A program made the position numbers and the translations under genes. A model generated the notes under the pieces. The model was not told where the DNA came from. It searched no databases and saw only the letters and a list, made by a program, of their open reading frames with translations. From Pseudomonadota bacterium (GTDB lineage: Bacteria; Desulfobacterota; Desulfobulbia; Desulfobulbales; Desulfocapsaceae), in assembly GCA_018817385.1 (NCBI GenBank), contig JAHIUA010000063.1:62001-126000 (forward strand): DNA of 64,000 nt, in the 5' to 3' direction. Shown piece after piece: positions 1-64,000 of this stretch. Positions within the stretch are counted from its first letter, which is position 1. Each line of letters starts with the position of its first letter.

Positions 1-278
1 TGGCCCATACGCGACACGGGAATCGCGGCCGTAACCCCTAAATAATCAAAAAATTTGCGGAGAATTTGTCCCTGGTCGAGCGAGCCAAGGTAATGGACTC
101 CCACAGCACACTCAATCCCATCGCGGGTGTAACTGCGCATCAGACCACCCACTTGCCTGTTCTTCTCCAGGACGGTGACGTCAAAACCAAGCTTGGCAAG
201 TATAATTCCACTGCTCAGGCCGCCGACACCGGAACCGATGATCAGAACATCTTGAGGAATAGATGAATGCGGTACCAT
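1..278 (-). CDS. FAD-dependent oxidoreductase, CrtI/phytoene-desaturase-like, N-terminal part (runs off left edge)
   Basis: Only the first 92 codons lie in the window. Translation from the ATG at 278-276 gives MVPHSSIPQDVLIIGSG followed by VGGLSSG, a GxGxxGG dinucleotide-binding motif, then a Rossmann-type strand ending in VLEKN, then VGGLMRSY and GVHYLG. This pattern is typical of the phytoene desaturase/carotenoid isomerase/amine oxidase superfamily, which desaturates or isomerises polyene or lipid chains using FAD. The start lies 3 bp after the stop of the SPASM radical SAM gene, so it is the last visible gene of block A. Its place beside acyl-chain enzymes suggests it oxidises the cluster product. 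Substrate and exact subfamily cannot be judged from a fragment. Confidence 0.75.
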   Translation of the reverse strand, partial: MVPHSSIPQDVLIIGSGVGGLSSGIILAKLGFDVTVLEKNRQVGGLMRSYTRDGIECAVGVHYLGSLDQGQILRKFFDYLGVTAAIPVSRMG

Positions 279-281
279 GTG

Positions 282-1331
282 CTAGTTACAGGTCCCAGCT
301 TTTTTCAGGCCGGCGTTGCGCCAACAGGTGGGGTCTGAAGCCAGATAATCCCCGGTAAGCTGGTAGGCTGCGCCGCGACAGCCATAACATTCTTCCGCCT
401 TTTCACAGTCACGACACTCGCCCTTGATCATTTCCCGGTAATTTTTCAGATTATTGATGACTTCACTGTTTTTCAGGATATGAGCCAACCTGTTGTTGCG
501 TATATTATCCAGCGGAATAGTGACCCCGACACAGGGCATGACATCCCCCCTGGCTGTCACCAGACAAGAGACCTGATGACGCATACATTTATTGCCCACC
601 AGTGGCGGTTGCGGTTCCCAATGACGGCCATATTTTTCCTTATCGATCTCCGAAAGCCGTGAAAACAAGTGCTTCAAGGCTTGCGCATCTACTGAGAGCC
701 AGCTATTTTCGAGGGCATTTTCCTGGGGAGTAATCACCTCAAAATAGGGCTCTATGCCCTCATCGCGCAGCCACTGCCACATCTCCGGCAGCTCGCCAAG
801 ATTCTGCTGGCAGATGATGGTGCTCATAGCCAGAAACAGATGCGGCGCCGGATAGCCGGCCTGTTTCAAGTTGGCGAATGCGCTTTGGATAATGTCAAAG
901 GCACCGGTTCTGCCGGCCAATTGGTCCTGAATTTCCCTGTTTCTTGAGTTCAATTTCAAGACCACCCGCACTTGAGCCTGGGCCAGAATCGCAGCAAGCT
1001 CAGGAGTCAGGCCGCTTCCATTGGTAAACATTTCAATTTCAAAGTTATGCTCATGAAGAAAGGATATCATTTCAACAAGGTGGGGATAAATACTTGGTTC
1101 ACCACCCAAAATAATAATCTTTCGTGCCCCCATTTCCTTGGCCTGGAGGAGAACATCCCTGAGTTCCTCTCGGGATAGCTCATCTGTACAGTCACGTTTC
1201 TCGGGAACATAGCAGTAGGAGCAGCGAAAATTGCAAATCCGGCTGAATTCGATTTCCATGGACAATAGCCTGCCTGCGGCCACCGCTTCCTTTATTTCCT
1301 GCTCGGTAAATTCAAGATTATATAACTGCAT
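282..1331 (-). CDS. Radical SAM protein with SPASM-like C-terminus
   Basis: This 349-residue protein carries the radical SAM cluster motif CNFRCSYC (Cys33, Cys37, Cys40), followed by a GGEP motif (IILGGEPSIYPH) that binds SAM. The C-terminal third is cysteine-rich (CMRHQVSC, MPCVG, CRDCEKAEECYGCRGAA), matching a SPASM/twitch domain that holds auxiliary iron-sulfur clusters. SPASM proteins usually modify peptides or small molecules; no precursor peptide gene is visible nearby. It lies in block A between a B12-type radical SAM gene (117 bp gap) and the FAD oxidoreductase (3 bp gap), so a lipid or polyketide substrate is inferred. Family assignment is firm; the reaction is unknown. Confidence 0.85.
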   Translation of the reverse strand: MQLYNLEFTEQEIKEAVAAGRLLSMEIEFSRICNFRCSYCYVPEKRDCTDELSREELRDVLLQAKEMGARKIIILGGEPSIYPHLVEMISFLHEHNFEIEMFTNGSGLTPELAAILAQAQVRVVLKLNSRNREIQDQLAGRTGAFDIIQSAFANLKQAGYPAPHLFLAMSTIICQQNLGELPEMWQWLRDEGIEPYFEVITPQENALENSWLSVDAQALKHLFSRLSEIDKEKYGRHWEPQPPLVGNKCMRHQVSCLVTARGDVMPCVGVTIPLDNIRNNRLAHILKNSEVINNLKNYREMIKGECRDCEKAEECYGCRGAAYQLTGDYLASDPTCWRNAGLKKAGTCN

Positions 1332-1448
1332 TATTCATTTTCGCCTGCAATCAGGTCACTCGTATAAGATTGGTAAAAATTTGACTTCCTGGCGATGCCT
1401 CGACAGAGAGACGAGAGACTTCGCAATCGTCGCTTTTCTGCCCCATCA

Positions 1449-2939
1449 TCAATAGTCTTCCAGATCAGTAAAGGTGTTCATCCGCTCCCAGCGCTGAACT
1501 TCCCGCTGGTAACGTCCCTCCCATCCATATTTCTTCAGCACTCGTTGATAGTGGAGCTTCAAGAAGGGCTTAAAGAGAAAGCGCCAGATCCCGGTCCAGA
1601 GTTTTCCCTGCTTACGGGCCGGCGTCGGTGGATTCCACCAGCTGAGCACCACCTGACGCTGATACCAGTAATTATACTGCAGTTCTTCAGAATCAAGATA
1701 CCTGGTGCGTACATTGGCCCAGAGTCCATTATATTTTTTATAATTTGCCCTGTTGGTGATCAAATCTTCCGCCAACAGATGCTCACGCATACCTGTTTTC
1801 GGATAAGGGGTGAGGATCTGGCAATAGGCCGCATCCGCGCCAATATCCTTAAAAAATTCATAGTTCTCTTTGATGGACTGGACATCATCCTCGGGAAAGC
1901 CGAAAATCAGGCCACCAATTACCATCATTCCGTATTTGTGGCAATTTTCAACGGCCTTTTTCGAGGCAGCCACAATATCTCCCTTGCCGGCAGCCGCCAG
2001 ATTCTTTTTTGAACCATTTTCGATCCCCAGGAAAACAGAGCAGAAACCGGCTGCAGCCATCTTGGCCACCATATCTTCGCGTGTAGCCATGGTAATACAA
2101 TCCGCCTGCACAAGCAGATGCAGCTTTTTATATTTCCTACCTATAATGGCATCACAGAGTTCCATAACCCGGGAAGGGTTCAGTACCATATTGTCATCGG
2201 TAATAAAAATCCACCTGACTTTTCGCTTGTAGTAGATATCGTCAATATCTGCCAAGACACGACTGATGGGGTAGCTACGAAATGTTCGCCCATACATATG
2301 CTTCATGCTGCAAAAGTTGCAGGTCCGGGTACAGCCGCGAGAGGTCTCTATCATCTCGACACTGGAGTTCATCACATGATACCCCCAGGTCAACCTGCGG
2401 CTGTCGCGGATAGGCAGTTTCAGGGTGGCAAGATCAAGATTGTCCCCCCGAGGGTTATGGACGAAGACACCATCCTTCCTGTAGGAGAGCGAGGGGATCT
2501 CGGCTAGGATATCACGGCCATCCAGACCATTAACCAGGCGGCGACAGACCTCTTCTCCCTCTCCCCTGATCATAAAATCAATCCATTTTGCCTCCGGGGC
2601 TTTTCCTATTTCTTCAGCCATCAGCGTTGCGTGGTAGCCACCAATGACAATTTTGACCTCGGGCCGCAGCTCTTTCAGCAGGTGGGCTATCTTGACGCAG
2701 GTATCATATTGCCAGGCCATGGCCGAGAGTCCGACCAAATCCGGCCTGATTTTTTTGACAACCCTGGTCAGATACTTTTTCACAGAGCGACGTTTACGTA
2801 CCAGATCCACGAGAAAGACATCATGCTCCTTGTCGATATTGCCACCGACACAAGCGATGCCGTGATTGGGCATATGGATTGCCGCTTCATGGACGATTAT
2901 CGGAACAACATCCGGCATGGATATCAAAAGAACTTTCAT
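1449..2939 (-). CDS. B12-binding-domain radical SAM protein
   Basis: This is a 496-residue class-B-type radical SAM protein. The N-terminal 150 residues form a Rossmann-like cobalamin-binding fold (MKVLLISMPDVVP at the start, VKIVIGGYHATLM near residue 100, IRGEGEE near 125), with no obvious DxHxxG base-off motif. The radical SAM motif is CTRTCNFC (Cys203, Cys207, Cys210). The C-terminus contains GLIFGFPEDD and TPYPKTG, typical of the family that includes HpnR-, BchE- and methyltransferase-like enzymes. Its ATG overlaps the stop of the PlsC gene by 4 bp, so the two are translationally coupled and act in the same lipid-related pathway (inference). Possible reactions are C-methylation, ring formation or rearrangement. 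Confidence 0.85.
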   Translation of the reverse strand: MKVLLISMPDVVPIIVHEAAIHMPNHGIACVGGNIDKEHDVFLVDLVRKRRSVKKYLTRVVKKIRPDLVGLSAMAWQYDTCVKIAHLLKELRPEVKIVIGGYHATLMAEEIGKAPEAKWIDFMIRGEGEEVCRRLVNGLDGRDILAEIPSLSYRKDGVFVHNPRGDNLDLATLKLPIRDSRRLTWGYHVMNSSVEMIETSRGCTRTCNFCSMKHMYGRTFRSYPISRVLADIDDIYYKRKVRWIFITDDNMVLNPSRVMELCDAIIGRKYKKLHLLVQADCITMATREDMVAKMAAAGFCSVFLGIENGSKKNLAAAGKGDIVAASKKAVENCHKYGMMVIGGLIFGFPEDDVQSIKENYEFFKDIGADAAYCQILTPYPKTGMREHLLAEDLITNRANYKKYNGLWANVRTRYLDSEELQYNYWYQRQVVLSWWNPPTPARKQGKLWTGIWRFLFKPFLKLHYQRVLKKYGWEGRYQREVQRWERMNTFTDLEDY

Positions 2940-3763
2940 AACACTCTCTCCCTTTGCAGGCAGCCCTTTGTTTCCCGGCCACAGGAGTTGTGCTGAGCTC
3001 GAAAAATCTGCCGCACCTTTTTCTCCAGATCAATAATGGATAGCGGCCCGGGCTCCGGCTCAGGCTCAAGACGATCAAGGATGGTCACCCGGATACTATT
3101 TTCCTGCCTGGTATTAAAGAGGAATTTTCCCGGGGTAAACAGCTTATCAGTGCCGCTGAGACCCAAGACATAGAGAGGACATCTGTACATACGGGCAATT
3201 TTAAAGACCCCTTTCTGCAAAGGACCTATGTTTCCGTCGCGGCTTCTGGTCCCTTCCGGAAAGACAAAAAGATTGCCCCCACTCCCCAAAAAATCCCCCA
3301 TCGTTTCCATCTCCTCAATCATTCTCCGCCCGTGTGCGCCCTCTGTGCTGGCGGGCAGATACCCGGAAGTCTTGATCAACCAGCCAAAGACGGGCGCCTT
3401 AAAAAAACTTGCCTTGACGATGGTCTTTTGCCGCCGAAGCAGGGAGAGGAGAATAAGCGGATCCAGATAGGAGAGATGATTACAGATGACAATCGATGAT
3501 TTGATATCCCTTATCTTCTGATCAATATCCCACTCCTGCCGGGGAGAAAGAATACGGAGCAATCCCAGAAAGCCTTTAAAGAAGAGATGATTGAGGCGCT
3601 GGAAGGCGTATTCCCGCTTAGTGGCAAAGACAAAAGCCAAGAGATACAAGAAAGAAAAGAAAAACAGAAATCCAAAAATAAAATAGATCCAGCAGGCCAG
3701 AGTCACGACCACATCGATCACTCGGGCTCCAAGGGGAGCAGATTGAGGCCTAGATGCTAACAT
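2936..3763 (-). CDS. PlsC-family 1-acyl-sn-glycerol-3-phosphate acyltransferase
   Basis: This 275-residue membrane-associated acyltransferase starts with a hydrophobic stretch (about residues 20-48). It has the catalytic HxxxxD motif as NHLSYLD and the glycerophosphate-binding motif FPEGTRS, followed by GVFKIA. The PlsC/LPLAT family transfers an acyl chain from acyl-ACP or acyl-CoA to a lysophospholipid or related acceptor at the cytoplasmic membrane. The gene lies 55 bp downstream of the block A ketosynthase and overlaps the next radical SAM gene by 4 bp. The context suggests it loads the special acyl chain onto a lipid; aryl polyene clusters also carry such acyltransferases. Confidence 0.88.
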   Translation of the reverse strand: MLASRPQSAPLGARVIDVVVTLACWIYFIFGFLFFFSFLYLLAFVFATKREYAFQRLNHLFFKGFLGLLRILSPRQEWDIDQKIRDIKSSIVICNHLSYLDPLILLSLLRRQKTIVKASFFKAPVFGWLIKTSGYLPASTEGAHGRRMIEEMETMGDFLGSGGNLFVFPEGTRSRDGNIGPLQKGVFKIARMYRCPLYVLGLSGTDKLFTPGKFLFNTRQENSIRVTILDRLEPEPEPGPLSIIDLEKKVRQIFRAQHNSCGRETKGCLQRERVL

Positions 3764-3818
3764 TTTGATGGTTCACCAGAAAAAGAAACCTCTCGGCGGC
3801 ACTCACTCCTGTACCCGT

Positions 3819-5054
3819 TCACCTGTTCTTTGCAATGAGGAGACAGGTGTTGACCCCACCAAAGGCAAAATTCTGTATGGCGGCTATCCTGGTCTCTGTG
3901 TTGGTGATCTCTCGCACATGATTGAGCATACTGCAGCGCTCATCCACCGTTTCCAGGTTCAGGGTGGGGGCGACAAAACCCTCCTCCATCATGTACAGGG
4001 TCAGGATCATTTCAATGGCCCCGCAGGAGCCCATGGTATGCCCCATATAACTCTTGAGTCCGGTTACCAGAGGCCTCCCGCCATACACTGCGTCTATGGC
4101 CTGGGCCTCTATGACATCCCCCATCTTCGTGGCCGTGGCATGGGCACTGACAAAATCCACATCCCGGGCCCTGATGCCGGCATCGGCCAGGGCCAGACGC
4201 AGGGTTGCGGTTATCCCATCAAGATTGGGCAGAATAAGATCCCCCCCATTGTTATTGCAGGCAAAACCGATCACCTCACCAAGGATTTCAGCCCCGCGCG
4301 CCTTGGCTGATTCATACTCTTCCAAAAGCACTGCACCGGCCCCTTCTCCCACCACCAGACCGTCACGCTTGGCATCAAAGGGCCGGGGCGTGCACTGGGG
4401 TCTGTCATTATAATCCACTGAACAGGCCAACAGGTTATCAAAAACCGCCACCGTTGTCGTATCATACTCGTCGGCCCCGCCACAGATCATTGCATCCTGC
4501 ATCCCGTACTTGATTGTCTCATAGCCAAAGCCAATGGACTGACTCGACGTCGTACAGGCCGTTGACGAGGCAATAATCCTGCCAGTGATCCCAAACATCC
4601 TGGCAATGTTCACTGCGGTGGTATGGACCATGGATTTGAGATAATCCACGGCACCGATAGAAGAAAACTCGGACTGCAGATTACTGAAAAAGGTCTTATA
4701 GATATTACGCTGCACTGTGGGACTGCCATGGGTGGAGCTAAACGACACACCCAGTCGTCCGGAAGTGATAAACTTCTGTTCCAGGCCGGAGGCGGCCAGG
4801 ACATCCTTTGCCACCTGGCAGGCATAAAAGGCCACAGGGCCCATGGTCTTGGTATCTTTACGCGTAAAGCCGTAATCGATGGGATAATCAACCGTGCCGA
4901 ACACTCTGGAATGGATATATTGAGTGAGCAGACCGTCATCACGCAGGGGTTTGACACCGGACCTGCCCTGTTGCAGGCTTTCTATAATATCGCTGCGCCG
5001 GTAACCGATAGGGGTTATGGCGGAACAGGCGGTAATAACGACTCGTCTCTTCAT
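3819..5054 (-). CDS. Beta-ketoacyl-ACP synthase (FabF-type)
   Basis: This 411-residue thiolase-fold enzyme extends acyl chains by decarboxylative Claisen condensation with malonyl-ACP. The active-site Cys is near residue 167 in STACTTS. The two His are in SAHATAT and in KSYMGHTMGS, so the Cys-His-His triad is complete. The C-terminus has the usual NFAFGG glycine-rich end. The length is normal for FabF. The ACP gene lies 177 bp upstream on the same strand and PlsC follows after 55 bp. It is more divergent than housekeeping FabF (HATAT instead of HGTGT), as is usual for polyene or specialised lipid ketosynthases. Confidence 0.9.
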   Translation of the reverse strand: MKRRVVITACSAITPIGYRRSDIIESLQQGRSGVKPLRDDGLLTQYIHSRVFGTVDYPIDYGFTRKDTKTMGPVAFYACQVAKDVLAASGLEQKFITSGRLGVSFSSTHGSPTVQRNIYKTFFSNLQSEFSSIGAVDYLKSMVHTTAVNIARMFGITGRIIASSTACTTSSQSIGFGYETIKYGMQDAMICGGADEYDTTTVAVFDNLLACSVDYNDRPQCTPRPFDAKRDGLVVGEGAGAVLLEEYESAKARGAEILGEVIGFACNNNGGDLILPNLDGITATLRLALADAGIRARDVDFVSAHATATKMGDVIEAQAIDAVYGGRPLVTGLKSYMGHTMGSCGAIEMILTLYMMEEGFVAPTLNLETVDERCSMLNHVREITNTETRIAAIQNFAFGGVNTCLLIAKNR

Positions 5055-5231
5055 TTAGACCGTTCATAGTAGAATATTGACAAGTTAGCTCAACCCGGTA
5101 CGGCAAAAGTCTCCCCGTACCACATTATTCCTTCACTCAGAGAGGCAAATCGACAACCTGTTCCCAGGGCCAGACTGAGCAAACGAAGATGAGTTCCTGA
5201 GGAACTTTTTCGTTCATCGGAATCTTGACAG
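5055..5231. other. Gap between block A ACP and ketosynthase genes
   Basis: These 177 bp between two co-directional genes hold no convincing ORF and no strong hairpin followed by a T-run, so the ACP and ketosynthase genes can still be one transcript. Nothing else is recognised. Confidence 0.4.
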
Positions 5232-5489
5232 TCAGCTGCTGTGGGCAGCCTGGATGCCTTCAATATAATCGAGGATATCATTGATAGTCCTGATAGACAT
5301 GGCCTTCTCTTTTTCTTCTCTGGCCAACTGAAAACCGAGCATTTTTTCTATTTTTGCCAGCAACTCAATGGCATCAATGGAGTCAAAACCGTGATCATCG
5401 CGCAGATTATCCGCAAGCCCCGGATTCTCAAACTCAAAATCATCTACTAAAATTGCAACAATCTGCTCTTGCAGTTCATCTCTATTCAT
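5232..5489 (-). CDS. Acyl carrier protein (block A)
   Basis: This 85-residue acidic four-helix carrier protein has the phosphopantetheine attachment site at Ser37 in the motif GFDSIDAIEL. It is the first gene of block A, reading toward the ketosynthase at 5054. It is one of three ACPs in the cluster, and their sequences differ clearly, so each may serve a different enzyme set (starter loading, chain extension, radical SAM tailoring); that division is inference. The 440 bp upstream, shared with the divergent K+ channel gene, should hold its promoter. Confidence 0.9.
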   Translation of the reverse strand: MNRDELQEQIVAILVDDFEFENPGLADNLRDDHGFDSIDAIELLAKIEKMLGFQLAREEKEKAMSIRTINDILDYIEGIQAAHSS

Positions 5490-5929
5490 TATGCAAAGGC
5501 CCTGGGAAGGTATTCAGAAGTAAGGATATATTGAATTGCGATTGTACACAGTTTCCTGGCAAAATGAAAATGAAAATCAACTCTTCACAGGGGATGACAG
5601 ATTGCAGGGGGAAAAAATGATCTTGAAAATCCTCACCTGCCGTTCGTCGAAAAGCTGAATGTTCTCCCCTTCTCTTGAAAGAATAGTGAGTTATCAACAC
5701 ATCACTGGGGATTTATTCTTGATAATATTCACGGATGTATATACAAAAGAGTCATCAGGAACGACTGGCCCCCCTGTCGTGATGAAACAAGTTAAGGACA
5801 CGGGCGTTAGCCTTGCCAGGAGGGGGCCACTGGCATGCCCCTCCCCACATGCATGTCCGCCGTATGGGCACCATACAACAGGCTCTCTTCCTAACAATAC
5901 AATTTCTTTTATAGCCCAACAGGACGACA
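5490..5929. promoter_or_regulatory. Divergent intergenic region between block A and the K+ channel gene
   Basis: This 440 bp region separates two divergent genes and must hold promoters for both. Short overlapping ORFs within it have no ribosome binding sites or family resemblance and are not called. No confident sigma-70 or sigma-54 elements could be picked by eye. It ends with a run of C-rich sequence just before the channel gene. Confidence 0.4.
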
Positions 5930-6934
5930 ATGAGCAAAAACGCTTTTCAGGTGCTGAGGGCCTTACTGGTATTTCTCGGAATATTGCTGATTGGTACCGT
6001 CGGCAATATGTATTTTGAACACAATAGTTTTATTGATGCCCTCTACATGACAGTCATAACCGTATCCACAGTGGGATACGGAGATATGGTACCGGTACAG
6101 CCATCAGGTAAGATATTTACTGTGCTTCTGGTACTGGGAGGCGTTGGCTATGTCATGTACATATTTTCAAAACTTATGGAAGCCATGGTAGAAGGTGGTC
6201 TCCGCGAAATTCTGGGGAAGAGGAAGATGGCAAAGGAACTGGCTCGCTTGAAGGATCATTATATCATCTGCGGATATGGTCGTATCGGCAAGGTAATCTG
6301 TGAGACACTGGCTGAAAACGGCAAGAAATTCGTGGTGATTGAAAACAATTCTGAGGAGATACAGACCATCATCAACAATGGTTTCTACGGCATAGAAGGA
6401 GAGGCCTCAGGGGACGATGTTCTGGTTCAGGCCGGTATCCACCAGGCCGCAGGACTGATCGCCGTTGTTTCAACGGATGCCGACAATGTCTTTATAACGC
6501 TGACAGCAAGAGGGCTCAATCCAGGCATTGACATCCTGGCCCGTTCCAGCGGGGCAACAGGCTCAGAGAGGAAATTAAAACGGGCAGGAGCCAATCGTGT
6601 AATTTCTCCTTATTCCATCGGCGGCAAGCGAATGGCCCATGCCGTGGTTCGCCCCAATGTGATCAACTTCCTTGAAATGACCATGCAGGTTGATGAATAT
6701 AATCTGCAGATGGAAGAGATGCCGGTCAGTGAGAATACAGAACTTCAGGGAAAGACGCTGATGCAATCCAACATACGAAATGATTTCGACATCATCGTCA
6801 TCGGTATCAAACGCCTGGATGGAACAATGCTGTTTAACCCCAGACCAGATACCCTGATCCTGGCTCGAGATATCTTGATCGTACTAGGAAAAAAGGCGCA
6901 GATTGCCCGTCTGAAAAAGGTGCTCTCTTCTTAG
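5930..6934 (+). CDS. Two-TM potassium channel with TrkA-N (RCK) domain
   Basis: This 334-residue channel of the MthK/Kch type has a first hydrophobic helix at about residues 8-25, a pore loop with the K+ selectivity filter TVGYGD (residues 47-52) and a second helix at about 60-85. An RCK/TrkA-N domain follows with the nucleotide-binding motif CGYGRIGK, and then a TrkA-C-like end (FDIIVIGIKR). Such channels gate K+ flux in response to ligands bound by the RCK domain. It sits between two minus-strand blocks of the biosynthetic cluster but is probably an unrelated housekeeping gene. A second channel of this general type lies at the right edge of the window. Confidence 0.92.
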   Translation: MSKNAFQVLRALLVFLGILLIGTVGNMYFEHNSFIDALYMTVITVSTVGYGDMVPVQPSGKIFTVLLVLGGVGYVMYIFSKLMEAMVEGGLREILGKRKMAKELARLKDHYIICGYGRIGKVICETLAENGKKFVVIENNSEEIQTIINNGFYGIEGEASGDDVLVQAGIHQAAGLIAVVSTDADNVFITLTARGLNPGIDILARSSGATGSERKLKRAGANRVISPYSIGGKRMAHAVVRPNVINFLEMTMQVDEYNLQMEEMPVSENTELQGKTLMQSNIRNDFDIIVIGIKRLDGTMLFNPRPDTLILARDILIVLGKKAQIARLKKVLSS

Positions 6935-7017
6935 AAGAGTCTATCCTGACCCACCTTCTTCCAGTGGAGGTCAGGTGGGCCTTGAAAAGAAATGCAATAC
7001 CTCGGGGAAATCTCTAT

Positions 7018-7184
7018 CTAGTGTCTGTCGAATTTAGAGAATCATAGCGAAAATTAGAGAAATCGAGACCAGATTTTCATGGATTTGAGGCGAATAGCAC
7101 GCCTATTTAACGAAAAGCCATGGAGATATGGGCCGATTTGTCAAATTTGCAGCAGATTTATGTCTAAGTCCGACAGGCTCCTAG
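7018..7184. repeat. CTAG-bounded element with degenerate terminal inverted repeats (MITE-like)
   Basis: The right end (7157-7184) reads, on the minus strand, TAGGAGCCTGTCGGACTTAG followed by ACATAAA. This is nearly the same sequence as the palindrome at 15193-15236. The left end (7018-7037) is a degenerate inverted copy, CTAGTGTCTGTCGAATTTAG. Both ends carry CTAG. The right-end TAG (7183-7181) is the stop codon of the LpxL-like gene. The 167 bp between the ends hold no gene. It is probably a non-autonomous transposable element or a REP-like unit; no transposase is linked to it. Confidence 0.6.
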
Positions 7185-8050
7185 AGGACAAAACGGTCAA
7201 AATGATACCACTCCAAGGGATGTTCATGGAGTTTCTCTTCCAGGAGATCGGCATATTGCTGGGCAGCGGCCTGAATGACCGTATCCCGCTCTTTTTTGTC
7301 TCCCCGCTTGATGACTATTGGATCGGAGAGGATAAAGGCATAGCTGTTTTCCCCGGTACGAAAGGTGAAAAAGACAAATATCGGTGCACCGGAGACCAGG
7401 GCAAAGACATAGGGTGCCTCCGGAACAAAGGCCTCTTGCCCTAAGAAACGGACCCGTCTCTTGCGTTGATCAGAGCGCCAGACGATATCACCCGTCATGG
7501 AGACAAGGCCCCCGTCCTGCAGTAAACGGATACCCTCCACCGCCTCAAAGGGCGAGCCACCCTCTTTTTCTACACCTATGATCGTCACCCCGGATTGGTG
7601 CAGATACTCTTTCTGCAAACGTTCGACATCTTCCTTATCCTTGACCCCCATGTAGAGCAGAAGCTTCAGGCTCCCCTCCTGCTGTTTCAGGAGGTGAGCC
7701 GCAATCTCCCAGTTTCCCAGGTGAGACATAAGGAGAATGGCCCCTTTCTTCTCCACAACCGACTCCAGTTTCTCCCAACCCTCGGAGCGAAACTGTGTTT
7801 GCTGCCCGTGACTGGCCAGAAAACGGTCGAGATGAATGGTTGTGAAATTCTGATACTGGCAGAAGGTACACCACAGGTGAAAGAGACTCCTCTTTTGCGG
7901 ATACAAGAGGGCGTAGAAGCGACGACTTTCCGGGACATTTTTTGAAAAAACAAAATAACCTGCCGCAATAGCCCGAGAGATGACAATAAAAAACCAGGGG
8001 CCGCATAGGGTTGTCACGGCGACAAGAGCCCGGTACAAGATTCCCTTCAC
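7181..8050 (-). CDS. LpxL/HtrB-like lysophospholipid acyltransferase
   Basis: This 289-residue protein has an N-terminal hydrophobic segment (about residues 8-32) and the catalytic HxxxxE motif as SHLGNWEIA. Further conserved parts are GDIVWRSDQRKRRVRFLG and a C-terminal WYHFDRF, as in late lipid A acyltransferases. Related proteins in aryl polyene clusters attach the polyene acyl chain to a lipid or sugar at the inner membrane. The start is GTG at 8050, overlapping the stop of the GT2 gene by 4 bp, so both are coupled. It is the last gene of block B. Its stop codon lies inside the repeat element at 7018-7184. Confidence 0.87.
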   Translation of the reverse strand: MKGILYRALVAVTTLCGPWFFIVISRAIAAGYFVFSKNVPESRRFYALLYPQKRSLFHLWCTFCQYQNFTTIHLDRFLASHGQQTQFRSEGWEKLESVVEKKGAILLMSHLGNWEIAAHLLKQQEGSLKLLLYMGVKDKEDVERLQKEYLHQSGVTIIGVEKEGGSPFEAVEGIRLLQDGGLVSMTGDIVWRSDQRKRRVRFLGQEAFVPEAPYVFALVSGAPIFVFFTFRTGENSYAFILSDPIVIKRGDKKERDTVIQAAAQQYADLLEEKLHEHPLEWYHFDRFVL

Positions 8051-8760
8051 GACCTTGTCCTCCCGGAAAAAATCCGTTTCCAGATCAATCGGCTGAAGGT
8101 GCTGGAGTTTCTCCAGAAATCTTTCCAGGGATGAAAATGAGATATCCGTTCAGCGCCCTTCTGGTAGACCACCTGAACCGGCGCCTCAAGGACAGAAATT
8201 CCCTGTTCGCGGGCCTTGACCAGGATTTCCACTTCGAACTGAAAACGCCTGGCCTGAACATCAAGATTCAAGGCCTCGGGCAGAGGATAGAGCCTGAAAC
8301 CCGATTGAGAATCCTCAACCAGCGGGCCACCCGATACCCAGACCCAGAAATTGGAAAATTTCCTCCCGAACCTGCTGGTCCAGGGAACGTGCTGGCCACT
8401 CATCCCCTGGCGCCTGCCGATAACAATGGGGCGCAGCGTATCCGGCACGGCCCGGAGAAGGTTGGGGATATCCTCTGCTTTGTGCTGGCCGTCGGCATCA
8501 AGGGTGACCACCCAGTCGCAGGACTTACGTGCGGCCTTGAAACCTGTGCGCAAGGCAGCACCTTTGCCCCGGTTCTCTGGATGGGTGAGGACGGTGATCC
8601 CCTCCAGGGAGCTCAAGACTTCCGCCGTGGCATCCGTTGATCCGTCATCGACCACAAAAACAGGGAACCCCAGAGTGCCTGCCTCATAAACCACATCCCT
8701 TACCCGTGAACCATGATTATAGGTAGGGATGACGATACCAACCCTGCTCTGCTTCAGCAT
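8047..8760 (-). CDS. Family 2 glycosyltransferase (dolichyl-phosphate mannosyltransferase-like)
   Basis: This 237-residue GT-A enzyme begins with VGIVIPTYNHG, has VVDDGSTD as the nucleotide-sugar motif and DADGQH as the metal-binding region, then a DSQSGFRLYP segment typical of DPM1/ArnC-like transferases. It lacks the C-terminal membrane helices of ArnC. Aryl polyene clusters carry a glycosyltransferase next to or fused with an acyltransferase, and here the same pair is encoded by overlapping genes (8047-8050). It probably places a sugar between polyene and lipid anchor; acceptor and donor are unknown. Confidence 0.88.
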   Translation of the reverse strand: MLKQSRVGIVIPTYNHGSRVRDVVYEAGTLGFPVFVVDDGSTDATAEVLSSLEGITVLTHPENRGKGAALRTGFKAARKSCDWVVTLDADGQHKAEDIPNLLRAVPDTLRPIVIGRRQGMSGQHVPWTSRFGRKFSNFWVWVSGGPLVEDSQSGFRLYPLPEALNLDVQARRFQFEVEILVKAREQGISVLEAPVQVVYQKGAERISHFHPWKDFWRNSSTFSRLIWKRIFSGRTRS

Positions 8761-10526
8761 CCGCCCTCCTTCTCAGCAAAGGCCATGGCCCAGGTACCGG
8801 GGCCCATATGGACGCCGGAGGTGAGAGACAGAGGCACCAGTTGAATCTCCGCTTCGGGCATAGCGCTGCGCACCTGCTCTGCCACTATCTCTTGCAGCCA
8901 TTCCCTGTTGTCCGAATACTGAAGCAGAATAAACAAAGAACGATCCTTCCTGGCATGGGTAGCAAGCCTGTCCAGAGCAAAGGCCAGCTGCTCGCGCCGG
9001 TTCTTGACCACACCGACCTTGCGCACACCTTCACGGGTCGGACTGATCACAGGTTTCATATGGAGAAGATCGGCAAAAAATCCTTTTGTCCTGGAGACCC
9101 GACCGCCGGCAACCAGATATTTCAGTTCATGGAGGAAGATATACTCTTGCGCATCTTCCGTAAGCGACCTTGCCAAGGCAATGACTTCTGGCGCAGGAGC
9201 TTCTTCCCCGGCCCGACGTGCAGTGAGCAAGGCAATGACCGCCAGTCTGCCGGAAGCTGCGCCAGTATCAAGCACCAGGAATCGGTCTTCCGGGTCATTT
9301 TCTCTTTTCCAGGCCTGAGCGGTGCCATAATTACCGGTAAAGGCCGAACCGACACAGAGATAGAGAACCCTGTCGAACTGCTGACAGACAGCCTGATAAT
9401 GGAGGTGCCGCTCATGGGTAGAGGCCTGGGCCGTGGTCACGCGCACCCCATTTGTCATCAGCGGATAGAGCTGCTCTGGAGAGAAGAGACTTTCCGGCCG
9501 GGCCTGATCCTCTGCCATGATATAACTGTCAAGCAGGGTGATGCCATGTTGGCGGGCCATCTCTCTGGGGAGAGATCCGGCCGCATCACTCATGATCCGA
9601 ATCGCCTTCCCCGAAGCCCCCCCCTTCCTCCCACCCTCTACCATTGGTCCCATGGCCTCATCAGACCAATGGACGACTTCTCCCAGAGAAGAAAGATCCT
9701 GGCGCAGCCGCTCCGGGTCCGGGGTATGAATGTGGACCTTGATCCGGGACCTGTCCGGCACGACCACGGCACTGTCTCCAAGCCGACCTATCTGCGCCAT
9801 GACATCCGGCTGCTGTCTCCTTGCCAACAAGACCGCTTCCACACAGTAATCCGCTGTTGCCTGGCCCACAAAAGCGGGACTGACTTGCAGTTTCCCGGCA
9901 AAAAGATCGCTTACCGGGCAGGCGCCGGGCCTGAACGCCCCAGTACTGGTCGCGCCAAGGATGGACGACGGTCCGCCGTATTGCTGTTCGCCGATCAGCT
10001 GCTGCAAAAAGGCATCAAAAAAAATAAACATCCCCAAGGCTCCGGAATCTACGACTCCGGCACGTTGCAGATCAGGCAACTGATGACTCGTGGCAAGCAC
10101 TGCCTCCTGGAGCTGCCGGCGAATGCTGAAAAAATTCAACTCTTCGCTGGCCGCAGTTTGGAATGCCAGGCAAAGGGCATCAAAGAGACCAAGCATGGTT
10201 CCCGCACAAGGAGCAGCAATGGCAGCCCAGGCCTGATCACGCCCTATCTCAGCCTGTCTGGCCAGGTCCACCATTCCATGCGCCTGCAGAAATTCCCTGA
10301 AAAAGACTGAGGCAATGTTTCCGGAATTACCGCTGGCACTGCGGCTCAAGCGAGTGATGGCAGCAGCCATATCTGTATTGCAGTCACGTAAGGGGGCAAG
10401 GCTGATGCGCAGGTTGGTACCGGTATCTCCGTCTGCTACGGGAAAGATATTGATCCGGTCCAGGAGATCGGCCCACACCGCCAGGTTCTCATAGCCGGCG
10501 ATACAACTCAGTCCGAGAAAGGTCAT
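8754..10526 (-). CDS. DhaL (DAK2)-DegV fusion, fatty-acid-kinase-like
   Basis: This 590-residue protein combines two modules. Residues 1 to about 190 are a DhaL/DAK2 kinase domain with the ATP/Mg motif FPVADGDTGTN (about residues 29-39) and SASGNSGNI downstream. From about residue 310, after IRIMSDAAGSLP, there is a DegV fatty-acid-binding domain. In the Firmicute Fak system, FakA (with DhaL) phosphorylates fatty acids presented by a separate DegV protein, FakB; the resulting acyl phosphate enters phospholipids. Here both functions are in one chain. It overlaps the AMP ligase by 4 bp and the GT2 gene by 7 bp, so it belongs to block B. Activating the cluster's acyl product as an acyl phosphate is the natural inference. 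The DhaL-DegV architecture is not typical of aryl polyene clusters. Confidence 0.85.
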   Translation of the reverse strand: MTFLGLSCIAGYENLAVWADLLDRINIFPVADGDTGTNLRISLAPLRDCNTDMAAAITRLSRSASGNSGNIASVFFREFLQAHGMVDLARQAEIGRDQAWAAIAAPCAGTMLGLFDALCLAFQTAASEELNFFSIRRQLQEAVLATSHQLPDLQRAGVVDSGALGMFIFFDAFLQQLIGEQQYGGPSSILGATSTGAFRPGACPVSDLFAGKLQVSPAFVGQATADYCVEAVLLARRQQPDVMAQIGRLGDSAVVVPDRSRIKVHIHTPDPERLRQDLSSLGEVVHWSDEAMGPMVEGGRKGGASGKAIRIMSDAAGSLPREMARQHGITLLDSYIMAEDQARPESLFSPEQLYPLMTNGVRVTTAQASTHERHLHYQAVCQQFDRVLYLCVGSAFTGNYGTAQAWKRENDPEDRFLVLDTGAASGRLAVIALLTARRAGEEAPAPEVIALARSLTEDAQEYIFLHELKYLVAGGRVSRTKGFFADLLHMKPVISPTREGVRKVGVVKNRREQLAFALDRLATHARKDRSLFILLQYSDNREWLQEIVAEQVRSAMPEAEIQLVPLSLTSGVHMGPGTWAMAFAEKEGGC

Positions 10527-11896
10527 GGGGAAGACAACAAAGAAATAATCGCATCCCTGTCGTATTTGCCGCTCTTGGTGAGGGGAATATGAGAAACTTT
10601 TTTGATCAATCGCGGCCGGGCAAGGGGCTCCAGAGATGCGGCGAGTCCTTTCTTCAGGAGCCCCAGATCAAGACCCTGGCCACAGACAAGGGCGGCAATG
10701 CGGTTTTGCCGGCCACCCGGATCAGCAAGGGGGACAACCACACATTCTTGCACCCCGGGCTGCTTTTGTAATACATCGCGTATTTCATCAAGATCAACAC
10801 GCTCGCCCCCCACCTTGGTGATGGCATCTGCCCGGCCGTGCAGAGAAAAGCTGCTTTCCCCCTGCGCCTTCACCCGGTCACCGGAAAGGAAATAGCCTTC
10901 CTGGTTTCCAGGCACATCCGGAGAGAGAAAGGGTGAGCGGACATAGAGACGCTCTTCTCTGATCTTCCACTCTACAGGCTCAAGGGGGGTGAAATATTCC
11001 TGTCCCTCCTTCCTGTTGCGAGTGGCAAGGCCACCGGTTTCTGTAGAGCCATAGACCTCAACAATGGGGACCTCGTTCCTCAGACAAAAATCTTCATTGT
11101 CTCCCTGCTCAAGCATGCCGGCAGAGGAGAAGGCCAGGCGCAGCAGCGTAGCGGTATTCCTCCCCCGCAAGGCCCGATAATGGGCTGGCACACTGGCAAA
11201 GACAGTAGCCGCTTCCTGCTCCACAACAGTGACGATCTCGGTCGGAAAGCATGGGGTCTCGGCCACCACTTTCGCTGAGGCGACAAGGGGAATGAGGACA
11301 GAAAAAAGAAGGCCGTAGATATGATAGGGAGAAATAGTTGCAGCAATGCAATCCTGAGGCCCGATGCCATAGCGGTGAGCCATATAAAAGGCCTCGCCAA
11401 AGATATTGCCTGCTGTTTTTGACCAGATCTTCGGTGCTCCGGTGGAGCCGCCGGTAAAGAGACGAAGCAGTTCCCTCCGGGCAGCGCCTCCCGCCCAGGA
11501 AAGAGGCGTGAAGCCCCCCTCAGATGGTGCAGAGAGACATTCCGTGCCCGGCGGAAGCTCCCGTTCCCCATCGACAATTGCGGCCCTGAAGCCGGTAAGT
11601 TCCTGCATCTGCTGCAAGGCCCTGGCAGAAAAGCTGTGGGGAAGAAGGAGGACCGAACCAGTGGCAAGAGCGGCCAGCAGAGCAGCTGCGATGAGGCTCT
11701 TCTCCTCGGCAGCCAGGCAAAAAGGGGTGCCAGCATACTGGGGTTTGGCAAAGATTGTAGCGAGGCGCCCCGCCAGCACATGCACTTCGGCAAAGGTCGC
11801 CCCATGGCTGACAAACTCATGCTCCGGAGAGTGCGGCCCCTGCAGGAGTTCGGCAAGCAAAGAATCCAATCGAGCCACAGAGAAAGAACCAGACAT
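10523..11896 (-). CDS. AMP-dependent acyl/aryl-ACP or -CoA ligase (ANL superfamily)
   Basis: This 457-residue adenylating enzyme has the phosphate-binding loop LFTGGSTGAPK, the A5-type motif EVYGSTETGG, the A7-type LSGDRV and a C-terminal GGERVDLDEI with a late Lys in LTKSGKYDRD. It activates a carboxylic acid as an adenylate and then transfers it to a thiol. In aryl polyene clusters the equivalent (ApeH-like) loads an aromatic starter acid onto ACP. The start chosen is the ATG at 11896, one base after the upstream stop; a longer reading frame to 11962 would overlap the radical SAM gene and is not needed. Whether the substrate is an aromatic starter or a fatty acid cannot be told here. Confidence 0.88.
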   Translation of the reverse strand: MSGSFSVARLDSLLAELLQGPHSPEHEFVSHGATFAEVHVLAGRLATIFAKPQYAGTPFCLAAEEKSLIAAALLAALATGSVLLLPHSFSARALQQMQELTGFRAAIVDGERELPPGTECLSAPSEGGFTPLSWAGGAARRELLRLFTGGSTGAPKIWSKTAGNIFGEAFYMAHRYGIGPQDCIAATISPYHIYGLLFSVLIPLVASAKVVAETPCFPTEIVTVVEQEAATVFASVPAHYRALRGRNTATLLRLAFSSAGMLEQGDNEDFCLRNEVPIVEVYGSTETGGLATRNRKEGQEYFTPLEPVEWKIREERLYVRSPFLSPDVPGNQEGYFLSGDRVKAQGESSFSLHGRADAITKVGGERVDLDEIRDVLQKQPGVQECVVVPLADPGGRQNRIAALVCGQGLDLGLLKKGLAASLEPLARPRLIKKVSHIPLTKSGKYDRDAIISLLSSP

Positions 11897-11897
11897 C

Positions 11898-13160
11898 TCA
11901 GCGGACACCTCGACCAAAGGCCTGATCGGCCAAGCTCCTGTCACGGGGAACAAAGGTACCATCTGCCATTTCCTTTTCCACCACCTGTTTAAAGAGTTTA
12001 AACATCTTCAGCTCCTGCGACTCCTCCCGGTAAAAGGAATTCCAGGCCAGATCAAGCAATTCCTGCAAGCGTTGTGAACTCATCTGTTTGGGCTGATAGA
12101 CGACCTTATCCGCCGAATAGTCATTCCAGTCTTTGGAGAGAATACGGCCCTGCGCCTCCAGTTCCTTATAGGCCTTGGTATGGGGAAAGGGGGTCAACAC
12201 CGTAAATTCAGCAAGATCCAGTTCAATTTCAAGGAGAAAATCGATCAGCTCTTTGATAAAGTCCTCACTGTGACTGTCAAGCCCCAGGAGGATCGTCCCC
12301 TCAACCCCGATACCGTGGTCATGGTAGCGTTTAATCCGCTCCCGGATATAGTCCGAGGTATCAAAAACCGCCTGATACACATACCAGGCGCCGGCCTGGG
12401 CAGCCAGATTGAGGATCTCGGGTTTATCTTCAATGGGATGCGAACACCACTTCTTTTTCAAGGGGATCATCTCCCGAAAGAGATCTTTTTCCCACTGGCT
12501 GTCCTGGGAAAGTGAGTTGTCCACAACAAACATGCGATTATTGTCAATCCCTGCCATCTCGGCCACTGCCACATCAATGGGCCGGGGCCTGAACTCCCGC
12601 CCACCGAGGAAAGAGACCGCACAGGGATAGCAGTTAAAACGGCAGCCACGGGAGGCATGAACCAGATCAACCATCTGCACCCCCTTGTAATTATAGAGCT
12701 GCCGGTTGAGAATATCTCTGCGGGCCGGGCCGACCAGGGCGATATCCGGCCTGGCATCCATATAATCATAACAGGGTTTGAGTTTCCCCTGCCTGAAATC
12801 GGCCAGCACCTGCTCCATCCGGCCCTCGGCCTCACCAAGAAAAACGGAATCGGCATGTTCCATGGTTTCCTGGGCATGGAGCATGGTGGCAATGCCCCCA
12901 AAGATGACTTTAACCCCTTTTTTCCGGTAGCAATCGGCAATCTCCCAACCCCGTTTCACCTGCACGGTCAACATCATGGAGATACCGACCATATCAACGG
13001 GATCATCAAAATCAATGGTCTCCAGATTTTCATCAACAAATTCAACATCGACAAAATCAGGCAGGGCGGCAGCAAAGACCACAGGCCCGTGCGGCGGCAG
13101 ATGAAATTCTGTCTGCCTGGAGAGCTTGGCCCATTTGGGATAGATAAGCTTAAATTTCAT
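11898..13160 (-). CDS. B12-binding-domain radical SAM protein
   Basis: This 420-residue protein has an N-terminal Rossmann-like B12-type domain (about residues 1-125, with VKVIFGGIATML and FLGEAEG) lacking a clear DxHxxG motif. A radical SAM domain follows with CRFNCYPC (Cys173, Cys177, Cys180). The conserved LLGLDSHSEDF and TPFPHTKAYKEL near the C-terminus are typical of the family. It overlaps the lipoprotein gene by 4 bp and is followed after 1 bp by the AMP ligase, so it is firmly within block B. It is more divergent than the other two B12-type proteins of the cluster and probably has its own reaction. No substrate can be assigned. Confidence 0.85.
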   Translation of the reverse strand: MKFKLIYPKWAKLSRQTEFHLPPHGPVVFAAALPDFVDVEFVDENLETIDFDDPVDMVGISMMLTVQVKRGWEIADCYRKKGVKVIFGGIATMLHAQETMEHADSVFLGEAEGRMEQVLADFRQGKLKPCYDYMDARPDIALVGPARRDILNRQLYNYKGVQMVDLVHASRGCRFNCYPCAVSFLGGREFRPRPIDVAVAEMAGIDNNRMFVVDNSLSQDSQWEKDLFREMIPLKKKWCSHPIEDKPEILNLAAQAGAWYVYQAVFDTSDYIRERIKRYHDHGIGVEGTILLGLDSHSEDFIKELIDFLLEIELDLAEFTVLTPFPHTKAYKELEAQGRILSKDWNDYSADKVVYQPKQMSSQRLQELLDLAWNSFYREESQELKMFKLFKQVVEKEMADGTFVPRDRSLADQAFGRGVR

Positions 13161-13831
13161 ATTTTTTCAGCACTGATCAGTGTCATGGTTAAGGTGTAGC
13201 CGCGCAAACCGGATGCGGTGAGTTCCAGGGTTTTGGGTATCATCTCAGCAGCCACGGAAAGGGGAGGTCCGGCAACGATGCTCCGGGTTCTGTTCAGATC
13301 GGGACCATAAATATTCATGCCGCTGCTGCCGTCTTCATGAAAAAGAATATCAATGACCTGGCCGTCTTCACCAAAATAGCGACAAACAGAGTCACCACCG
13401 ACAAGTAATCCGCTCAGGGCAGGCTTTTCTGCAGGCGGCAGAAAGATGGTCTGCACATCACGCATCAGGCCCCTGGCAAATTCAGGATTGTCAAAGGGAG
13501 GCAGTGCCCGGCTCACTTCAAGTGTCTGGTCAAGCACGGCCTCAAAAAGGACAAAGCCTTCCACACCGAGAAGGGCACACTTGAGCGTTGGCCCATCAAG
13601 GACCGTAACCCCGATTACCGTAGCGCCCCCCCCGGCAGCCATTTCGAAGGCAATGGAATGGACAAACTGCCATCGTCCGGCAACAAATTTTGCCGCACAT
13701 CGCTGTTCCAGTTTCCTGGTCTGAGTGCTGTCAATTCCATTCAGCTCTGTCAATTCCGGGAGAAGCAAGGGCTGTCTCCCGGAACAGGCCGTCAGCAACA
13801 GGAGAAGAAGAAGAGAAAAAACAGACTTCAT
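13157..13831 (-). CDS. Outer-membrane lipoprotein (aryl-polyene-cluster type, DUF3261-like)
   Basis: This 224-residue lipoprotein has a signal peptide with the lipobox LTAC near residues 13-16, so lipidation at Cys16 is expected. The mature part has no enzymatic motif. Aryl polyene clusters regularly carry such a lipoprotein beside a LolA homologue and an MMPL exporter, and together these are thought to move the product to the outer membrane. It overlaps LolA by 4 bp. Position and features fit the DUF3261 family, but that name is from context and length, not from a search. Confidence 0.75.
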   Translation of the reverse strand: MKSVFSLLLLLLLTACSGRQPLLLPELTELNGIDSTQTRKLEQRCAAKFVAGRWQFVHSIAFEMAAGGGATVIGVTVLDGPTLKCALLGVEGFVLFEAVLDQTLEVSRALPPFDNPEFARGLMRDVQTIFLPPAEKPALSGLLVGGDSVCRYFGEDGQVIDILFHEDGSSGMNIYGPDLNRTRSIVAGPPLSVAAEMIPKTLELTASGLRGYTLTMTLISAEKI

Positions 13832-14427
13832 GGGTGGGTAAAGATTGCTGCCGAAATCTTTTCATTGAGGGCAGCGTCGGAGAAAATCAGCTTGGTCAGA
13901 GAATCCGCGCCTTCATACAGAACCACCGATTCCATCAGGCCGGACTGATCAGCCAGTCGGAGTTCAATACGACTGATGATCTTGGCCAGTACCGCTTCTT
14001 TGGGACTGAGAATAATTAGGCCATCATCCTGAACCGTAGCCCGAAAGGTGGGAGTGTCAGTGATATGGCCATCCAGCCAGCCAGTGATCTCCTGGAGGAC
14101 AACCTGCATGGAATCCACCCCCAAGCCACGTTCTTCTACAAATTTGCCGTTCGCCTCTATGAACTTACGGATGCGGCCCTCATGCATAAGGAGAACGGAG
14201 TGAATGGGGGTAAGGTATTCCCAACGTAAGGATCCGGGGGCCTGAAAGATAAAGACCCCCTGGGAAAGAATAGGACGGACAAGGATGGGCAGGTGCTTTT
14301 CCTGGGTAAAATGAGCCCGCACCGAATCCACACGAACAGGGGCCTGAGCCGTGACTTCCACTGCCCGGGCCTGATGAAAAAATCCTATCCCTGCGCCCAG
14401 CAAAAAAACGATCAGCAACCGGCGCAT
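13828..14427 (-). CDS. LolA-like periplasmic carrier protein
   Basis: The 199-residue product has an N-terminal signal sequence (MRRLLIVFLLGAG, cleavage probably after ARA), and its mature part shows the LolA pattern: VRAHFTQEKHLPIL, QGVFIFQAPGSLRWEY and a late LSPKEA. LolA carries lipoproteins across the periplasm; cluster-encoded LolA homologues are thought to carry the polyene lipid. The start is the ATG at 14427 (a GTG at 14436 is also in frame and would overlap the ketoreductase stop). It is coupled to the downstream lipoprotein gene. Confidence 0.85.
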   Translation of the reverse strand: MRRLLIVFLLGAGIGFFHQARAVEVTAQAPVRVDSVRAHFTQEKHLPILVRPILSQGVFIFQAPGSLRWEYLTPIHSVLLMHEGRIRKFIEANGKFVEERGLGVDSMQVVLQEITGWLDGHITDTPTFRATVQDDGLIILSPKEAVLAKIISRIELRLADQSGLMESVVLYEGADSLTKLIFSDAALNEKISAAIFTHP

Positions 14428-14429
14428 GG

Positions 14430-15167
14430 CTAACACATCCCACCATTAACTGAAACAACCTGACCGGTCACATAGGAAGCATCGTCGGAGCAGAGGAAGA
14501 CCACAACCTTGGCCACTTCAGCGGGTCTGCCGATTCGGGCCATGGGAATCATGGTTTTAATATACTCCTTGGGAGCATCTTTTATCATATCAGTCTCTAT
14601 AAGTCCCGGGGCCACCACGTTGACCCGAACCCCCAGCCGCCCCACCTCTGAGGCAACGACCCTACTGGCAGCGGTCAGTCCGGCCTTGGCCGCCGAATAA
14701 TTTGCCTGGCCTCGATTGGGCATGAGTGCCGAGGCCGACGACAGAGAAATAATAACCCCGCTGCGCTGACGCACCATTTTTTCGATGACCGGTCGGGTCA
14801 TATTATAAAACCCATTGAGACTGGTATCAACTACAGACTGCCAGTTCTCCGCTTCCATCATCATAAACAGGCCGTCACGGATAATTCCAGCATTGTTGAC
14901 CAGGACATCAATCCTGCCCAGTCGCTGAACTATGTCCTCAATCACCTCTTCTGCCTTGCCACCATCACGGACATCAAAGGCATAGATCTCACCACGACTC
15001 CCCTGCTCTTCCACCAGAGCAAGAGTCTGTTCCGCTCCGACCTTATCCGTCTGGTAATTGATCACCGTATAATACCCGGCCCGGGCCAGTTCCACAGCAA
15101 TGGCCCGGCCAATCCCCTTGGACGCACCGGTAATAATCGCCACTTTCTGCTTATTGTCTTCTTGCAT
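14430..15167 (-). CDS. 3-oxoacyl-ACP reductase (FabG-like, SDR family)
   Basis: This 245-residue short-chain dehydrogenase has the NADPH motif TGASKGIGRA near the N-terminus, the structural NNAG, and the catalytic Ser in SLSSAS with Tyr and Lys in YSAAKAG (about Tyr157/Lys161). It reduces the beta-keto group after each condensation. The ATG at 15167 is preceded by GGAAAG and is preferred over the GTG two codons upstream. It follows the ApeP-like dehydratase by 65 bp, a gap that holds the palindrome at 15193-15236, and is followed closely by LolA. As the only ketoreductase in the window it probably serves all chain-extension cycles. Confidence 0.92.
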   Translation of the reverse strand: MQEDNKQKVAIITGASKGIGRAIAVELARAGYYTVINYQTDKVGAEQTLALVEEQGSRGEIYAFDVRDGGKAEEVIEDIVQRLGRIDVLVNNAGIIRDGLFMMMEAENWQSVVDTSLNGFYNMTRPVIEKMVRQRSGVIISLSSASALMPNRGQANYSAAKAGLTAASRVVASEVGRLGVRVNVVAPGLIETDMIKDAPKEYIKTMIPMARIGRPAEVAKVVVFLCSDDASYVTGQVVSVNGGMC

Positions 15168-15192
15168 AATCACTTTCCACTTTCCCCTCTTT

Positions 15193-15236
15193 CTAGGAGC
15201 CTGTCGGACTTAGACATAAATCCGACAGACTCCTAG
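15193..15236. repeat. 44 bp palindrome with CTAG ends, related to the element at 7018-7184
   Basis: CTAGGAGCCTGTCGGA (15193-15208) and TCCGACAGACTCCTAG (15221-15236) form a 16-bp stem with one mismatch around the 12-nt loop CTTAGACATAAA. The same sequence through the loop occurs at 7157-7184. The TAG at 15235-15233 serves as the stop codon of the ApeP-like dehydratase gene. As RNA it would form a strong hairpin between dehydratase and ketoreductase genes, without a T-run, so it is more likely an RNA-stabilising or attenuating structure than a full terminator. Confidence 0.8.
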
Positions 15237-15667
15237 GCCTGAAAGAGTTGTAAGGTCATTTCCCCAATAAGTCTCTCGTCCAGATGGACCACACAGGAGA
15301 CTTCCCGGAGATTTTCATAGTTATGACTGTTCTCTGAACGGGTATACACCCTACTGCCCAGAGCAATATGTTCAATATAAAAATGGGCCCGCTTCACGCC
15401 CACCAACCAGCCCATCTGATTGGAATCGATGCCTTGACTTTTAATCCGCTCCAAACCGTTACAGACCCCGGCAGTCTGAGCTGCCAGTTCCACCATGATT
15501 AAGGCCTGGACACCATTTTCATCGACCAAGGGATAGGATGCGCTGATCAGAGAAGAGGTCAGGGCATGACGGGAGTCCACCTCTACAATCTCATCAATAA
15601 GCACCATCGCATCACGATGAGGGAGTAAATCATCCAGGGTAATACCGGAAAGTTCTGTTGTTGTCAT
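15233..15667 (-). CDS. ApeP-like 3-hydroxyacyl-ACP dehydratase (hotdog fold)
   Basis: This 144-residue hotdog protein has the motif LLPHRDAMVLIDEI with His17 as a probable catalytic residue, and MVELAAQTAG with Glu60, a His/Glu pair matching FabA/FabZ-type dehydratases. It eliminates water from 3-hydroxyacyl-ACP, giving the conjugated double bonds of a polyene. Length and motifs match ApeP of aryl polyene clusters more than housekeeping FabZ. It is the first biosynthetic gene of block B and lies 56 bp downstream of the sensor kinase gene, so it may be co-transcribed with it. The last codons run directly into the repeat element that supplies its TAG stop. Confidence 0.85.
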   Translation of the reverse strand: MTTTELSGITLDDLLPHRDAMVLIDEIVEVDSRHALTSSLISASYPLVDENGVQALIMVELAAQTAGVCNGLERIKSQGIDSNQMGWLVGVKRAHFYIEHIALGSRVYTRSENSHNYENLREVSCVVHLDERLIGEMTLQLFQA

Positions 15668-15723
15668 GAATTTTGGAAAAAATTTCTCTATTTGTTGAGA
15701 ATCGACTCTCGTAACACTGGAGT

Positions 15724-18603
15724 TCAGAGTACAGAGGTCAGTATATTGCCCAACTCTCTCATATCAAAGGGCTTGGCAATTGAGGCCACGAAACCGTGTT
15801 CACGACAATTTGCCATGACCGGATCGTTTGAATAGCCGCTGGCAACAATAATCTTGGCCTGGGGATCGATTTGCAGGAGTTTCTGGGCCGCCTCCTGTCC
15901 CCCCATACCACCGGGTATGGTCAAATCCATTATCACCAGATCGACAGGTGTGCCAAGATCCCGCAACGCTTGATACCTCCTGATCGCCTCCTCACCATCT
16001 GAAACCGGTACCGCTTCATGACCGAGAGCGATGAGCTGTGCTCCAGCCACATCCCGCAGCATCTCTTCATCATCCATGATCATGATTCTGGCAGCCTTGC
16101 CGGCTACCACTATTTTTGACTTTTCGCTGATACTGACAGTTTTCGAAAGGACCGCAGGGAGGTAGATGGTAAAGGTCGTGCCCTTACCAGGAATGGAGTC
16201 AACTGTTAGATATCCCTCATGTTTATTAATTATCGAGTGACAGATAGCCAGACCGAGACCGCTCCCATACTGTTTAGTCGAAAAATAGGGATCAAATATC
16301 TTGTCAAGGATATCAGGGGGGATACCAATGCCGGAATCTTGAAGGATAATACGGACGAAATGCCCTTCCTGCGCACTTAACAGGACCTCGCTTGCGGGAT
16401 CGACGACATTCGTACAGTTAATCCTGATCCTGCCTCCTTCCGGCATAGCATGGTCAGCATTTAAGATAATATTCTGAATAACCTGGCTGATCTGACCAGA
16501 ATCGACATCCACCGCCCAGAGACCTTCTGCAAAGAAATAATCACAGGCAATTTTGCTTCCCTGCAAGACAAAGGCAGCGGACTCTCTGACCAATTCAGGC
16601 AGAGATGTTGATTCCCGGACAGGATCCCCCCCCTTGGAGAAAGTGAGCAACTGGTGGGTAAGCTTCCCTGCTCTTCTCGTTGCCTTCTGAGCATCACTCA
16701 ACAAGGAGGCCGCCTCTTCATCTTTTTCCGCAATTCGAAAGTGGGCCAGTTCAATATTGCCAAGAATCCCGGAAAGAATGTTATTAAAATCATGAGCTAT
16801 CCCTCCGGCCAAGACCCCAAGGGATTCCAATTTCCTGATTTTGAGCACTTCCTCTTCCATTCTATATTCATTGGTCACATCTCTGAATACGATAACCACA
16901 CCAACAATAGTGGACATCCGGTTCCTGATCGGCGCACCACTATCGGCTATCGTCTTCCTGCTCCCGTCTTTGGCAATGAGAGCTGTATGGTATGCCAGAT
17001 TGATTTTCCTGGCCTGTTCAATAACTCTCTGCACAGGACTTGGACATCGCTCGCCGGTCTTCTCATTGATGATGTGGAAAACAGTCTCGGCCCTTTGCCC
17101 TCTCGCCTCTTCATCAGACCAGCCGGTCAGCTTTTCAGCCACCTTGTTTAAAAAGGTAATCTTTCCATCTGTGTCAGTGGTGATCACCCCGTCGCCAATA
17201 CTGCGCAGGGTGACGGACAGCAGCTCTTTTTCCTTCTGCAGGGCAGCTGCTGCTTCTTTGCGCTCTGTGATATCACGCAGCATTCCCAGGATCCAGGTCT
17301 GATCATTTTTTCTGAAGACAGAGGCATTGATCTCAACAGGGGTAATATGCTTATCAAGATCTATGTAGTCAATCTCCAGGTTTCGAATCACACCTTCACT
17401 GTAACACCTGGCCAGTCCCCGACGATTCCGTTCCCGGTCATGTTCAGCTGTCCATTCAAGAACAGAACGGCCTTTGATCTCTGCAAAATTTTTGTATCCG
17501 GCCAAACGAACATATTCCGAGTTGGTCTCATAAACAATGCCGTATTTGTCAACTACAAAATAGGCTGTATCAGTGGTCTCAATGAGTGTCCTCAGTTTTT
17601 CTTCACTTCCCCGCAGGGCCTCCTCCACCAATTGCTGCTGCTGAATCTGAGCAGTGAGCTGCTGGTTAACATCTTTCAGCTCTCCTGTTTTTACAGCCAC
17701 CTGTCTTCTCAAAAGTAAGGAAATGGCAAAGACTAAAACAAAGAGACCACCAATAATCAGCAAGGCTGGTTGTATCCAGGCTGGAATCCTGACCACGTGA
17801 CTCTGTCCGAACCACTTCTCAAGAGACTGATAGTAGACAGAATCCTTATTTTTCCGGAGAATCTGGAGATGATGATCAATGGCCTGGAGGAGGTGACTGT
17901 TTTTCCCTTTCGGAGCTGCGTAGCGAACCTCAATGGGATTAAAAATCATCGGTGTTGTTTCCACCTGAAAACGATGGGCGTTCTGCATGGCATACATTCG
18001 GTTGACCACACCAACATCCACCGTTCCCCTCTCCACCTGTACCAAGACGTCATCATAGTTTTTCACATACACCAACTTCACATCCTTACCGAATTTCTCC
18101 ATGAGATCGATAAAGACTTTGGCATGGATATCTTGTTCCAGGAGGGCGACCGTTTTCCCGTCAAGATCAAGGATAGACTCAACTGCGGCACCAGGATGCC
18201 GGTAAAGCCTTCCCCAGTTGGTAAGCAAAGTCTGCTGCGGATAGCTGAATATCTTCGCCCGCTCAACAGACATGGCAATGGCGACCTGCAGGTCTATCTC
18301 CCCCTTTTCAAGCCTCTCCAGACACTCAGGCCATGACCCCTCTTTGAACTGCAGATTCCACCCTTCCTGACTGGCGATATAACGGAGGACATCAATGGTA
18401 AGGCCCTGGAACTCTCCCGCTTCATCTTGAAAAACGAGTGGTTTATTACTGTACACACCGACCGTCACCTGCTCCGCAAGGGCAGAATTCGAGACTGCGA
18501 AAAAAAGAAAGACGCCAATGAAGCAAGTAAAAAAACACTTTTTGCAAGAGGTTGCAGGGGAAAGAGATGATAGGAAGGCTTTCAATTTTTCCTGCTTCAG
18601 CAT
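15724..18603 (-). CDS. Hybrid sensor histidine kinase with periplasmic solute-binding domain, PAS and receiver domains
   Basis: The 959-residue protein has a signal-anchor segment (about residues 25-45), an SBP_bac_3 domain (about 46-270, starting EQVTVGVYSNKPLVF), a membrane helix (IQPALLIIGGLFVLV), and two PAS domains. A HisKA region with IAHDFNNILSG, an HATPase domain with GSGLGLAICHS and a C-terminal receiver (IMIMDDEE, phosphoacceptor in DLVIMDLTIPGG) follow. It would sense a small molecule in the periplasm. ATG at 18603 is chosen (AGAGG 7 nt upstream) over a TTG two codons earlier. It lies between block C (divergent) and block B (56 bp downstream), so control of the cluster is a fair guess, though no DNA-binding output protein is encoded nearby. 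Confidence 0.9.
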   Translation of the reverse strand: MLKQEKLKAFLSSLSPATSCKKCFFTCFIGVFLFFAVSNSALAEQVTVGVYSNKPLVFQDEAGEFQGLTIDVLRYIASQEGWNLQFKEGSWPECLERLEKGEIDLQVAIAMSVERAKIFSYPQQTLLTNWGRLYRHPGAAVESILDLDGKTVALLEQDIHAKVFIDLMEKFGKDVKLVYVKNYDDVLVQVERGTVDVGVVNRMYAMQNAHRFQVETTPMIFNPIEVRYAAPKGKNSHLLQAIDHHLQILRKNKDSVYYQSLEKWFGQSHVVRIPAWIQPALLIIGGLFVLVFAISLLLRRQVAVKTGELKDVNQQLTAQIQQQQLVEEALRGSEEKLRTLIETTDTAYFVVDKYGIVYETNSEYVRLAGYKNFAEIKGRSVLEWTAEHDRERNRRGLARCYSEGVIRNLEIDYIDLDKHITPVEINASVFRKNDQTWILGMLRDITERKEAAAALQKEKELLSVTLRSIGDGVITTDTDGKITFLNKVAEKLTGWSDEEARGQRAETVFHIINEKTGERCPSPVQRVIEQARKINLAYHTALIAKDGSRKTIADSGAPIRNRMSTIVGVVIVFRDVTNEYRMEEEVLKIRKLESLGVLAGGIAHDFNNILSGILGNIELAHFRIAEKDEEAASLLSDAQKATRRAGKLTHQLLTFSKGGDPVRESTSLPELVRESAAFVLQGSKIACDYFFAEGLWAVDVDSGQISQVIQNIILNADHAMPEGGRIRINCTNVVDPASEVLLSAQEGHFVRIILQDSGIGIPPDILDKIFDPYFSTKQYGSGLGLAICHSIINKHEGYLTVDSIPGKGTTFTIYLPAVLSKTVSISEKSKIVVAGKAARIMIMDDEEMLRDVAGAQLIALGHEAVPVSDGEEAIRRYQALRDLGTPVDLVIMDLTIPGGMGGQEAAQKLLQIDPQAKIIVASGYSNDPVMANCREHGFVASIAKPFDMRELGNILTSVL

Positions 18604-19379
18604 ACACAACCTCTTACTGACGAAATGACGAAAAAGAATAGAGCTCGAAAAATTAATCAGTTACAATGAGTATAACTTATTTTCATATGACTGGCTATTC
18701 TCACTTTTCCCCCTCGGCAATTGACACACCGATTGAGTACGTTGACCTTCGTCGCTGCCACTCTGCTCCAGCTGCAAAAAACACTTCCAACTGTTCTACT
18801 TTATTTTATTTGAATGACAACAACTAAGGAGATCTCCGTCACAAAATTCCACCTGTTTTTCCAAAACCGGATCGATGTCTGGCAGTTACCCAGCAGCCCA
18901 AACCGCTTTTGCCTCTTCAGCGGGGAGCAGGCGCCCATATTTTCTCGCTTTTCCTCTCTGAATTGACACACAAGAAACGCTTCACCTCTCTCTGCTCTGC
19001 CCCATGCCAGAGGATCTGCCGGTGTTCTCGAGTGTTGAACATTTCCCTCAGCGTAACTACACAGCAACACTTCATCTTCCTCCACTCAGGTCTTCTCGAA
19101 GAGCACGAGTAGCATCGAAGGCCTGACTGAACGAAGAGAAAGCACTGCACACCAGGTACCGAGCAGTTGTTTGCCTTGTATTGGCCGTTACCTGAATAAT
19201 TACGCCTCAGTTGCCAAATCAGATGACAAATAGTTATGGCCGTTATAGTATGATTTTGACATTACGCTGCCATACGGAGAGCAAAGACAAGCATCCTCTT
19301 TTGCCTGGTTCTCTACTCCATACGATTATTCACTGATTCGATAACGCTGCCCTGAAACCTGAAAAAAAAATAAAAGAAC
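18604..19379. promoter_or_regulatory. Divergent intergenic region between kinase/block B and block C
   Basis: This 776 bp region lies between divergent genes and is the likely control region of the two largest parts of the cluster. The short ORFs in it (for example around 18801-19150 on both strands) have no ribosome binding site, no recognisable family and overlap each other, so they are not called. No convincing promoter boxes or repeated operator sites were found by eye. The ACP gene at 19380 is preceded by an A-rich stretch rather than a clear Shine-Dalgarno sequence. Confidence 0.45.
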
Positions 19380-19646
19380 ATGGATACCTTAACAGAAGAA
19401 CTGAAAAACAAACTCATAGAAATCCTCAACCTGACCGATGTGAGCCCTGAAGATATTGATGAAAATGAGCAACTGGTGGGTGGTGAGCTGGGCATTGACT
19501 CCATTGATGTTCTGGAGATGGTGGTCATGGTTGAAAAAGAATATGGCGTTGTCATTAATAACAAGGAGATCGGCGAAAAGGTCTTTTCTACCCTTGCCGC
19601 ACTTGCCGAATACATTCACAGCAACTCACCCCGCCTCTCTTCTTGA
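19380..19646 (+). CDS. Acyl carrier protein (first gene of block C)
   Basis: This 88-residue ACP has the phosphopantetheine site at Ser41 in the motif LGIDSIDVLEM. It overlaps the ketosynthase/CLF gene by 4 bp (TTGA), so ACP and condensing enzyme are made together. It is the natural partner for chain extension by that enzyme, as in type II polyketide and aryl polyene systems. Confidence 0.92.
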   Translation: MDTLTEELKNKLIEILNLTDVSPEDIDENEQLVGGELGIDSIDVLEMVVMVEKEYGVVINNKEIGEKVFSTLAALAEYIHSNSPRLSS

Positions 19647-21808
19647 ATAGAAACAACGTCTATATTGCCGGGGCTGGGATCCTCAGTCCCCTTGGTATTG
19701 GCCTCGAGGCCACGGAAAAAGCGCTGCGGGAAAACAGGTCAGGGATTGGTCCGCTTGGGGTTTTCTCCATCCGACACCCTCCTGCCCTGCCCGTAGCAGA
19801 GGTCCAGGAGCTAGCCGATTCCCCCCTTCCCCGGACCCACACCCTGGCCATCCAGGCTGCCCTGCAGGCCATGGGTGATCGCAGGGAGGCACCGGATGCA
19901 ATCATCCTCGGCACCACCACCGGCGGCATCCTGAGCACGGAACAGCTGCTCACTGACAAAGTACAGAATCCTCAGAAATATAGCTACCACGGCCTGTCCA
20001 CCGTGGCCGAGGCCGTTGCCAGACAACTTCGCTGCCCCGGCAAAGCTCTCACCGTTTCCACGGCCTGCTCCTCTGGGGCTGTGGCCATCAGCCTGGCCTT
20101 AAAAATGCTGCAAAGCGGAAAGGCCGAGTGGATTCTTGCCGGGGGGGCAGATTCACTCTCCCACTTGACCTATTTCGGATTCCACTCCCTCCAGCTTGTC
20201 GATCCCGGAGGCAGTAAACCCTTTGACAAAAATCGACAGGGCATGTCCGTGGGTGAAGGTGCGGCCCTGCTGCTTCTGACCACGACGAAACCCGAAAAAC
20301 CACTGGCTCAACTCCTTGGCGCAGGTCTATCCTGCGACGCCTACCATGCAGCCGCTCCTCAGCCCCAAGGAAAAGGGGCCGCCAAGGCAATGCAGACGGC
20401 CCTGGAAAATGCTGGTCTGACAGCGGACGATATCGATTATATCAGCCTGCACGGCACCGGAACAGCTGATAATGACCGGGCAGAAGCCAAAGCGGTCAGT
20501 GATCTCTTTCCGCAGCCACCTCCACTTTCTTCGATTAAGGGCGCCACCGGTCACGGCCTGGCCGCAGCAGGGGCCATTGAAGCGGTGGTAGCCGCGCTGG
20601 CTATCGAAAAAAGCTTCCTGCCAGCCAACACCGGTTACCGTGAAGCCGACCCTGAACTGCAGCTCACTCCCCTTGACAAGCCTGTCAGCCATTCAACAGC
20701 AGCCGTCCTCTCCAACTCATTTGGTTTTGGCGGCAACAATGGCTGCCTGATCATTGGCCGACCCGATACCTTTGCCGCAGTCCGGCCCCTCCTCCAAAGT
20801 GCTCCTCTCAGCATTCTCGGCACCTCCTGCATCAGCGGCGCCGGTAACAAAGAGGCGAGTATGAGCCGTCTTTTGCAGGGAAAATCCATGGCCGGCATGC
20901 TTGACCTCGATGCCATCTCAAAAAATCTTCCCACCAGAAAGATACGCAGGCTGAAACGCCTTTCCCGACTTGCTCTGTCCCTGGCCGCTGCAGCCTATGA
21001 CGATTCAGGCCTGACGCAGCCCCCGAAGAGTGTCTTCATGGGCACTGGCTGGGGGGCACTCTCCGAGACCTACGACTTTCTCAAAAAGTTACGGGACACA
21101 GAGGAACAATTTCCCAGCCCCATCGATTTTGTCGGATCGGTTCACAACAGCGCTGCCGGCCAGGTGGCGATCATGTTTGGATCCACCATGGCAAACATCA
21201 CAACCAGCGGTGGCGATTACTCCTTTGAGCAGGCAGTGCTGGCAGCAGAGACAATGCTCGATGATACCTCCCCTCCTGCCTTTGTCCTCAGCGCCGACGA
21301 GGGCCATGACCAATTTTCACCACTTTTCGATCCATCCATCCAACCGGGAGCCCCCCTGGCGGACGGTGGTGGCGGCTTTTGTCTGTGCAGAAAAGCGATA
21401 CCGGGAAAGGTGGCGCTCCAGATCCCCTTTTACCGTCCGGCCGCTGCCCCAGGAGTTCTCGACGCCCTGGTAAATGCCCTGGGAGGTGCAGAGAGGCTGC
21501 GAAACCAAAACGGTCTCATACTGGCGGGCATCCCAGCCTGTTCAAGCAAAGATGGGGAACAGCAACTGCTCGAGTTCCTCAACAAAACAATGCTCTCTGT
21601 TCCTGTTCTCCACTACCGGGAGATGAGCGGAGAGTTTGCCTCTGCCTCAGCGCTGGCGGCCGTCATGGCTGTCCATTTTCTCGAGACAGGGCTCTTCCCT
21701 CCCCCCCTTGCCTCTCAAGGCCGAGAGGGTCTTTTACCTGCTGCCAAAAAAGTACTGGTCCTGGGCCTGGGTACGACCATTACGGCCATGGAGTTTTGGA
21801 TTCAGTGA
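19643..21808 (+). CDS. Fused ketosynthase and chain-length-factor-like protein
   Basis: This 721-residue protein consists of two thiolase-type modules. The first (about 1-375) is a complete ketosynthase with Cys142 in STACSSG, His270 in LHGTGT and His304 in TGHGLAAAG. The second (about 388-720) starts again with LSILGTSCISGAG and has the fold features of a beta-ketoacyl synthase N-terminal domain. At the active-site position it reads TTSGGDYSFEQA with no Cys. It therefore resembles a chain-length factor or the non-catalytic Ketoacyl-synt_2 partner found as a separate gene in aryl polyene clusters. A covalent KS-CLF pair would fix the 1:1 ratio. The start is a TTG at 19643 inside the ACP stop; the radical SAM gene follows with a GTGA overlap. 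Confidence 0.87.
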   Translation: MNRNNVYIAGAGILSPLGIGLEATEKALRENRSGIGPLGVFSIRHPPALPVAEVQELADSPLPRTHTLAIQAALQAMGDRREAPDAIILGTTTGGILSTEQLLTDKVQNPQKYSYHGLSTVAEAVARQLRCPGKALTVSTACSSGAVAISLALKMLQSGKAEWILAGGADSLSHLTYFGFHSLQLVDPGGSKPFDKNRQGMSVGEGAALLLLTTTKPEKPLAQLLGAGLSCDAYHAAAPQPQGKGAAKAMQTALENAGLTADDIDYISLHGTGTADNDRAEAKAVSDLFPQPPPLSSIKGATGHGLAAAGAIEAVVAALAIEKSFLPANTGYREADPELQLTPLDKPVSHSTAAVLSNSFGFGGNNGCLIIGRPDTFAAVRPLLQSAPLSILGTSCISGAGNKEASMSRLLQGKSMAGMLDLDAISKNLPTRKIRRLKRLSRLALSLAAAAYDDSGLTQPPKSVFMGTGWGALSETYDFLKKLRDTEEQFPSPIDFVGSVHNSAAGQVAIMFGSTMANITTSGGDYSFEQAVLAAETMLDDTSPPAFVLSADEGHDQFSPLFDPSIQPGAPLADGGGGFCLCRKAIPGKVALQIPFYRPAAAPGVLDALVNALGGAERLRNQNGLILAGIPACSSKDGEQQLLEFLNKTMLSVPVLHYREMSGEFASASALAAVMAVHFLETGLFPPPLASQGREGLLPAAKKVLVLGLGTTITAMEFWIQ

Positions 21809-23151
21809 AAGTCCTCCTCATCTCCCCCAACACCCTCACGGTTCCCTACCCTGTTTACCCCATAGGCCTTGACTATGTTGCAGGCTGCCTCGCAGCTGAG
21901 CATCAGGTGGAGATAGCGGACCTGAACATCATCGACCGAGAGGGCCTGGCATCACTGCTTCTTGACTTTTCCCCGGACATTATCGGCCTCTCCCTGCGGA
22001 ATGTGGACAATACCGAGATTGAGACCCCACTCTTTTTCATTGAAGAGTATAAAGAACTGGTCGCCTGGTTACGAGCCCGGAGCCAGGCAGTTCTGGTCTG
22101 TGGCGGAGCGGGATTCACCATCCTGCCCCAGGAGATCTTTGCTGCCCTTGACCTTGATTACGGCATCATCGGCGAAGGAGAGCGATTTGGCCTCCTTGTA
22201 GATGCTCTGGCAAACAAGCACTCACTCTCAGACATTCCTGGACTGCTCAGTCATTCAGGACCAGCCCAGGTACCTGCCCCCTGGACTGGCAAACAGCAGA
22301 GACACGTTCCCCGGAGCACCGCCCATTATCAGTTTTACCTGGACCATGGCGGGATGCTGAACCTGCAGACCAAGCGCGGCTGTTCATTTCGCTGCATCTA
22401 CTGCCCCTATCCCCACATTGAAGGAAAAACGCAGCGACTGCTCCCACCGGACGAGGTGGCCCGCACCGCACTTGGCCTGGAGCAGGCCGGAGCAAAATAT
22501 TTTTTCATCACCGATTCCATCTTTAACTCAGATATCGGCCACAGCCTGGCGGTGGCAAAAGCCTTTCAACAATGCGGTGTCTCCATTCCCTGGGGTGGTT
22601 TTTTTGCGCCGCTCAAGCTGCCAAAGGGTTATTTCAAGACCATGCACGAGGCCGGTCTCAAACATGTGGAGTTCGGCACCGAATCCCTTTGCCGCAAAAT
22701 GCTGCAGAACTACCGTAAACCCTTCCAGCCAGAAGATGTCCTGACTGCCCACAGACAAGCCCTGGACGCCGAACTGCACGTGGCACACTATTTTCTCATG
22801 GGCGGACCTGGCGAGTCGGAAAACACGGTCCAGGAAACATTGACCAACATCGCATCTCTGAACAAAACCGTCCTCTTCTTTTTCACCGGCATCAGAATCT
22901 ATCCCCACACCGCTCTTTATGATCTCGCACTTGCTGAAGACCAGATTTCAGCGACCACTGATTTGTTAAAACCCGTTTTCTATGAAAGCGATGCCATCAC
23001 TCATCAGGCAATTGAAAAAGCTATTCTCCATCAAGCTGGAAAACGTATCAACTGGATTGTGGGCTCCGGCGGCACCGAAGCAGCAGCCACGGTAAGTAAA
23101 ATGCATCAGCGTGGCTACACAGGACCACTGTGGGAATATTTGATTCGATAG
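21805..23151 (+). CDS. B12-binding-domain radical SAM protein
   Basis: The 448-residue protein starts at a GTG overlapping the ketosynthase stop (GTGA). It has an N-terminal B12-type Rossmann domain (MKVLLISPNTLTVPYP, IIGLSLRNVDNT, VLVCGGAGFTILP, IIGEGER), a radical SAM domain with CSFRCIYC (Cys193, Cys197, Cys200) and a late MGGPGESE. A longer open frame extends upstream to 21379 inside the ketosynthase gene, but that part is a shadow. Tight coupling to the condensing enzyme suggests it acts on the ACP-bound or released polyene chain. The chemistry (methylation, cyclisation, ring contraction) is unknown. Confidence 0.87.
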   Translation: MKVLLISPNTLTVPYPVYPIGLDYVAGCLAAEHQVEIADLNIIDREGLASLLLDFSPDIIGLSLRNVDNTEIETPLFFIEEYKELVAWLRARSQAVLVCGGAGFTILPQEIFAALDLDYGIIGEGERFGLLVDALANKHSLSDIPGLLSHSGPAQVPAPWTGKQQRHVPRSTAHYQFYLDHGGMLNLQTKRGCSFRCIYCPYPHIEGKTQRLLPPDEVARTALGLEQAGAKYFFITDSIFNSDIGHSLAVAKAFQQCGVSIPWGGFFAPLKLPKGYFKTMHEAGLKHVEFGTESLCRKMLQNYRKPFQPEDVLTAHRQALDAELHVAHYFLMGGPGESENTVQETLTNIASLNKTVLFFFTGIRIYPHTALYDLALAEDQISATTDLLKPVFYESDAITHQAIEKAILHQAGKRINWIVGSGGTEAAATVSKMHQRGYTGPLWEYLIR

Positions 23152-23313
23152 CTCTCTTCTTTTGGGGTATGATGGGCTCGAAAAACAGACACGGAATGCA
23201 TGACACTGTACAGACAAAGCCCCTTTCTCTGCGTCCTTGTCGAGAATTTGCAGAAAGAGTTGCAGACCAATTGAAAAAAAAAAACATTCTTGGTACAAGC
23301 AAGAGATTTCTCC

Positions 23314-23691
23314 ATGTGGTATTCATACATTACAATTCAGCAGAGCGATGATGGTGCGATTACGGCAAAAGTAACAACCGATTCGCAGTCGCCTTGGTTT
23401 GCAGGACATTTCCCGGGTGATCCTATTTTGCCCGGCATAGCCCAGCTGAAGATGGTGACAGATGTCATCGCCAAAGCTCTGGAGAAAGATCTGCACTTGA
23501 TTGGTTTAACAAGAATTAAATTTAAAAAACTTATTCGGCCAGGAGTTATGCTCGATATCCATGCCAGTAGCACGAAGCAAGAGAACAACTTTTCTTTCCG
23601 TATCACCAGTAATCGGGAAAACGTCTGCTCCGGTACACTGACACTGGCCGCCAAACAGGAGGTAGAAATTCACCAGTCCACTCTCACCTGA
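23314..23691 (+). CDS. FabZ/ApeI-like hotdog dehydratase
   Basis: The product is a 125-residue single-hotdog protein with the FabZ hallmark WFAGHFPGDPILPGIAQL (His32). In FabZ a Glu follows in the central helix (VEAMAQ); here the aligned position is Lys46 in QLKMVTD, so the classical His/Glu dyad is incomplete. ApeI-type members of aryl polyene clusters belong to this subfamily. The ATG at 23314 is chosen; a TTG at 23290 is also in frame. It lies 162 bp after the radical SAM gene in block C. It may be a dehydratase using another acidic residue, or an isomerase or non-catalytic partner. Confidence 0.78.
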   Translation: MWYSYITIQQSDDGAITAKVTTDSQSPWFAGHFPGDPILPGIAQLKMVTDVIAKALEKDLHLIGLTRIKFKKLIRPGVMLDIHASSTKQENNFSFRITSNRENVCSGTLTLAAKQEVEIHQSTLT

Positions 23692-23835
23692 CCAGCATGG
23701 CCTGTGGAAGAGGCAATAGACTCTCCGGGCCTGAGCAAGTGAATCTGTGGTACCGTACCCCTAATACTGTATTGGTTAAACAAAATCAGTGATGTACCCG
23801 GCGCATTATTACAACAGGAGAATTAAAAGAAATTC

Positions 23836-24102
23836 ATGAACACAGATATCAGTCAGACCATTACCCGTATTGCCGAAATCATCATCAACGAACTCAAACT
23901 CGAAGATGTGACCCCAGAGACCTTTGATGCTGATCTCGATCTCATTGATGAGGTCGGTGTTGATTCCATGGACCTGGCAACCATTGCTCTCGTCCTCCGT
24001 GATGAATACGGAATCAGAATTGACGAAGATGACTACCCCAAGTTGACAACTATCCGCATTATTGCCGAATATATCGACAACAAGTTAAAAAGCGACGACT
24101 GA
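23836..24102 (+). CDS. Acyl carrier protein (upstream of the paired radical SAM genes)
   Basis: This 88-residue ACP carries Ser44 in GVDSMDLATIA as the phosphopantetheine site. It is followed after 3 bp by a radical SAM gene, then a second radical SAM gene and two ketosynthases, so it probably holds the chain on which those enzymes act. The Shine-Dalgarno-like CAGGAGA lies about 15 nt from the ATG, farther than usual. The preceding 144 bp after the FabZ-like gene hold no ORF and could contain an internal promoter. Confidence 0.9.
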   Translation: MNTDISQTITRIAEIIINELKLEDVTPETFDADLDLIDEVGVDSMDLATIALVLRDEYGIRIDEDDYPKLTTIRIIAEYIDNKLKSDD

Positions 24103-24105
24103 GTG

Positions 24106-25173
24106 ATGGATCAAGGCGCAACAAACAGAGTATACAAATTTTCGGAGATCATAGCCGACCCGGCCATTGGTGCCTGTTGGCAAAAAGTACGCAAATATTT
24201 TTTCCTCCGCGAATCCACCTACGATATGAGCAATCGCTGCAATATCCGTTGCGAAGGCTGCTACTATTTTAATGGCGAGAAACAGTTTGCCAAAGAAAAC
24301 CTCAATGTTAGCGACTGGAAGCATCTCATGGAGGGTGAAAAGGAACGGGGAATCACCTTTGTTGTCCTGGCCGGTGCCGAACCATCCCTGGTGCCGCAGT
24401 TGTGCCAGACCTGCTACGATGTGATTCCTCTGGGCTGCATTGCCAGCAATGGCCTGAATGTGCTGCCCAGAGAGATCGATTACCGCATCCATATCTCCGT
24501 CTGGGGCAATGACCAGACCAGTCTTGAAATCAGAAAGGCCAAGGATATGCTGGCCAGACAGATGGTTAATTACCAGGATGACCCGAGGGCAGTCTGGGTC
24601 TACACCTTTACCCCGGTCAATATCGACCAGGCCCGGGAAGTAACCGAGCTCCTGGCGGCCAACGGCCAGCAGATCACCTTCAATATGTTTTCATCGCCGG
24701 TGGGATACAGCGGCCATCTGCGGCACACCCCCGAAACCCTGGCTCACACCCGTGCCACCATGAGTGAGCTGCTTGCCGAATTTCCGCAGACAGTACTCTT
24801 TTCCCCTTATAATATAGTGGCCCACACCCACACCCGGGGCCTGCATGATCTTTTTTCCTGCTCCTACCCCCGGATGAACCCATCCACCGCCATTGGCCTG
24901 GGCAGATCCTTTCGCCAGTATCGCACCGATCTGCAGTGGGATCGTGCCGCTGCCTGCTGTGTCCCCGATACAGACTGCGATGACTGCCGCCATTATGCCG
25001 CCGGCAGTGCCGTGGTCACCGCAAGGATGTACCGCCACGCCACCGACCCGACCACCTTTTCCGCCTGGCTGGATTACGTGGATACCTATCTTGCGGTCTG
25101 GGTCAGGGGATACGAAAAGAGTGCTCCACTCTGCAAGCAACTGATTGAACCACCGGACTTAGTTGAGAGTTGA
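24106..25173 (+). CDS. Radical SAM protein (paralogue 1 of a tandem pair)
   Basis: The 355-residue product has CNIRCEGC (Cys45, Cys49, Cys52) followed by an aromatic run YYF and a VVLAGAEPSL motif in place of the usual GGEP. A second cysteine group near the C-terminus (CCVPDTDCDDC) may bind an extra cluster. The ATG at 24106 is three bases after the ACP stop; a GTG directly upstream is also possible. The protein is a clear paralogue of the next gene in layout and motifs. Unlike the three B12-type proteins it has no N-terminal cobalamin domain. Substrate probably ACP-bound; reaction unknown. Confidence 0.85.
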   Translation: MDQGATNRVYKFSEIIADPAIGACWQKVRKYFFLRESTYDMSNRCNIRCEGCYYFNGEKQFAKENLNVSDWKHLMEGEKERGITFVVLAGAEPSLVPQLCQTCYDVIPLGCIASNGLNVLPREIDYRIHISVWGNDQTSLEIRKAKDMLARQMVNYQDDPRAVWVYTFTPVNIDQAREVTELLAANGQQITFNMFSSPVGYSGHLRHTPETLAHTRATMSELLAEFPQTVLFSPYNIVAHTHTRGLHDLFSCSYPRMNPSTAIGLGRSFRQYRTDLQWDRAAACCVPDTDCDDCRHYAAGSAVVTARMYRHATDPTTFSAWLDYVDTYLAVWVRGYEKSAPLCKQLIEPPDLVES

Positions 25174-25239
25174 GAGTTGAAAAACACTTGCTATTGGTCC
25201 CTGATCTTTTACTGAAAATTTTACTCGACCTTCCCTATC

Positions 25240-26238
25240 ATGAAAACAGTCAGCTCCCTCCTCGACGACCATTGGTATGAGCGCTACAAAAAAATATCCA
25301 GGCTCAATATCCGCAGTTCCATATATGACGTGACAGACCGCTGCAACCTGCGCTGTAAGGGATGCTTCTTCTTTTCCTCGGGTGAACATGAACGGGCTTC
25401 AGAAGAAAATGACGTCAGTAAATGGCATGCCTTTGTCGAAAAAGAAATGGATCGCGGCGTCAATCTGGCCATCCTCATCGGCGGCGAGCCCACCTTATGT
25501 CTGGACCGCATTGAGGCCTTTTACCAGCGCTTACCCACCTTCTGTGCCACCAATGGCCTGATCAAGGTGCCCAGAGACCGTTTTCCGGACATGATGGTCG
25601 GCCTCTCCTTGTGGGGGGATGAAGAGGATGAAATAGCCCTGCGCGGCAAAGACACCTTTAAAATCACCAGCGCCAATTATGCAGGAGATCCTCATGCCTA
25701 TTACCTCTATACCATTACCCCCAAGCAACTGGGCAAAACAGGGAAAATAATCCAAAAGATCAAAGATATCGGCCTGAAGGTGCACATGCAGCTCCTCTCC
25801 AACGACGAGGGCGTGGACGGCTTTTCCTGGAAACCCGAAGAACTGATCGCCGTGCGGGCAGAGATGGATGCCATGCTTGATGCCTACCCGGAAACGGTTA
25901 TCTCCTCGAAGTACTATCACAAGGTCATCACCACCGGCCGGATGCTCGACAGAAAATTCGGCTGGATGGAGTGCCCTTCGGTAACAGAGCCCATCGACAA
26001 ACGTGATCCCCGCCCGAAACGTCTCACCAACTTTATCCGCTGGGCATCGGATCTGGAGACCATGCACCGCTGCTGCACCTCTGAAACCCGTGACTGTTCG
26101 ACCTGTAAGGATGGCGCGGCCCATATGAGCTGGGTCATGGTCAACAAACGGGCCCACATCAACACCACAGAAGACCTCCAGAACTGGATAGAGGTGTATG
26201 AAATGTTTGCCAAGCTCTACCAGTTTATCCCCTGGTAA
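25240..26238 (+). CDS. Radical SAM protein (paralogue 2 of a tandem pair)
   Basis: This 332-residue protein carries CNLRCKGC (Cys35, Cys39, Cys42) followed by FFFSSGE, a canonical ILIGGEPTL SAM-binding motif, and a C-terminal cysteine group (CCTSETRDCSTC). It shares layout with the preceding gene, including the aromatic triplet after the cluster motif, an SL/SVWG motif and the position of the C-terminal Cys group, so the two arose by duplication. It follows after a 66 bp gap with a short GAGTTGA repeat and precedes a ketosynthase by 9 bp. Duplicate radical SAM enzymes could act at two sites on the chain or form a heterodimer. Confidence 0.85.
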   Translation: MKTVSSLLDDHWYERYKKISRLNIRSSIYDVTDRCNLRCKGCFFFSSGEHERASEENDVSKWHAFVEKEMDRGVNLAILIGGEPTLCLDRIEAFYQRLPTFCATNGLIKVPRDRFPDMMVGLSLWGDEEDEIALRGKDTFKITSANYAGDPHAYYLYTITPKQLGKTGKIIQKIKDIGLKVHMQLLSNDEGVDGFSWKPEELIAVRAEMDAMLDAYPETVISSKYYHKVITTGRMLDRKFGWMECPSVTEPIDKRDPRPKRLTNFIRWASDLETMHRCCTSETRDCSTCKDGAAHMSWVMVNKRAHINTTEDLQNWIEVYEMFAKLYQFIPW

Positions 26239-26247
26239 CCAAAACCG

Positions 26248-27498
26248 ATGAAGAGCAGCAAACCTGTCATCATCGGCTACGACGCCATCTCTGCCCTGGG
26301 AATCGACCTGGATGGGCAATGGCAGCGAGCCCTGCGAGGAGAAAGCGGTATCGGACCGCTGAGCCGTTTTCCGCTGACCCATGATTTTCCTGTCCGTATT
26401 GCCGGTCAGCTGGCGGACATTGACCATCTCCCTTATCCCTTTCTCTCCGCCAGGCATCAGGCCAGCTGGAGCTCGCCGGTATTCAAATACAGCATGCTCT
26501 CTGTTGCCCGGGCCCTGGAACGAAGCGGCCTTGAGATAAGCCCTGAACTCGCGCCCAGAGTTGCCGTCACCTATAGTTCAGCCATTGGCGGCCTGGATGC
26601 AGTCCTGCATGCCGACCGTCGCCTGCAGGCAGAGAACAAGCTCCCTCCGCCTTACGCAAACCCCAACTCCTGTATCAACATGGTTGGCGGCAAGATTGCC
26701 ATCCTGACAGGAGCACAGGGACCGATTGTCTCACCCATCACTGCCTGTGCCACCGGCCTCACCTCCATGATTACCGGCGCCATGTTTCTGGCCCAGGACA
26801 GAGCCGATGTAGCCATCTGCGGCGCAGTTGATTTTGCCCTGGTCGAACCCATTGTCGCCGGTTTTTACACCATGAACGGCGTATACAACCCAAAGGATGG
26901 TCAGGAAGAGGAAGCGCCGCAGGCCGCAAGCCGCCCTTTTTCCCTGAATCGGCGAGGCTTTGTCCTCTCAGAAGGGGCAGGCGCTGTAATCCTAGCCAGC
27001 CGGAAATTTGCCGAAAGCCATGGCCTTCCCTTCAGCACCGAACTGGCCGGCTGGGGTATGACCTCGGATGCCCACCATTTTGTGGCCCCCTACTTCCAAA
27101 CCATCAAGAAATGCATGCAGGATGCCATAGAGGATGCAGGCATCAGTCCGGCAGATATTGCGGCCATCAACGGCCATGCCGCCTCAACCCGGGTCGGCGA
27201 CAAGGTCGAATATGATGCCCTGCGGGCACTCTTTGGCAACAGCATGCCACCCGTCTCCGCCAATAAATCCCTTATCGGCCATGCCATGGGTGCATCCAGC
27301 GTCATTGAATCCATCTTTGCCATCCAGGGCATGAAGGAGGATGTTCTCCTTCCCACCATCAACTACCTCCCTGACCCGGAAATCGAGATAGACTGTGTGG
27401 CAAATACAAAAAGACAACTCCCCCAGGAGTATGTCCTGAAAAACTCTTTCGGCTTTGGCGGCTGTAACAGCTGTGCTGTATTGAAAAGGGTAAATTGA
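26248..27498 (+). CDS. Beta-ketoacyl-ACP synthase
   Basis: This 416-residue ketosynthase has Cys167 in ITACATG, His310 in INGHAAS (a variant of the usual HGTGT) and His345 in LIGHAMGAS, so the triad is intact. It ends with NSFGFGGCNSC. It follows the second radical SAM gene by 9 bp and precedes another ketosynthase by 19 bp. The variant second His motif and the pairing with a second KS suggest specialised chain extension or a KS heterodimer, as in ApeO/ApeC and ApeR/ApeC type complexes (analogy only). Confidence 0.9.
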   Translation: MKSSKPVIIGYDAISALGIDLDGQWQRALRGESGIGPLSRFPLTHDFPVRIAGQLADIDHLPYPFLSARHQASWSSPVFKYSMLSVARALERSGLEISPELAPRVAVTYSSAIGGLDAVLHADRRLQAENKLPPPYANPNSCINMVGGKIAILTGAQGPIVSPITACATGLTSMITGAMFLAQDRADVAICGAVDFALVEPIVAGFYTMNGVYNPKDGQEEEAPQAASRPFSLNRRGFVLSEGAGAVILASRKFAESHGLPFSTELAGWGMTSDAHHFVAPYFQTIKKCMQDAIEDAGISPADIAAINGHAASTRVGDKVEYDALRALFGNSMPPVSANKSLIGHAMGASSVIESIFAIQGMKEDVLLPTINYLPDPEIEIDCVANTKRQLPQEYVLKNSFGFGGCNSCAVLKRVN

Positions 27499-27517
27499 AA
27501 GCCACGCCAATACGTTT

Positions 27518-28783
27518 ATGAAAGCACCACAAAACAGAAGAGTCTTTGTTGTCGGCTACAGCGCTGTCACCCCCCTTGGCAGCACCTTCAACAAAACCTG
27601 GCAGGCCGCAGTTGCAGGAAAGGCAGGATTTCGCAGAGTAAGCAGGTGCGAGACCGACAGCCGCAGTAATGTGGTGGGAGAAATACCGGACTGGGACCCG
27701 ACCCAGTTTTCCTATGTCAGCCGCAAAGAGGCCTCTATCTGGGATGCCGCCTATGTCTTTCTTACCATGGAGGCCTGTAAAGAGGCACTTGCCCATGCAG
27801 GCCTGGAAATGGACAGGCAGACCGGGCCCAGAACCGCCTGTCTGATCGGTTCGGCATTAAACGGTACCGACTCCTACCGTATTGCCATGGACAACTATGT
27901 CAACCGGGGACCGTTTAAGGTCAGTCCCTATCTCCTGCCCAATGTCTGTGCCAACCTCCCTGCCGGCAAGGCCGGCATGCTGCTGGGTTTTACAGGGCCT
28001 ATTTTTTCTCCCCAGGGCGCCTGTGCCTCGGGCAACCATGCCCTGGCCATCGGCGCCAGGATGATCCGTGACGGCGACTGCGATTTTGTCCTGGCCGGAG
28101 GTGTAGAGACCTGCCTGATACCAGAGATCATCCAGGGATTCTCCAATATGCTGGCGACAATCAAGGTGGGTCCCAAGGATCGTGCCCATGCCGACCCCAC
28201 CCAGGCTTCACGGCCGTTCAGTCTCGACCGCAAAGGCTTTGTCCTTTCCGAGGGTGCAGCAGTGCTGGTGCTTGCGGCAGAAGACACAATCAAGGCACTG
28301 GGCCTGCAGCCAAAGGCAGAGATCGGTGGAATCGGCTGGACCTCTGACGCCAAGCATTTCACCCGCCCAAACACGGAAACAATAGTCCGGGCAATCCATG
28401 AAGCCATTGCTGATGCAGAGATCAGCCCACAGGACATTGGCAGCATCAATGCCCACGGGACCTCGACCCCCACCGGCGATGCCACTGAGGTGGAGTGCCT
28501 GCGGCAAGTCTTCGGCAAAGGGATCGGACGTATTCCCATCACTGCCAATAAGTCGCAGATTGGGCACAGCCTCGGCGCTTCAGCGGCCATTGAAGCGGCC
28601 CTGTCCATTGAAGCCATGTCCCGATCCATCCTCCTGCCCACCGTGAATCATATTCCGGACCCAGCCTTTGATGACCTCGATGTGGTGCCCAACCAGGCCC
28701 GCAACCATGTATACGAGACTGTTCTTTCCAACTCATTCGGCTTTGGCGGCACCAACTGCTGCATTGTCTTCAAGGGAATCTAA
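27518..28783 (+). CDS. Beta-ketoacyl-ACP synthase
   Basis: A 421-residue ketosynthase with active-site Cys169 in PQGACASG, a second-motif His in NAHGTST and a third in QIGHSLGAS, and a C-terminal NSFGFGGTNC. The sequence around Cys (GACASG) differs from the STAC motif of typical FabF and from the other KS genes here, so this is a distinct subtype rather than a recent copy. It follows the KS at 27498 by 19 bp and precedes the thioesterase by 28 bp. It probably works with the neighbouring KS on the same ACP-bound chain. Confidence 0.9.
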   Translation: MKAPQNRRVFVVGYSAVTPLGSTFNKTWQAAVAGKAGFRRVSRCETDSRSNVVGEIPDWDPTQFSYVSRKEASIWDAAYVFLTMEACKEALAHAGLEMDRQTGPRTACLIGSALNGTDSYRIAMDNYVNRGPFKVSPYLLPNVCANLPAGKAGMLLGFTGPIFSPQGACASGNHALAIGARMIRDGDCDFVLAGGVETCLIPEIIQGFSNMLATIKVGPKDRAHADPTQASRPFSLDRKGFVLSEGAAVLVLAAEDTIKALGLQPKAEIGGIGWTSDAKHFTRPNTETIVRAIHEAIADAEISPQDIGSINAHGTSTPTGDATEVECLRQVFGKGIGRIPITANKSQIGHSLGASAAIEAALSIEAMSRSILLPTVNHIPDPAFDDLDVVPNQARNHVYETVLSNSFGFGGTNCCIVFKGI

Positions 28784-28811
28784 CCGCCTATCTTTGCAAG
28801 AGAAAAACACG

Positions 28812-29294
28812 ATGCGACCCAAACCGTTTATCCCTGAATTACTGCCGGAACATCCTTCCCATGTCCGAGATGGCAACAGCGGCAAGATCTGGCACCGCTG
28901 CGAGATGCGGACCCTCTATGTTGATACGGATCGTTCCCAGGTGGTCTATCATGCCAACTACCTCAGATACTTCGAATTCGGCAGGGCATCGCTCATGCGT
29001 GAGGCCAACTACCCATATAAGAGCATCGAAGAAAGCGGTTACATCTACCCCATCATCAAAACCGAACTCAACTATTACACCCCTCTCTACTACGATGACC
29101 TGATGATTATCCATACCCGGCCGGCAAAGCTGGAACTGGTAAAACTGCAGTTTGATTATTGCATCACCAGGGCAGAGGACGGGGAGATAATCTGCACCGG
29201 ATACACCAAACACTGTGCCGTAAACAGGGACGGCGTCCCTGTGGAGATCGATGCCAAGACCATCAAGCTCTGGAATCAATTTCCTCGCTCATGA
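28812..29294 (+). CDS. Acyl-CoA/acyl-ACP thioesterase (YbgC/FadM-like 4HBT hotdog)
   Basis: The 160-residue product has the 4HBT signature TLYVDTDRSQVVYHANYLRYFE, in which the Asp of VDTD and the YHANY region form the active site of 4-hydroxybenzoyl-CoA-type thioesterases. Its longer open frame begins upstream within the KS gene, but the ATG at 28812 fits the family start. Such thioesterases are standard in aryl polyene clusters (ApeK-like) and release or edit the chain. It overlaps the next gene by 4 bp (ATGA). Confidence 0.88.
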   Translation: MRPKPFIPELLPEHPSHVRDGNSGKIWHRCEMRTLYVDTDRSQVVYHANYLRYFEFGRASLMREANYPYKSIEESGYIYPIIKTELNYYTPLYYDDLMIIHTRPAKLELVKLQFDYCITRAEDGEIICTGYTKHCAVNRDGVPVEIDAKTIKLWNQFPRS

Positions 29295-30148
29295 TGTCCA
29301 GCCGCAGGCCTGTTCAGATCCTGATCAAACCCTGGTTCCACGATCATTGTTTTAACGGAAAAGGTATCCTTCCGGCAGTGGAAATAATGGAGGTCCTAGC
29401 TTCCGCTGTCCAGGCCATACGACCTGCCAGTCATCCCTGGGAAATGAGCAAGGCCAGTTTTTCGAAGTTTCTTGAGATTCCCGCAGGGGCGACAGAATTG
29501 TCAGCCCTGGTTGAATATGAGGAAAGAGACAAGGACGAGATCTGTAGCAGACTGCTCAGCCGTATACGCCTCAAAAAGATCACCAGAATCAAAGAACATG
29601 CACAGATAATATTTTCCACTCATTTCCCGGAAGCGACGAATACAGGCACCACAGATCTTTTTGAGGCCATAGAGACAAGCTGTTCCGTGGCAGCAGAACG
29701 AATTTATCGGGAGCTGGTCCCCTTTGGCCCGGCCTACCACACCTTGACCGGGCCCCTCCATCTCTCAGTTCAAGGGGCATGGGGGAGGCTGCAAGCACCA
29801 CTGCTGAGAGAAGAGGAACAGGAAGCCAAGACCCTCGGTTCCCCCTTCCCCCTTGACGGAGCCATGCATGCCGCCTGTGTCTTTGGTCAGTGGGTTGCCG
29901 ATTTTGTTCCCTTTCCCGTCGGTTTTTCCAGGCGAACAATCCACACCCCGACACAAGCGGGAGAACAATACCTCACCAAAGTCGTTCTTGTCTCACAGAG
30001 CAGAGAGGAACTCATTTTCGACCTTTCCATCTTCGATAGAGCAGGAACACCCTGTGAAACCGTACAAGGGTTACGGATGCGGGATGTCAGTGGAGGAAAA
30101 ATCACCCCCCCGGACTGGCTGAGAAGCAACCGCTTTGCCAAGAGCTAA
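29291..30148 (+). CDS. Double-hotdog dehydratase, PKS-DH type
   Basis: This 285-residue protein consists of two hotdog halves. The first contains PWFHDHCFNGKGILPAVE, matching the His region of polyketide synthase dehydratase domains. The second contains FGPAYHTLTG and FPLDGAMHAA, matching the Asp region, so the His/Asp dyad of PS-DH enzymes appears intact. It dehydrates 3-hydroxyacyl thioesters, and is a third dehydratase in the cluster beside the ApeP-like and FabZ-like proteins. It starts at ATG 29291 (or 29294) overlapping the thioesterase stop, and is the last gene of block C. Confidence 0.75.
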   Translation: MMSSRRPVQILIKPWFHDHCFNGKGILPAVEIMEVLASAVQAIRPASHPWEMSKASFSKFLEIPAGATELSALVEYEERDKDEICSRLLSRIRLKKITRIKEHAQIIFSTHFPEATNTGTTDLFEAIETSCSVAAERIYRELVPFGPAYHTLTGPLHLSVQGAWGRLQAPLLREEEQEAKTLGSPFPLDGAMHAACVFGQWVADFVPFPVGFSRRTIHTPTQAGEQYLTKVVLVSQSREELIFDLSIFDRAGTPCETVQGLRMRDVSGGKITPPDWLRSNRFAKS

Positions 30149-30164
30149 GCACTCCCCAGAGCAT

Positions 30165-30197
30165 TGATTGGGGCCCCCCAACGGAGGTGTTTTTTTA
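30165..30197. terminator. Possible terminator at the end of block C
   Basis: A short inverted repeat TTGGGG-CC-CCCCAA (30168-30181) lies 20 bp after the block C stop and is followed by a 7-T run at 30190-30196, eight bases downstream. The distance from stem to T-run is longer than ideal, so a rho-independent terminator is plausible but not certain. The convergent kinase gene ends at 30292. Confidence 0.4.
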
Positions 30198-30291
30198 CAA
30201 GACATAAGCGCACCATCGCCGTCTTCCCGGTACCTGGCCAAGCTAACCCTACAGACAACAGCCTACTCCCCATTCCTGGATACTGCGCTTA

Positions 30292-32468
30292 TCAGGATAC
30301 ATCCAACACCTTACGCAGCAGACTAGAAAGTGTGTCTTTAGTCAAAGGCTTCAAGGCAAATTCTTTGATACCCAGTGATTTTGCCATTTGCTCGTCAATA
30401 CGATTGCTATACCCGGTGCAGAGGATAATGGGAATATCCGGCCGTATCTGGAGCATGTGTCTGGCAAGGTCCGCACCAGTCATGCCCGGCATGGTCTGAT
30501 CGGTTATGACCACATCGAACGCATCAGGATCATGCTGAAATGTCGCTAAGGCATCGAGACTGTTACGTCGAGCAGTTACCCTATAGCCAAGTCGCCGCAG
30601 CATCTCCCGGCCCATCTCAACCAGAAATTCCTCATCGTCTATAAAGAGTATCCGTTCATGTCCCACGGAAACTTTTTCAGCATCTGTAAGACGACTCAAT
30701 TCTTCCTGGGCCACCACGGGAAAATAGACATGAAAAGTTGTCCCCTGGCCCGGTTCACTTTCGACAGTGATGGCCCCACCGTAATCAACAATAATCCCAT
30801 GGATGATTGCCAGGCCCAGCCCCGTCCCCTTACCCACTTCTTTGGTCGTAAAATAGGGATCGAAAATTTTATCAAGGACATCGGGCCCAATACCGGAACC
30901 GCTGTCACTGACAATCAGTTCCACATAGTCACCAGGTCCAATATTCAAGGCAAGTTGACAGTTCCCCCTATCAATATGGGCGTTTGTCAGAGTAATTGTC
31001 AGAATGCCGCCATTCTCTTCCATGGCATGGTTGGCATTGGTGCAAAGGTTCATCAATATCTGATTGACTTGGGTTGGATCAGCGAGAACAACACCACACT
31101 GAGAATCAATATCTTCACGAATTCCGATGGTTGTCGGTATGGAAGATCGCAGCATTTTCAATCCTTCTTTGACAAGCGACTGAAGTTGCAGGGGAATTCG
31201 TTCAATTTCTGTCTGTCTGCTAAAAGCAAGAATCTGTTGAACAAGATCTGTGGCACGATTGCCGGCCTTAAGGACCTGCTCCAGATCACTGGCAAATAGG
31301 GAGTCTGGTGGAGCATCCTCCTGGGCCAATGCTGTATAGCCGAGAATTATGCTCAGAATGTTGTTGAAATCATGGGCAATACCACCGGCAAGAGTGCCGA
31401 TCGCTTCCATCTTTTGGGCCTGAGCAACTTGAATCTGCAGTCGTTTTTGTTCTGTTACGTCTCGAATAATTCCTTGATAACCAAGAAGTTTACCTCTGCC
31501 ATTAACCCACAACGAGGCAGACAAAAGACAATTTTTAATACGACCGTCTTTGGTGACAAAATTGACTTGGTAGTCATCAACTGAGCCTTCATTCTCAAGT
31601 TTTTCTAATAAAGATACCCGGTCATCCCTGCTCTCATAAATATCTGGGCAATAATTGTATCAATTTCGTTTTCCGTGTATCCCAAAAGGGTGAGCATAGC
31701 GGGATTAATATCAATAAAAACGACTTGTTGTGTCGTTGTGAAAATGGAATCTTTCGAACCATTAAAAAGCGACAGGGATCGCTCCTGGCTTTCTCTTAAT
31801 TTCTGTTCAGTTTTGCGCTGATCTTCTTCCCGTTGCGCTAAAGCAGACGCCATCTTGTTAAACACATCGATAATATATTGAATTTCTGTTTTTTGGCCGG
31901 ACAAATTTGACTGCCTGAACTTCCCGTCAGCCAACGAGATCATATCTTGCTGCAAATCGTTAAGCGGCCGGACGAGATGACGCTCAAGAAGAAAAGGAAT
32001 AAAATAAAAGGTGACGACAAGAGTGGCCCCAACTATGCTGAACACTGTGAGAAAAATAATATTCCTCTGCTCTTTCATGGCAACATTGACAAAGGCTAGT
32101 TCAATAGAACCAACCAGCGTTTGCCCTCCATATCGAAGTTCATTATTGATATGGACAACTGACTTCCCCTGAAACACTCCTTCATTAGTAATAATCTTCT
32201 TAGTATGATCCAGCAGACGCAACCCTATAATATCAGGTGCGTCCAAGGCGAGGATGCTGAGTTTTTTTGTTGCGTTGAGGTCAAAGAGCCAAAGTTGTTG
32301 CGTAAAGGCATCTGAGAGATGTTTTGTCTGCAGTTCTATATTATTCTTGAATTCATTTTCTGCTAACCAGACAAAAAAGGCCCAAAAGAGAAGACTGATG
32401 ACCATATTAACACAAAGAATCACCAGCCCTATCCGTATATTCAGAGTGTTACTGAGACTATGCTGCAT
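30292..32468 (-). pseudogene. Hybrid sensor histidine kinase split by a single frameshift
   Basis: Two adjacent reading frames join into one kinase. The first part (from ATG 32468) has a TM helix, a short periplasmic loop, a second TM, a HAMP-like region and the start of a PAS domain, reading through TENEIDTIIAQ and then hitting a stop at 31605. Restoring one base near 31644 gives IIAQDIYESRDDRVSLLEKL and runs on without a stop through the rest of the PAS domain (LLGYQGIIRDVTEQ), HisKA (IAHDFNNILS), HATPase (GTGLGLAIIHG) and a receiver (ILFIDDEE, DVVITDQTMPG). A one-base loss or sequencing error explains it. The start has a good Shine-Dalgarno (GGAGAGG) and lies 16 bp after the solute-binding protein gene. 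Confidence 0.85.
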
Positions 32469-32484
32469 TGGAAATCCTCTCCCT

Positions 32485-33852
32485 TTACGGAACAATCATT
32501 TCTACTAAGACATCAGCCCGTATTTTTTCGAAACTACCATCAGCCTTCATCTCTGCCAGACTTTGGGCAATTCCAGGAATGAGGGCCTGATGTTTTTTAT
32601 GGATGAAGCTATAGCCTGGAACTGCAATCAGGGGTGGCGACAACTTATTGATGGTTGTGAAGTGTGCTTTTTCTATGAGAACATCTCCAATAAGACTATG
32701 CTCTAAGACCGTATCGAGCCGGCCTTGGTCGAGCATCTGGAATAAGCGCTCCGCATCCGGTAATATCGTCCTGCTGCCAGGAATATCATCCTCTAACATT
32801 TTTATTCCTCCCCTGAAACCGTTATGGTAACTCTTTAACGAGCCCCAACCATCTACCGGGAAGACCTTTTTCTTTGTGTAGACGCTGATAGTTATGTCAA
32901 TTATGGATTCTGGAATTTGGAGGAGATTGGCAGTGCTATCAGGTGCTATTTTTTTTATATCAGCAACTCTCATAGCATCGCCATCACCATTTGCATTGGC
33001 CATCAACAAGGCTCTCTGCGCCGACCCTATAGATTGAACACTGCTTTTTTTGCCAATCCGGCGAAAGGCCTCTTGCAGCCGCAGCTCAACTATCTCTTTG
33101 AGGGGGGATTGCACTCCGCTATAAAAAACATAGGTTTTCTCTTTTGCTGCGTCCCAGTACCCTTCCTTCACCAGTTCCCTCAGCGCTGCCTCAAGACGGG
33201 GTATTATTACTTCATTCTTTTTATTTACATAATGATAAATGGGTGCAGTAAAGATAAAAGGCTGAAGCTTTCGAATTTTGGCTGCCCTCTCACCCATTTC
33301 TCCCAACACCGCATCACTGCTGGCTTCAGTGGCTAATACAATATCGACTCGATTCTGGAGAAGCATTTCGAACAGTGCGGGATAATCATGTGCCATTGTG
33401 ACCTCAAGACCTTTCATTTTTTTCTGGGTCCAGCGAACACCGAGGACACACCCCACTCTAAGATTCTTCAGCAAGGTATCAGTATAAAAATCGATGTCCT
33501 CGTGAATAGTATACACCGCACCATTCAGATCCATCAATTTGACGTTAATACGTCGCAGATTCGGATAGTTTTCTTCAACGGATAGAACCCGGCCGACATC
33601 ACCATCAACGCTTCCGTCATTCGCACTGAGCAATGATCGATTGTGGGGCAACGGAATAAAATCTGCTTTAATCCCTGCTCGCCCATAAACAACCTGGATA
33701 CGATCTCTAACAAGTTGATGAAAAAAAGTACCGGGACTGTAGCTGATGACATAGGTTTTTTCAGCAGCAAGTACAGGAAGTGCCTGCCGACAGAGCAAGA
33801 ATACGACGAACAGGAGAAGAACAAGTGACGAATGTGGTATATTTTTCTGCAT
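32485..33852 (-). CDS. Periplasmic protein with two tandem solute-binding (SBP_bac_3-like) domains
   Basis: This 455-residue secreted protein has a signal peptide (LVLLLFVVFLLCRQALPVLA) followed by two similar family-3 solute-binding domains. The first begins KTYVISYSPGTFFHQLVRDR and the second KTYVFYSGVQSPLKEIVELR; both contain a motif of the type LLMANANGDGDAMRV or LLSANDGSVDGDVGRV. The ATG at 33852 has AAGGA 8 nt upstream. It lies 16 bp before the split hybrid kinase and probably supplies the periplasmic ligand signal to it. The ligand is unknown. Confidence 0.85.
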   Translation of the reverse strand: MQKNIPHSSLVLLLFVVFLLCRQALPVLAAEKTYVISYSPGTFFHQLVRDRIQVVYGRAGIKADFIPLPHNRSLLSANDGSVDGDVGRVLSVEENYPNLRRINVKLMDLNGAVYTIHEDIDFYTDTLLKNLRVGCVLGVRWTQKKMKGLEVTMAHDYPALFEMLLQNRVDIVLATEASSDAVLGEMGERAAKIRKLQPFIFTAPIYHYVNKKNEVIIPRLEAALRELVKEGYWDAAKEKTYVFYSGVQSPLKEIVELRLQEAFRRIGKKSSVQSIGSAQRALLMANANGDGDAMRVADIKKIAPDSTANLLQIPESIIDITISVYTKKKVFPVDGWGSLKSYHNGFRGGIKMLEDDIPGSRTILPDAERLFQMLDQGRLDTVLEHSLIGDVLIEKAHFTTINKLSPPLIAVPGYSFIHKKHQALIPGIAQSLAEMKADGSFEKIRADVLVEMIVP

Positions 33853-34267
33853 ACAACACGTCCTTATCAAAGGTCAATATTTTCAGAAAACCTTTCAATC
33901 CAAACCGTTCATGGACAAGACTAACGGCACCGTCCGTCACATCAAATGTTCTTCTCTGTCCACCATTGGTTAGTGTATGTCCGTAACTAAGTTATTTATT
34001 TCTCACTTGAGGCAAACGAGAAATGCAAACCCAGGCACCACTTGGTTCATCAAGCTGATATTCTTACAAGTAGCCACCAAAAGCAACAGAGATTTAGGGA
34101 AAAAGAGCCGTTTACAAATGGGCAGGCAATAAGGACCTCTGACTGTGGGCACAGAGTTGTCTGCATTGAAGGAAGGGCAGGAACATTCCAGCCCATCAAA
34201 AAGCCGGCCTGTTGCGATTATCTAAAGACCAGAGCAGAGCCAGACCAAGCAATTTCCGCCTTACCGC
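33853..34267. other. Intergenic region without recognised gene
   Basis: These about 415 bp lie upstream of the solute-binding protein gene and downstream of the YjfB-like gene, both on the minus strand. It should hold the promoter of the sensor operon. One plus-strand ORF of 103 codons (34042-34353) overlaps the YjfB-like gene and has no family resemblance. Nothing else can be supported. Confidence 0.4.
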
Positions 34268-34465
34268 TCAGACTCGTATATCGATACCAGAGCTTGCCTG
34301 CGCAGGGATGGGGGAAGCCTCGCGGGGAGCAACCTGAGCATCCTGAAGCGTAATCCCGGCAAGAGATTTCTGCAGGAGCTGGAGGGCCAATTCAGGTTGT
34401 TTATTGGCAGACTTAAGGATTGAGTAATGCATGACCAAAGGACTACTACTACCTGCTATATCCAT
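34268..34465 (-). CDS. Small YjfB-like putative motility protein
   Basis: This 65-residue protein starts MDIAGSSS, continues with an amphipathic stretch (YSILKSANKQPELALQLLQ) and ends with SGIDIRV. The pattern, an MDI start, a helix with VLK-type repeats, then LL and a short polar tail, resembles the YjfB_motility family of small proteins found near flagellar genes. An AGGAGG sequence lies 8 nt upstream of the ATG at 34465, which strongly supports translation. The frame continues upstream to 34549, but the Shine-Dalgarno fixes the start. Function is unknown. Confidence 0.6.
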   Translation of the reverse strand: MDIAGSSSPLVMHYSILKSANKQPELALQLLQKSLAGITLQDAQVAPREASPIPAQASSGIDIRV

Positions 34466-35087
34466 GGGAGCCCCTCCTGGTTCAATTTTAGCAGCATATT
34501 TAAAAACAATACGACCGGAACCGCAATCCGTCAAACAGGAAGCCTTCACGGCGGCAACAGCCGGGTACCCATTGCCAAGAGGCCATATGAGTTATCAGTC
34601 CAGGATCGACAAAGGAAGGCAAGCGGGATATCCAGCAGAGACATTCTCCCGATTTTTCTCTATCAACTCAAGCCAGTTGGAGCATCTAAGCTTGTTCGCT
34701 CTTAGGACACCAACACTGTGTTACGATTCTTTCATTCCACTCCCTGCTGGAAGGAGTGGGTTCAACCGCGAGCACCACCCGGACGGCTGAGGCTGGAGAG
34801 GGAGAGAAAAGGTTTACAGCAGAAGAAAGAGGCAGCAGGGAGTTTGAGAGACGGGTAAAAGAAACCGTGATAGCGCGGGAAAAAGTCTATGTATCCTTGT
34901 ATTCAGATCCTGCTTTCTTCATATCACAATCGTTTGCCCCAAAAGAAATGGCTTAGCGTGAGCTCCCCAGCCAATCAGGAAAAAATCAAGGACAGTTTGG
35001 ACAACACCGTTTCCACCGTGGGAGAAAAATACGTACAAGCTCTCTCAGCAAACAAAAGGCCTCAGGTCCGTCAAACCCGTTATCAAA
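34466..35087. other. Intergenic region, 620 bp, no supported gene
   Basis: The region lies between the YjfB-like gene and the small secreted protein gene, both on the minus strand. Two short plus-strand ORFs (34756-34956 and from 34958) look weakly protein-like, being rich in charged residues, but have poor start contexts and no recognised family. They could be remnants of an old gene. Confidence 0.4.
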
Positions 35088-35432
35088 TCATAATATTTTC
35101 GGGAGGGCGATTATCACCGGGTTCCCATTGGGATTGGGGATGACATAAAAAGAGTTCCCGCCGCAGCTGACAATCGTTCCACCACTCCTGTCATAGACCC
35201 CACCTGCCTCAACAGTCAGCACATTCTTATCCAACAAGGTTCCGCTTTGCAGATCGAGAGTGCCGCCATCTGCCACCAATATATCAAGGCAGTTGACATC
35301 AAGAACTCCGCCATTGATCGTCAGGGTCGATGTATCACCGATGATCAGACCCTGGGCAACAACGCTGCTTTGGCCAAACAACAAAACAATGCAGAACAGG
35401 GCTGCATTCAACAATAAAAGTCGTTTTCTCAT
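35088..35432 (-). CDS. Small secreted protein with beta-repeat (filamentous-type) sequence
   Basis: This 114-residue protein has a signal peptide (MRKRLLLLNAALFCIVLLFG, cleavage after VVAQ or VVA). A regular pattern follows, TLTINGGVLDVNCLDIL, GGTLDLQSGTLLD, LTVEAGGVYDRSGG, which looks like right-handed beta-helix or lipid-free surface repeats. It probably forms a small extracellular beta-solenoid. The ATG at 35432 has GAAGGAA close upstream. It follows the S74-domain gene by 59 bp and probably shares its transcript. Specific function unknown. Confidence 0.65.
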   Translation of the reverse strand: MRKRLLLLNAALFCIVLLFGQSSVVAQGLIIGDTSTLTINGGVLDVNCLDILVADGGTLDLQSGTLLDKNVLTVEAGGVYDRSGGTIVSCGGNSFYVIPNPNGNPVIIALPKIL

Positions 35433-35491
35433 GGTTCCTTCCACTCCTCTCATGAAAAATTCATCACAGGGTCACCGCCTCGGCTGTATCC

Positions 35492-36934
35492 CTACTGAGC
35501 GATGGAACCAGGATGATTGACAGCATTGACTTCTATCTTTTCCTGGAGTTGGCCAATGGTTTTTTTGAGTTCCTCTATGGCATTCTGCTGTTCCTGGACC
35601 ACCTTGGTCAAGACAGCGACCACATCCATGGTACTGATGCTTTTTCGACTGTTGGTTGCCACCAGATCAGGGACCTCCTCGGCGATGAAACCGACTGAAT
35701 TCTCCTCCGGTGCTGTCTTGTATTGGAACTTGACCGGACGCAGCATGGCAAATGTCATCATGGCCTCATCTGTGCCAAGGGATTCAATATTATTTTTGAT
35801 CTCCTTACTGCTGCCAAGTTCCAGATTGCCGCTGATAAAGGCACTGCCTTCGACATGGAGTTTCTGGGTGGGAGAAGCAGTGCCAATACCCACATTCCCA
35901 TCTCCCTGCAGGTAGAGGGTATTGGAAGGTGCACCTGGCTTTATTCTAAAGGGAAGGAGGGAACCGTTCGTTACGTCCCGGATAAAAAAATTGCTTTCAT
36001 TGCCGGCAACATCCCATTTTTGCGAAGGCCAGCCACTGGTGCCATCCTGATCAAGACGAACCGTTGGGGTGTCCCCATCAGCTATGTGCAGTTCTACCAG
36101 GGGGGTAGAGGTGCCAAGACCAATCCTGCCGTAATCCTCTACATACAAAGAGTTGGCAGGGGCATTCGCTTCAATTCGAAAAGGAACTCTGCCGGCAGTA
36201 CTGTCTTCAACAGCAAAGTAGGATGCCCCACCGTTACTAGTGTCATTGATAACAATCCGCCAGTCATTGCTGGGAAAAGAGGAAGTGGAGGAGGTATCGT
36301 CAAAATGGACTCGCAGGTTGTTTTCTTTGAGCCTCAAGGTGTCGAAGCCAAAACTTTCCCCGTTGACACAGTCAAAACCTACACAGGCGCTGCCGTCAAT
36401 GATGACATCATCGAGATGAACAACATCAGCTGCGGCGGGTGCGACGAGAAAATCCATGACACTGTTCACGGCATAACGGCCGACACTAAAGAGAGTATCC
36501 AGGAGACCTGTTTCCTCACCTGTGGGCGGAACAACTGACCCATTCTCAATGAGGATGCTGCCCGATTCAACCATGGCTCGTTTTTTAACCTTTTTGCCCT
36601 GAGTAGTATCGCGTTTTTCTTTTTTCGCTTCCTTGCCGAGCCGGACCTCATACGAATAGAAGCCGTCCATGGCTCCTGCCGGAACATTCCAGGCAATGGG
36701 GCTGCCATCACTCTGCTGCTCAAATACGACCTCTCCCGCAGGGTCGGTAATACGCAGCCCCATATAGGTGATCTGCGCTGCTCCAGCGGCATAGATTCCG
36801 CTTGGACTGATATCTATCTCCACATTCTGCTGACTGGCCCAGACGGGGAAAGACAACAGCAGGGTTAAGGGAAGAAAAATGGAAAGGAAATGAAAAAGTT
36901 TCTTACACTGTTGCTGGCGCCCCTTATCCTTCAT
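35492..36934 (-). CDS. Secreted protein with C-terminal S74 intramolecular chaperone domain
   Basis: This 480-residue protein has a signal peptide (LFHFLSIFLPLTLLLSFPVWA) and an N-terminal beta-rich domain. The middle has repeats of the form RIGLGTSTPLVELHI and VGIGTASPTQKLHV. The C-terminal S74-like domain contains SSKEIKNNIESLG, LRPVKFQYK and GFIAEEVPDLV followed by a coiled coil (VVQEQQNAIEELKKTI). S74 domains are self-cleaving trimerisation chaperones best known from phage tail spikes, but they also occur in secreted bacterial fibres. Here the signal peptide and absence of phage genes favour a bacterial surface protein. RBS AAGGAGAG precedes the ATG. Confidence 0.8.
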   Translation of the reverse strand: MKDKGRQQQCKKLFHFLSIFLPLTLLLSFPVWASQQNVEIDISPSGIYAAGAAQITYMGLRITDPAGEVVFEQQSDGSPIAWNVPAGAMDGFYSYEVRLGKEAKKEKRDTTQGKKVKKRAMVESGSILIENGSVVPPTGEETGLLDTLFSVGRYAVNSVMDFLVAPAAADVVHLDDVIIDGSACVGFDCVNGESFGFDTLRLKENNLRVHFDDTSSTSSFPSNDWRIVINDTSNGGASYFAVEDSTAGRVPFRIEANAPANSLYVEDYGRIGLGTSTPLVELHIADGDTPTVRLDQDGTSGWPSQKWDVAGNESNFFIRDVTNGSLLPFRIKPGAPSNTLYLQGDGNVGIGTASPTQKLHVEGSAFISGNLELGSSKEIKNNIESLGTDEAMMTFAMLRPVKFQYKTAPEENSVGFIAEEVPDLVATNSRKSISTMDVVAVLTKVVQEQQNAIEELKKTIGQLQEKIEVNAVNHPGSIAQ

Positions 36935-37094
36935 AGTAGCTCTCTCCTTAAGAAAAACACGATTATTTACAGAAATAGAGTGTGCAGATTATCCATCAGG
37001 GATCAGATGATCAGTAATATCATTTCATTTAATATATCAAGCATACTCTTCTCAAGGAGAAAACGTCCAGTAAAACCCCAAAAAAATGAAACAA

Positions 37095-37124
37095 TTGTGA
37101 TAAAGCAGATTCATTTGCTATACT
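37095..37124 (+). promoter_or_regulatory. Candidate sigma-70 promoter for the large repeat protein
   Basis: TTGTGA (37095-37100) and TATACT (37119-37124) are separated by 18 bp, and lie about 80 bp before the ATG at 37205 of the large secreted protein. The boxes match the sigma-70 consensus in 4 and 5 of 6 positions by eye. No other promoter-like pair was as good in this region. Confidence 0.45.
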
Positions 37125-37204
37125 GAAGATGTTTACAATTGTCCCTAGCACATTCTATTTGTTTTCGCCTAATTATAGCAACAGGAAAAAGGAGTAACTG
37201 GTCC

Positions 37205-40200
37205 ATGTTATCTCAGAGAATAAGTCCAATCAGCGGACGGTCTGTTCAATTTTTTCTATTTGTCCTGTTGGGCTGTATGCCTACCTTGGCCTACAGTCAG
37301 CCCACCTTCAGCCTGAACTTCTCTCCCTCCATCATCGGCCCCGGAAGTATTGCTACGCTTCGCTATGGTATTACCAATTCTGAACCCACGCCAGCAACAG
37401 CTCTGGCGTTTACCAATATCCTGCCTGCCGGTGTAACTCTGGCCACACCAGCTCAGGCTGTCTCTGACTGTGGAGATGGCACCCTGACTGCTCCTGATGG
37501 GGAGACTACCATCACCCTCGACGGCGGCATACTCGGCGCAAACAGTTCCTGCACTATTGTAGTTGATGTTACCGCCAGCACTCCAGGTGTCCACACAAAC
37601 GTCACAGATGATCTCACCTCCAGTCTAGGCAACAGCGGTGCAGCATCCGGAAATTTGACGGTTGCCACTGACCGTCCGGGCTTTAGCAAGAGTTTTTCAC
37701 CAGCCGTTCTTTCCCTGGGCGGCAGATCAACCCTGACCTTTACCATCGACAACAGCGCCAGCCCAAACCTGGCCTACGATATACGCTTCAGCGATAATCT
37801 GCCCACAGGGATAGTAATCGCTGATCCCGCCAACGCTTCAACCGATTGTGCCGGCCCCCCTGTGCCCCCTTTTAATTTAGCAAGTCTTGGTGGCACAATA
37901 ACGGCAATTCCGGGAACCAGTATGGTTTCCTACGCTCCCGTTCTCTATTCTAACTCTTCTGCTGTCGAAGAAGGATCCAGCTGTACAGTACAAGTCGATG
38001 TGACTGCTCATTCCACAGGCTCACTTGACAATACCACTGGAGAATTGACTTCGTCGGTGAGCAACATGACACTCAGCAGTGGCAAAGCCGGAGCGGTATT
38101 GGATGTTACAGCCGACACTCTTCACCTCGACAAATCCTTTATCAACGACCCGGCCACCCCCGGCAGCACAGTAGATCTCCAGTTCAGCCTCAGCAATTTT
38201 GACCGCACGTTAACGGCCACCGACATCTCTTTTGGCGACGACTTGGACGGTACCCTGGCCGGTCTTGTCGCTTTACCGGCGAGCCTGCCGCAAAACGATG
38301 TGTGTGGTGCAGGCTCGTTACTTGCATTGTCACTGCAACAACCAGAAGTCCCCATGCTCACCCTCACTGGCGGCACGCTTGGCCCTGGTGGAACCTGTAC
38401 GTTCAGTGTCCCTCTCATTATCCCCGCAGACGCCGCGACAGGCAGCTATATAAATACCACCGGTCCTGTCTCAGCCGATATGGGTGGGCAGGCAGAAGAA
38501 TTTGCAGGTGCCAGCGACACCCTTTTCATCAACGAGGCACCAACTCTCACCAAGACTTTTTTGACAGATCCTGTGGGGGCTGGTGGTACAACCACTGTTG
38601 AATTTACTGTAACCAATGCAAGCCCCCTATCAGAGGCAACAGATATTGCCTTCATTGATGAGCTCACCACCTTCCTGCCCTTTCCCGTTACGGTTACCCT
38701 CCCCCCGACCCCTGACCCACCCTGCGGTCCTGAATCCTCCCTTTTGCTGGTCAGCCTGGGTGACAGCCGGCAGGGCCTCTCTCTGAGCGGGGGGAGTCTT
38801 TCCCCTGCTGGGACAGCCGGCGATTCATGTACGTTTTCGGTCGACATAACAATCCCATCCAGCATGCCATCAGGAACCTATCTGAACATCACTGATACGA
38901 TAACGGCTACAGTGAATGAGGCGATGCAGACCGGCCAACCGGCATCTGATACCCTGACCATCATTGGTGCGCCAACCCTGATCAAATCCTTTACCGACGA
39001 CCCAGTCCTCCCTGGCAATACGGTCACCCTGGAATTCACCCTCTTCCACGAGGAATCGGCAGCGAACGAGACAACCGAGATCGCCTTCAGCGATGACCTG
39101 ACTGCTGTGCTCACCGGTCTCACGGCCGTGGGATTACCCCAAAATGATATTTGCGGCAGCGGCTCCCAGCTCAGCGGCAGCAGCGAGCTGAGCTTTACTG
39201 GAGGCACTCTGACTCCTGGTGAATCCTGCACCTTCAGTGTAACCCTGCAGATACCGGCAGAAAACGCTTTCGGTTCCTATACAAATACAACAAGCAGTGT
39301 CTCGGCAATGGTCAATGGCGTCGCTGTTACCGGCAACCCAGCCGAGGATGAACTGCTGATCAGCCCCCTGATGTTTTCCAAGACCTTTACCGATGATCCC
39401 GTCATTCCCGGTGACACGGTGACCCTTGAATTTACCCTGGACAATATCAGCCCGACAGCGAATATGACAGATATCGTATTCACGGACAATCTCACTGCTG
39501 TTCTCTCAGGCTTGGTAGCGACTGACCTTCCCAAAGCCGATATATGTGGAGCCGGATCTCAACTTGTCAGCACTGGTTCTCTCTTGATAGTGAGCGGCGG
39601 CAATCTCACCTCCGGGACGTCCTGTACCTTCAGCACCACCCTGCAGGTGCCGGCCGATGCGGCATCCGACACCTATCTCAGCATAACAAGCGAGATTCAG
39701 GCAACCGTTGCCGGCAGTCTCTTTACAGGCCCCTCGGCAAGAGATGATCTGACAGTTGAGGCAAACCTCCTCCAGCTGACAAAGTCATTCACCAATGCCC
39801 CCGCACCTCCGGGGGGAACAGTTACCCTTGAATTCACCCTCAGCAACCAGCACAGCACCGAATCGGCAACAAGCATTGCCTTCAGCGATGATCTGGAGGC
39901 AATGCTTTCAGGCCTGGTCGCCACGGGGCTGCCAGTAGCAGCCTGTGGAGGCACCTTGAACGGTACCGGTCTGTTAAGCTTTACAGACGGCACCCTGGCC
40001 CCTGGTGCATCCTGTACCTTCAGTGTTGATCTTCAGATACCTGTCAATCTGCCTTCCGGAACCCTGGCTACGAACACCAGCAGCCAGATCACAGGGACCA
40101 TAAATGGCCTTGCAGTAACAGGTGCTCCGGCAAGCGCTGACCTGGAGATTGGCTTTCTCACCTTCAACAAGTCCTTCAGCGGCAAGACCAGGGCTGGTGA

Positions 40201-41005
40201 AACAACACGCTTGACTTTTACCCTCCAGAATAACAACCCGATCAGCACGGCCAGCAACCTGCAGTTCGTAGACAATCTTGATAACATGCTGCCAGGACTC
40301 GTCGCCACCGGCCTTCCTGTCAGCAATGCCTGCGGGGCCGGGTCATTGCTGACAGGAACAGGGATCATCAGCATGTCCGGAGCCCAGTTATTGGCCGGCG
40401 AATCGTGCACGTTCAGTGTCAACCTCCTGTTACCAGTGAACGCTCCCCATGGTTTTTTCCCGAACACCACCAGCCCTCTCACCATCCAGGGTGAGAGTGT
40501 TGCCTCCCCTGCCACTGCCATTCTGGAGATTGATAACGACAAGGACGATGACGGTATCATGGACCAGTTCGACAACTGCCCGGATAACGCCAATACTGAC
40601 CAGGCGAACAACGACGGGGACAGCCTGGGTGACATCTGTGATCCAGACGATGACAATGACACCATTGCCGACACTGCAGATAATTGCCCCTTCACCGCGA
40701 ATACAGGTCAGGCTGATTTCGATAACGACACGATTGGAGACCGCTGCGACCCTGATGACGACAACGACGGCATCCGCGATACCTGGGAAAAGAGCAATGG
40801 CCTCAACCCCTTTGATGCCTCCGATGCGAACTGGGATAATGACGATGACGGTTTTACGAACCTGCAAGAGTATCGGTTCGGCTCAGATCCCAACGTTTTT
40901 GATGCCGATACAAATGAGAATGGGGTACCGGACAGGATAGATGGCATCAGAGGAACAATGCTTCAGATATGGCACTTACTCCATGAGGCGAGGACTGTCC
41001 GCTGA
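37205..41005 (+). CDS. Large secreted protein with DUF11-type repeats and thrombospondin type 3 repeats
   Basis: The 1266-residue product has a signal peptide (FFLFVLLGCMPTLAYS). About nine repeats of roughly 120 residues follow, each with the pattern FxKSFxxDPxxPGxTVTLEFTLxN, then FxDDLxxxLxGLVATGLP, CGxGS, and GxTLTPGxSCTFSVxLQIP. They resemble DUF11/CARDB-type extracellular beta-sandwich repeats. Near the C-terminus are thrombospondin type 3-like calcium loops (DDDNDTIADTADNCP, DDDNDGIRD). It has no visible membrane anchor or sorting motif at its end. The ATG at 37205 with AAAGGAG upstream is chosen; an in-frame codon at 37139 exists. It is probably a cell-surface or matrix protein. Confidence 0.85.
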   Translation: MLSQRISPISGRSVQFFLFVLLGCMPTLAYSQPTFSLNFSPSIIGPGSIATLRYGITNSEPTPATALAFTNILPAGVTLATPAQAVSDCGDGTLTAPDGETTITLDGGILGANSSCTIVVDVTASTPGVHTNVTDDLTSSLGNSGAASGNLTVATDRPGFSKSFSPAVLSLGGRSTLTFTIDNSASPNLAYDIRFSDNLPTGIVIADPANASTDCAGPPVPPFNLASLGGTITAIPGTSMVSYAPVLYSNSSAVEEGSSCTVQVDVTAHSTGSLDNTTGELTSSVSNMTLSSGKAGAVLDVTADTLHLDKSFINDPATPGSTVDLQFSLSNFDRTLTATDISFGDDLDGTLAGLVALPASLPQNDVCGAGSLLALSLQQPEVPMLTLTGGTLGPGGTCTFSVPLIIPADAATGSYINTTGPVSADMGGQAEEFAGASDTLFINEAPTLTKTFLTDPVGAGGTTTVEFTVTNASPLSEATDIAFIDELTTFLPFPVTVTLPPTPDPPCGPESSLLLVSLGDSRQGLSLSGGSLSPAGTAGDSCTFSVDITIPSSMPSGTYLNITDTITATVNEAMQTGQPASDTLTIIGAPTLIKSFTDDPVLPGNTVTLEFTLFHEESAANETTEIAFSDDLTAVLTGLTAVGLPQNDICGSGSQLSGSSELSFTGGTLTPGESCTFSVTLQIPAENAFGSYTNTTSSVSAMVNGVAVTGNPAEDELLISPLMFSKTFTDDPVIPGDTVTLEFTLDNISPTANMTDIVFTDNLTAVLSGLVATDLPKADICGAGSQLVSTGSLLIVSGGNLTSGTSCTFSTTLQVPADAASDTYLSITSEIQATVAGSLFTGPSARDDLTVEANLLQLTKSFTNAPAPPGGTVTLEFTLSNQHSTESATSIAFSDDLEAMLSGLVATGLPVAACGGTLNGTGLLSFTDGTLAPGASCTFSVDLQIPVNLPSGTLATNTSSQITGTINGLAVTGAPASADLEIGFLTFNKSFSGKTRAGETTRLTFTLQNNNPISTASNLQFVDNLDNMLPGLVATGLPVSNACGAGSLLTGTGIISMSGAQLLAGESCTFSVNLLLPVNAPHGFFPNTTSPLTIQGESVASPATAILEIDNDKDDDGIMDQFDNCPDNANTDQANNDGDSLGDICDPDDDNDTIADTADNCPFTANTGQADFDNDTIGDRCDPDDDNDGIRDTWEKSNGLNPFDASDANWDNDDDGFTNLQEYRFGSDPNVFDADTNENGVPDRIDGIRGTMLQIWHLLHEARTVR

Positions 41006-41058
41006 CTCTCTGCTGACAGGAAGCAGGAGATGTAATCGCTTTCAATTTTTCAAGGAGA

Positions 41059-41089
41059 GGGGGGATACAAATGGTAAAAGTATCCCCCC
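41059..41089. repeat. Perfect 10-bp inverted repeat (hairpin) downstream of the large repeat protein gene
   Basis: GGGGGGATAC (41059-41068) and GTATCCCCCC (41080-41089) form a perfect stem with an 11-nt loop, 54 bp after the stop codon of the large secreted protein. There is no T-run, so it is not a typical rho-independent terminator, but the strong GC stem could protect the mRNA 3' end. It touches the first copy of the duplicated REP-bearing segment. Confidence 0.7.
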
Positions 41090-41297
41090 CAAACGACGAG
41101 TGATCAGCCAACCATGGAGGAGTCGGCTTCAGCCGCGAACCTACCCCGCACGCCTCCTATAAGAAAACGGGACACGCCACCACCTTTCGCGGCTGAAGCC
41201 GGCTCCTACAAAAAAGGCTTACCTGCTCTTCCCCGCTTCCCGCATACCAATAAGCCTATCTGTCCCCACCCCCCCAGTTGCCATGCCAACAAAACAG
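41086..41297. repeat. Duplicated REP-bearing segment, copy 1
   Basis: This about 210-bp segment recurs at 41376-41587 with the same internal spacing (offset 290). It contains inverted arms GGAGTCGGCTTCAGCCGCGAA (one base over: 41119-41139) and its complement-like partner at 41186-41206. Each arm holds the self-complementary core GGCTTCAGCC and a GGAG(T/C)CGGCTT head. The head matches the GTAGGAGC-type REP elements known from many Proteobacteria and mobilised by REP-associated tyrosine transposases; no such transposase is in the window. Confidence 0.75.
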
Positions 41298-41375
41298 AGT
41301 TCGTCTCCCAGACAACTGCCTGCCACCTTTCCAGAAACAGCAACCGCCCACCGATTTACAGCAGGAAAAGTACAG

Positions 41376-41587
41376 CCCCCAAACGACGAGTGACCACCCA
41401 ACCATGTAGGAGTCGGCTTTAGCCGCGAACCAACCCCGTACGCCTCATACAGGAAAGCGGGACACGTCACCACCTTCCGCGGCTGAAGCCGGCTCCTACA
41501 AAAAAAAGGCCTACCTGCTTTTCCCCGCTTCCCGCACACCGATAAGCCTATCTGTCCCCCCCCCCAGTTGCCATGCCAGCAAAGCAA
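41376..41587. repeat. Duplicated REP-bearing segment, copy 2
   Basis: The second copy of the segment at 41086-41297, with no length changes seen. Its REP arms are at about 41407-41429 (TAGGAGTCGGCTTTAGCCGC) and 41476-41500 (CGCGGCTGAAGCCGGCTCC). It runs directly into the IS3-family remnant at 41584. The CCCCC-containing ends of both copies vary slightly. Confidence 0.75.
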
Positions 41588-41909
41588 CGCTCAAGCGGGT
41601 AAAGCGAGAAAATGAACAGCTAAGGATAGAGAACGAGAAAGACTGATCCCCAAGGTGAAAGAAATCCATAAAAAAGCGAGAACACGACTTCAAGCCAAGG
41701 CAGGTATCATTGATTATATTGAGATGTTTTACAACAGCAACCGACACCACTCCTATTGGGGAGACATGACTCCTGTGGAATGTGCAGGTGAGTGGCTTTT
41801 GTTTAACGTCGCTTACTTACATGTCCACTTTTACTTGACTACGTCATACCTGAACCTGGAGAGCCAGGGGGCAATCCGAAACAACAACCCTCCTGCAGCA
41901 AGTCAGTAG
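41584..41909 (+). pseudogene. IS3-family transposase remnant (orfA end and orfB end, middle deleted)
   Basis: Two broken pieces remain. At 41584-41646 the reading ATLKRVKRENEQLRIENEKD ends in a stop and matches the leucine-zipper end of an IS3-family OrfA. From about 41655 another frame reads LQAKAGIIDYIEMFYNSNRHH then SYWGDMTPVEC, matching the C-terminal end of OrfB just before its stop in intact elements. The catalytic DDE core is missing, so several hundred bases were deleted. The frame continues to 41909 without family resemblance. Terminal inverted repeats were not found. Confidence 0.75.
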
Positions 41910-41916
41910 CTTACGA

Positions 41917-44370
41917 TCAGCCATGATCAAGAACCTTACGGATTGTTTTGGCCAGGACCTGAGGGGAAAATGGTTTCATCAGGTATCCATTGACTCCGAA
42001 CAATTTCGCTTTGACTTTGTTCACGGATTTATTGTAACCGGTACAGAGTATACTTTGGGTCCCAGGATTTATTTTCATGATTTCCTTGATCAAATCCAGA
42101 CCCGTCAGATTCGGCATAGTCATATCCGTCACAACAATATCATAACACCCTTTTTTTTCTTGAAAATCCTTGAGCGCTTCAAGACTGTCCGAAAAACATG
42201 TCACCTGATAGCCAAGATTCTCCAGTGTCCGTTTGTGGAGATCGATCAAACTATTTTCATCATCTACCAATAAAACCCGTTCATGGCCATAGGGAGGCGG
42301 ATTGGCCTGCGGACTTCTTGTGGCAACCTGTTTTTCGACTATCGGCAGATATACCCGGAAAGTTGTGCCTGCCCCGGGTTCACTCTCCACGCTGATTGTG
42401 CCCTGATGGTTTTGGACAATACCATGAACCACAGCCAGCCCCAACCCTGTTCCCTGGTCTTTTCCTTTGGTTGTAAAAAAGGGATCAAAAATTTTTGCCT
42501 TGATTTCCTCTGCTATACCGCTCCCTGAATCGTGAACTTCTATACAGGCAAAGCGCTGACTGCACGGTTCTCCACTATTCAATGAAGGCAGAGCTACAGA
42601 CGCTGCCACCTCAGTGAGAGCGATGGTAAGAGTGTCATAGTCATTTTGTATTGCCTGCATGGCATTAATGCAGAGATTCATAACAACCTGATGAATCTGG
42701 GTCGGGTCGCCCAGGACAACCCCACAGTCCTGATCAATTGTCACTGAGAACTGAATGGAGCTGGGGATAGATGAACTGAGCATGTTGGCAACTTCCTGGA
42801 TGGTGTCCTGGAGCCGCAGAGGCTGAAAATCCTCTTTTTCCTGGCGACTATAAAGAAGAATCTGTTTCACAAGGTCAGCGGCCCGATTGCCGGCAAGTAT
42901 CACCTGATGGATATCTTTAGCAACTTGGCTGGATGAAGGCAGTTGATCTAAGGCAACCTGTCCATGACCAAGAATCGTGGTAAGAATATTGTTGAAGTCA
43001 TGGACTATCCCTCCAGCCAATGTTCCAAGGACCTCTAACTTAACCGCTTGCTGTAACTGCTGTTCCAGTAACTTCTTTTCTTCTTCGTCTTTTCTCTGCT
43101 CAGTTATATCCTGGATAATTGAGAGAATTCTGTCACGACCATCACTCTTGATTATCTCGGTGAAATACAAACATCTGAGCATATCGCCATCTTTATTTTT
43201 GATAATTACTTCATGATTACTGATCAGTTTTTGTTTCTCTGAAGAAGATTTCAGATAGGCTCGGCTTGCCTCAGTAAGAATACCCAGATCAGTAGATCGA
43301 TTTCCAATCAACTCCTCTCTGCTGTAGCCGACGACCTGGATGAATTTGTCATTTACAGCCAAAAACTCACCGGTTTCAATATCACTGATGGCCATCAGGA
43401 GTGGATTTTTCTGGAAGGCCTTTTCGAATTTTTCTTCTGCCTGCTTACACGATGTAATATCTGTAAATGTTCCTAACACGCGCTTAACAGAACCGTCCGG
43501 GGTACGGGAAACGACTTTCCCACGGGCAACAACCCAGAGAGGACTTCCCGAAGTGGTGCGATAGCGAAACTCATTGCGAAAGGGCTTGTCGGAAGAGATA
43601 CTTTGTTGCAATGCCTGATGTATGCGAATACGATCCTGCGGGTCAATGAGATCCTGCCAGAGGCGGTAGGTAAGGGGAAAGGCATCCGCTTCATAACCCA
43701 GCATGGCATACGAACGGGAACTCCAGGTTATTCTGTCCTCCGTCACATCCCAATCCCATAGCCCATCATTAATGGCCGCCATAACCAAACGAAGTTGTTC
43801 TTCATTTTTCTTTATAATCTCTGCCTGTTCAATCTCCTTCAGCCGAGTCAGTCCCATTGAAGCAATGTTCCTGGTGAGAACAGTTATGAAATCAAGAATG
43901 CGCGAATGGGATGGAGGTGAGAAGACAGGAACCTCATCCAGGGCCTGAAGGTACCCAGTTTCATCAAATCCATATTGCTGGGCTTGCTGCCGAAATCGGC
44001 TGCGCAATTCCTCACTAACAGGTTCATGAAGGACCTGGCCGGCAAAGACATTGGCCAGGTGTTGACCATTGATGATAATTGGACAGATAGAGTTAATCAG
44101 TCCATGGGGGCAGGTATAAACAATAGAGGATTGATCAATTAAAAAATCATTTGCATAGTGCCTGTTACATGCTATGCAGACCTCACAGGAAACACGGTTT
44201 TTACGATGAAAATCTCGGCATATCTTCTGCCAGCCTATTTCTTTGAGAACGTTGCCTTCAAGATCTATGATTGCCAATGGCATACTGGTGAGATTGTACA
44301 ACTGTTCCAGCATCTTTCCCAGTTCATCAATATCCAGCAGATCAGTGAATTTATAGTGCAAGGTAAACAT
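41917..44370 (-). CDS. Hybrid histidine kinase with PocR sensor domain, two PAS domains and receiver
   Basis: This 817-residue cytoplasmic protein starts with a PocR ligand-sensing domain (about 1-170: LYNLTSMPLAIIDLEGNVL, CRDFHR, SCEVCIACNRHY, YTCPHGL, with several Cys that could bind metal). Two PAS domains follow (DITSCKQAEEKF and IQDITEQRKDEE mark their ends). A HisKA region (GIVHDFNNILTTILG), an HATPase (GTGLGLAVVHG) and a receiver (VLLVDDEN, DIVVTDMTMPNL) complete it. No membrane helix is seen. ATG at 44370 is chosen; the longer frame begins with a TTG. Neighbours are transcribed the same way but 310 bp apart, so it may be its own unit. Confidence 0.9.
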   Translation of the reverse strand: MFTLHYKFTDLLDIDELGKMLEQLYNLTSMPLAIIDLEGNVLKEIGWQKICRDFHRKNRVSCEVCIACNRHYANDFLIDQSSIVYTCPHGLINSICPIIINGQHLANVFAGQVLHEPVSEELRSRFRQQAQQYGFDETGYLQALDEVPVFSPPSHSRILDFITVLTRNIASMGLTRLKEIEQAEIIKKNEEQLRLVMAAINDGLWDWDVTEDRITWSSRSYAMLGYEADAFPLTYRLWQDLIDPQDRIRIHQALQQSISSDKPFRNEFRYRTTSGSPLWVVARGKVVSRTPDGSVKRVLGTFTDITSCKQAEEKFEKAFQKNPLLMAISDIETGEFLAVNDKFIQVVGYSREELIGNRSTDLGILTEASRAYLKSSSEKQKLISNHEVIIKNKDGDMLRCLYFTEIIKSDGRDRILSIIQDITEQRKDEEEKKLLEQQLQQAVKLEVLGTLAGGIVHDFNNILTTILGHGQVALDQLPSSSQVAKDIHQVILAGNRAADLVKQILLYSRQEKEDFQPLRLQDTIQEVANMLSSSIPSSIQFSVTIDQDCGVVLGDPTQIHQVVMNLCINAMQAIQNDYDTLTIALTEVAASVALPSLNSGEPCSQRFACIEVHDSGSGIAEEIKAKIFDPFFTTKGKDQGTGLGLAVVHGIVQNHQGTISVESEPGAGTTFRVYLPIVEKQVATRSPQANPPPYGHERVLLVDDENSLIDLHKRTLENLGYQVTCFSDSLEALKDFQEKKGCYDIVVTDMTMPNLTGLDLIKEIMKINPGTQSILCTGYNKSVNKVKAKLFGVNGYLMKPFSPQVLAKTIRKVLDHG

Positions 44371-44379
44371 ATTTCCCAA

Positions 44380-44679
44380 AAGCGAAGAGGTGAACAGTAA
44401 GTGCTCATCACGAACGAAAAACTGTAGCGAACTATCTCAGCCCCTTCCTTGCGCAGGCAGGACAGGCAAAAAACATACAAACGCAGTCACCGTCGAATAC
44501 TCAGCAATAGTGGCACACTACCATTGCTGAGTGAATTGAGTCATTGGCCAATAAAAAAACAACTGATACTCCCCTACGACCTGTCACTGTCACTCGGTCG
44601 AGGATGCTTTTGTGCCTCTAACAAAGGCAATGCTGGGCCTGGCGGCTTCCCATTCAATGTGGCTGAGAGAAAATGCGGC
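44380..44679. other. Gap between two kinase genes, containing a hairpin at 44499-44532
   Basis: The 300-bp gap holds one clear inverted repeat: ACTCAGCAAT (44499-44508) and ATTGCTGAGT (44523-44532), with a 14-nt loop, without a T-run on either strand. It is likely the 3' region of the downstream-acting kinase gene or an operator for the PocR kinase gene. No ORF is supported. Confidence 0.45.
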
Positions 44680-46326
44680 TCAGTCTCCAAGTTTGACAAT
44701 CGGCAGAGTGAGGGTAAAAACAGCTCCCCCTTCCTCTCTGTTTCGAACATCAATCTTTCCTCCCAGTTTTCTCATAATATTATAAGAGATTGCCATTCCC
44801 AACCCAGTGCCTTTACCCGGATCTTTGGTAGTGAAAAAAGGATCAAATATTTTTTTCATTAGCTCCGGTTTTATTCCTGTTCCAGTATCTGCGAATTCGA
44901 TATATATATTATCCGCAGCCACTCTGGTGGACACCTCCAGGGTGCCATCCTTATCAATTGCGTCAAGACCATTCCCCAGCAAATTCAAAAACACCTGCTG
45001 TAATTGCGGGCCATCGGACATGGTGGTGGGCAGCTCTTCACAAAATTTCTTTTCAATACGTATGTTATTGTTCTTGGCATCATTTTCGACAAAAGAAAGG
45101 GTTTCTTCGATGAGTTCATTCACCTGCACACACTGTTTTTCTGCAATAATTTTGCGGGAGAATCCAAGTAAGCGGTGGGTTACCGTTGCTGCTCGCTTGA
45201 CGTGGTATTTAATCTTGTTTATGGACTCTTTATACTCTGTCAGATTTTTCATCTGGCTGGGATTTTCTTCAACCAATAACTCGTCCATCCAACCTGCCTG
45301 GTTAGTGATCATCTGCAATGGATTGTTGATTTCATGGGCTATGCCGGCAGCAAGTCTGCCAACCGTTGCCATTTTTTCCATCTGAATCAGATGTTGATCG
45401 AGCTCATGTTTGTCACGATCAGCCCGTTCAAGTCTCCTGACCAGATGCCAGCTGACGAAAGCGGCCAACAACATCACGAGCAGACAGGTCATTGCGATAA
45501 TCATAAGATTGGTATTGCGAATCTCATAATAATCACCTAGAGAATCTTCTATTCTCGACTTTATAACCAGCAGCCATTGCCCCCCCCTTACCCATCTGGT
45601 GCAATAACGATACCCGTCTATTGTCTGGAAATAGGTGCCCTCGTGATATTCAAGAATATTTTTCTCTTCTGCTGAGAGAATCTTGGTCCCCTGAAGACTT
45701 GGTGTCTGAAATGCTGCCTGACGATTGACAATATAGGCATCGCCGTTTGGCCCTATCTGAGCACTGTGGAGGAGCGCATTGAATATTTCAGAATTAATGG
45801 TGGCTCGCAGCACATAGGTTTTCAGAGGATCCGTCACGGCAATAACAAAGTGAGGCACCCCCCGAAAACCTGTAAACACATCGCTGACATGCCTGCCGCT
45901 GACCAAAGCTTCCTTAAACCAGGGCTGCACACGATAATTTTTTCCCTCGATACTGCTCCAGTATGGTCCGACATAGGCCAACTGCTTCCCTGATGAATCA
46001 ATGACATGCAAATCAACAATTTCATTTGTCTTATTAACAGCCAGAAAAAGTTCCTGCAGATGTCCCACCTCCTCAAGATATTCAAGAGAATAGATGCCAG
46101 TCAGGGTTGCCAGGAGGTCTTCCTGTTTTTTGAGAAAAAGATTAATAACATCCTTTCTATGGTCAAGGAGCTTGCTGGCGAGCGCTTCTGTTTTATAGAT
46201 AGCGCAATTTTTTAAATTGTGTGCGCTCACCAGAAAAACAATGATAACAGGGACCAAAACCAGGACAAAAAAAGTAACTGTCAGGGTTTTTTGTATCTTG
46301 GAATACGACTTTTCATTTTCCCACAT
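44680..46326 (-). CDS. Membrane sensor histidine kinase with dCache domain
   Basis: The 548-residue product has a first TM helix (TVTFFVLVLVPVIIVFLV), a periplasmic dCache-type double-PAS domain (about 40-270, with HVIDSSGKQLAYVGPY and YRVQPWFKEAL) and a second TM (NLMIIAMTCLLVMLLAAFV). It ends in HisKA (RLAAGIAHEINNPLQMI) and HATPase (GTGLGMAISYNI) domains, without a receiver. It lies just before the HTH/pseudo-receiver and receiver genes on the same strand (gaps 37 and 16 bp); the four-gene arrangement suggests a joint phosphorelay. The ATG has GGAG upstream. The ligand is unknown. Confidence 0.9.
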   Translation of the reverse strand: MWENEKSYSKIQKTLTVTFFVLVLVPVIIVFLVSAHNLKNCAIYKTEALASKLLDHRKDVINLFLKKQEDLLATLTGIYSLEYLEEVGHLQELFLAVNKTNEIVDLHVIDSSGKQLAYVGPYWSSIEGKNYRVQPWFKEALVSGRHVSDVFTGFRGVPHFVIAVTDPLKTYVLRATINSEIFNALLHSAQIGPNGDAYIVNRQAAFQTPSLQGTKILSAEEKNILEYHEGTYFQTIDGYRYCTRWVRGGQWLLVIKSRIEDSLGDYYEIRNTNLMIIAMTCLLVMLLAAFVSWHLVRRLERADRDKHELDQHLIQMEKMATVGRLAAGIAHEINNPLQMITNQAGWMDELLVEENPSQMKNLTEYKESINKIKYHVKRAATVTHRLLGFSRKIIAEKQCVQVNELIEETLSFVENDAKNNNIRIEKKFCEELPTTMSDGPQLQQVFLNLLGNGLDAIDKDGTLEVSTRVAADNIYIEFADTGTGIKPELMKKIFDPFFTTKDPGKGTGLGMAISYNIMRKLGGKIDVRNREEGGAVFTLTLPIVKLGD

Positions 46327-46363
46327 GCTAAAATGCTCCGTTTTCTAGTCAAAGAGGCTCAGG

Positions 46364-46942
46364 TTATTTAAAAAGCGTGTGAATGGTCTCAACCAGTTCA
46401 TTGATTCTTATAGATCGTGTCACAACAGCATCTGCATTTGCAGCCTTAAGCTCTGCTATTTTATTTGGAGAGATGTTTTTTTCGATTATTGCCAGGATCT
46501 TAAATGCGCCTATTTTTTTTGCAAAATTGATGATCTCCAGGGCTTTATCATGGGCACCAATGGTATCGGCGATAATTAAGTCCGGAACAAAGGTCAGTAT
46601 CTTATACTTTACCTTTTGATCAAAACAAATGGTGTCGGAAATAAAATTTTCCTCTGCCCTGAGCTTTTCAAAGAAATGTTTCAGAAATGTGATATAAATA
46701 TAGCCAAGTGTTTCACTGGAAAAGACAAAAAGTATTTTTTTGGCCTCAACCGGGAGCAGTGATGCCGGTATGGTCATATTATGTTGCACCAGAAAATCAA
46801 CAAGATCATCACAGCGCACCTGTTCTGTTTCTGGAGAGAGTGATTTAAGGCATCTTTTTTCTACCCACTTTCTCACCCTGTCTTGAGAGACGCAGCACAA
46901 GCTAGCCACTTGCTCAAAATCCAACAGCTCGATTTCACTCAT
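46364..46942 (-). CDS. Excisionase-type HTH domain joined to a receiver-like domain
   Basis: From the ATG at 46942 (AGGTGA upstream; 46963 is also possible) the product is about 192 residues. The N-terminal 65 residues resemble a MerR/excisionase helix-turn-helix (LLDFEQVASLCCVSQDRVRKWVEK then DLVDFLVQHN). The rest, from KKILFVFSSETL, has the fold pattern of a receiver (FVPDLIIADTIGAHDKA, AFKILAIIEKN, ADAVVTRSIRINELVETI). The acidic triad and typical DxxMPxxDG motif are altered: ADTIG has the single Asp but no normal surroundings. It may be a phosphorylation-independent regulator of neighbouring genes. Confidence 0.65.
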   Translation of the reverse strand: MSEIELLDFEQVASLCCVSQDRVRKWVEKRCLKSLSPETEQVRCDDLVDFLVQHNMTIPASLLPVEAKKILFVFSSETLGYIYITFLKHFFEKLRAEENFISDTICFDQKVKYKILTFVPDLIIADTIGAHDKALEIINFAKKIGAFKILAIIEKNISPNKIAELKAANADAVVTRSIRINELVETIHTLFK

Positions 46943-46979
46943 CTTTATACTTTCACCTGTCATCTATATTTGCTCAGGG

Positions 46980-47375
46980 CTAAATCTTTTCATCGCGAGT
47001 AATGCGGACCTTTTCACAGGCCAGTTCGATTTTTTCAAGAAGCTCATTGGTATCGATTGGCTTGAGACAATAATCAAATGCCCCCCCCTTCATTCCTTCT
47101 ATACCTGAATCCACAGAGGCGTGTCCTGTCAGAATAATAATCTCGCTATCAGGCCATTCTTGTTTGATCAGCATCAGGCAATGAATACCATTGAGTTCAG
47201 GCATGCTGACATCCATGACGATCACATCAAAGGGTCCCGCTGCCATTTTGGCCAGTGCTTGTGAACAGCTATCAGCTGTATCCACAGCAAGACCACGCCT
47301 GGAAAATATCTTGGCCAGGGGAATTCTAAAATCAGATTCATCATCAACAATTAAAATCTTTTGCTCTATCTTCAT
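46980..47375 (-). CDS. Stand-alone response regulator receiver protein
   Basis: This 131-residue single-domain CheY-like receiver has acidic residues in ILIVDDES, the phosphoacceptor Asp in FDVIVMDVSMPELNG, Thr in ILTGHAS and Lys in YCLKPID. There is no output domain, so it relays phosphate or acts through protein contact. It is similar to the receiver at 52344-52772 in motifs (GHASVDSGIEGM vs GHASVESGIDGM), suggesting duplication. It lies 16 bp downstream of the HTH/pseudo-receiver gene's upstream side and 35 bp after the PEP-synthase-like gene. Confidence 0.9.
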   Translation of the reverse strand: MKIEQKILIVDDESDFRIPLAKIFSRRGLAVDTADSCSQALAKMAAGPFDVIVMDVSMPELNGIHCLMLIKQEWPDSEIIILTGHASVDSGIEGMKGGAFDYCLKPIDTNELLEKIELACEKVRITRDEKI

Positions 47376-47410
47376 GGGGAAACGTCCTTACTTCAAAGAG
47401 TTGTTTGGGG

Positions 47411-50164
47411 TTATGACAGCATTGTTTTGATTTCAGTCAGGAATTTATTTCTATAGTGATTCACTGACGCCGGGTTATTCATAACCATATCAATTTGTCT
47501 GGCATGGAGGCTCAGGTAGCCAAGGATTTTCAATCGTTGTCGAAGAAACTCAATTGGTCGTTTTTCCACCCTGGCCGTCAAAGAATCGCCCTTCTGTTCC
47601 AGGCGAAAATCAAACTGACTGAGAATTTCGCAAAGCAGTGTTATCCGTCCAACCTTACGAGTGGTATCCGCAGCCCCTCCCTTGAAAGTAAAGGTAACAT
47701 AACTTTCTGTAAGCAGATCACTCATATAAGCCTCAATCATAGCAAAATGATACCCCAGGCGTACGGATAAGTTACAGAAGTTTTTCGAAATAAGAAAATA
47801 ATTTTTGACGGTCATTGCTGAAGCAACCGCCGGTTCAAGACCCTGTTGCATGGTGGATTGAAAAAGAATGGAGCCAAGCCCTCTCACACTCACCGCAGGA
47901 GGACCCTGCCAGGGGAAGCTGGCAATCCCTTCCCATATGGCTTTCATGGGTGTAGAAACAATATCTTCCATACATATTGTCTTGCTTGTCACATCTGTTC
48001 CCTCCCGAAACCCATCAGCCAAGTCAATAACCCACCAATCCAAGGGTACATCTCCCACCAACCTCTTCGCGGCACGTTGATCGAAATGGTTTCTTTCACC
48101 AAAACGGAACATCTCTACTACTGCTTTTTCATGACAGAACCGGGTGATATCATGAAGGGTTTCACAATAGCTTGATTTAAAATAAGGCGAAGCGGGGTCT
48201 GTCAGATTGAGCGGCGTAATGTGTTGCAGCAGCTTACGAAGCAGCCCTTGTACCGGACTCCCCACCATAAGATCCCTTTTCCGTGCCCCTTGCGCCAGGA
48301 GATCTTCCCGTTTTCCACGATAGAGCAGACGGTTGTTTGCATCTACGGTAACGATTTCACCATTGCTCAACTTTGTTAAGCAGTTCGCAACCCCAAAGAG
48401 GGCGGGAATAGAAAATTCTCTGGAAACGGTGGCCAGGTGGCCAGCCACACTGCCCGTTTCACCTATCAGTGCTATCGCTTTTGTCAGCAATGGCGCCCAT
48501 TCCGGCAAAGGATGCTCGACAACCAACACGGCCCCTTTGGGAAACTGCAGCATATCCACAGAAGATCGAACCAGAAAGACAGGCCCACAGGCCACACCTT
48601 GACTGCCGGTGACCAAACCACGGAGCAAGGGTTGTTCCTCTGACTCCACTACCTTCTGCGAATTGTCACTCCCTCCTTCACTACCATCGTCCCCCAAAGA
48701 GTTATCCTCCAGGATAGCATTTTCCCCCTGCTCATCAATGGACCATTCATTGTCTTGTGGGAATCCGCAATGGCCATCTTCGCAGGCAATACATGGAGTA
48801 CGCTTGGGAAAACCACGCAGCAGAGATTCATCCTCTGTCGCTGAACCATTCTGAGACGTGTCAGTTTCTCCGAAGGCCACGGCAGCAGACATGGGTCTGC
48901 TTTGGAGAATAATTATTTCCCCCTTTCTATCAATTGACCATTCAATATCTTGCGGAGATCCGAAATGGTCCTCCAGAATGAGCGCCATTTCAGTGAGCTT
49001 TGCGGCCCATTTCATGGTCAAGATGTCAGGGAAAGCCAAGCCACTGTCGGTGCCATTTGGGTTTTGGGCAGTTTTATGCTGGAGGATCATATGCGGAGAT
49101 TGCCTGGAGACGAGAAACAGATCCGTATTACAGGTACCATCGACAACTCTCTGCGCCGTTCCTTGGGTCATATTGAGAAGAACCCAGCTACTTGCGGAAT
49201 TTGCCGGATCGCGGGTATAGAGGACGCCGCTTACAGCAGCATCCACCATGGCCAGACAGCCCACTCCCATTTCGATGTCTTTATGAAGATAGCCTTTTTG
49301 CAGACGATAGAGTATGGCCCGGCTGGTATATTTACTGGCAACGATCTCCTTATAGGTCTGGCCAATAAATTCCTTATGGGTATTCAATTCGGTATGATAT
49401 TGACCGGCAAATGAGGCCCCGGCATTATCTTCTCCAAGAGCGCTGGAACGCATGGCCACAGTGACATCGACTTTTGTCTCTTTTTCAAGCTCTGCGTAGG
49501 CAGCATAGATTTTTGCTTCCAGATCAGCGGGCAGTTTGCTGTTGCTTATCAGTTGCTGGATAGCCGCACTTGCCCTATACACTTCTGCCAGGTTATCCGT
49601 ATCAAGCATCTGCAGAAGTCGGCCGATTTCAGGCCCCAGATTATTCGCCGAAAGAAAATGGCTGGCAGCGGAAACAGTTATGGCAAAACCAGGGGGAGTT
49701 TTCATACAGGCAAGGCTTGCGACCTCGCCAAGGTTGGCCATTTTTTCTCCCACCTGATCAACATGAATCCTCTTAATTTTTATCAGGGGAATTATCCATT
49801 CTCCACTATGAATCCGTGGAGCCTCTTCCAAAATATCATTGACCTGGGTGCTGATTTTTTCGAAGGCCGGATCCAACTGGTGATAACGCCCCTCTGATAT
49901 CTCGGTCAGATGCTTGACCATCTTATAGACATTGACCATTACCGCAGTACTGCGTGAACGGATAAAGGCCATGCTGAAGATTTGCCCTGACTGCAAAACC
50001 TGCTCCATCTCGGCCATGGCCTCGAGGGCATTATTGTTAGCAGTAAGCAATGCCCTGAAATGTCTGTACCGGGACTTGAAGATGATCTGCAATTCTTCAG
50101 GGGTACACCTGGTACTCTTCACAGGAGAGAAGACACTTTTTATCCAGTTGCTGATGCCAGACAT
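47411..50164 (-). CDS. PEP/pyruvate-binding protein related to PEP synthase, with an internal duplication
   Basis: The 917-residue product contains a PEP/pyruvate-binding ATP-grasp-type domain (about 115-435: LGEVASLACMKTPPGFAI, AMRSSALGEDNAGASFAGQY, PQDIEWSIDRKGEIIILQSRP). A mobile phosphohistidine domain follows (GETGSVAGHLATVSREF, His after AG). The C-terminal 270 residues do not look like the usual PEP-utilising TIM barrel, so it is not a normal PpsA. Between the two canonical domains a stretch of about 64 residues is duplicated and decayed (see findings). Start ATG 50164; a TTG at 50176 extends it. It probably catalyses ATP-dependent phosphotransfer in signalling, inferred from its receiver and kinase neighbours. 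Confidence 0.8.
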   Translation of the reverse strand: MSGISNWIKSVFSPVKSTRCTPEELQIIFKSRYRHFRALLTANNNALEAMAEMEQVLQSGQIFSMAFIRSRSTAVMVNVYKMVKHLTEISEGRYHQLDPAFEKISTQVNDILEEAPRIHSGEWIIPLIKIKRIHVDQVGEKMANLGEVASLACMKTPPGFAITVSAASHFLSANNLGPEIGRLLQMLDTDNLAEVYRASAAIQQLISNSKLPADLEAKIYAAYAELEKETKVDVTVAMRSSALGEDNAGASFAGQYHTELNTHKEFIGQTYKEIVASKYTSRAILYRLQKGYLHKDIEMGVGCLAMVDAAVSGVLYTRDPANSASSWVLLNMTQGTAQRVVDGTCNTDLFLVSRQSPHMILQHKTAQNPNGTDSGLAFPDILTMKWAAKLTEMALILEDHFGSPQDIEWSIDRKGEIIILQSRPMSAAVAFGETDTSQNGSATEDESLLRGFPKRTPCIACEDGHCGFPQDNEWSIDEQGENAILEDNSLGDDGSEGGSDNSQKVVESEEQPLLRGLVTGSQGVACGPVFLVRSSVDMLQFPKGAVLVVEHPLPEWAPLLTKAIALIGETGSVAGHLATVSREFSIPALFGVANCLTKLSNGEIVTVDANNRLLYRGKREDLLAQGARKRDLMVGSPVQGLLRKLLQHITPLNLTDPASPYFKSSYCETLHDITRFCHEKAVVEMFRFGERNHFDQRAAKRLVGDVPLDWWVIDLADGFREGTDVTSKTICMEDIVSTPMKAIWEGIASFPWQGPPAVSVRGLGSILFQSTMQQGLEPAVASAMTVKNYFLISKNFCNLSVRLGYHFAMIEAYMSDLLTESYVTFTFKGGAADTTRKVGRITLLCEILSQFDFRLEQKGDSLTARVEKRPIEFLRQRLKILGYLSLHARQIDMVMNNPASVNHYRNKFLTEIKTMLS

Positions 50165-50309
50165 AGAGGATTGCAAAATGTTGAAGAGGACAACAGAGAC
50201 AGTTCCCTGCCTCTGTTGTCTGTTAAAGAGTGATGGCCGGATGTGAGCCCGATCACCCCAGGGAAAAGGCTTTTTAGCGAGTTTTTTCTAGCAAGAGAAC
50301 ACTACGGTA

Positions 50310-50996
50310 TCAATGTCCAATCTTGAGACCAAGTCCTTCAAAAAGGTACATTATACCAAACCCATACCAGAGAGTATAGACCACATAGAAGACCAGAGAA
50401 AAAATCACCAGAACCAGAGCTTCCTTTACAGATTGGGCCTCTACTTTATAGTAATTATAGGACATCTCCACTGCCTTCTTTATCACTGTGCCAACTATCG
50501 CAGCCTCCTTAAACAATTCCTGTTTATTTAGATTCTTCTCCATGGCCTTCAACGACTTATACCAGTTATAAAGGGCCTGCCGCTCGTTATAACCATACTT
50601 TGCCGCAACAGTAGTTCCATCGTTGTGATACATGGAGTCTGCATCGACCAGACTGTTATGGAGTATGGCCGCGATATCCCCCTTGACTAGCAGGATGTTC
50701 CCATCAACGGTGACGGTTGCTCCACCGGCTTCCAACAATTTAACGCTTTCAAGGGCCTGCTGGTCGTCTTGCATGGTCAATTTCAGATCAACAATTGTCC
50801 CTTCATATTTTTTGATTTTTTCCATGGTCTCAGGGATGTAATAGGCCGATCCCTTGGATATGGAATTGTAAAGATTATCGAGAAAGTCAAGCCCATTATG
50901 ACCTTTGAAGATTGGCATAAAGATCACAGCCAAGACAACAAAAAAGCTCACCAGCATCAGAATGCCTCTGATTTTCAGTTTCTTTTCTATACTCAT
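50310..50996 (-). CDS. Membrane protein of unknown function, two helices
   Basis: This 228-residue protein has one membrane helix near the N-terminus (ILMLVSFFVVLAVIFMPIF) and one near the C-terminus (ALVLVIFSLVFYVVYTLWYG). In between lies a mostly helical, probably periplasmic domain with KGSAYYIPETM and YNERQALYNWYKSLK. No family is recognised. It overlaps the TauE/SafE gene by 4 bp (ATGA) and has a good GGGGAGG Shine-Dalgarno sequence, so it is made with the exporter and may be an accessory subunit or sensor for it. Confidence 0.75.
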   Translation of the reverse strand: MSIEKKLKIRGILMLVSFFVVLAVIFMPIFKGHNGLDFLDNLYNSISKGSAYYIPETMEKIKKYEGTIVDLKLTMQDDQQALESVKLLEAGGATVTVDGNILLVKGDIAAILHNSLVDADSMYHNDGTTVAAKYGYNERQALYNWYKSLKAMEKNLNKQELFKEAAIVGTVIKKAVEMSYNYYKVEAQSVKEALVLVIFSLVFYVVYTLWYGFGIMYLFEGLGLKIGH

Positions 50997-52285
50997 GAGA
51001 CAGGCACCTCCCCTTTGAGTGTTTTTATATTGCGAAAAAATGTACTAAAAACCCAGAAGCAGAAAATACCGATAACAATGAAAAATCCGTAGATGCCGAT
51101 CTGTTCCAGGGTATGAGTGAGCGTCTGGCTCCAGTTAAGGACTTCCAACTCCCGTAGTTTAGACGGCAGGGCAAAGACACGATTAACAAAACCGGCAAGA
51201 ACTGACATGGCATAAAAGCCTCTGATGGTGATACCAGGGACCACCTTTGTTACCAACGAACCGATCTGGATACCAAACAGAGAACCAAGGAGCATACCCA
51301 TGGCCAGGGTATAGAAGATAAAGCCGTAGATAGCATATTGACTCAGAGAGGCATATCCTGCGGTAAAGATGATCTGAAAGATATCGGTGCCAACAGTGGT
51401 CATGGAAGAAACGCCAAGACCGTAAACAAAAATGGGAAAGGTGAGGAAGCCACCACCCACGCCCATGATACCGGCGGCCATACCAACGAAGGCGCCACTG
51501 ATCACCAGGAAGAGCCAGGAAATCTTACGGCCGCCAGGGGTGATCCCCTGATCAAAAGCAACCATGGGGGGGATATTGATTCCCTGCAGCTTTTTGCCAA
51601 TGGCCGGGATGGCCTCATCACGGGCATCTACCGCTTCGCCTGCCGCAACTGCACTGTCCAGCTCTCTCTTGGATCTGAAATAATCAGTGAGGGCATAAAA
51701 GCCCAGGAAACCGAGCATACCAACATAGACTGTGGTAATAAAAGCATCACTGAGTACGGGGTTCCGCTCATAGAGGTAACGATTTAGAACACCGCCTGCC
51801 GTGGCTCCGCCAATGGCACCGATCAAGAAAGTAAAGGCCAATGGCACCGAAATGTTGCCCAGTTTTTTATGGAGCACACTGCCCATGATGGCCTTGGCAA
51901 AGATGTGAAAGAGATCGGTACCAACGGCCAGGATACCTTTGACCCCGACACTCATCAGGGCCGGGGCAATAATAAAGCCACCACCTGCGCCAATGCAGCC
52001 GGTGATCAATCCGGCAGCTACGCCGACCAGGATTGAAGCAAAAAATATAGCGGGGGTGTAAAAGGCCGGGGTATAGGAACTTTTGCCACCGATTACATCG
52101 GGTAAGCCGCTCATATCACCGGATGCGAAGGCCATCCCGCCAAGGATAATCGGTACCAGCAACAGACAAAGGACCAGCCTTCTGTTGCGGCTCTTCAGAA
52201 TGTTGTTTGACATTTCCAGTTCCCATTTGGCGTGAGCTCTTGCCCCCATCATCATGAACTGGTTCAAGTCTTTAAAGAAACTCAT
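50993..52285 (-). CDS. TauE/SafE-family sulfite or organosulfonate exporter
   Basis: This 430-residue permease carries eight or more hydrophobic helices in two repeats with the family marks GLITGCIGAGGGFIIAPALMS and GMAAGIMGVGGGFLTFPIFV. TauE/SafE proteins move sulfite, sulfoacetate or related anions across the inner membrane. An N-terminal cytosolic arm of about 30 residues (KDLNQFMMMGARAHAKWELEM) precedes the first helix. The gene is coupled to the two-helix protein downstream and lies beside a receiver gene; this neighbourhood recurs in sulfate-reducing Desulfobacterota (from memory). GAGGAGAG precedes the ATG. Confidence 0.88.
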   Translation of the reverse strand: MSFFKDLNQFMMMGARAHAKWELEMSNNILKSRNRRLVLCLLLVPIILGGMAFASGDMSGLPDVIGGKSSYTPAFYTPAIFFASILVGVAAGLITGCIGAGGGFIIAPALMSVGVKGILAVGTDLFHIFAKAIMGSVLHKKLGNISVPLAFTFLIGAIGGATAGGVLNRYLYERNPVLSDAFITTVYVGMLGFLGFYALTDYFRSKRELDSAVAAGEAVDARDEAIPAIGKKLQGINIPPMVAFDQGITPGGRKISWLFLVISGAFVGMAAGIMGVGGGFLTFPIFVYGLGVSSMTTVGTDIFQIIFTAGYASLSQYAIYGFIFYTLAMGMLLGSLFGIQIGSLVTKVVPGITIRGFYAMSVLAGFVNRVFALPSKLRELEVLNWSQTLTHTLEQIGIYGFFIVIGIFCFWVFSTFFRNIKTLKGEVPVS

Positions 52286-52343
52286 GGATAACTCTCCTCT
52301 TTTTTGTTGTACCGCACAATCGGTTAGATACAGAAGCCCACCA

Positions 52344-52772
52344 CTAACTCGGAATAGCCATGTCCCTTTTTATCTGCGCCGTTTCAATTTTGTCTTGCTG
52401 CATTTTCTTCTTTTCGTAGGCATCTTTGAGTTTTTCCAACAGCGGCTCAAGCTCCATGGGCTTCATCAGATAATCAAAGGCACCCAGCTTCATACCATCT
52501 ATACCTGATTCAACCGAGGCATGGCCGGTAAGCATCACCACTTCGGTTAACGGCCGCAGTCGTTTGATCTCCTGCAGGGTCTCAATGCCATCCATACCAG
52601 GCATCTTCACATCAAGGAGCACCACGTCAATATCTCCTTTTTTGATACGCTTGATTGCCTCCTCGCCATTCTCTGCCCCATCACAGTGAATGTCCCGCTT
52701 GCTCAGACGCTTCATGGTCATACTTCTAAATTCCTGTTCATCATCAACAATCAGTACGTTAAAAAGTGCCAT
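52344..52772 (-). CDS. Response regulator receiver protein
   Basis: The 142-residue CheY-like receiver has VLIVDDEQ, phosphoacceptor Asp in IDVVLLDVKMPGMDG, Thr in MLTGHASVE and Lys in YLMKPME. No output domain is attached; the C-terminal tail is a short coiled coil (AYEKKKMQQDKIET). A GGAGGAG sequence precedes the ATG. It faces the divergent histidine kinase at 53207 and is first in the minus-strand set with the TauE exporter, so it is the likely phosphate acceptor of that kinase. Confidence 0.9.
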   Translation of the reverse strand: MALFNVLIVDDEQEFRSMTMKRLSKRDIHCDGAENGEEAIKRIKKGDIDVVLLDVKMPGMDGIETLQEIKRLRPLTEVVMLTGHASVESGIDGMKLGAFDYLMKPMELEPLLEKLKDAYEKKKMQQDKIETAQIKRDMAIPS

Positions 52773-53206
52773 AATCTCCTCCGTTGGGTTGTTTTTTGAT
52801 CCTGTGGACCAACTCTTCTAATTGTACTCCCAAACCTGTTACTCTCTTCGTTAGCAACTTGAAGGCCAGAAATAATTCCCGCGGAGAATATTTTTATTTT
52901 CCTTTATTTACAGCTCATTACATGCTAGAACGCATTGGCTTGGCAACTATGATGGAGAGGTTGGGAGGGGGAAATTGTGTGCAACAAAAGTTACACGTCC
53001 AGACACCATCTCCGCGTATAGGCATACGCACAAGAGAAACAGCCGTGTGTAAAAATAGTGACAAGGATGAGGGGGGTAGGGTATCTTTGTATAGAAAAAG
53101 TTACAAAACCTTTACAACTGTTCTTTATCAAGAAAAGATGGCTGAGAAATGAAGCGGAGCAAATCAGCTATTGGCGGACTTGGCAGGTGGTGAGGAGAGA
53201 AAATTG
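52773..53206. promoter_or_regulatory. Divergent intergenic region between receiver/TauE set and kinase/NtrC pair
   Basis: The 434-bp region separates divergent operons of a two-component system. It holds two AAAAGTTACA-type sequences (around 52987 and 53095-53105) that could be operator half-sites, and no strong hairpin. A sigma-54 -24/-12 pair was looked for, because the nearby regulator is of the NtrC type, but none could be found by eye. Confidence 0.4.
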
Positions 53207-54466
53207 ATGAACCGGACTGGAAGCGACCACAAAACGGACAAGCGCTTAATTGAGATACTTGAGAAGCAAAAACAGGATCTCGTCATTCGTTTTCTCAAAA
53301 AGAACGAGGAGGTGGAGGCCGGGAAAGACTTCACCAATCAAATCCTCTCCAGCCTTTCCAGCCTTTTTTTTCTTCTCAGCAAAGAGCTTGTAATCGTCCA
53401 GGCGAACAAAGAATTTTATCGTTGTCTTGAATATTCTCCAGAGAACAATGAGCAACTGACCCTTGAACAGATCAGTGGGGAAAAAAATTATGAGCTTATT
53501 AAAACGGCTGTTACAGAAGGGGAGTTCAACTCCCTGGAGACCCACCTCCGCACCCGTACAGGTAAAGAGGTCCCTGTCATTCTCAAAGGTTCAACCTATA
53601 CAAGTGAATCAGGCCGTATCCTTTATATGTTGATCGCCTCAGACAGAACTGATTTTCAGACAATGATGGTCCGCATGTGTGAAGCGCAGGAGCAGTTAAT
53701 TCATTCCGACAGACTGGTTAGCCTTGGAGAGATGGCCGCTGGCGTCAGCCATGAGTTGACCCAGCCACTGAATGCCATTCTCCTGTTTGCCAGAAACTGT
53801 ATTAAGGCCCTGGATAACCCATTGCAGAACAAGGAGATGCTTACAGGAAATCTCAATATCATTATTGATCGTGTCAATAAGGCAACATCTATCATTCGTA
53901 GCCTGCAAAATTTCGGCCGCAAGGTACCGGATGAAATTTCAGAGGTGAACATCAATACCATTCTTCGCAACATCCTCGAGTTTCTCGACTCACAGCTGAG
54001 ATTGTCTGATATACAACTGGATTTGCAGCTTGATGAGACAATTCCCCGGGTCTTGGGACAGGAAGTCAAATTGGAACAGGTCTGTTTAAATCTTATCCAG
54101 AATGCTATTCAGGCCATGGGAAAAACAGAATATCCTGTGCTGACAGTCAAAACCAGGCTCCAGAAAAGAGTCGCTCCGGAAACCTTAGAAGAGAAGACTT
54201 TTGTCCTGATAACCATCGAGGATAACGGTGAAGGGATGAGCAAGAACACCCAGAAAAAAATTTTTGACCCTTTTTTTTCCACCCGCGAAGTTGGCACAGG
54301 CATGGGACTGGGACTCTCCATCGTTGATCAGATTGTTCGTGGATTTTCAGGTTTTATCAAAGTAGAGAGTTTTCCCGGTTTCGGCACCTGTTTTTCTGTC
54401 CTGCTCTTGCCTTGCTATAACGAAAAGAGAGAAGAAAAGGAAGACCATGAAACAGCCCGATCATGA
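53207..54466 (+). CDS. PAS-domain sensor histidine kinase
   Basis: This 419-residue soluble kinase starts at ATG 53207 with a GAGGAGA Shine-Dalgarno. It has an N-terminal coiled coil (EILEKQKQDLVIRFLKKNEEVE), a PAS domain (about 50-160), HisKA with GEMAAGVSHELTQPLNAI, and HATPase with DNGEGM and GTGMGLGLSIV. No membrane helix is seen. The stop codon overlaps the start of the NtrC-type regulator by 20 bp, so the pair is co-translated and the kinase very likely phosphorylates that regulator. The ELTQPLNA motif is like that of DctB/FixL-type kinases. Confidence 0.9.
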   Translation: MNRTGSDHKTDKRLIEILEKQKQDLVIRFLKKNEEVEAGKDFTNQILSSLSSLFFLLSKELVIVQANKEFYRCLEYSPENNEQLTLEQISGEKNYELIKTAVTEGEFNSLETHLRTRTGKEVPVILKGSTYTSESGRILYMLIASDRTDFQTMMVRMCEAQEQLIHSDRLVSLGEMAAGVSHELTQPLNAILLFARNCIKALDNPLQNKEMLTGNLNIIIDRVNKATSIIRSLQNFGRKVPDEISEVNINTILRNILEFLDSQLRLSDIQLDLQLDETIPRVLGQEVKLEQVCLNLIQNAIQAMGKTEYPVLTVKTRLQKRVAPETLEEKTFVLITIEDNGEGMSKNTQKKIFDPFFSTREVGTGMGLGLSIVDQIVRGFSGFIKVESFPGFGTCFSVLLLPCYNEKREEKEDHETARS

Positions 54467-55856
54467 GGATGGACAGCAAAGACCGCGAATTATGGTTGTA
54501 GATGATGATATTTATCTGCTCACAGCCATTAAACAAACTCTGCTCCTCAACAACTACAGCGTCGACACCCTCAGCTCTGCGCAAAACATTTTACCGGCCT
54601 TGACAGAGTTTGAGTATGCCGCAGTCATTACCGATATCAAAATGCCGGGAATGGATGGGATTGAACTGCTTGACCATATTAAAAAAAATGATCCGGAATT
54701 GCCGGTTATCATGATCACCGGTCATGGAGATGTGAGCATGGCTGTTTCCTCCATCAAAGACGGGGCCTATGACTTCCTCCAAAAACCCGTTGATGAAGAT
54801 GTCCTGCTGGCCTCACTGAGCAGGGCCGTGGAAAAAAGACAACTTGTCCTGGAAAATAGAACACTGAACAGACAGATCCAGGAACAGCAGCAAAACTGTT
54901 CTTATTTTCATGGCCTGGTGGGCAAACATCCATCCATGCTCCATCTCTATGAGACCATTAAAAAGGTGGCGGCAGAAAATGATCCGGTAATGCTCTACGG
55001 CGAAACCGGAACGGGAAAAGAGCTGGTGGCACGAGCAATCCACGAGATTGCTGATCGATCAAAAAACCCCTTTGTGGCTATCAATATGGGTGCCATTCCC
55101 GTGGATATGATAGAATCTGACCTCTTTGGTCATGTCAAAGGGGCATTTACTGGCGCAGTCCAGGAAAAAATAGGGAAATTTTCCTATGCCGGAGAGGGTA
55201 CCCTTTTCTTTGATGAAATCAACAGCCTGCCCATAGGCCTGCAGACCAAGCTCCTGAGAGTGCTTGAAGAAAAAACCATTACCCCTTTAGGAAGCAATGT
55301 CCCCGTCCCCGTATATGCCAGGATCATCGCGGCCACAAATAAGGACCTCTCGGAAGAAATATGTAAAGGGAATTTTCGTCAAGATCTCTTTTTTCGCCTG
55401 AACGTCTTACCGGTAACAATCCCCCCCCTCAAAGAGAGACGCGAAGATATCCCTTTGCTGATTGAATATTACCGTCAGGCCTATTGCCATGAACGGCAGC
55501 AAGAGGTTCAGCCTCTTGACCGGAAGACCATCCGCTCTCTCCAACAGGAAGAGTGGCCAGGGAATGTGAGGGAGTTAAAAAATTATGTGCGCAGACTCTG
55601 CATATTTGGTTCACAGGCCTCTCAGGAGGATATTTCGCAAAACTCTGAACAATTGATTGAACAGGGAATAAAGCAAAACCTGCAGCTCAAATCCCTGCTC
55701 GAAGAGGTGGAAAAAAAATATCTCATAGAGATATTAAGTAAAAACCAGGGCCAGATAACTCCAACGTATCAGGATTTGGGAATTTCCCGAAAAAGCCTCT
55801 ACGATAAGGTCAACAAATACGATATTGATTTAGCCAGCTTCAGACAGACTGTTTGA
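54447..55856 (+). CDS. Sigma-54-dependent response regulator (NtrC family)
   Basis: The 469-residue regulator has a receiver (about 12-125, Asp in AAVITDIKMPGMDG, ITGHGD, LQKPVD), a AAA+ sigma-54 interaction domain (Walker A GETGTGKE, GAFTGA loop in HVKGAFTGAVQ, Walker B TLFFDEI, and NVRELKN near its end), and a Fis-type HTH C-terminus (ITPTYQDLGISRKSLYDKV). When phosphorylated it would open sigma-54 promoters. Its targets are unknown; the TauE exporter set is the nearest candidate. Kinase and regulator overlap by 20 bp. Confidence 0.93.
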   Translation: MKQPDHEDGQQRPRIMVVDDDIYLLTAIKQTLLLNNYSVDTLSSAQNILPALTEFEYAAVITDIKMPGMDGIELLDHIKKNDPELPVIMITGHGDVSMAVSSIKDGAYDFLQKPVDEDVLLASLSRAVEKRQLVLENRTLNRQIQEQQQNCSYFHGLVGKHPSMLHLYETIKKVAAENDPVMLYGETGTGKELVARAIHEIADRSKNPFVAINMGAIPVDMIESDLFGHVKGAFTGAVQEKIGKFSYAGEGTLFFDEINSLPIGLQTKLLRVLEEKTITPLGSNVPVPVYARIIAATNKDLSEEICKGNFRQDLFFRLNVLPVTIPPLKERREDIPLLIEYYRQAYCHERQQEVQPLDRKTIRSLQQEEWPGNVRELKNYVRRLCIFGSQASQEDISQNSEQLIEQGIKQNLQLKSLLEEVEKKYLIEILSKNQGQITPTYQDLGISRKSLYDKVNKYDIDLASFRQTV

Positions 55857-55939
55857 CAAAGAGAGGAAGGGCTTACAGGAAAAAACAGAACAGTCCCCCC
55901 TGATCGATTCTGCCAGGGACATTGGGCCAAGACGATGCT

Positions 55940-56323
55940 TCAAGAAGGTTCAGGGGGAATCAAGGCCAGGAGTTTTTCTACACTGACCCTGCTCAACCAA
56001 CGAAAAAAAATCACAGTGTATTTGGCACCTGAAAAATACATCCCCAGGAGAAAGACCAGGTGCGACAAGCCATAAACCAAAGGCCCTCCGATTACCGCAA
56101 TCAGAGGTTCGTTCAACCTCAGGGCAACAACACCACAGGCTGCAACGGCAGGCCAACCAAGAAGAAAACTACTGCAGATCAAGAAAACTCCAGCAAGGAT
56201 CTGCAGAGAAGGCTTTTCTGTAAAGGCCTTCAGGTCCGCCTGCTCTGCGATGGCCGTACGGACAAAGTCGATGGCGGCAAACCTGACAAGAACTCTTCGC
56301 ATACTCAGCATCATTTTAGGCAT
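55940..56323 (-). CDS. Small membrane protein of unknown function
   Basis: This 127-residue protein has three hydrophobic segments (LQILAGVFLICSSFLLGW, AACGVVAL and the stretch LIAVIGGPLVYGLSHLVFLLG) and ends in a basic-aromatic tail. No family is recognised. It lies convergent to the NtrC gene and 101 bp from the divergently transcribed GT25 gene, with no clear operon partner. In composition it resembles the short inner-membrane proteins found beside polyene export genes, but that is only a neighbourhood guess. Confidence 0.6.
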   Translation of the reverse strand: MPKMMLSMRRVLVRFAAIDFVRTAIAEQADLKAFTEKPSLQILAGVFLICSSFLLGWPAVAACGVVALRLNEPLIAVIGGPLVYGLSHLVFLLGMYFSGAKYTVIFFRWLSRVSVEKLLALIPPEPS

Positions 56324-56424
56324 AGATAAATTGGATTTTTTTTCACTGACAAGTAATATACAAACTTTTCTTTGTAGTTACTCGACAATATGTTGTCCCG
56401 GCAACTCTTTTGCACAGGTAGAAC

Positions 56425-57138
56425 ATGGCACCACCTGCTGATCCCTGGTCGTTTTTTGACAAAATCTATTGTATATCGATAGATACACGTGATGACAGGC
56501 GGACGGAGGCCAAAAGACAGTTTGCCGCTGTCGGTCTCCTTGGGCGGGTGGAATTTGAACTCGTTAAAAAACATCCTGATAACCAGGAAAAAGGGATCTT
56601 TCAATCCCATATGCTTTGTTTACACAAAGGCCTGCAGGCTGGAGCCCAGCATATCCTGATCTTTGAAGATGACATCCTTTTTCAGGGATTCAAAGCCGAG
56701 ACTCTCCGCAGAGCCACTCTCTTTCTCGAGAATCTCCCCACCTGGAATGGTTTTTTTCTTGGGGGCATTACCACGAAAATGACAAAAACGACTGAACGCT
56801 CTGTGGTCACTATCCAATACCGCTGCCTGGCCCATGCCTATGCACTCAACCGTTCCTTTGCCAGGCGCATTATTCAGGAATCGTGGCATGACATTCCTTT
56901 TGACAACGTGTTACGCCGTCATGGCAAGGATTTTTTTGCCCTCTCCCCGATGATTGCCTTTCAAAGCCAGGCCAGCACGGATAACCAAACCATTGCCATA
57001 GACCGGATGCGAAGATTTTTCGGCGGCCTGCCCTTTATCCAAAAAACAAATGAATTGTTTCAACGCCATAAAACACTGATTATCTGTATCCACCTCCTGT
57101 TCCTCACAACCATGACTCTGGTCATCGTGAGCCTCTGA
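56425..57138 (+). CDS. Family 25 glycosyltransferase with C-terminal membrane helix
   Basis: The 237-residue product begins FFDKIYCISIDTRDDRR, the typical start of GT25 LPS glycosyltransferases. It has GIFQSHMLCLHKGLQ as the central region and a DxD-like FEDDILF. Its last 20 residues form a membrane helix (ICIHLLFLTTMTLVIVSL), unusual for soluble GT25 enzymes. It lies 31 bp upstream of the MMPL-methyltransferase gene. It could glycosylate the exported polyene or envelope glycan; acceptor unknown. Confidence 0.83.
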   Translation: MAPPADPWSFFDKIYCISIDTRDDRRTEAKRQFAAVGLLGRVEFELVKKHPDNQEKGIFQSHMLCLHKGLQAGAQHILIFEDDILFQGFKAETLRRATLFLENLPTWNGFFLGGITTKMTKTTERSVVTIQYRCLAHAYALNRSFARRIIQESWHDIPFDNVLRRHGKDFFALSPMIAFQSQASTDNQTIAIDRMRRFFGGLPFIQKTNELFQRHKTLIICIHLLFLTTMTLVIVSL

Positions 57139-57169
57139 AAATAATAATCAATCTGACAATAGACCCGAC

Positions 57170-60100
57170 TTGTTTAACTATCGCCTCCTCATCATTGTTT
57201 TCATCCTGACCCTCGGAACTGCTGCCGCAGGCATCCTTCGCCTGGATATCGACACCGACGTCGTTCGCTCTCTGCCATCAGAGCAACCCGTGATACGCGA
57301 TGCCCTGGATATTTTCACCAACCATCCCATTCACGATCAGATTGCGGTGGATATCATGGTGGACAGAGATGATCCTGACATCCTGGTGGAATGCGGCAAT
57401 TTCGTTGAACAGCAACTCCAGGAAAGTGCTCTCTTTATAGAAGTGGGGACAAGCGAGGTCGGCAAACTGATTCCTGATCTGGCCTTGCATATCATCAGCA
57501 ATCTGCCCCTCATGTTCTCCCAGGAGGAGCTGAGACAGGAGATTGCCCCCAGATTGGAAAAAGAGTTCATCCAGCAGCGCCTGCATGAACTGCTGCAGAA
57601 GCTGAGCAGTCTCGAAGGGATCGGTCAGGCCAAATTTATTGCCAGCGACCCCCTGGGCCTCATGGAACCGGTCATGGCAAAACTGGCAATGCTGGCGCCG
57701 ACAACAGGATCGAGGATGTACCGGGGCCACCTCATCTCGGCAGACAACCGTCACCTCCTGATAAGCGCACGACCAATTACTGCCGGCACAAACACGGCTT
57801 CCGCCCGTCAGATTTCTACACTGCTCACCACAATTTCCCAAAACCTTGGCCACAAATATGGCCCAGAGGGGATCAGCGTCACCCTCACGCCCGTCGGCGC
57901 CTATCGGGCTGCGCTTGACAATGAGCGTATCATCCGCCATGACGTCCGCCTGGCCCTGCTCCTCTCAACAGCAGGCATTGCCCTGCTCCTGTTTTTTTCT
58001 TTTCCCAGGCCTTTGCTCGGCCTCTTCTCCCTGCTGCCGGCACTGGCTGGTACTGCAGCTGCCCTGTTTGTCTTTTCCCTTTTCCATCCCTCCATCTCCA
58101 TCATGGTCTTAGGCTTTGGCGGTGCCATTATCTCCATCACCGTTGATCACGGCATTGCCTACCTCCTCTTTCTGGATCGTCCCAGAGAGACCACAGGAAA
58201 AGAGGCATCCCATGAAGTCCGGACGGTGGGAATACTGGCTGTCCTGACCACGATCGGGGCCTTTCTTATCCTCTGTTGCAGCGGTTTTCCCATTTTCGTC
58301 CAACTCGGTCAATTCACGGCCTTGGGTGTCTTTTTTTCTTTTCTTTTTGTCCATTCCATCTTTCCCCACCTCACCCCTTCAATGCCCCCGTCCTCAACGC
58401 GTGCCCTCCCCCTGCAAGGACTGGTGGACAGACTCTATGGCACTGGCCCTGCTGGAGCCGTTGCGGCAGCCATTCTGGCCGCCAGCCTGCTCTTCTTTGC
58501 TCACCCCAGGTTCGATGTCAGCCTGGAGAGCATGAATACGGTGAGCACAGAGACCCTTGCTGCCGACCAGGTCTTTGCAAAAGTCTGGGGAAATATTGGT
58601 GATAAAATTTTCTTGATGGTTACGGGCGATTCGATTGCTGAAATACAGAAAAAAAATGATCTCCTCCTGCAAAGAATAGAGGCCGACAGAAAGGTCTCCA
58701 TTCTCAAATCCGCCTTTGTTCCCTCCATGATATTTCCCGGTGAACTCAGGACCAGAGAAAATCTACTTGCCTGGCAGCAGTTCTGGAGCCCGGATAGAAG
58801 AGAGAGACTGACCAAAGAACTGCAGGCCGGTGCTGTCTCCCTCGGATTTGCCAACGATGCCTTTGCGCCCTTTCTCAAGCAGCTCCAGCCCTCATTGCAA
58901 GCCGATACCTCTCTCCTTCCTTCCCCCTATTACAGGCTGATGGGTATATCGGAGAAAGGGGATACCTGGGTCCAGTTTATCACCCTCTCCCCAGGGCAGA
59001 ACTATGACAGCCAATCCTTTTTTGAACGCTATCGTCAAGATGCCAAGATCTTTGATTCCCCTTATTTTTCCGAACAACTGGCACACATTCTTTTCACCAC
59101 CTTTGCCACAATGCTTGCGATCATTGCAGGAAGCGTTGCGGTCCTGCTCTTTTTCTTTTTCCTGAGCTGGCAACTGACACTCATTACCCTTCTGCCTCCA
59201 CTCTTCGCCTATATCTGTACCCTGGGGACCATGCAGCTGCTTGATCATCCCCTGGATATTCCCGGCCTGATGCTCTCCATTGTCATCCTCGGCATGGGCA
59301 TCGATTACTCCATCTTCTTTGTCAGGGCTCACCAGCGATACCGCGACCCCAGCCATCCCTCCTTCAGACTTGTACGGATGACAGTCTTTATGGCAGCAGT
59401 CTCCACTCTCATCGGCTTCGGCGTCCTCTGCTTTGCTGACCATTCCCTGCTAAGGAGCATCGGTATCACCTCATTGCTGGGTATCGGCTACTCACTGCTC
59501 GGTGCCTTCCTCCTTCTCCCTCCCCTGCCCCAGGCCTTCTTCTCTGAAAAAAAGGGCGACGCCCCAGGAAGATCCTCCCTCGCACAAGGGGTCAGGGGGC
59601 GCTATCGTCTCATGGAAGCGTACCCGCGGATGTTTGCCCGTTTTAAGCTGCAAACAGATCCCATGTTTGCAGATCTGGCTCCGCTTCTTGCAGACCAGAA
59701 GACGACGACCAGGATGATCCTTGATATCGGCTGCGGCTACGGGGTTCCCGGTTGCTGGTGTCTGGAATATTTCCCCCAGGCCAACCTTATTGGTATTGAT
59801 CCGGATCAGGAACGCGTGCGTGTGGCTGCCCTGGCCATGGGAGAAAGAGGAGAAGTTTTCCAAGATACGGCTCCGAACCTGCCTCCGCTTTCCAGACCCG
59901 CCGATCTTGTCCTCCTCCTTGACATGCTCCACTATCTCGACGAGGCAACACTCACCACTCTTTTGGGCAACTGTTTCCGGGCCATGGGCCACAACGGCAT
60001 CCTGGTAATCCGTTTTGTGATCCACCCGGATGGCCCCCCTTCCAAGTCCTGGATGCTTGAACATTACAGGATCAAGTTTTCCGGCGCTACCCCCTGGTAC

Positions 60101-60235
60101 CGTTCTTCTGAAGAGATGGCAACACTCATAACCAAGGCCGGTTTTCATGTGGCTAGCAATCTGGTTTCACAGTCCAATCCAGAACTTGTCTGGATAATCG
60201 GTCGAGTTGAGAAAGATGATACCACCAGCAAATAG
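57170..60235 (+). CDS. MMPL-family exporter fused to a SAM-dependent methyltransferase
   Basis: This 1021-residue protein has about 780 residues of RND/MMPL exporter: an N-terminal helix (LLIIVFILTLGTAAAG), a large periplasmic loop, a helix bundle (LALLLSTAGIALLLFF, SISIMVLGFGGAIISITVDHGIAYLLF), a second loop and second bundle (GMGIDYSIFFVRAH). The last about 230 residues are a class I methyltransferase with the SAM motif LDIGCGYGVPG, then IGIDPDQ and LLLDMLHYL. Aryl polyene clusters encode an MMPL exporter and a methyltransferase, usually as separate genes. Start TTG at 57170 with a weak ribosome site. The deacetylase gene begins inside its 3' end. Confidence 0.87.
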   Translation: MFNYRLLIIVFILTLGTAAAGILRLDIDTDVVRSLPSEQPVIRDALDIFTNHPIHDQIAVDIMVDRDDPDILVECGNFVEQQLQESALFIEVGTSEVGKLIPDLALHIISNLPLMFSQEELRQEIAPRLEKEFIQQRLHELLQKLSSLEGIGQAKFIASDPLGLMEPVMAKLAMLAPTTGSRMYRGHLISADNRHLLISARPITAGTNTASARQISTLLTTISQNLGHKYGPEGISVTLTPVGAYRAALDNERIIRHDVRLALLLSTAGIALLLFFSFPRPLLGLFSLLPALAGTAAALFVFSLFHPSISIMVLGFGGAIISITVDHGIAYLLFLDRPRETTGKEASHEVRTVGILAVLTTIGAFLILCCSGFPIFVQLGQFTALGVFFSFLFVHSIFPHLTPSMPPSSTRALPLQGLVDRLYGTGPAGAVAAAILAASLLFFAHPRFDVSLESMNTVSTETLAADQVFAKVWGNIGDKIFLMVTGDSIAEIQKKNDLLLQRIEADRKVSILKSAFVPSMIFPGELRTRENLLAWQQFWSPDRRERLTKELQAGAVSLGFANDAFAPFLKQLQPSLQADTSLLPSPYYRLMGISEKGDTWVQFITLSPGQNYDSQSFFERYRQDAKIFDSPYFSEQLAHILFTTFATMLAIIAGSVAVLLFFFFLSWQLTLITLLPPLFAYICTLGTMQLLDHPLDIPGLMLSIVILGMGIDYSIFFVRAHQRYRDPSHPSFRLVRMTVFMAAVSTLIGFGVLCFADHSLLRSIGITSLLGIGYSLLGAFLLLPPLPQAFFSEKKGDAPGRSSLAQGVRGRYRLMEAYPRMFARFKLQTDPMFADLAPLLADQKTTTRMILDIGCGYGVPGCWCLEYFPQANLIGIDPDQERVRVAALAMGERGEVFQDTAPNLPPLSRPADLVLLLDMLHYLDEATLTTLLGNCFRAMGHNGILVIRFVIHPDGPPSKSWMLEHYRIKFSGATPWYRSSEEMATLITKAGFHVASNLVSQSNPELVWIIGRVEKDDTTSK

Positions 60236-61073
60236 GAGGCAACAGGGCGGCCTCTCCCCTGCAGAGAAGAGTGGATGTCTCGCCTTTCTGTTTGCCGCTC
60301 TGCTCTTTTTCATCGAGCCGTGGCTTGCCACACTCCCCCTGGCCCTCTTTCTCTTCCTCTGTCTTGCAGCCCCGTTTTTTCCACAGCATGGAATTTTTCT
60401 GCCCATAATCAGCCGGGGGATCTCAGGGAGCAAGGGAGTGGCCCTTACCTTCGATGACGGCCCATCCCCCTCTTCCACCCCGATAGTGCTCAGTCTCCTG
60501 GCCCGTTATCAATTCCAGGCAACCTTCTTTGTCATCGGTGAAAAAGCTGCTCAATACCCGGATCTCATCGCAGACATCCTTGCCCGGGGCCACAGTATCG
60601 GAAACCATTCCTGGCAACATGACAATCTCCTTATGTTGCGGAGCCGGAAAAGACTGGAAGAGGATATCCATAAGACTCAGGTCGTCTTACAGCAATGCGG
60701 GATTCAACCCCTGCTCTTCCGGCCGCCGGCCGGAATCACCAACCCACGCCTCAAGCAGGTCCTTCTCGATGAAGGGTTGCTCACCGTCACCTTCAGCTGT
60801 CGAGCTTTTGATCAGGGGAATAAAAAGATCAGCCATCTGGCGAAACGCATCCTGAAGAGACTCCAACCGGGAGACATTGTTCTCCTCCATGACCTTGCCC
60901 CAAAAACGAAAAGGACAATGGCCTGCTGGCAAGATGAACTCGACACCCTTTTTTCCACTCTCCAAAAAAACCATTACCAGGTCCAACCCCTGGAAATCCT
61001 TATCGACCATCCGGTAATGATTCCGCATCCCCCGCAAGCAACTCTTTGCCCCGGTGAGACAATAATCCATTGA
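60216..61073 (+). CDS. Polysaccharide deacetylase (NodB homology domain, membrane-anchored)
   Basis: The 285-residue product has two hydrophobic segments near the N-terminus (FLFAALLFFIEPWLATLPLALFL) and a NodB domain: TFDDGP (about 78-83) with the catalytic Asp, metal-binding His131 and His135 in HSWQH, a late LLHDL. It removes acyl groups from amino sugars in polysaccharides or peptidoglycan. The start ATG at 60216 overlaps the exporter gene by 20 bp, so they are co-expressed. Why a deacetylase sits with the exporter is unclear; it could trim a glycan linked to the exported lipid. Confidence 0.88.
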   Translation: MIPPANRRQQGGLSPAEKSGCLAFLFAALLFFIEPWLATLPLALFLFLCLAAPFFPQHGIFLPIISRGISGSKGVALTFDDGPSPSSTPIVLSLLARYQFQATFFVIGEKAAQYPDLIADILARGHSIGNHSWQHDNLLMLRSRKRLEEDIHKTQVVLQQCGIQPLLFRPPAGITNPRLKQVLLDEGLLTVTFSCRAFDQGNKKISHLAKRILKRLQPGDIVLLHDLAPKTKRTMACWQDELDTLFSTLQKNHYQVQPLEILIDHPVMIPHPPQATLCPGETIIH

Positions 61074-61115
61074 CAGTGGGACCGTGTAGCCTGTGAAAAA
61101 TGTATGCCCCGGCGG

Positions 61116-62765
61116 TTAAATTCTGGTTTCGAGCATGGAGTGGTGCCCGGGAAGAACTTTCTGGAGGAGAGCCGGGCCGGGAGAATCTGCCCCGGTGCCA
61201 AAGCTCAGGGAGAGCAGGGGGGCAGCGCTGATACGATCTTTCAAATCGGCATCAAAGCCTGCCACAAACTCTGCCTTTTCTGGAGATCCGAGAAAAAAAG
61301 AAATCCTGATTGCCTCCTCGTTCTGAATACAGTTGACCCGAACGTCTCCAAGCCCCTCCAGACTGAGATGGAGGGTACAGGAAAAGCTCTTCTTGCGCCC
61401 CCCCTCTCCACCCTGGCCGCTGCCCTCACCCTCCACCAGGAGATAGCCCTTCTCCACAAAGGAAAAAGGAAGGGGAAAGAGAAAGATACTGTCGTTGTTC
61501 AGCCCTGCCTGGAGAAACTGACTGTTCTCCAAGGTAGACAGCAGGCGACTGGCTGAAGCGCTGATCTCCTCCTGACCCTGGAAAATTTTTGTGATCTCTG
61601 CCAGGAGTGTTTTGAGCTGACCTGCCGTCTCCTGGCTCCTTCCCTGAGCCACCATGGCCTCTGATCGTATTCCCAGCTGCTCCAACCCCTTTTTCAAAAG
61701 TTCTCCTGCGCCGGATTCCTGCAACTGTGCTGGCTGCAGCAACTGAAAATCTTTCAATACTTGCTGCTGAGACGAATGTAACAAATCCAAACCAGTCAAG
61801 AGGGGCAGCTGCAGGGCCCGAACCAGGGCAGGCAACTGCTGTCCCTCACTGACCAGGATAAGTGGCTGACCTGGTTTGACTGGATCGCCTCCCTCCCCCA
61901 CAGGCAAAAAGCTGACCACAGGCTGCAGGGACCTGAGTTCCAAGACTCTGCTCTCTCCCTGACGTGCCCCTACGGGGCCATCCAGAAGATAGGATTCACG
62001 GCCGATCCGAACCAGGCTCCTGTTCTCTCCCTGGTTTTCAAGTACCGTAGCCTGCACCCTGTAGTGTCCCTGACGGACCAACTGGGCAACTGGCGCAGCC
62101 TCCATCTTCTCCATCAGGGGCTGAGCTGTTTGCGTGCTGCCTGGCGTTGTCCCCTGAACCGTAATCCCTCTTTCCACAGCCGGCGGGGCTGTGCTTCTCT
62201 GTAGAGCTGCCTGTTCAGAGATTGCTCTTGGACCAGGGACCACAGGAGTTTTCTGCTCGGTGAACAGTCCAGCAGGTACTCTTGGCCCGGGCAAGGCAGT
62301 GGTTCTCTGCTCAGCTGACTCTCCAGCAGTGGCCCTTTGCCCAGACAAGGGAGTGTTCCCCTGCTCAGCCAACTGTTCCGGAGTGGCTCTTGGGCCAGAA
62401 AAAAAGGTGGTCTCCAGCTTCTGCAGAAGAGGACTCAGGTTGACAGGCTCTGCGGTCAGGGGAAGGGTTCTCCTGATCTGGGCAGGAAGAGGATCTTCAA
62501 TTTTCTGTAGTTCAAGAAGAGGATTCGTGGACAGAACCTGAAAGCGGAGCTGCTCTCCTTTGCTCAGAGGTGTGCCCGCCTGGACGCTGAACCTGGTCCC
62601 TGCCATCTCCAGCAGAAACACATTCTGCCCCCGACTCTCCACCACAGTGGCAGAGACTATTTGCCCTGTTTGCAGCTGAGGAACAAGCGGAGATCTCTCC
62701 CCCGACTGGACGGGATTTGTCTGGCGGCCGACAAGAGAAGCAATCGGTGTCAATTTGTTGATCAT
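61116..62765 (-). CDS. FliK-like flagellar hook-length control protein
   Basis: This 549-residue protein starts MINKLTPIASL, has an OB-like N-terminal section repeated once (GQIVSATVVESRGQNVFLLE and YRVQATVLENQGENRSLVRI), a low-complexity Pro/Gln/Thr-rich middle and a C-terminal domain (CTLHLSLEGLGDVRVNC). This is the layout of FliK-type hook-length proteins or their relatives. ATG at 62765 with AAGGGA upstream is preferred; an upstream frame to 62831 is open but lacks a ribosome site. It stands alone; no other flagellar gene is in the window. Confidence 0.65.
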   Translation of the reverse strand: MINKLTPIASLVGRQTNPVQSGERSPLVPQLQTGQIVSATVVESRGQNVFLLEMAGTRFSVQAGTPLSKGEQLRFQVLSTNPLLELQKIEDPLPAQIRRTLPLTAEPVNLSPLLQKLETTFFSGPRATPEQLAEQGNTPLSGQRATAGESAEQRTTALPGPRVPAGLFTEQKTPVVPGPRAISEQAALQRSTAPPAVERGITVQGTTPGSTQTAQPLMEKMEAAPVAQLVRQGHYRVQATVLENQGENRSLVRIGRESYLLDGPVGARQGESRVLELRSLQPVVSFLPVGEGGDPVKPGQPLILVSEGQQLPALVRALQLPLLTGLDLLHSSQQQVLKDFQLLQPAQLQESGAGELLKKGLEQLGIRSEAMVAQGRSQETAGQLKTLLAEITKIFQGQEEISASASRLLSTLENSQFLQAGLNNDSIFLFPLPFSFVEKGYLLVEGEGSGQGGEGGRKKSFSCTLHLSLEGLGDVRVNCIQNEEAIRISFFLGSPEKAEFVAGFDADLKDRISAAPLLSLSFGTGADSPGPALLQKVLPGHHSMLETRI

Positions 62766-62967
62766 TTCCCTTCCCCAGTCAAACTGATTAAAATTTCCAC
62801 GATCCCCCCTCCCCAAAACCCATCGTCTCAATTATATCCGCAATAACATTGAAAAAGCAACTTGGCGGAAAGAAAAATAGATGCTTTAATAGGGAAAATA
62901 GTCTTCAGTCGAGAGAGTTTTTTTCTCCCTTCTCTCTGGTCCCTTTGTCAGGATAGAATCTCTGGTT

Positions 62968-64000
62968 ATGAAAACGCTCCTCATTCAACTCATCTTTTTC
63001 GTCAGGAACAAGGAGGCTAAAAAGAATGTCGCCCTCCTCCTGCGCTTCCTCTTCTTTCTGACTCTTATCATTGCCCTCTACAGTCTAACCTTTCACCTGC
63101 TCATGCGCTACGAGGGCAGGAATTATAGCTTGATCACGGGATTTTATTGGACACTTACGGTAATGTCGACCCTGGGTTTCGGCGATATCACCTTTTCCAC
63201 GGATCTGGGTCTGCTCTTTACCCTGGCTGTCCTCATTTCAGGAATAATCCTCCTCCTGATCATGCTGCCCTTCACCTTTATCCAGTTCTTTTACGCCCCC
63301 TGGCTCGAAGCCCAGAAACAGGCGAGGACCCCACGCTTCCTGGCAGAGGACATCCACGACCATGTCCTTCTGACAAACTTCGACTCACTGACCAGGAATC
63401 TGGTCAAGAAGCTCATAAAATATCACTACAATTACACCTTCATCACCGGCGATCAACAAAAGGCACTGGAGATCTATGACGCTGGATACAAAGTTGTCCT
63501 CGGTGATGTTGATGACCCCGGCACCTATCAAAAGACCCATGCGGCCCAGGCGGCCCTGGTCGTGGCCACGGCCGATGACCTGATCAACACCAACATCTCT
63601 TTTACGGTACGGGAAATCAGTGACAAGGTTCCCATCGCCAGCAGTGCCGACCAAGAACACTCCCTGGACATCCTCAATTTTCCCGGCAACACCCATGTCT
63701 TCCAGTTTATGCGCATGCTAGGCATCGGCCTGGCAGAAAAGACCATCGGTGTGGTCGAACCGAATATTATCGGCCGCTTCCAGGAACTGCTGATCGGAGA
63801 ATTCCCTGTTCGCGACACAATTCTCACCGGCCAGACCCTGGCCCAATCCCGACTCAGACAAACCCTTGGACTTTCAGTAATCGGTTTCCTGGAACGAGGT
63901 CAGGTCCTCCCACCTGATCCGCAACGGGTACTCACCCCGACAAACATTCTGATTCTGGCGGGGACGCAAGCCGCCATGGACCAGACAGGCAGACAACTGG
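62968..64000 (+). CDS. Potassium channel protein with RCK/TrkA-N domains, 5' part (runs off right edge)
   Basis: The frame from ATG 62968 is open to the window end (344 codons). It begins with a cytosolic arm, a helix (LLRFLFFLTLIIALYSLTFHL), a pore loop with the filter STLGFGD and a second helix (LAVLISGIILLLIMLPFTFIQ). An RCK-type domain follows, with VLLTNFDSL then ALEIYDAGYKVVLGDVDDP, where the usual GxGxxG motif is replaced by TNFDS. Filter sequence GFGD and the altered RCK motif set it apart from the channel at 5930. It is incomplete at the 3' end, so a second RCK domain is likely. Confidence 0.85.
   Translation, partial: MKTLLIQLIFFVRNKEAKKNVALLLRFLFFLTLIIALYSLTFHLLMRYEGRNYSLITGFYWTLTVMSTLGFGDITFSTDLGLLFTLAVLISGIILLLIMLPFTFIQFFYAPWLEAQKQARTPRFLAEDIHDHVLLTNFDSLTRNLVKKLIKYHYNYTFITGDQQKALEIYDAGYKVVLGDVDDPGTYQKTHAAQAALVVATADDLINTNISFTVREISDKVPIASSADQEHSLDILNFPGNTHVFQFMRMLGIGLAEKTIGVVEPNIIGRFQELLIGEFPVRDTILTGQTLAQSRLRQTLGLSVIGFLERGQVLPPDPQRVLTPTNILILAGTQAAMDQTGRQL

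Follow-up and report, generated by a model that had tools for sequence, protein, structure and literature searches.

Clusters related to the one described here were reported for Kuenenia and Desulfotalea by Rattray et al. in 2009 (PMC2649909), and published ladderane candidates are gene sets that combine radical SAM enzymes, a CrtI-like enzyme and FASII genes (PMC2649909; PMC4790861). Ketosynthases with replaced catalytic residues were reported in Kuenenia, and in D. psychrophila ladderanes were sought and not found; for the cluster of the latter organism a role in making polyunsaturated fatty acids or hydrocarbons (C31:8/C31:9) anaerobically was proposed together with lipid data (PMC2649909). 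Expression of the Kuenenia candidates in E. coli was reportedly unsuccessful (PMC4790861), and it is not known which enzymes make ladderanes (PMC4790861; PMC9821293). Some Cbl-radical SAM enzymes (BchE, HpnJ and OxsB) form or rearrange rings, and enzymes of this kind have been proposed for ladderanes (PMC13142503). Clusters that antiSMASH calls 'ladderane' occur in Desulfobacterota and other phyla and are described as ladderane-resembling clusters of non-anammox bacteria with unknown function (PMC9902471).

The DNA examined here (the window) is the whole of a 64,000-nucleotide stretch from a Desulfocapsaceae bacterium of the order Desulfobulbales. Like the clusters of Kuenenia and Desulfotalea, it holds FASII paralogues (several of them FabF-like), radical SAM enzymes, a phytoene-desaturase-like (CrtI-like) enzyme at the edge, a ligase, a glycosyltransferase and a membrane protein in one region, and like the antiSMASH calls it is a ladderane-resembling cluster in a non-anammox bacterium. 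An initial annotation had pointed to a link to ladderanes and envisaged a new class of lipid. The link is in print (Rattray 2009, PMC2649909) and in the NCBI family name rSAM_ladder_B12, and the related architecture described in 2009 takes away the claim to a wholly new class.

Organization of the locus

Nearly 30 genes form a conserved set in this sulfur-cycle bacterium. All genes listed in the initial annotation sit in two divergent operons, L0 to L14 on the minus strand and R1 to R11 on the plus strand, in which 11 junctions between neighbouring genes overlap, 10 of them by 4-7 bases. Comparison with the loci of relatives showed that gene content and order are repeated across the order, and the operons were divergent in 16 of the 16 genome regions in which both flanking genes were found, with a spacing of 192-581 bp in 14. 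The overlaps and the recurring content and order indicate that the cluster is more than a chance assembly. A K+-channel gene (5930-6934) inside the stretch had no match in any other of the 21 regions compared, and a histidine kinase gene (15724-18609) also lies inside it.

The initial annotation had read the genes as a single pathway and not as radical SAM genes of separate housekeeping families. Among 146 genomes, R6/R7 and the type I class of L10 occurred together in 46, R6/R7 alone in one and L10 alone in none, a pattern at odds with separate housekeeping genes. Gene presence was compared in 21 genome regions, incomplete (truncated) ones counted too: R6 and R7 were found in all 21, L10 in 16, L8 in 15, R3 in 13, L1 in 11 and L2 in 10. 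Note that L2, R3, L1 and L0 were absent near the cluster in some relatives whose regions are partly truncated. The six radical SAM enzymes, taken as one set in the initial annotation, all belong to the conserved gene set but are not all invariant, ranging from L2 to the ever-present R6/R7.

The order Desulfobulbales holds two alternative cluster types, and the window, with three extra radical SAM enzymes, belongs to type I. Type II runs, in genome G004, from an L10-like protein through a small ORF, a SPASM protein, an FlxY/PaaK-type ligase, PlsC, an acyl carrier protein and a ketosynthase to CrtI, and by locus numbering DP1853 to DP1860 of D. psychrophila appear to fit this order. The window differs from the D. 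psychrophila cluster in R6/R7, L2, an ApeH-like ligase, a ketosynthase-chain length factor (KS-CLF) fusion and a FakA-FakB-like fusion.

The aryl-polyene core

The core of the cluster is, by protein comparison, an aryl-polyene (APE) assembly line. The reference was the APE cluster of E. coli CFT073 (NC_004431, 1143727-1158748; 18 proteins), and counterparts were found for 14 of the 18 (ApeC, D, E, F, H, I, J, K, L, M, O, P, Q and R), with ApeJ counted as two genes (L6 and L7) and ApeP matched by profile only; no counterpart was found of ApeA, ApeB, ApeG or ApeN. The APE-like line of the initial annotation is thereby borne out, and its inventory of three acyl carrier proteins, four ketosynthases, a CLF-like domain, one ketoreductase (FabG), three types of dehydratase, a thioesterase, an AMP ligase, two acyltransferases, LolA, a lipoprotein-like protein and a glycosyltransferase was located in full. 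Since genes of ordinary lipid metabolism would also match such broad families as acyl carrier proteins, FabG, FabF-like ketosynthases, family 2 glycosyltransferases (GT2) and MMPL, the specific support for an APE line comes from L4, the counterpart of ApeR, and R2, the counterpart of ApeO-ApeC.

L4 (3819-5054) is 39% identical to E. coli ApeR and matches the ApeR structures 7F27 and 4EWG in the PDB at 328 and 327 bits, about 105 bits above the best FabB (223). The Tyr/Phe supposed to stack the aryl group in ApeR is found in L4 in 14/14 sequences, but R8, R9 and R2 align with the same letters, so that this residue does not discriminate the ApeR type. R2 (19643-21808) joins ApeO and ApeC in one chain (37% identity to ApeO; 31% to ApeC over 116 residues). 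Its PDB matches were headed by 9S5H (194 bits), followed by the APE complexes 7F28 (186) and 6QSP (184), with the best FabF at 166, and the best match of its C-terminal (CLF) half was chain B of 6QSP, the ApeO-ApeC complex (PMC8358021). Catalytic Cys-His-His is kept, the window's own sequences included, in L4 (14/14), the N-terminal half of R2 (17/17) and the FabF-like ketosynthases R8 (26248-27498; 21/21) and R9 (27518-28783; 21/21), and the C-terminal half of R2 has Gly-Gly at the Cys position (placed by eye) in 17/17 aligned sequences. All four ketosynthases of the window are intact and only the CLF half is without the Cys, leaving no FabF paralogue in the window with replaced catalytic residues.

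Among the dehydratases, the FabA/ApeI-like R4 (23314-23691) has as its two best PDB matches 3ESI, which is uncharacterised, and 6QSR, presumably an APE dehydratase; L14 (15233-15667) is ApeP-like by a profile match of 20.4 bits, below Pfam's 27; and R11 (29291-30148) is a stand-alone PKS-type double-hotdog enzyme with HxxxGxxxxP and DxxxH motifs. The line further comprises the acyl carrier proteins R1 (19380-19646; ApeE counterpart, 44% identity) and L5 (5232-5489; ApeF counterpart by domain match and APE protein comparison), the FabG-type ketoreductase L13 (14430-15173; ApeQ counterpart, 45% identity), the AMP-forming acyl ligase L9 (10523-11962; ApeH counterpart) and the 4HBT thioesterase R10 (28806-29294; ApeK counterpart). 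The set for attachment and export is also present, with the PlsC-type acyltransferase L3 (2936-3763; ApeD counterpart by the same two comparisons as L5), the LpxL-type acyltransferase L6 (7181-8050) and the GT2 enzyme L7 (8047-8760), which correspond to the C-terminal and N-terminal parts of ApeJ, the LolA-like carrier L12 (13828-14436; ApeL counterpart) and the MMPL exporter X2. L11 (13157-13831), a small protein in which LLTAC resembles, by eye, a lipoprotein signal, occupies the ApeN/DUF3261 place without a significant match to ApeN/DUF3261.

The window is thus like the APE clusters of E. coli CFT073, Xenorhabdus and Acinetobacter in its KS-CLF, ApeR-like ketosynthase, ketoreductase, two hotdog dehydratases, two acyl carrier proteins, ligase, thioesterase, two acyltransferases, GT2, LolA and MMPL exporter. 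It is unlike them in the fusion of KS and CLF and the split of ApeJ, and it adds six radical SAM enzymes, the CrtI-like enzyme, a third acyl carrier protein, two ketosynthases, the PKS-type dehydratase and the FakA-FakB-like fusion. A search for two starter families, aromatic ammonia lyase (PF00221) and chorismate lyase (PF04345), gave no match in the genome, which scored 100% complete; 5/14 and 1/14 control genomes matched.

The phytoene-desaturase-like enzyme of the initial annotation is present, but mostly outside the window. L0 (3-278) is the N-terminal part of a CrtI/CrtD-like FAD oxidoreductase (Pfam Amino_oxidase; CrtD-like 94 bits, cut-off 550) that starts at 278, is 496 aa when whole and extends past the left edge of the window as far as C10:60788. 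Among the 146 genomes it was found in 31 (E 1e-60), and each of these also has R6/R7 (31/47). Two features had escaped the initial annotation. L8 (8754-10526) is a fatty-acid-kinase-like fusion (FakA-FakB in one chain) in which the DAK2, FakA middle and DegV Pfam domains were all matched; against the equivalog models of FakA and FakB1, its scores fall far short of the cut-offs. The export module (56425-61073, plus strand) consists of a GT25-family glycosyltransferase (X1, 56425-57138), a fusion of an MMPL exporter with a methyltransferase domain (X2, 57170-60235; ApeM counterpart) and a polysaccharide deacetylase (X3, 60207-61073). X2 lies 27 kb from the cluster in this genome and nearer in relatives: in 20 of the 31 loci sets examined, no more than 12 kb separates the exporter family from the cluster, and in Desulfosarcina widdelii and two Chromatiaceae its distance from R7 is about 5-8 kb.

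Radical SAM enzymes

Motif and alignments agree with the initial annotation on six radical SAM enzymes, and CX3CX2C is present in all aligned sequences of all six, the one exception being a truncated R7 row that has a gap there. L1 (282-1331) carries a SPASM domain (Radical_SAM 96 bits, SPASM 29.5; motif in 9/9), and L2 (1449-2939), L10 (11898-13160) and R3 (21805-23151) carry a B12 domain; L2 is BchE/HpnR-like with scores below the family cut-offs, and L10 is without a close named family. R6 (24106-25173), with auxiliary-cluster cysteines, and R7 (25240-26238), with five further invariant Cys, are paralogues about 30% identical. At E 0.001, L10 and R6 gave no Pfam Radical_SAM match and R6 no Pfam family at all; R7 matches Radical_SAM below the cut-off, and neither R6 nor R7 scores above any NCBIfam cut-off. 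Motif and alignment point to L10, R6 and R7 as radical SAM enzymes, as does the predicted fold of R7. Compared with 46 other genomes of the order, the window's R6 is 67-93% identical, and R7 identity is 83-97% (17 rows), which argues that the pair is under strong constraint. Single R6/R7-like proteins were found elsewhere, two of them adjoining an alpha/beta-hydrolase-like gene (by eye).

R3 aligns with positions 1-443 of the 443 of the NCBIfam equivalog TIGR04072 (rSAM_ladder_B12) at 383.4 bits, above the curated cut-off of 360. In R6/R7 genomes the R3 form scores 345-401 bits, five falling below 360, whereas the form adjoining type II L10 scores 562-612; the R3 form is, by these profile scores, a distant member of the family.

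Proposed pathway and alternatives

On balance, one pathway, encoded by the two divergent operons and the export module, probably makes a predicted polyene-type outer-membrane lipid, and the best reading is an APE-like line whose exported product has its head group or chain altered by radical SAM chemistry. By homology, ligase L9 would load a starter acid onto R1, R2 and L4 would extend it with malonyl units, L13 would reduce, and R4 and L14 would remove water to give a conjugated polyene. R10 would release the chain, L3, L6 and L7 would build a glycolipid, and X2, L12 and L11 would carry it outward. The acyl carrier protein R5 (23836-24102), R8, R9 and R11 may form a second acyl module beside R6/R7 that builds or rewrites a starter or head group on its own carrier, this starter replacing plain 4-hydroxybenzoate or coumarate, for which aromatic ammonia lyase and chorismate lyase, the two families without a match in the genome, are the usual enzymes. 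The B12 enzymes might C-methylate or ring-close the ACP-bound chain, which the CrtI-like enzyme would then oxidise, and L8 may convert released acid to acyl phosphate and so activate it again. The roles given to the R5-R11 module and to each radical SAM enzyme are guesswork. We regard as doubtful a more far-reaching joint reading, in which R6/R7 are a new radical SAM family whose two members act jointly on an acyl chain bound to an ACP and build, with the B12 enzymes, a new cyclised or carbon-rearranged polyene lipid of anaerobic sulfur bacteria, types I and II being two alternative ways to one and the same envelope lipid and the anammox ladderane pathway having grown from one of them.

The locus could also house two pathways, an ordinary APE-like pigment line and an independent pathway of R5-R11 with R6/R7 for another acyl product. 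In genome G133 and, in part, in G115, R4-R11 are separate from R1-R3 and L6-L14, and the single R6/R7-like proteins elsewhere point the same way. However, R6/R7 lack the type I L10 in 1/47 genomes, the counterparts of the APE thioesterase and ApeI-like dehydratase lie within the R4-R11 block, and both blocks were within the fetched stretch in 16/21 regions, and we consider two pathways unlikely.

Quite unlikely, in our view, is a pathway that makes polyunsaturated fatty acids or hydrocarbons anaerobically, a reading that has in its favour the published proposal for D. psychrophila with its lipid data (PMC2649909) and a CrtI-like desaturase that adjoins ketosynthase and acyl carrier protein genes. 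The gene set closely resembles APE synthesis and export, and free hydrocarbons should not need a glycosyltransferase, LolA or MMPL. D. psychrophila, we assume, has ole genes. In other bacteria, oleABCD makes long-chain olefins from two fatty acyl chains (PMC6463001).

For the polycyclic (ladderane-like) product raised in the initial annotation no direct evidence was found, and a ladderane or other polycyclic acyl lipid, formed by B12 radical SAM enzymes that close a polyene intermediate into rings as proposed for Kuenenia, is possible and very improbable. R3 passes the TIGR04072 cut-off, the gene set is of the kind found in the published candidates, and some Cbl-radical SAM enzymes form or rearrange rings; against this stand the distance of the R3 form within its family, the intact ketosynthases, the failed search for ladderanes in D. 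psychrophila with its related cluster, and the unsuccessful E. coli expression. Very improbable too is a known APE or flexirubin pathway with radical SAM enzymes only for minor head-group methylation in anaerobes. The APE core and the flexirubin-like matches (type II ligase nearest FlxY, 422.7 bits, cut-off 520; L13 to FlxB, 285 bits, cut-off 340) speak for it, but both scores fall short, the genome is without PF00221, and six radical SAM enzymes, two extra ketosynthases, an extra acyl carrier protein and a PKS-type dehydratase make a large, mostly conserved addition.

Implications

Related clusters were already known, and what is added to them is the type I variant with its three extra radical SAM enzymes, best read as an APE-like line for an exported polyene lipid. 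Clusters of this type occur widely and, judged from the gene lists in print, share kinds of parts with the ladderane candidates (a TIGR04072 radical SAM enzyme, other radical SAM enzymes, a CrtI-like enzyme, ketosynthases and acyl carrier proteins); the R6/R7 pair is an unnamed enzyme family too. The R7 matches listed include Desulfofustis glycolicus DSM 9705, Desulfogranum mediterraneum DSM 13871, Desulfogranum japonicum DSM 18378, Desulfobulbus rhabdoformis DSM 8777, Thiorhodococcus mannitoliphagus DSM 18266 and Allochromatium palmeri DSM 15591. Since these host strains are held in culture collections, the predicted lipid can be sought in them, and their lipids would reveal the product of this kind of gene cluster and the radical SAM step nearest to ring closure.

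Organization of the two operons

Two operons diverge from a common middle within positions 1-30148 of the window (62001-126000 of its contig, C10), whose source genome (5.38 Mb in 105 contigs) is scored as 100% complete and 2.67% contaminated. From the middle outward, the left operon (minus strand) encodes an ApeP-like dehydratase (L14), FabG (L13), LolA (L12), a lipoprotein (L11) and a B12 radical SAM (rSAM) enzyme (L10), followed by a ligase (L9), a DAK2-DegV fusion (L8), a GT2 glycosyltransferase (L7), an LpxL-type acyltransferase (L6) and an acyl carrier protein (ACP; L5), and at its outer end by a ketosynthase (KS; L4), PlsC (L3), a B12-rSAM (L2), a SPASM-rSAM (L1) and a CrtI-like gene (L0) that straddles the window edge. 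The right operon (plus strand) encodes an ACP (R1), a fusion of KS and chain length factor (CLF; R2), a B12-rSAM (R3), a dehydratase (R4) and a second ACP (R5), and then two rSAMs (R6 and R7), two ketosynthases (R8 and R9), a thioesterase (R10) and a PKS-type dehydratase (R11). Overlaps occur at 11 joints between neighboring genes: 65 bases at one and 4-7 at each of the other ten. L14 and R1 were divergent in all 16 genome regions having both, with a spacing of 192-581 bp in 14; the gap is 3.7 kb in the window's genome and 6.4 kb in G041 because other genes sit between them.

The cluster span also includes a PAS histidine kinase gene (15724-18609) and a gene for a TrkA-type K+ channel (5930-6934), the latter without a match in any other of 21 genome regions. 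A PEMT/ICMT-type membrane methyltransferase gene, which perhaps belongs to the cluster, immediately follows the CrtI-like gene (18174-18722 of the fetched locus L001) and adjoins CrtI in G056 too (77%). By eye, many histidine kinase and response regulator genes lie left of the cluster (L001 2364-15548), and more kinase matches occur on its right (window 30292-31524, 41917-44379 and 44680-46326). At 35492-36934 lies a gene whose product contains a Peptidase_S74 domain (chaperone of endosialidase), a domain frequent in the tail spikes of phages.

Relationship to aryl polyene clusters

The resemblance to aryl polyene (APE) clusters proposed in the initial annotation was borne out: 14 of the 18 proteins of the APE cluster of CFT073 had a counterpart in the window's genome, many of these matches being to broad families in a comparison made without ordinary fatty-acid genes as control. 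With Ape letters assigned by us from gene order and product names, the pairs were ApeR-L4 (39% identity), ApeQ-L13 (45%), ApeO-R2 (37%), ApeC-R2 (31%) and ApeE-R1 (44%), together with ApeF-L5, ApeD-L3, ApeH-L9, ApeI-R4, ApeK-R10, ApeL-L12 and ApeM-X2 (a gene of the export module discussed below); ApeJ matched two genes (L7 and L6), and ApeP matched L14 by profile only. ApeA, ApeB, ApeG and ApeN had no counterpart in this comparison. L4 scored 328 and 327 bits with two ApeR structures (7F27 and 4EWG; PMC8358021) versus 223 with the best FabB. The APE starter is described as 4-hydroxybenzoate carried on an ACP (PMC8253772, PMC8358021). Searches of the window's genome for aromatic ammonia lyase (PF00221) and chorismate lyase (PF04345) gave no match.

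Two cluster types and the ladderane link

A search with R6 detected its family in 47 of the order's 146 genomes; 46 of these gave at least two matches, and the 47 together define the R6/R7 set. L10 was present in 71 genomes at E 1e-100 and its scores split into 46 type I genomes, the kind found in the window (866-930 bits when full-length), and 25 genomes of an alternative type II (590-639 bits, likewise for full-length copies), the boundary being our reading of the score gap and partial copies being classed by bits per aligned position. R6/R7 were present in all 46 type I genomes and in none of the 25 of type II; the one other R6/R7 genome, G005, is without L10. The CrtI-like L0 occurred at E 1e-60 in 31 genomes, every one of them in the R6/R7 set.

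R3 passes the NCBI model TIGR04072 (rSAM_ladder_B12), which at E 1e-60 matched 70 of the 146 genomes (59 above cut-off) and none of 14 control genomes. Best scores reached 562-612 bits in 23 genomes, of which 20 fall in the type II class of L10, and 337-401 in 42, among them 38 R6/R7 genomes and three of type II; five genomes scored lower. Nine of the 47 R6/R7 genomes fell outside the 337-401 group. Two of the set, G061 and G067, are possible hybrids, as the contig that bears their cluster also encodes a type II-like TIGR04072 form (~598 bits).

Gene content was read in seven of the 25 genomes having the type II L10 class, in two of which (G007 and G039) the locus is cut or ends early. The L10-like gene adjoins the TIGR04072 gene in all seven. 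Around this pair, most loci have a KS, CrtI (5/7), an ACP, PlsC, a ligase, a SPASM rSAM (4/7) and GT2, an acyltransferase, a further ACP and KS, FabG, LolA and MMPL (6/7), as well as a dehydratase, a thioesterase and another KS. The one type II ligase examined was closest to flexirubin FlxY.

Rattray et al. (2009; PMC2649909) described four gene clusters in Kuenenia that encode rSAM and phytoene-desaturase-like enzymes as well as paralogues of FabF, and reported synteny with Desulfotalea psychrophila. The count of same-strand genes from the L10-like gene to CrtI in G004, which skips an intervening opposite-strand ORF, gave the same spacing as DP1853, DP1855 and DP1860 (PMC2649909), and the D. 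psychrophila cluster is therefore probably type II. This link rests on locus-number arithmetic and that to Kuenenia on published gene lists, because no anammox or Desulfotalea genome was among the relatives compared. Compared with D. psychrophila, if type II, the window holds a sister architecture with L2, R6, R7, R8/R9, the PKS-type dehydratase, the KS-CLF fusion and a FakA-FakB-like fusion.

The suspected kinship with ladderane candidates holds, through both R3 and the clusters of Rattray et al. That the product is itself a ladderane we regard as highly improbable: the same study reports for D. psychrophila no ladderanes, but C31:8 and C31:9 hydrocarbons instead (PMC2649909), and expression of Kuenenia candidates in Escherichia coli is described as unsuccessful (Javidpour et al. 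2016; PMC4790861). In a 2023 survey, clusters of the ladderane type are listed for Desulfobacterota and further phyla, with function unknown outside anammox (PMC9902471).

Conservation of the cluster as a unit

Gene content was compared across 21 genome regions (up to 40 kb; the window's own, 84 kb), with counts that are lower bounds because some regions stop at contig ends or at the 40 kb limit. R4-R11 were found in all 21 regions, R1 and R2 in 18, L10, L13 and L14 in 16, L6-L9 in 15 (one L7 match, in G120 at 37%, being weak and away from the cluster), L3-L5, L11 and L12 in 14, R3 in 13, L1 in 11, L2 in 10 and L0 in two. The cluster forms one unit, and the view of the rSAM genes as housekeeping neighbors was rejected given this conserved gene set and the co-occurrence of R6/R7 with type I L10.

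Conserved sites and the R6/R7 pair

Among the sequences aligned, Cys-His-His is intact in each of the four ketosynthases, Gly-Gly stands in the CLF half at the position that we take as that of the Cys, and the ACPs retain the phosphopantetheine serine. CX3CX2C is present in every rSAM, one truncated R7 row being gapped there. Alignment A1 comprised 17 of 19 R7 references and A2 eight of 10 (two truncated sequences omitted from each), A3 comprised 14 of 14, each with the window sequence, and A4 excluded L214, in which a stop codon breaks the frame. Pfam alone recognised neither R6 nor L10 as rSAM; alignment and motif did so for both.

In 28 hand-picked sequences of R6, R7 and distant relatives, the three cluster Cys and five further Cys were common to all, the latter fitting what would be expected of an auxiliary Fe-S cluster. 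An AlphaFold model of R7 from this alignment reached a pLDDT of 89.4; an earlier model from 18 near-identical rows (39.8) was discarded as useless. Foldseek matched the model only to general rSAM/SPASM folds (best 5WHY, ChlB, BlsE and anSME; query-normalised TM 0.52-0.58), and consequently no function was read from it. The 28-row profile had SkfB as its top PDB match (3e-13), a superfamily kinship only. Aryl-stacking Tyr/Phe residues did not discriminate and were rejected as a test.

Export module

An export module (X1-X3) lies at 56425-61073, outside the span initially annotated; a supposed lack of the exporter in the window's genome was rejected upon finding these copies. Across 31 loci sets, ORFs lying within 12 kb of the cluster and unmatched by its genes were sorted into families. 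A family whose checked member is an MMPL-methyltransferase fusion recurred in 20 sets, a GT25 glycosyltransferase in 13 and a polysaccharide deacetylase likewise in 13. In Thiorhodococcus mannitoliphagus, Allochromatium palmeri and Desulfosarcina widdelii, about 5-8 kb separate the exporter from R7; an exporter was found in Desulfatitalea alkaliphila as well. Two regulatory genes just upstream of the module (53171-55856) may control it: one for a PAS histidine kinase, the other for an NtrC-type sigma-54 response regulator.

Distribution and probable transfer

Of 345 genomes sampled from the phylum, 24 have R7, the window's genome among them, usually with R6 adjoining, and 15 of these 24 are outside the order; a 25th had a distant relative only. 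A scan of 84,980 species genomes yielded 298 stretches encoding an R7 relative. Among the 80 listed, judged by title, most were of Desulfobulbales/Desulfobacterales type or 'Deltaproteobacteria', two were Chromatiaceae and none was anammox or Desulfotalea. In the tree, the closest relatives of the window's R7 were from a Proteobacteria bacterium (L102) and a Desulfocapsa sp. (L103). The two Chromatiaceae were nested within a Desulfobulbus-type clade of the 93-row tree (starred support of 100/98 and 100/93 on two branches that enclose them, and 100/74 on the innermost one, which joins them to D. rhabdoformis), a placement that makes transfer of the cluster to purple sulfur bacteria most likely. 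Among 119 genomes of their order, R7 occurred only in those two, with distant single relatives in five others.

Two of these five, in Chromatiales loci L215 (1144-2238) and L216 (1456-2550), are single R6/R7-like rSAM proteins whose genes have as neighbor, in place of a KS cluster, what by eye is an alpha/beta-hydrolase-like gene. Judged from these single copies, the R6/R7 family extends beyond this pathway.

Proposed pathway and significance

The initial observation was sound, in that two operons carry the listed genes with sites intact and as one unit. Homology shows a KS-CLF line of the polyene type, with export genes. We infer the reaction order, a glycolipid end product and its outer-membrane site; the R5-R11 block with R6/R7 might make or alter a head group on its own ACP, the B12-rSAMs might methylate or ring-close, and L8 might make acyl phosphate. 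We favor the polyene-lipid reading as a whole with modest confidence.

The proposal of a wholly new class is not supported in that form: the kind has been partly in print since 2009. We found no description of the type I cluster in the literature, judging by titles and abstract openings, which is weak evidence of absence. What appears to be new is that the two cluster types exclude each other, that the APE core is nearly complete, that R6/R7 form a pair without a family name and that an export module goes with the cluster, as well as its spread to purple sulfur bacteria and the naming of hosts available from culture collections.
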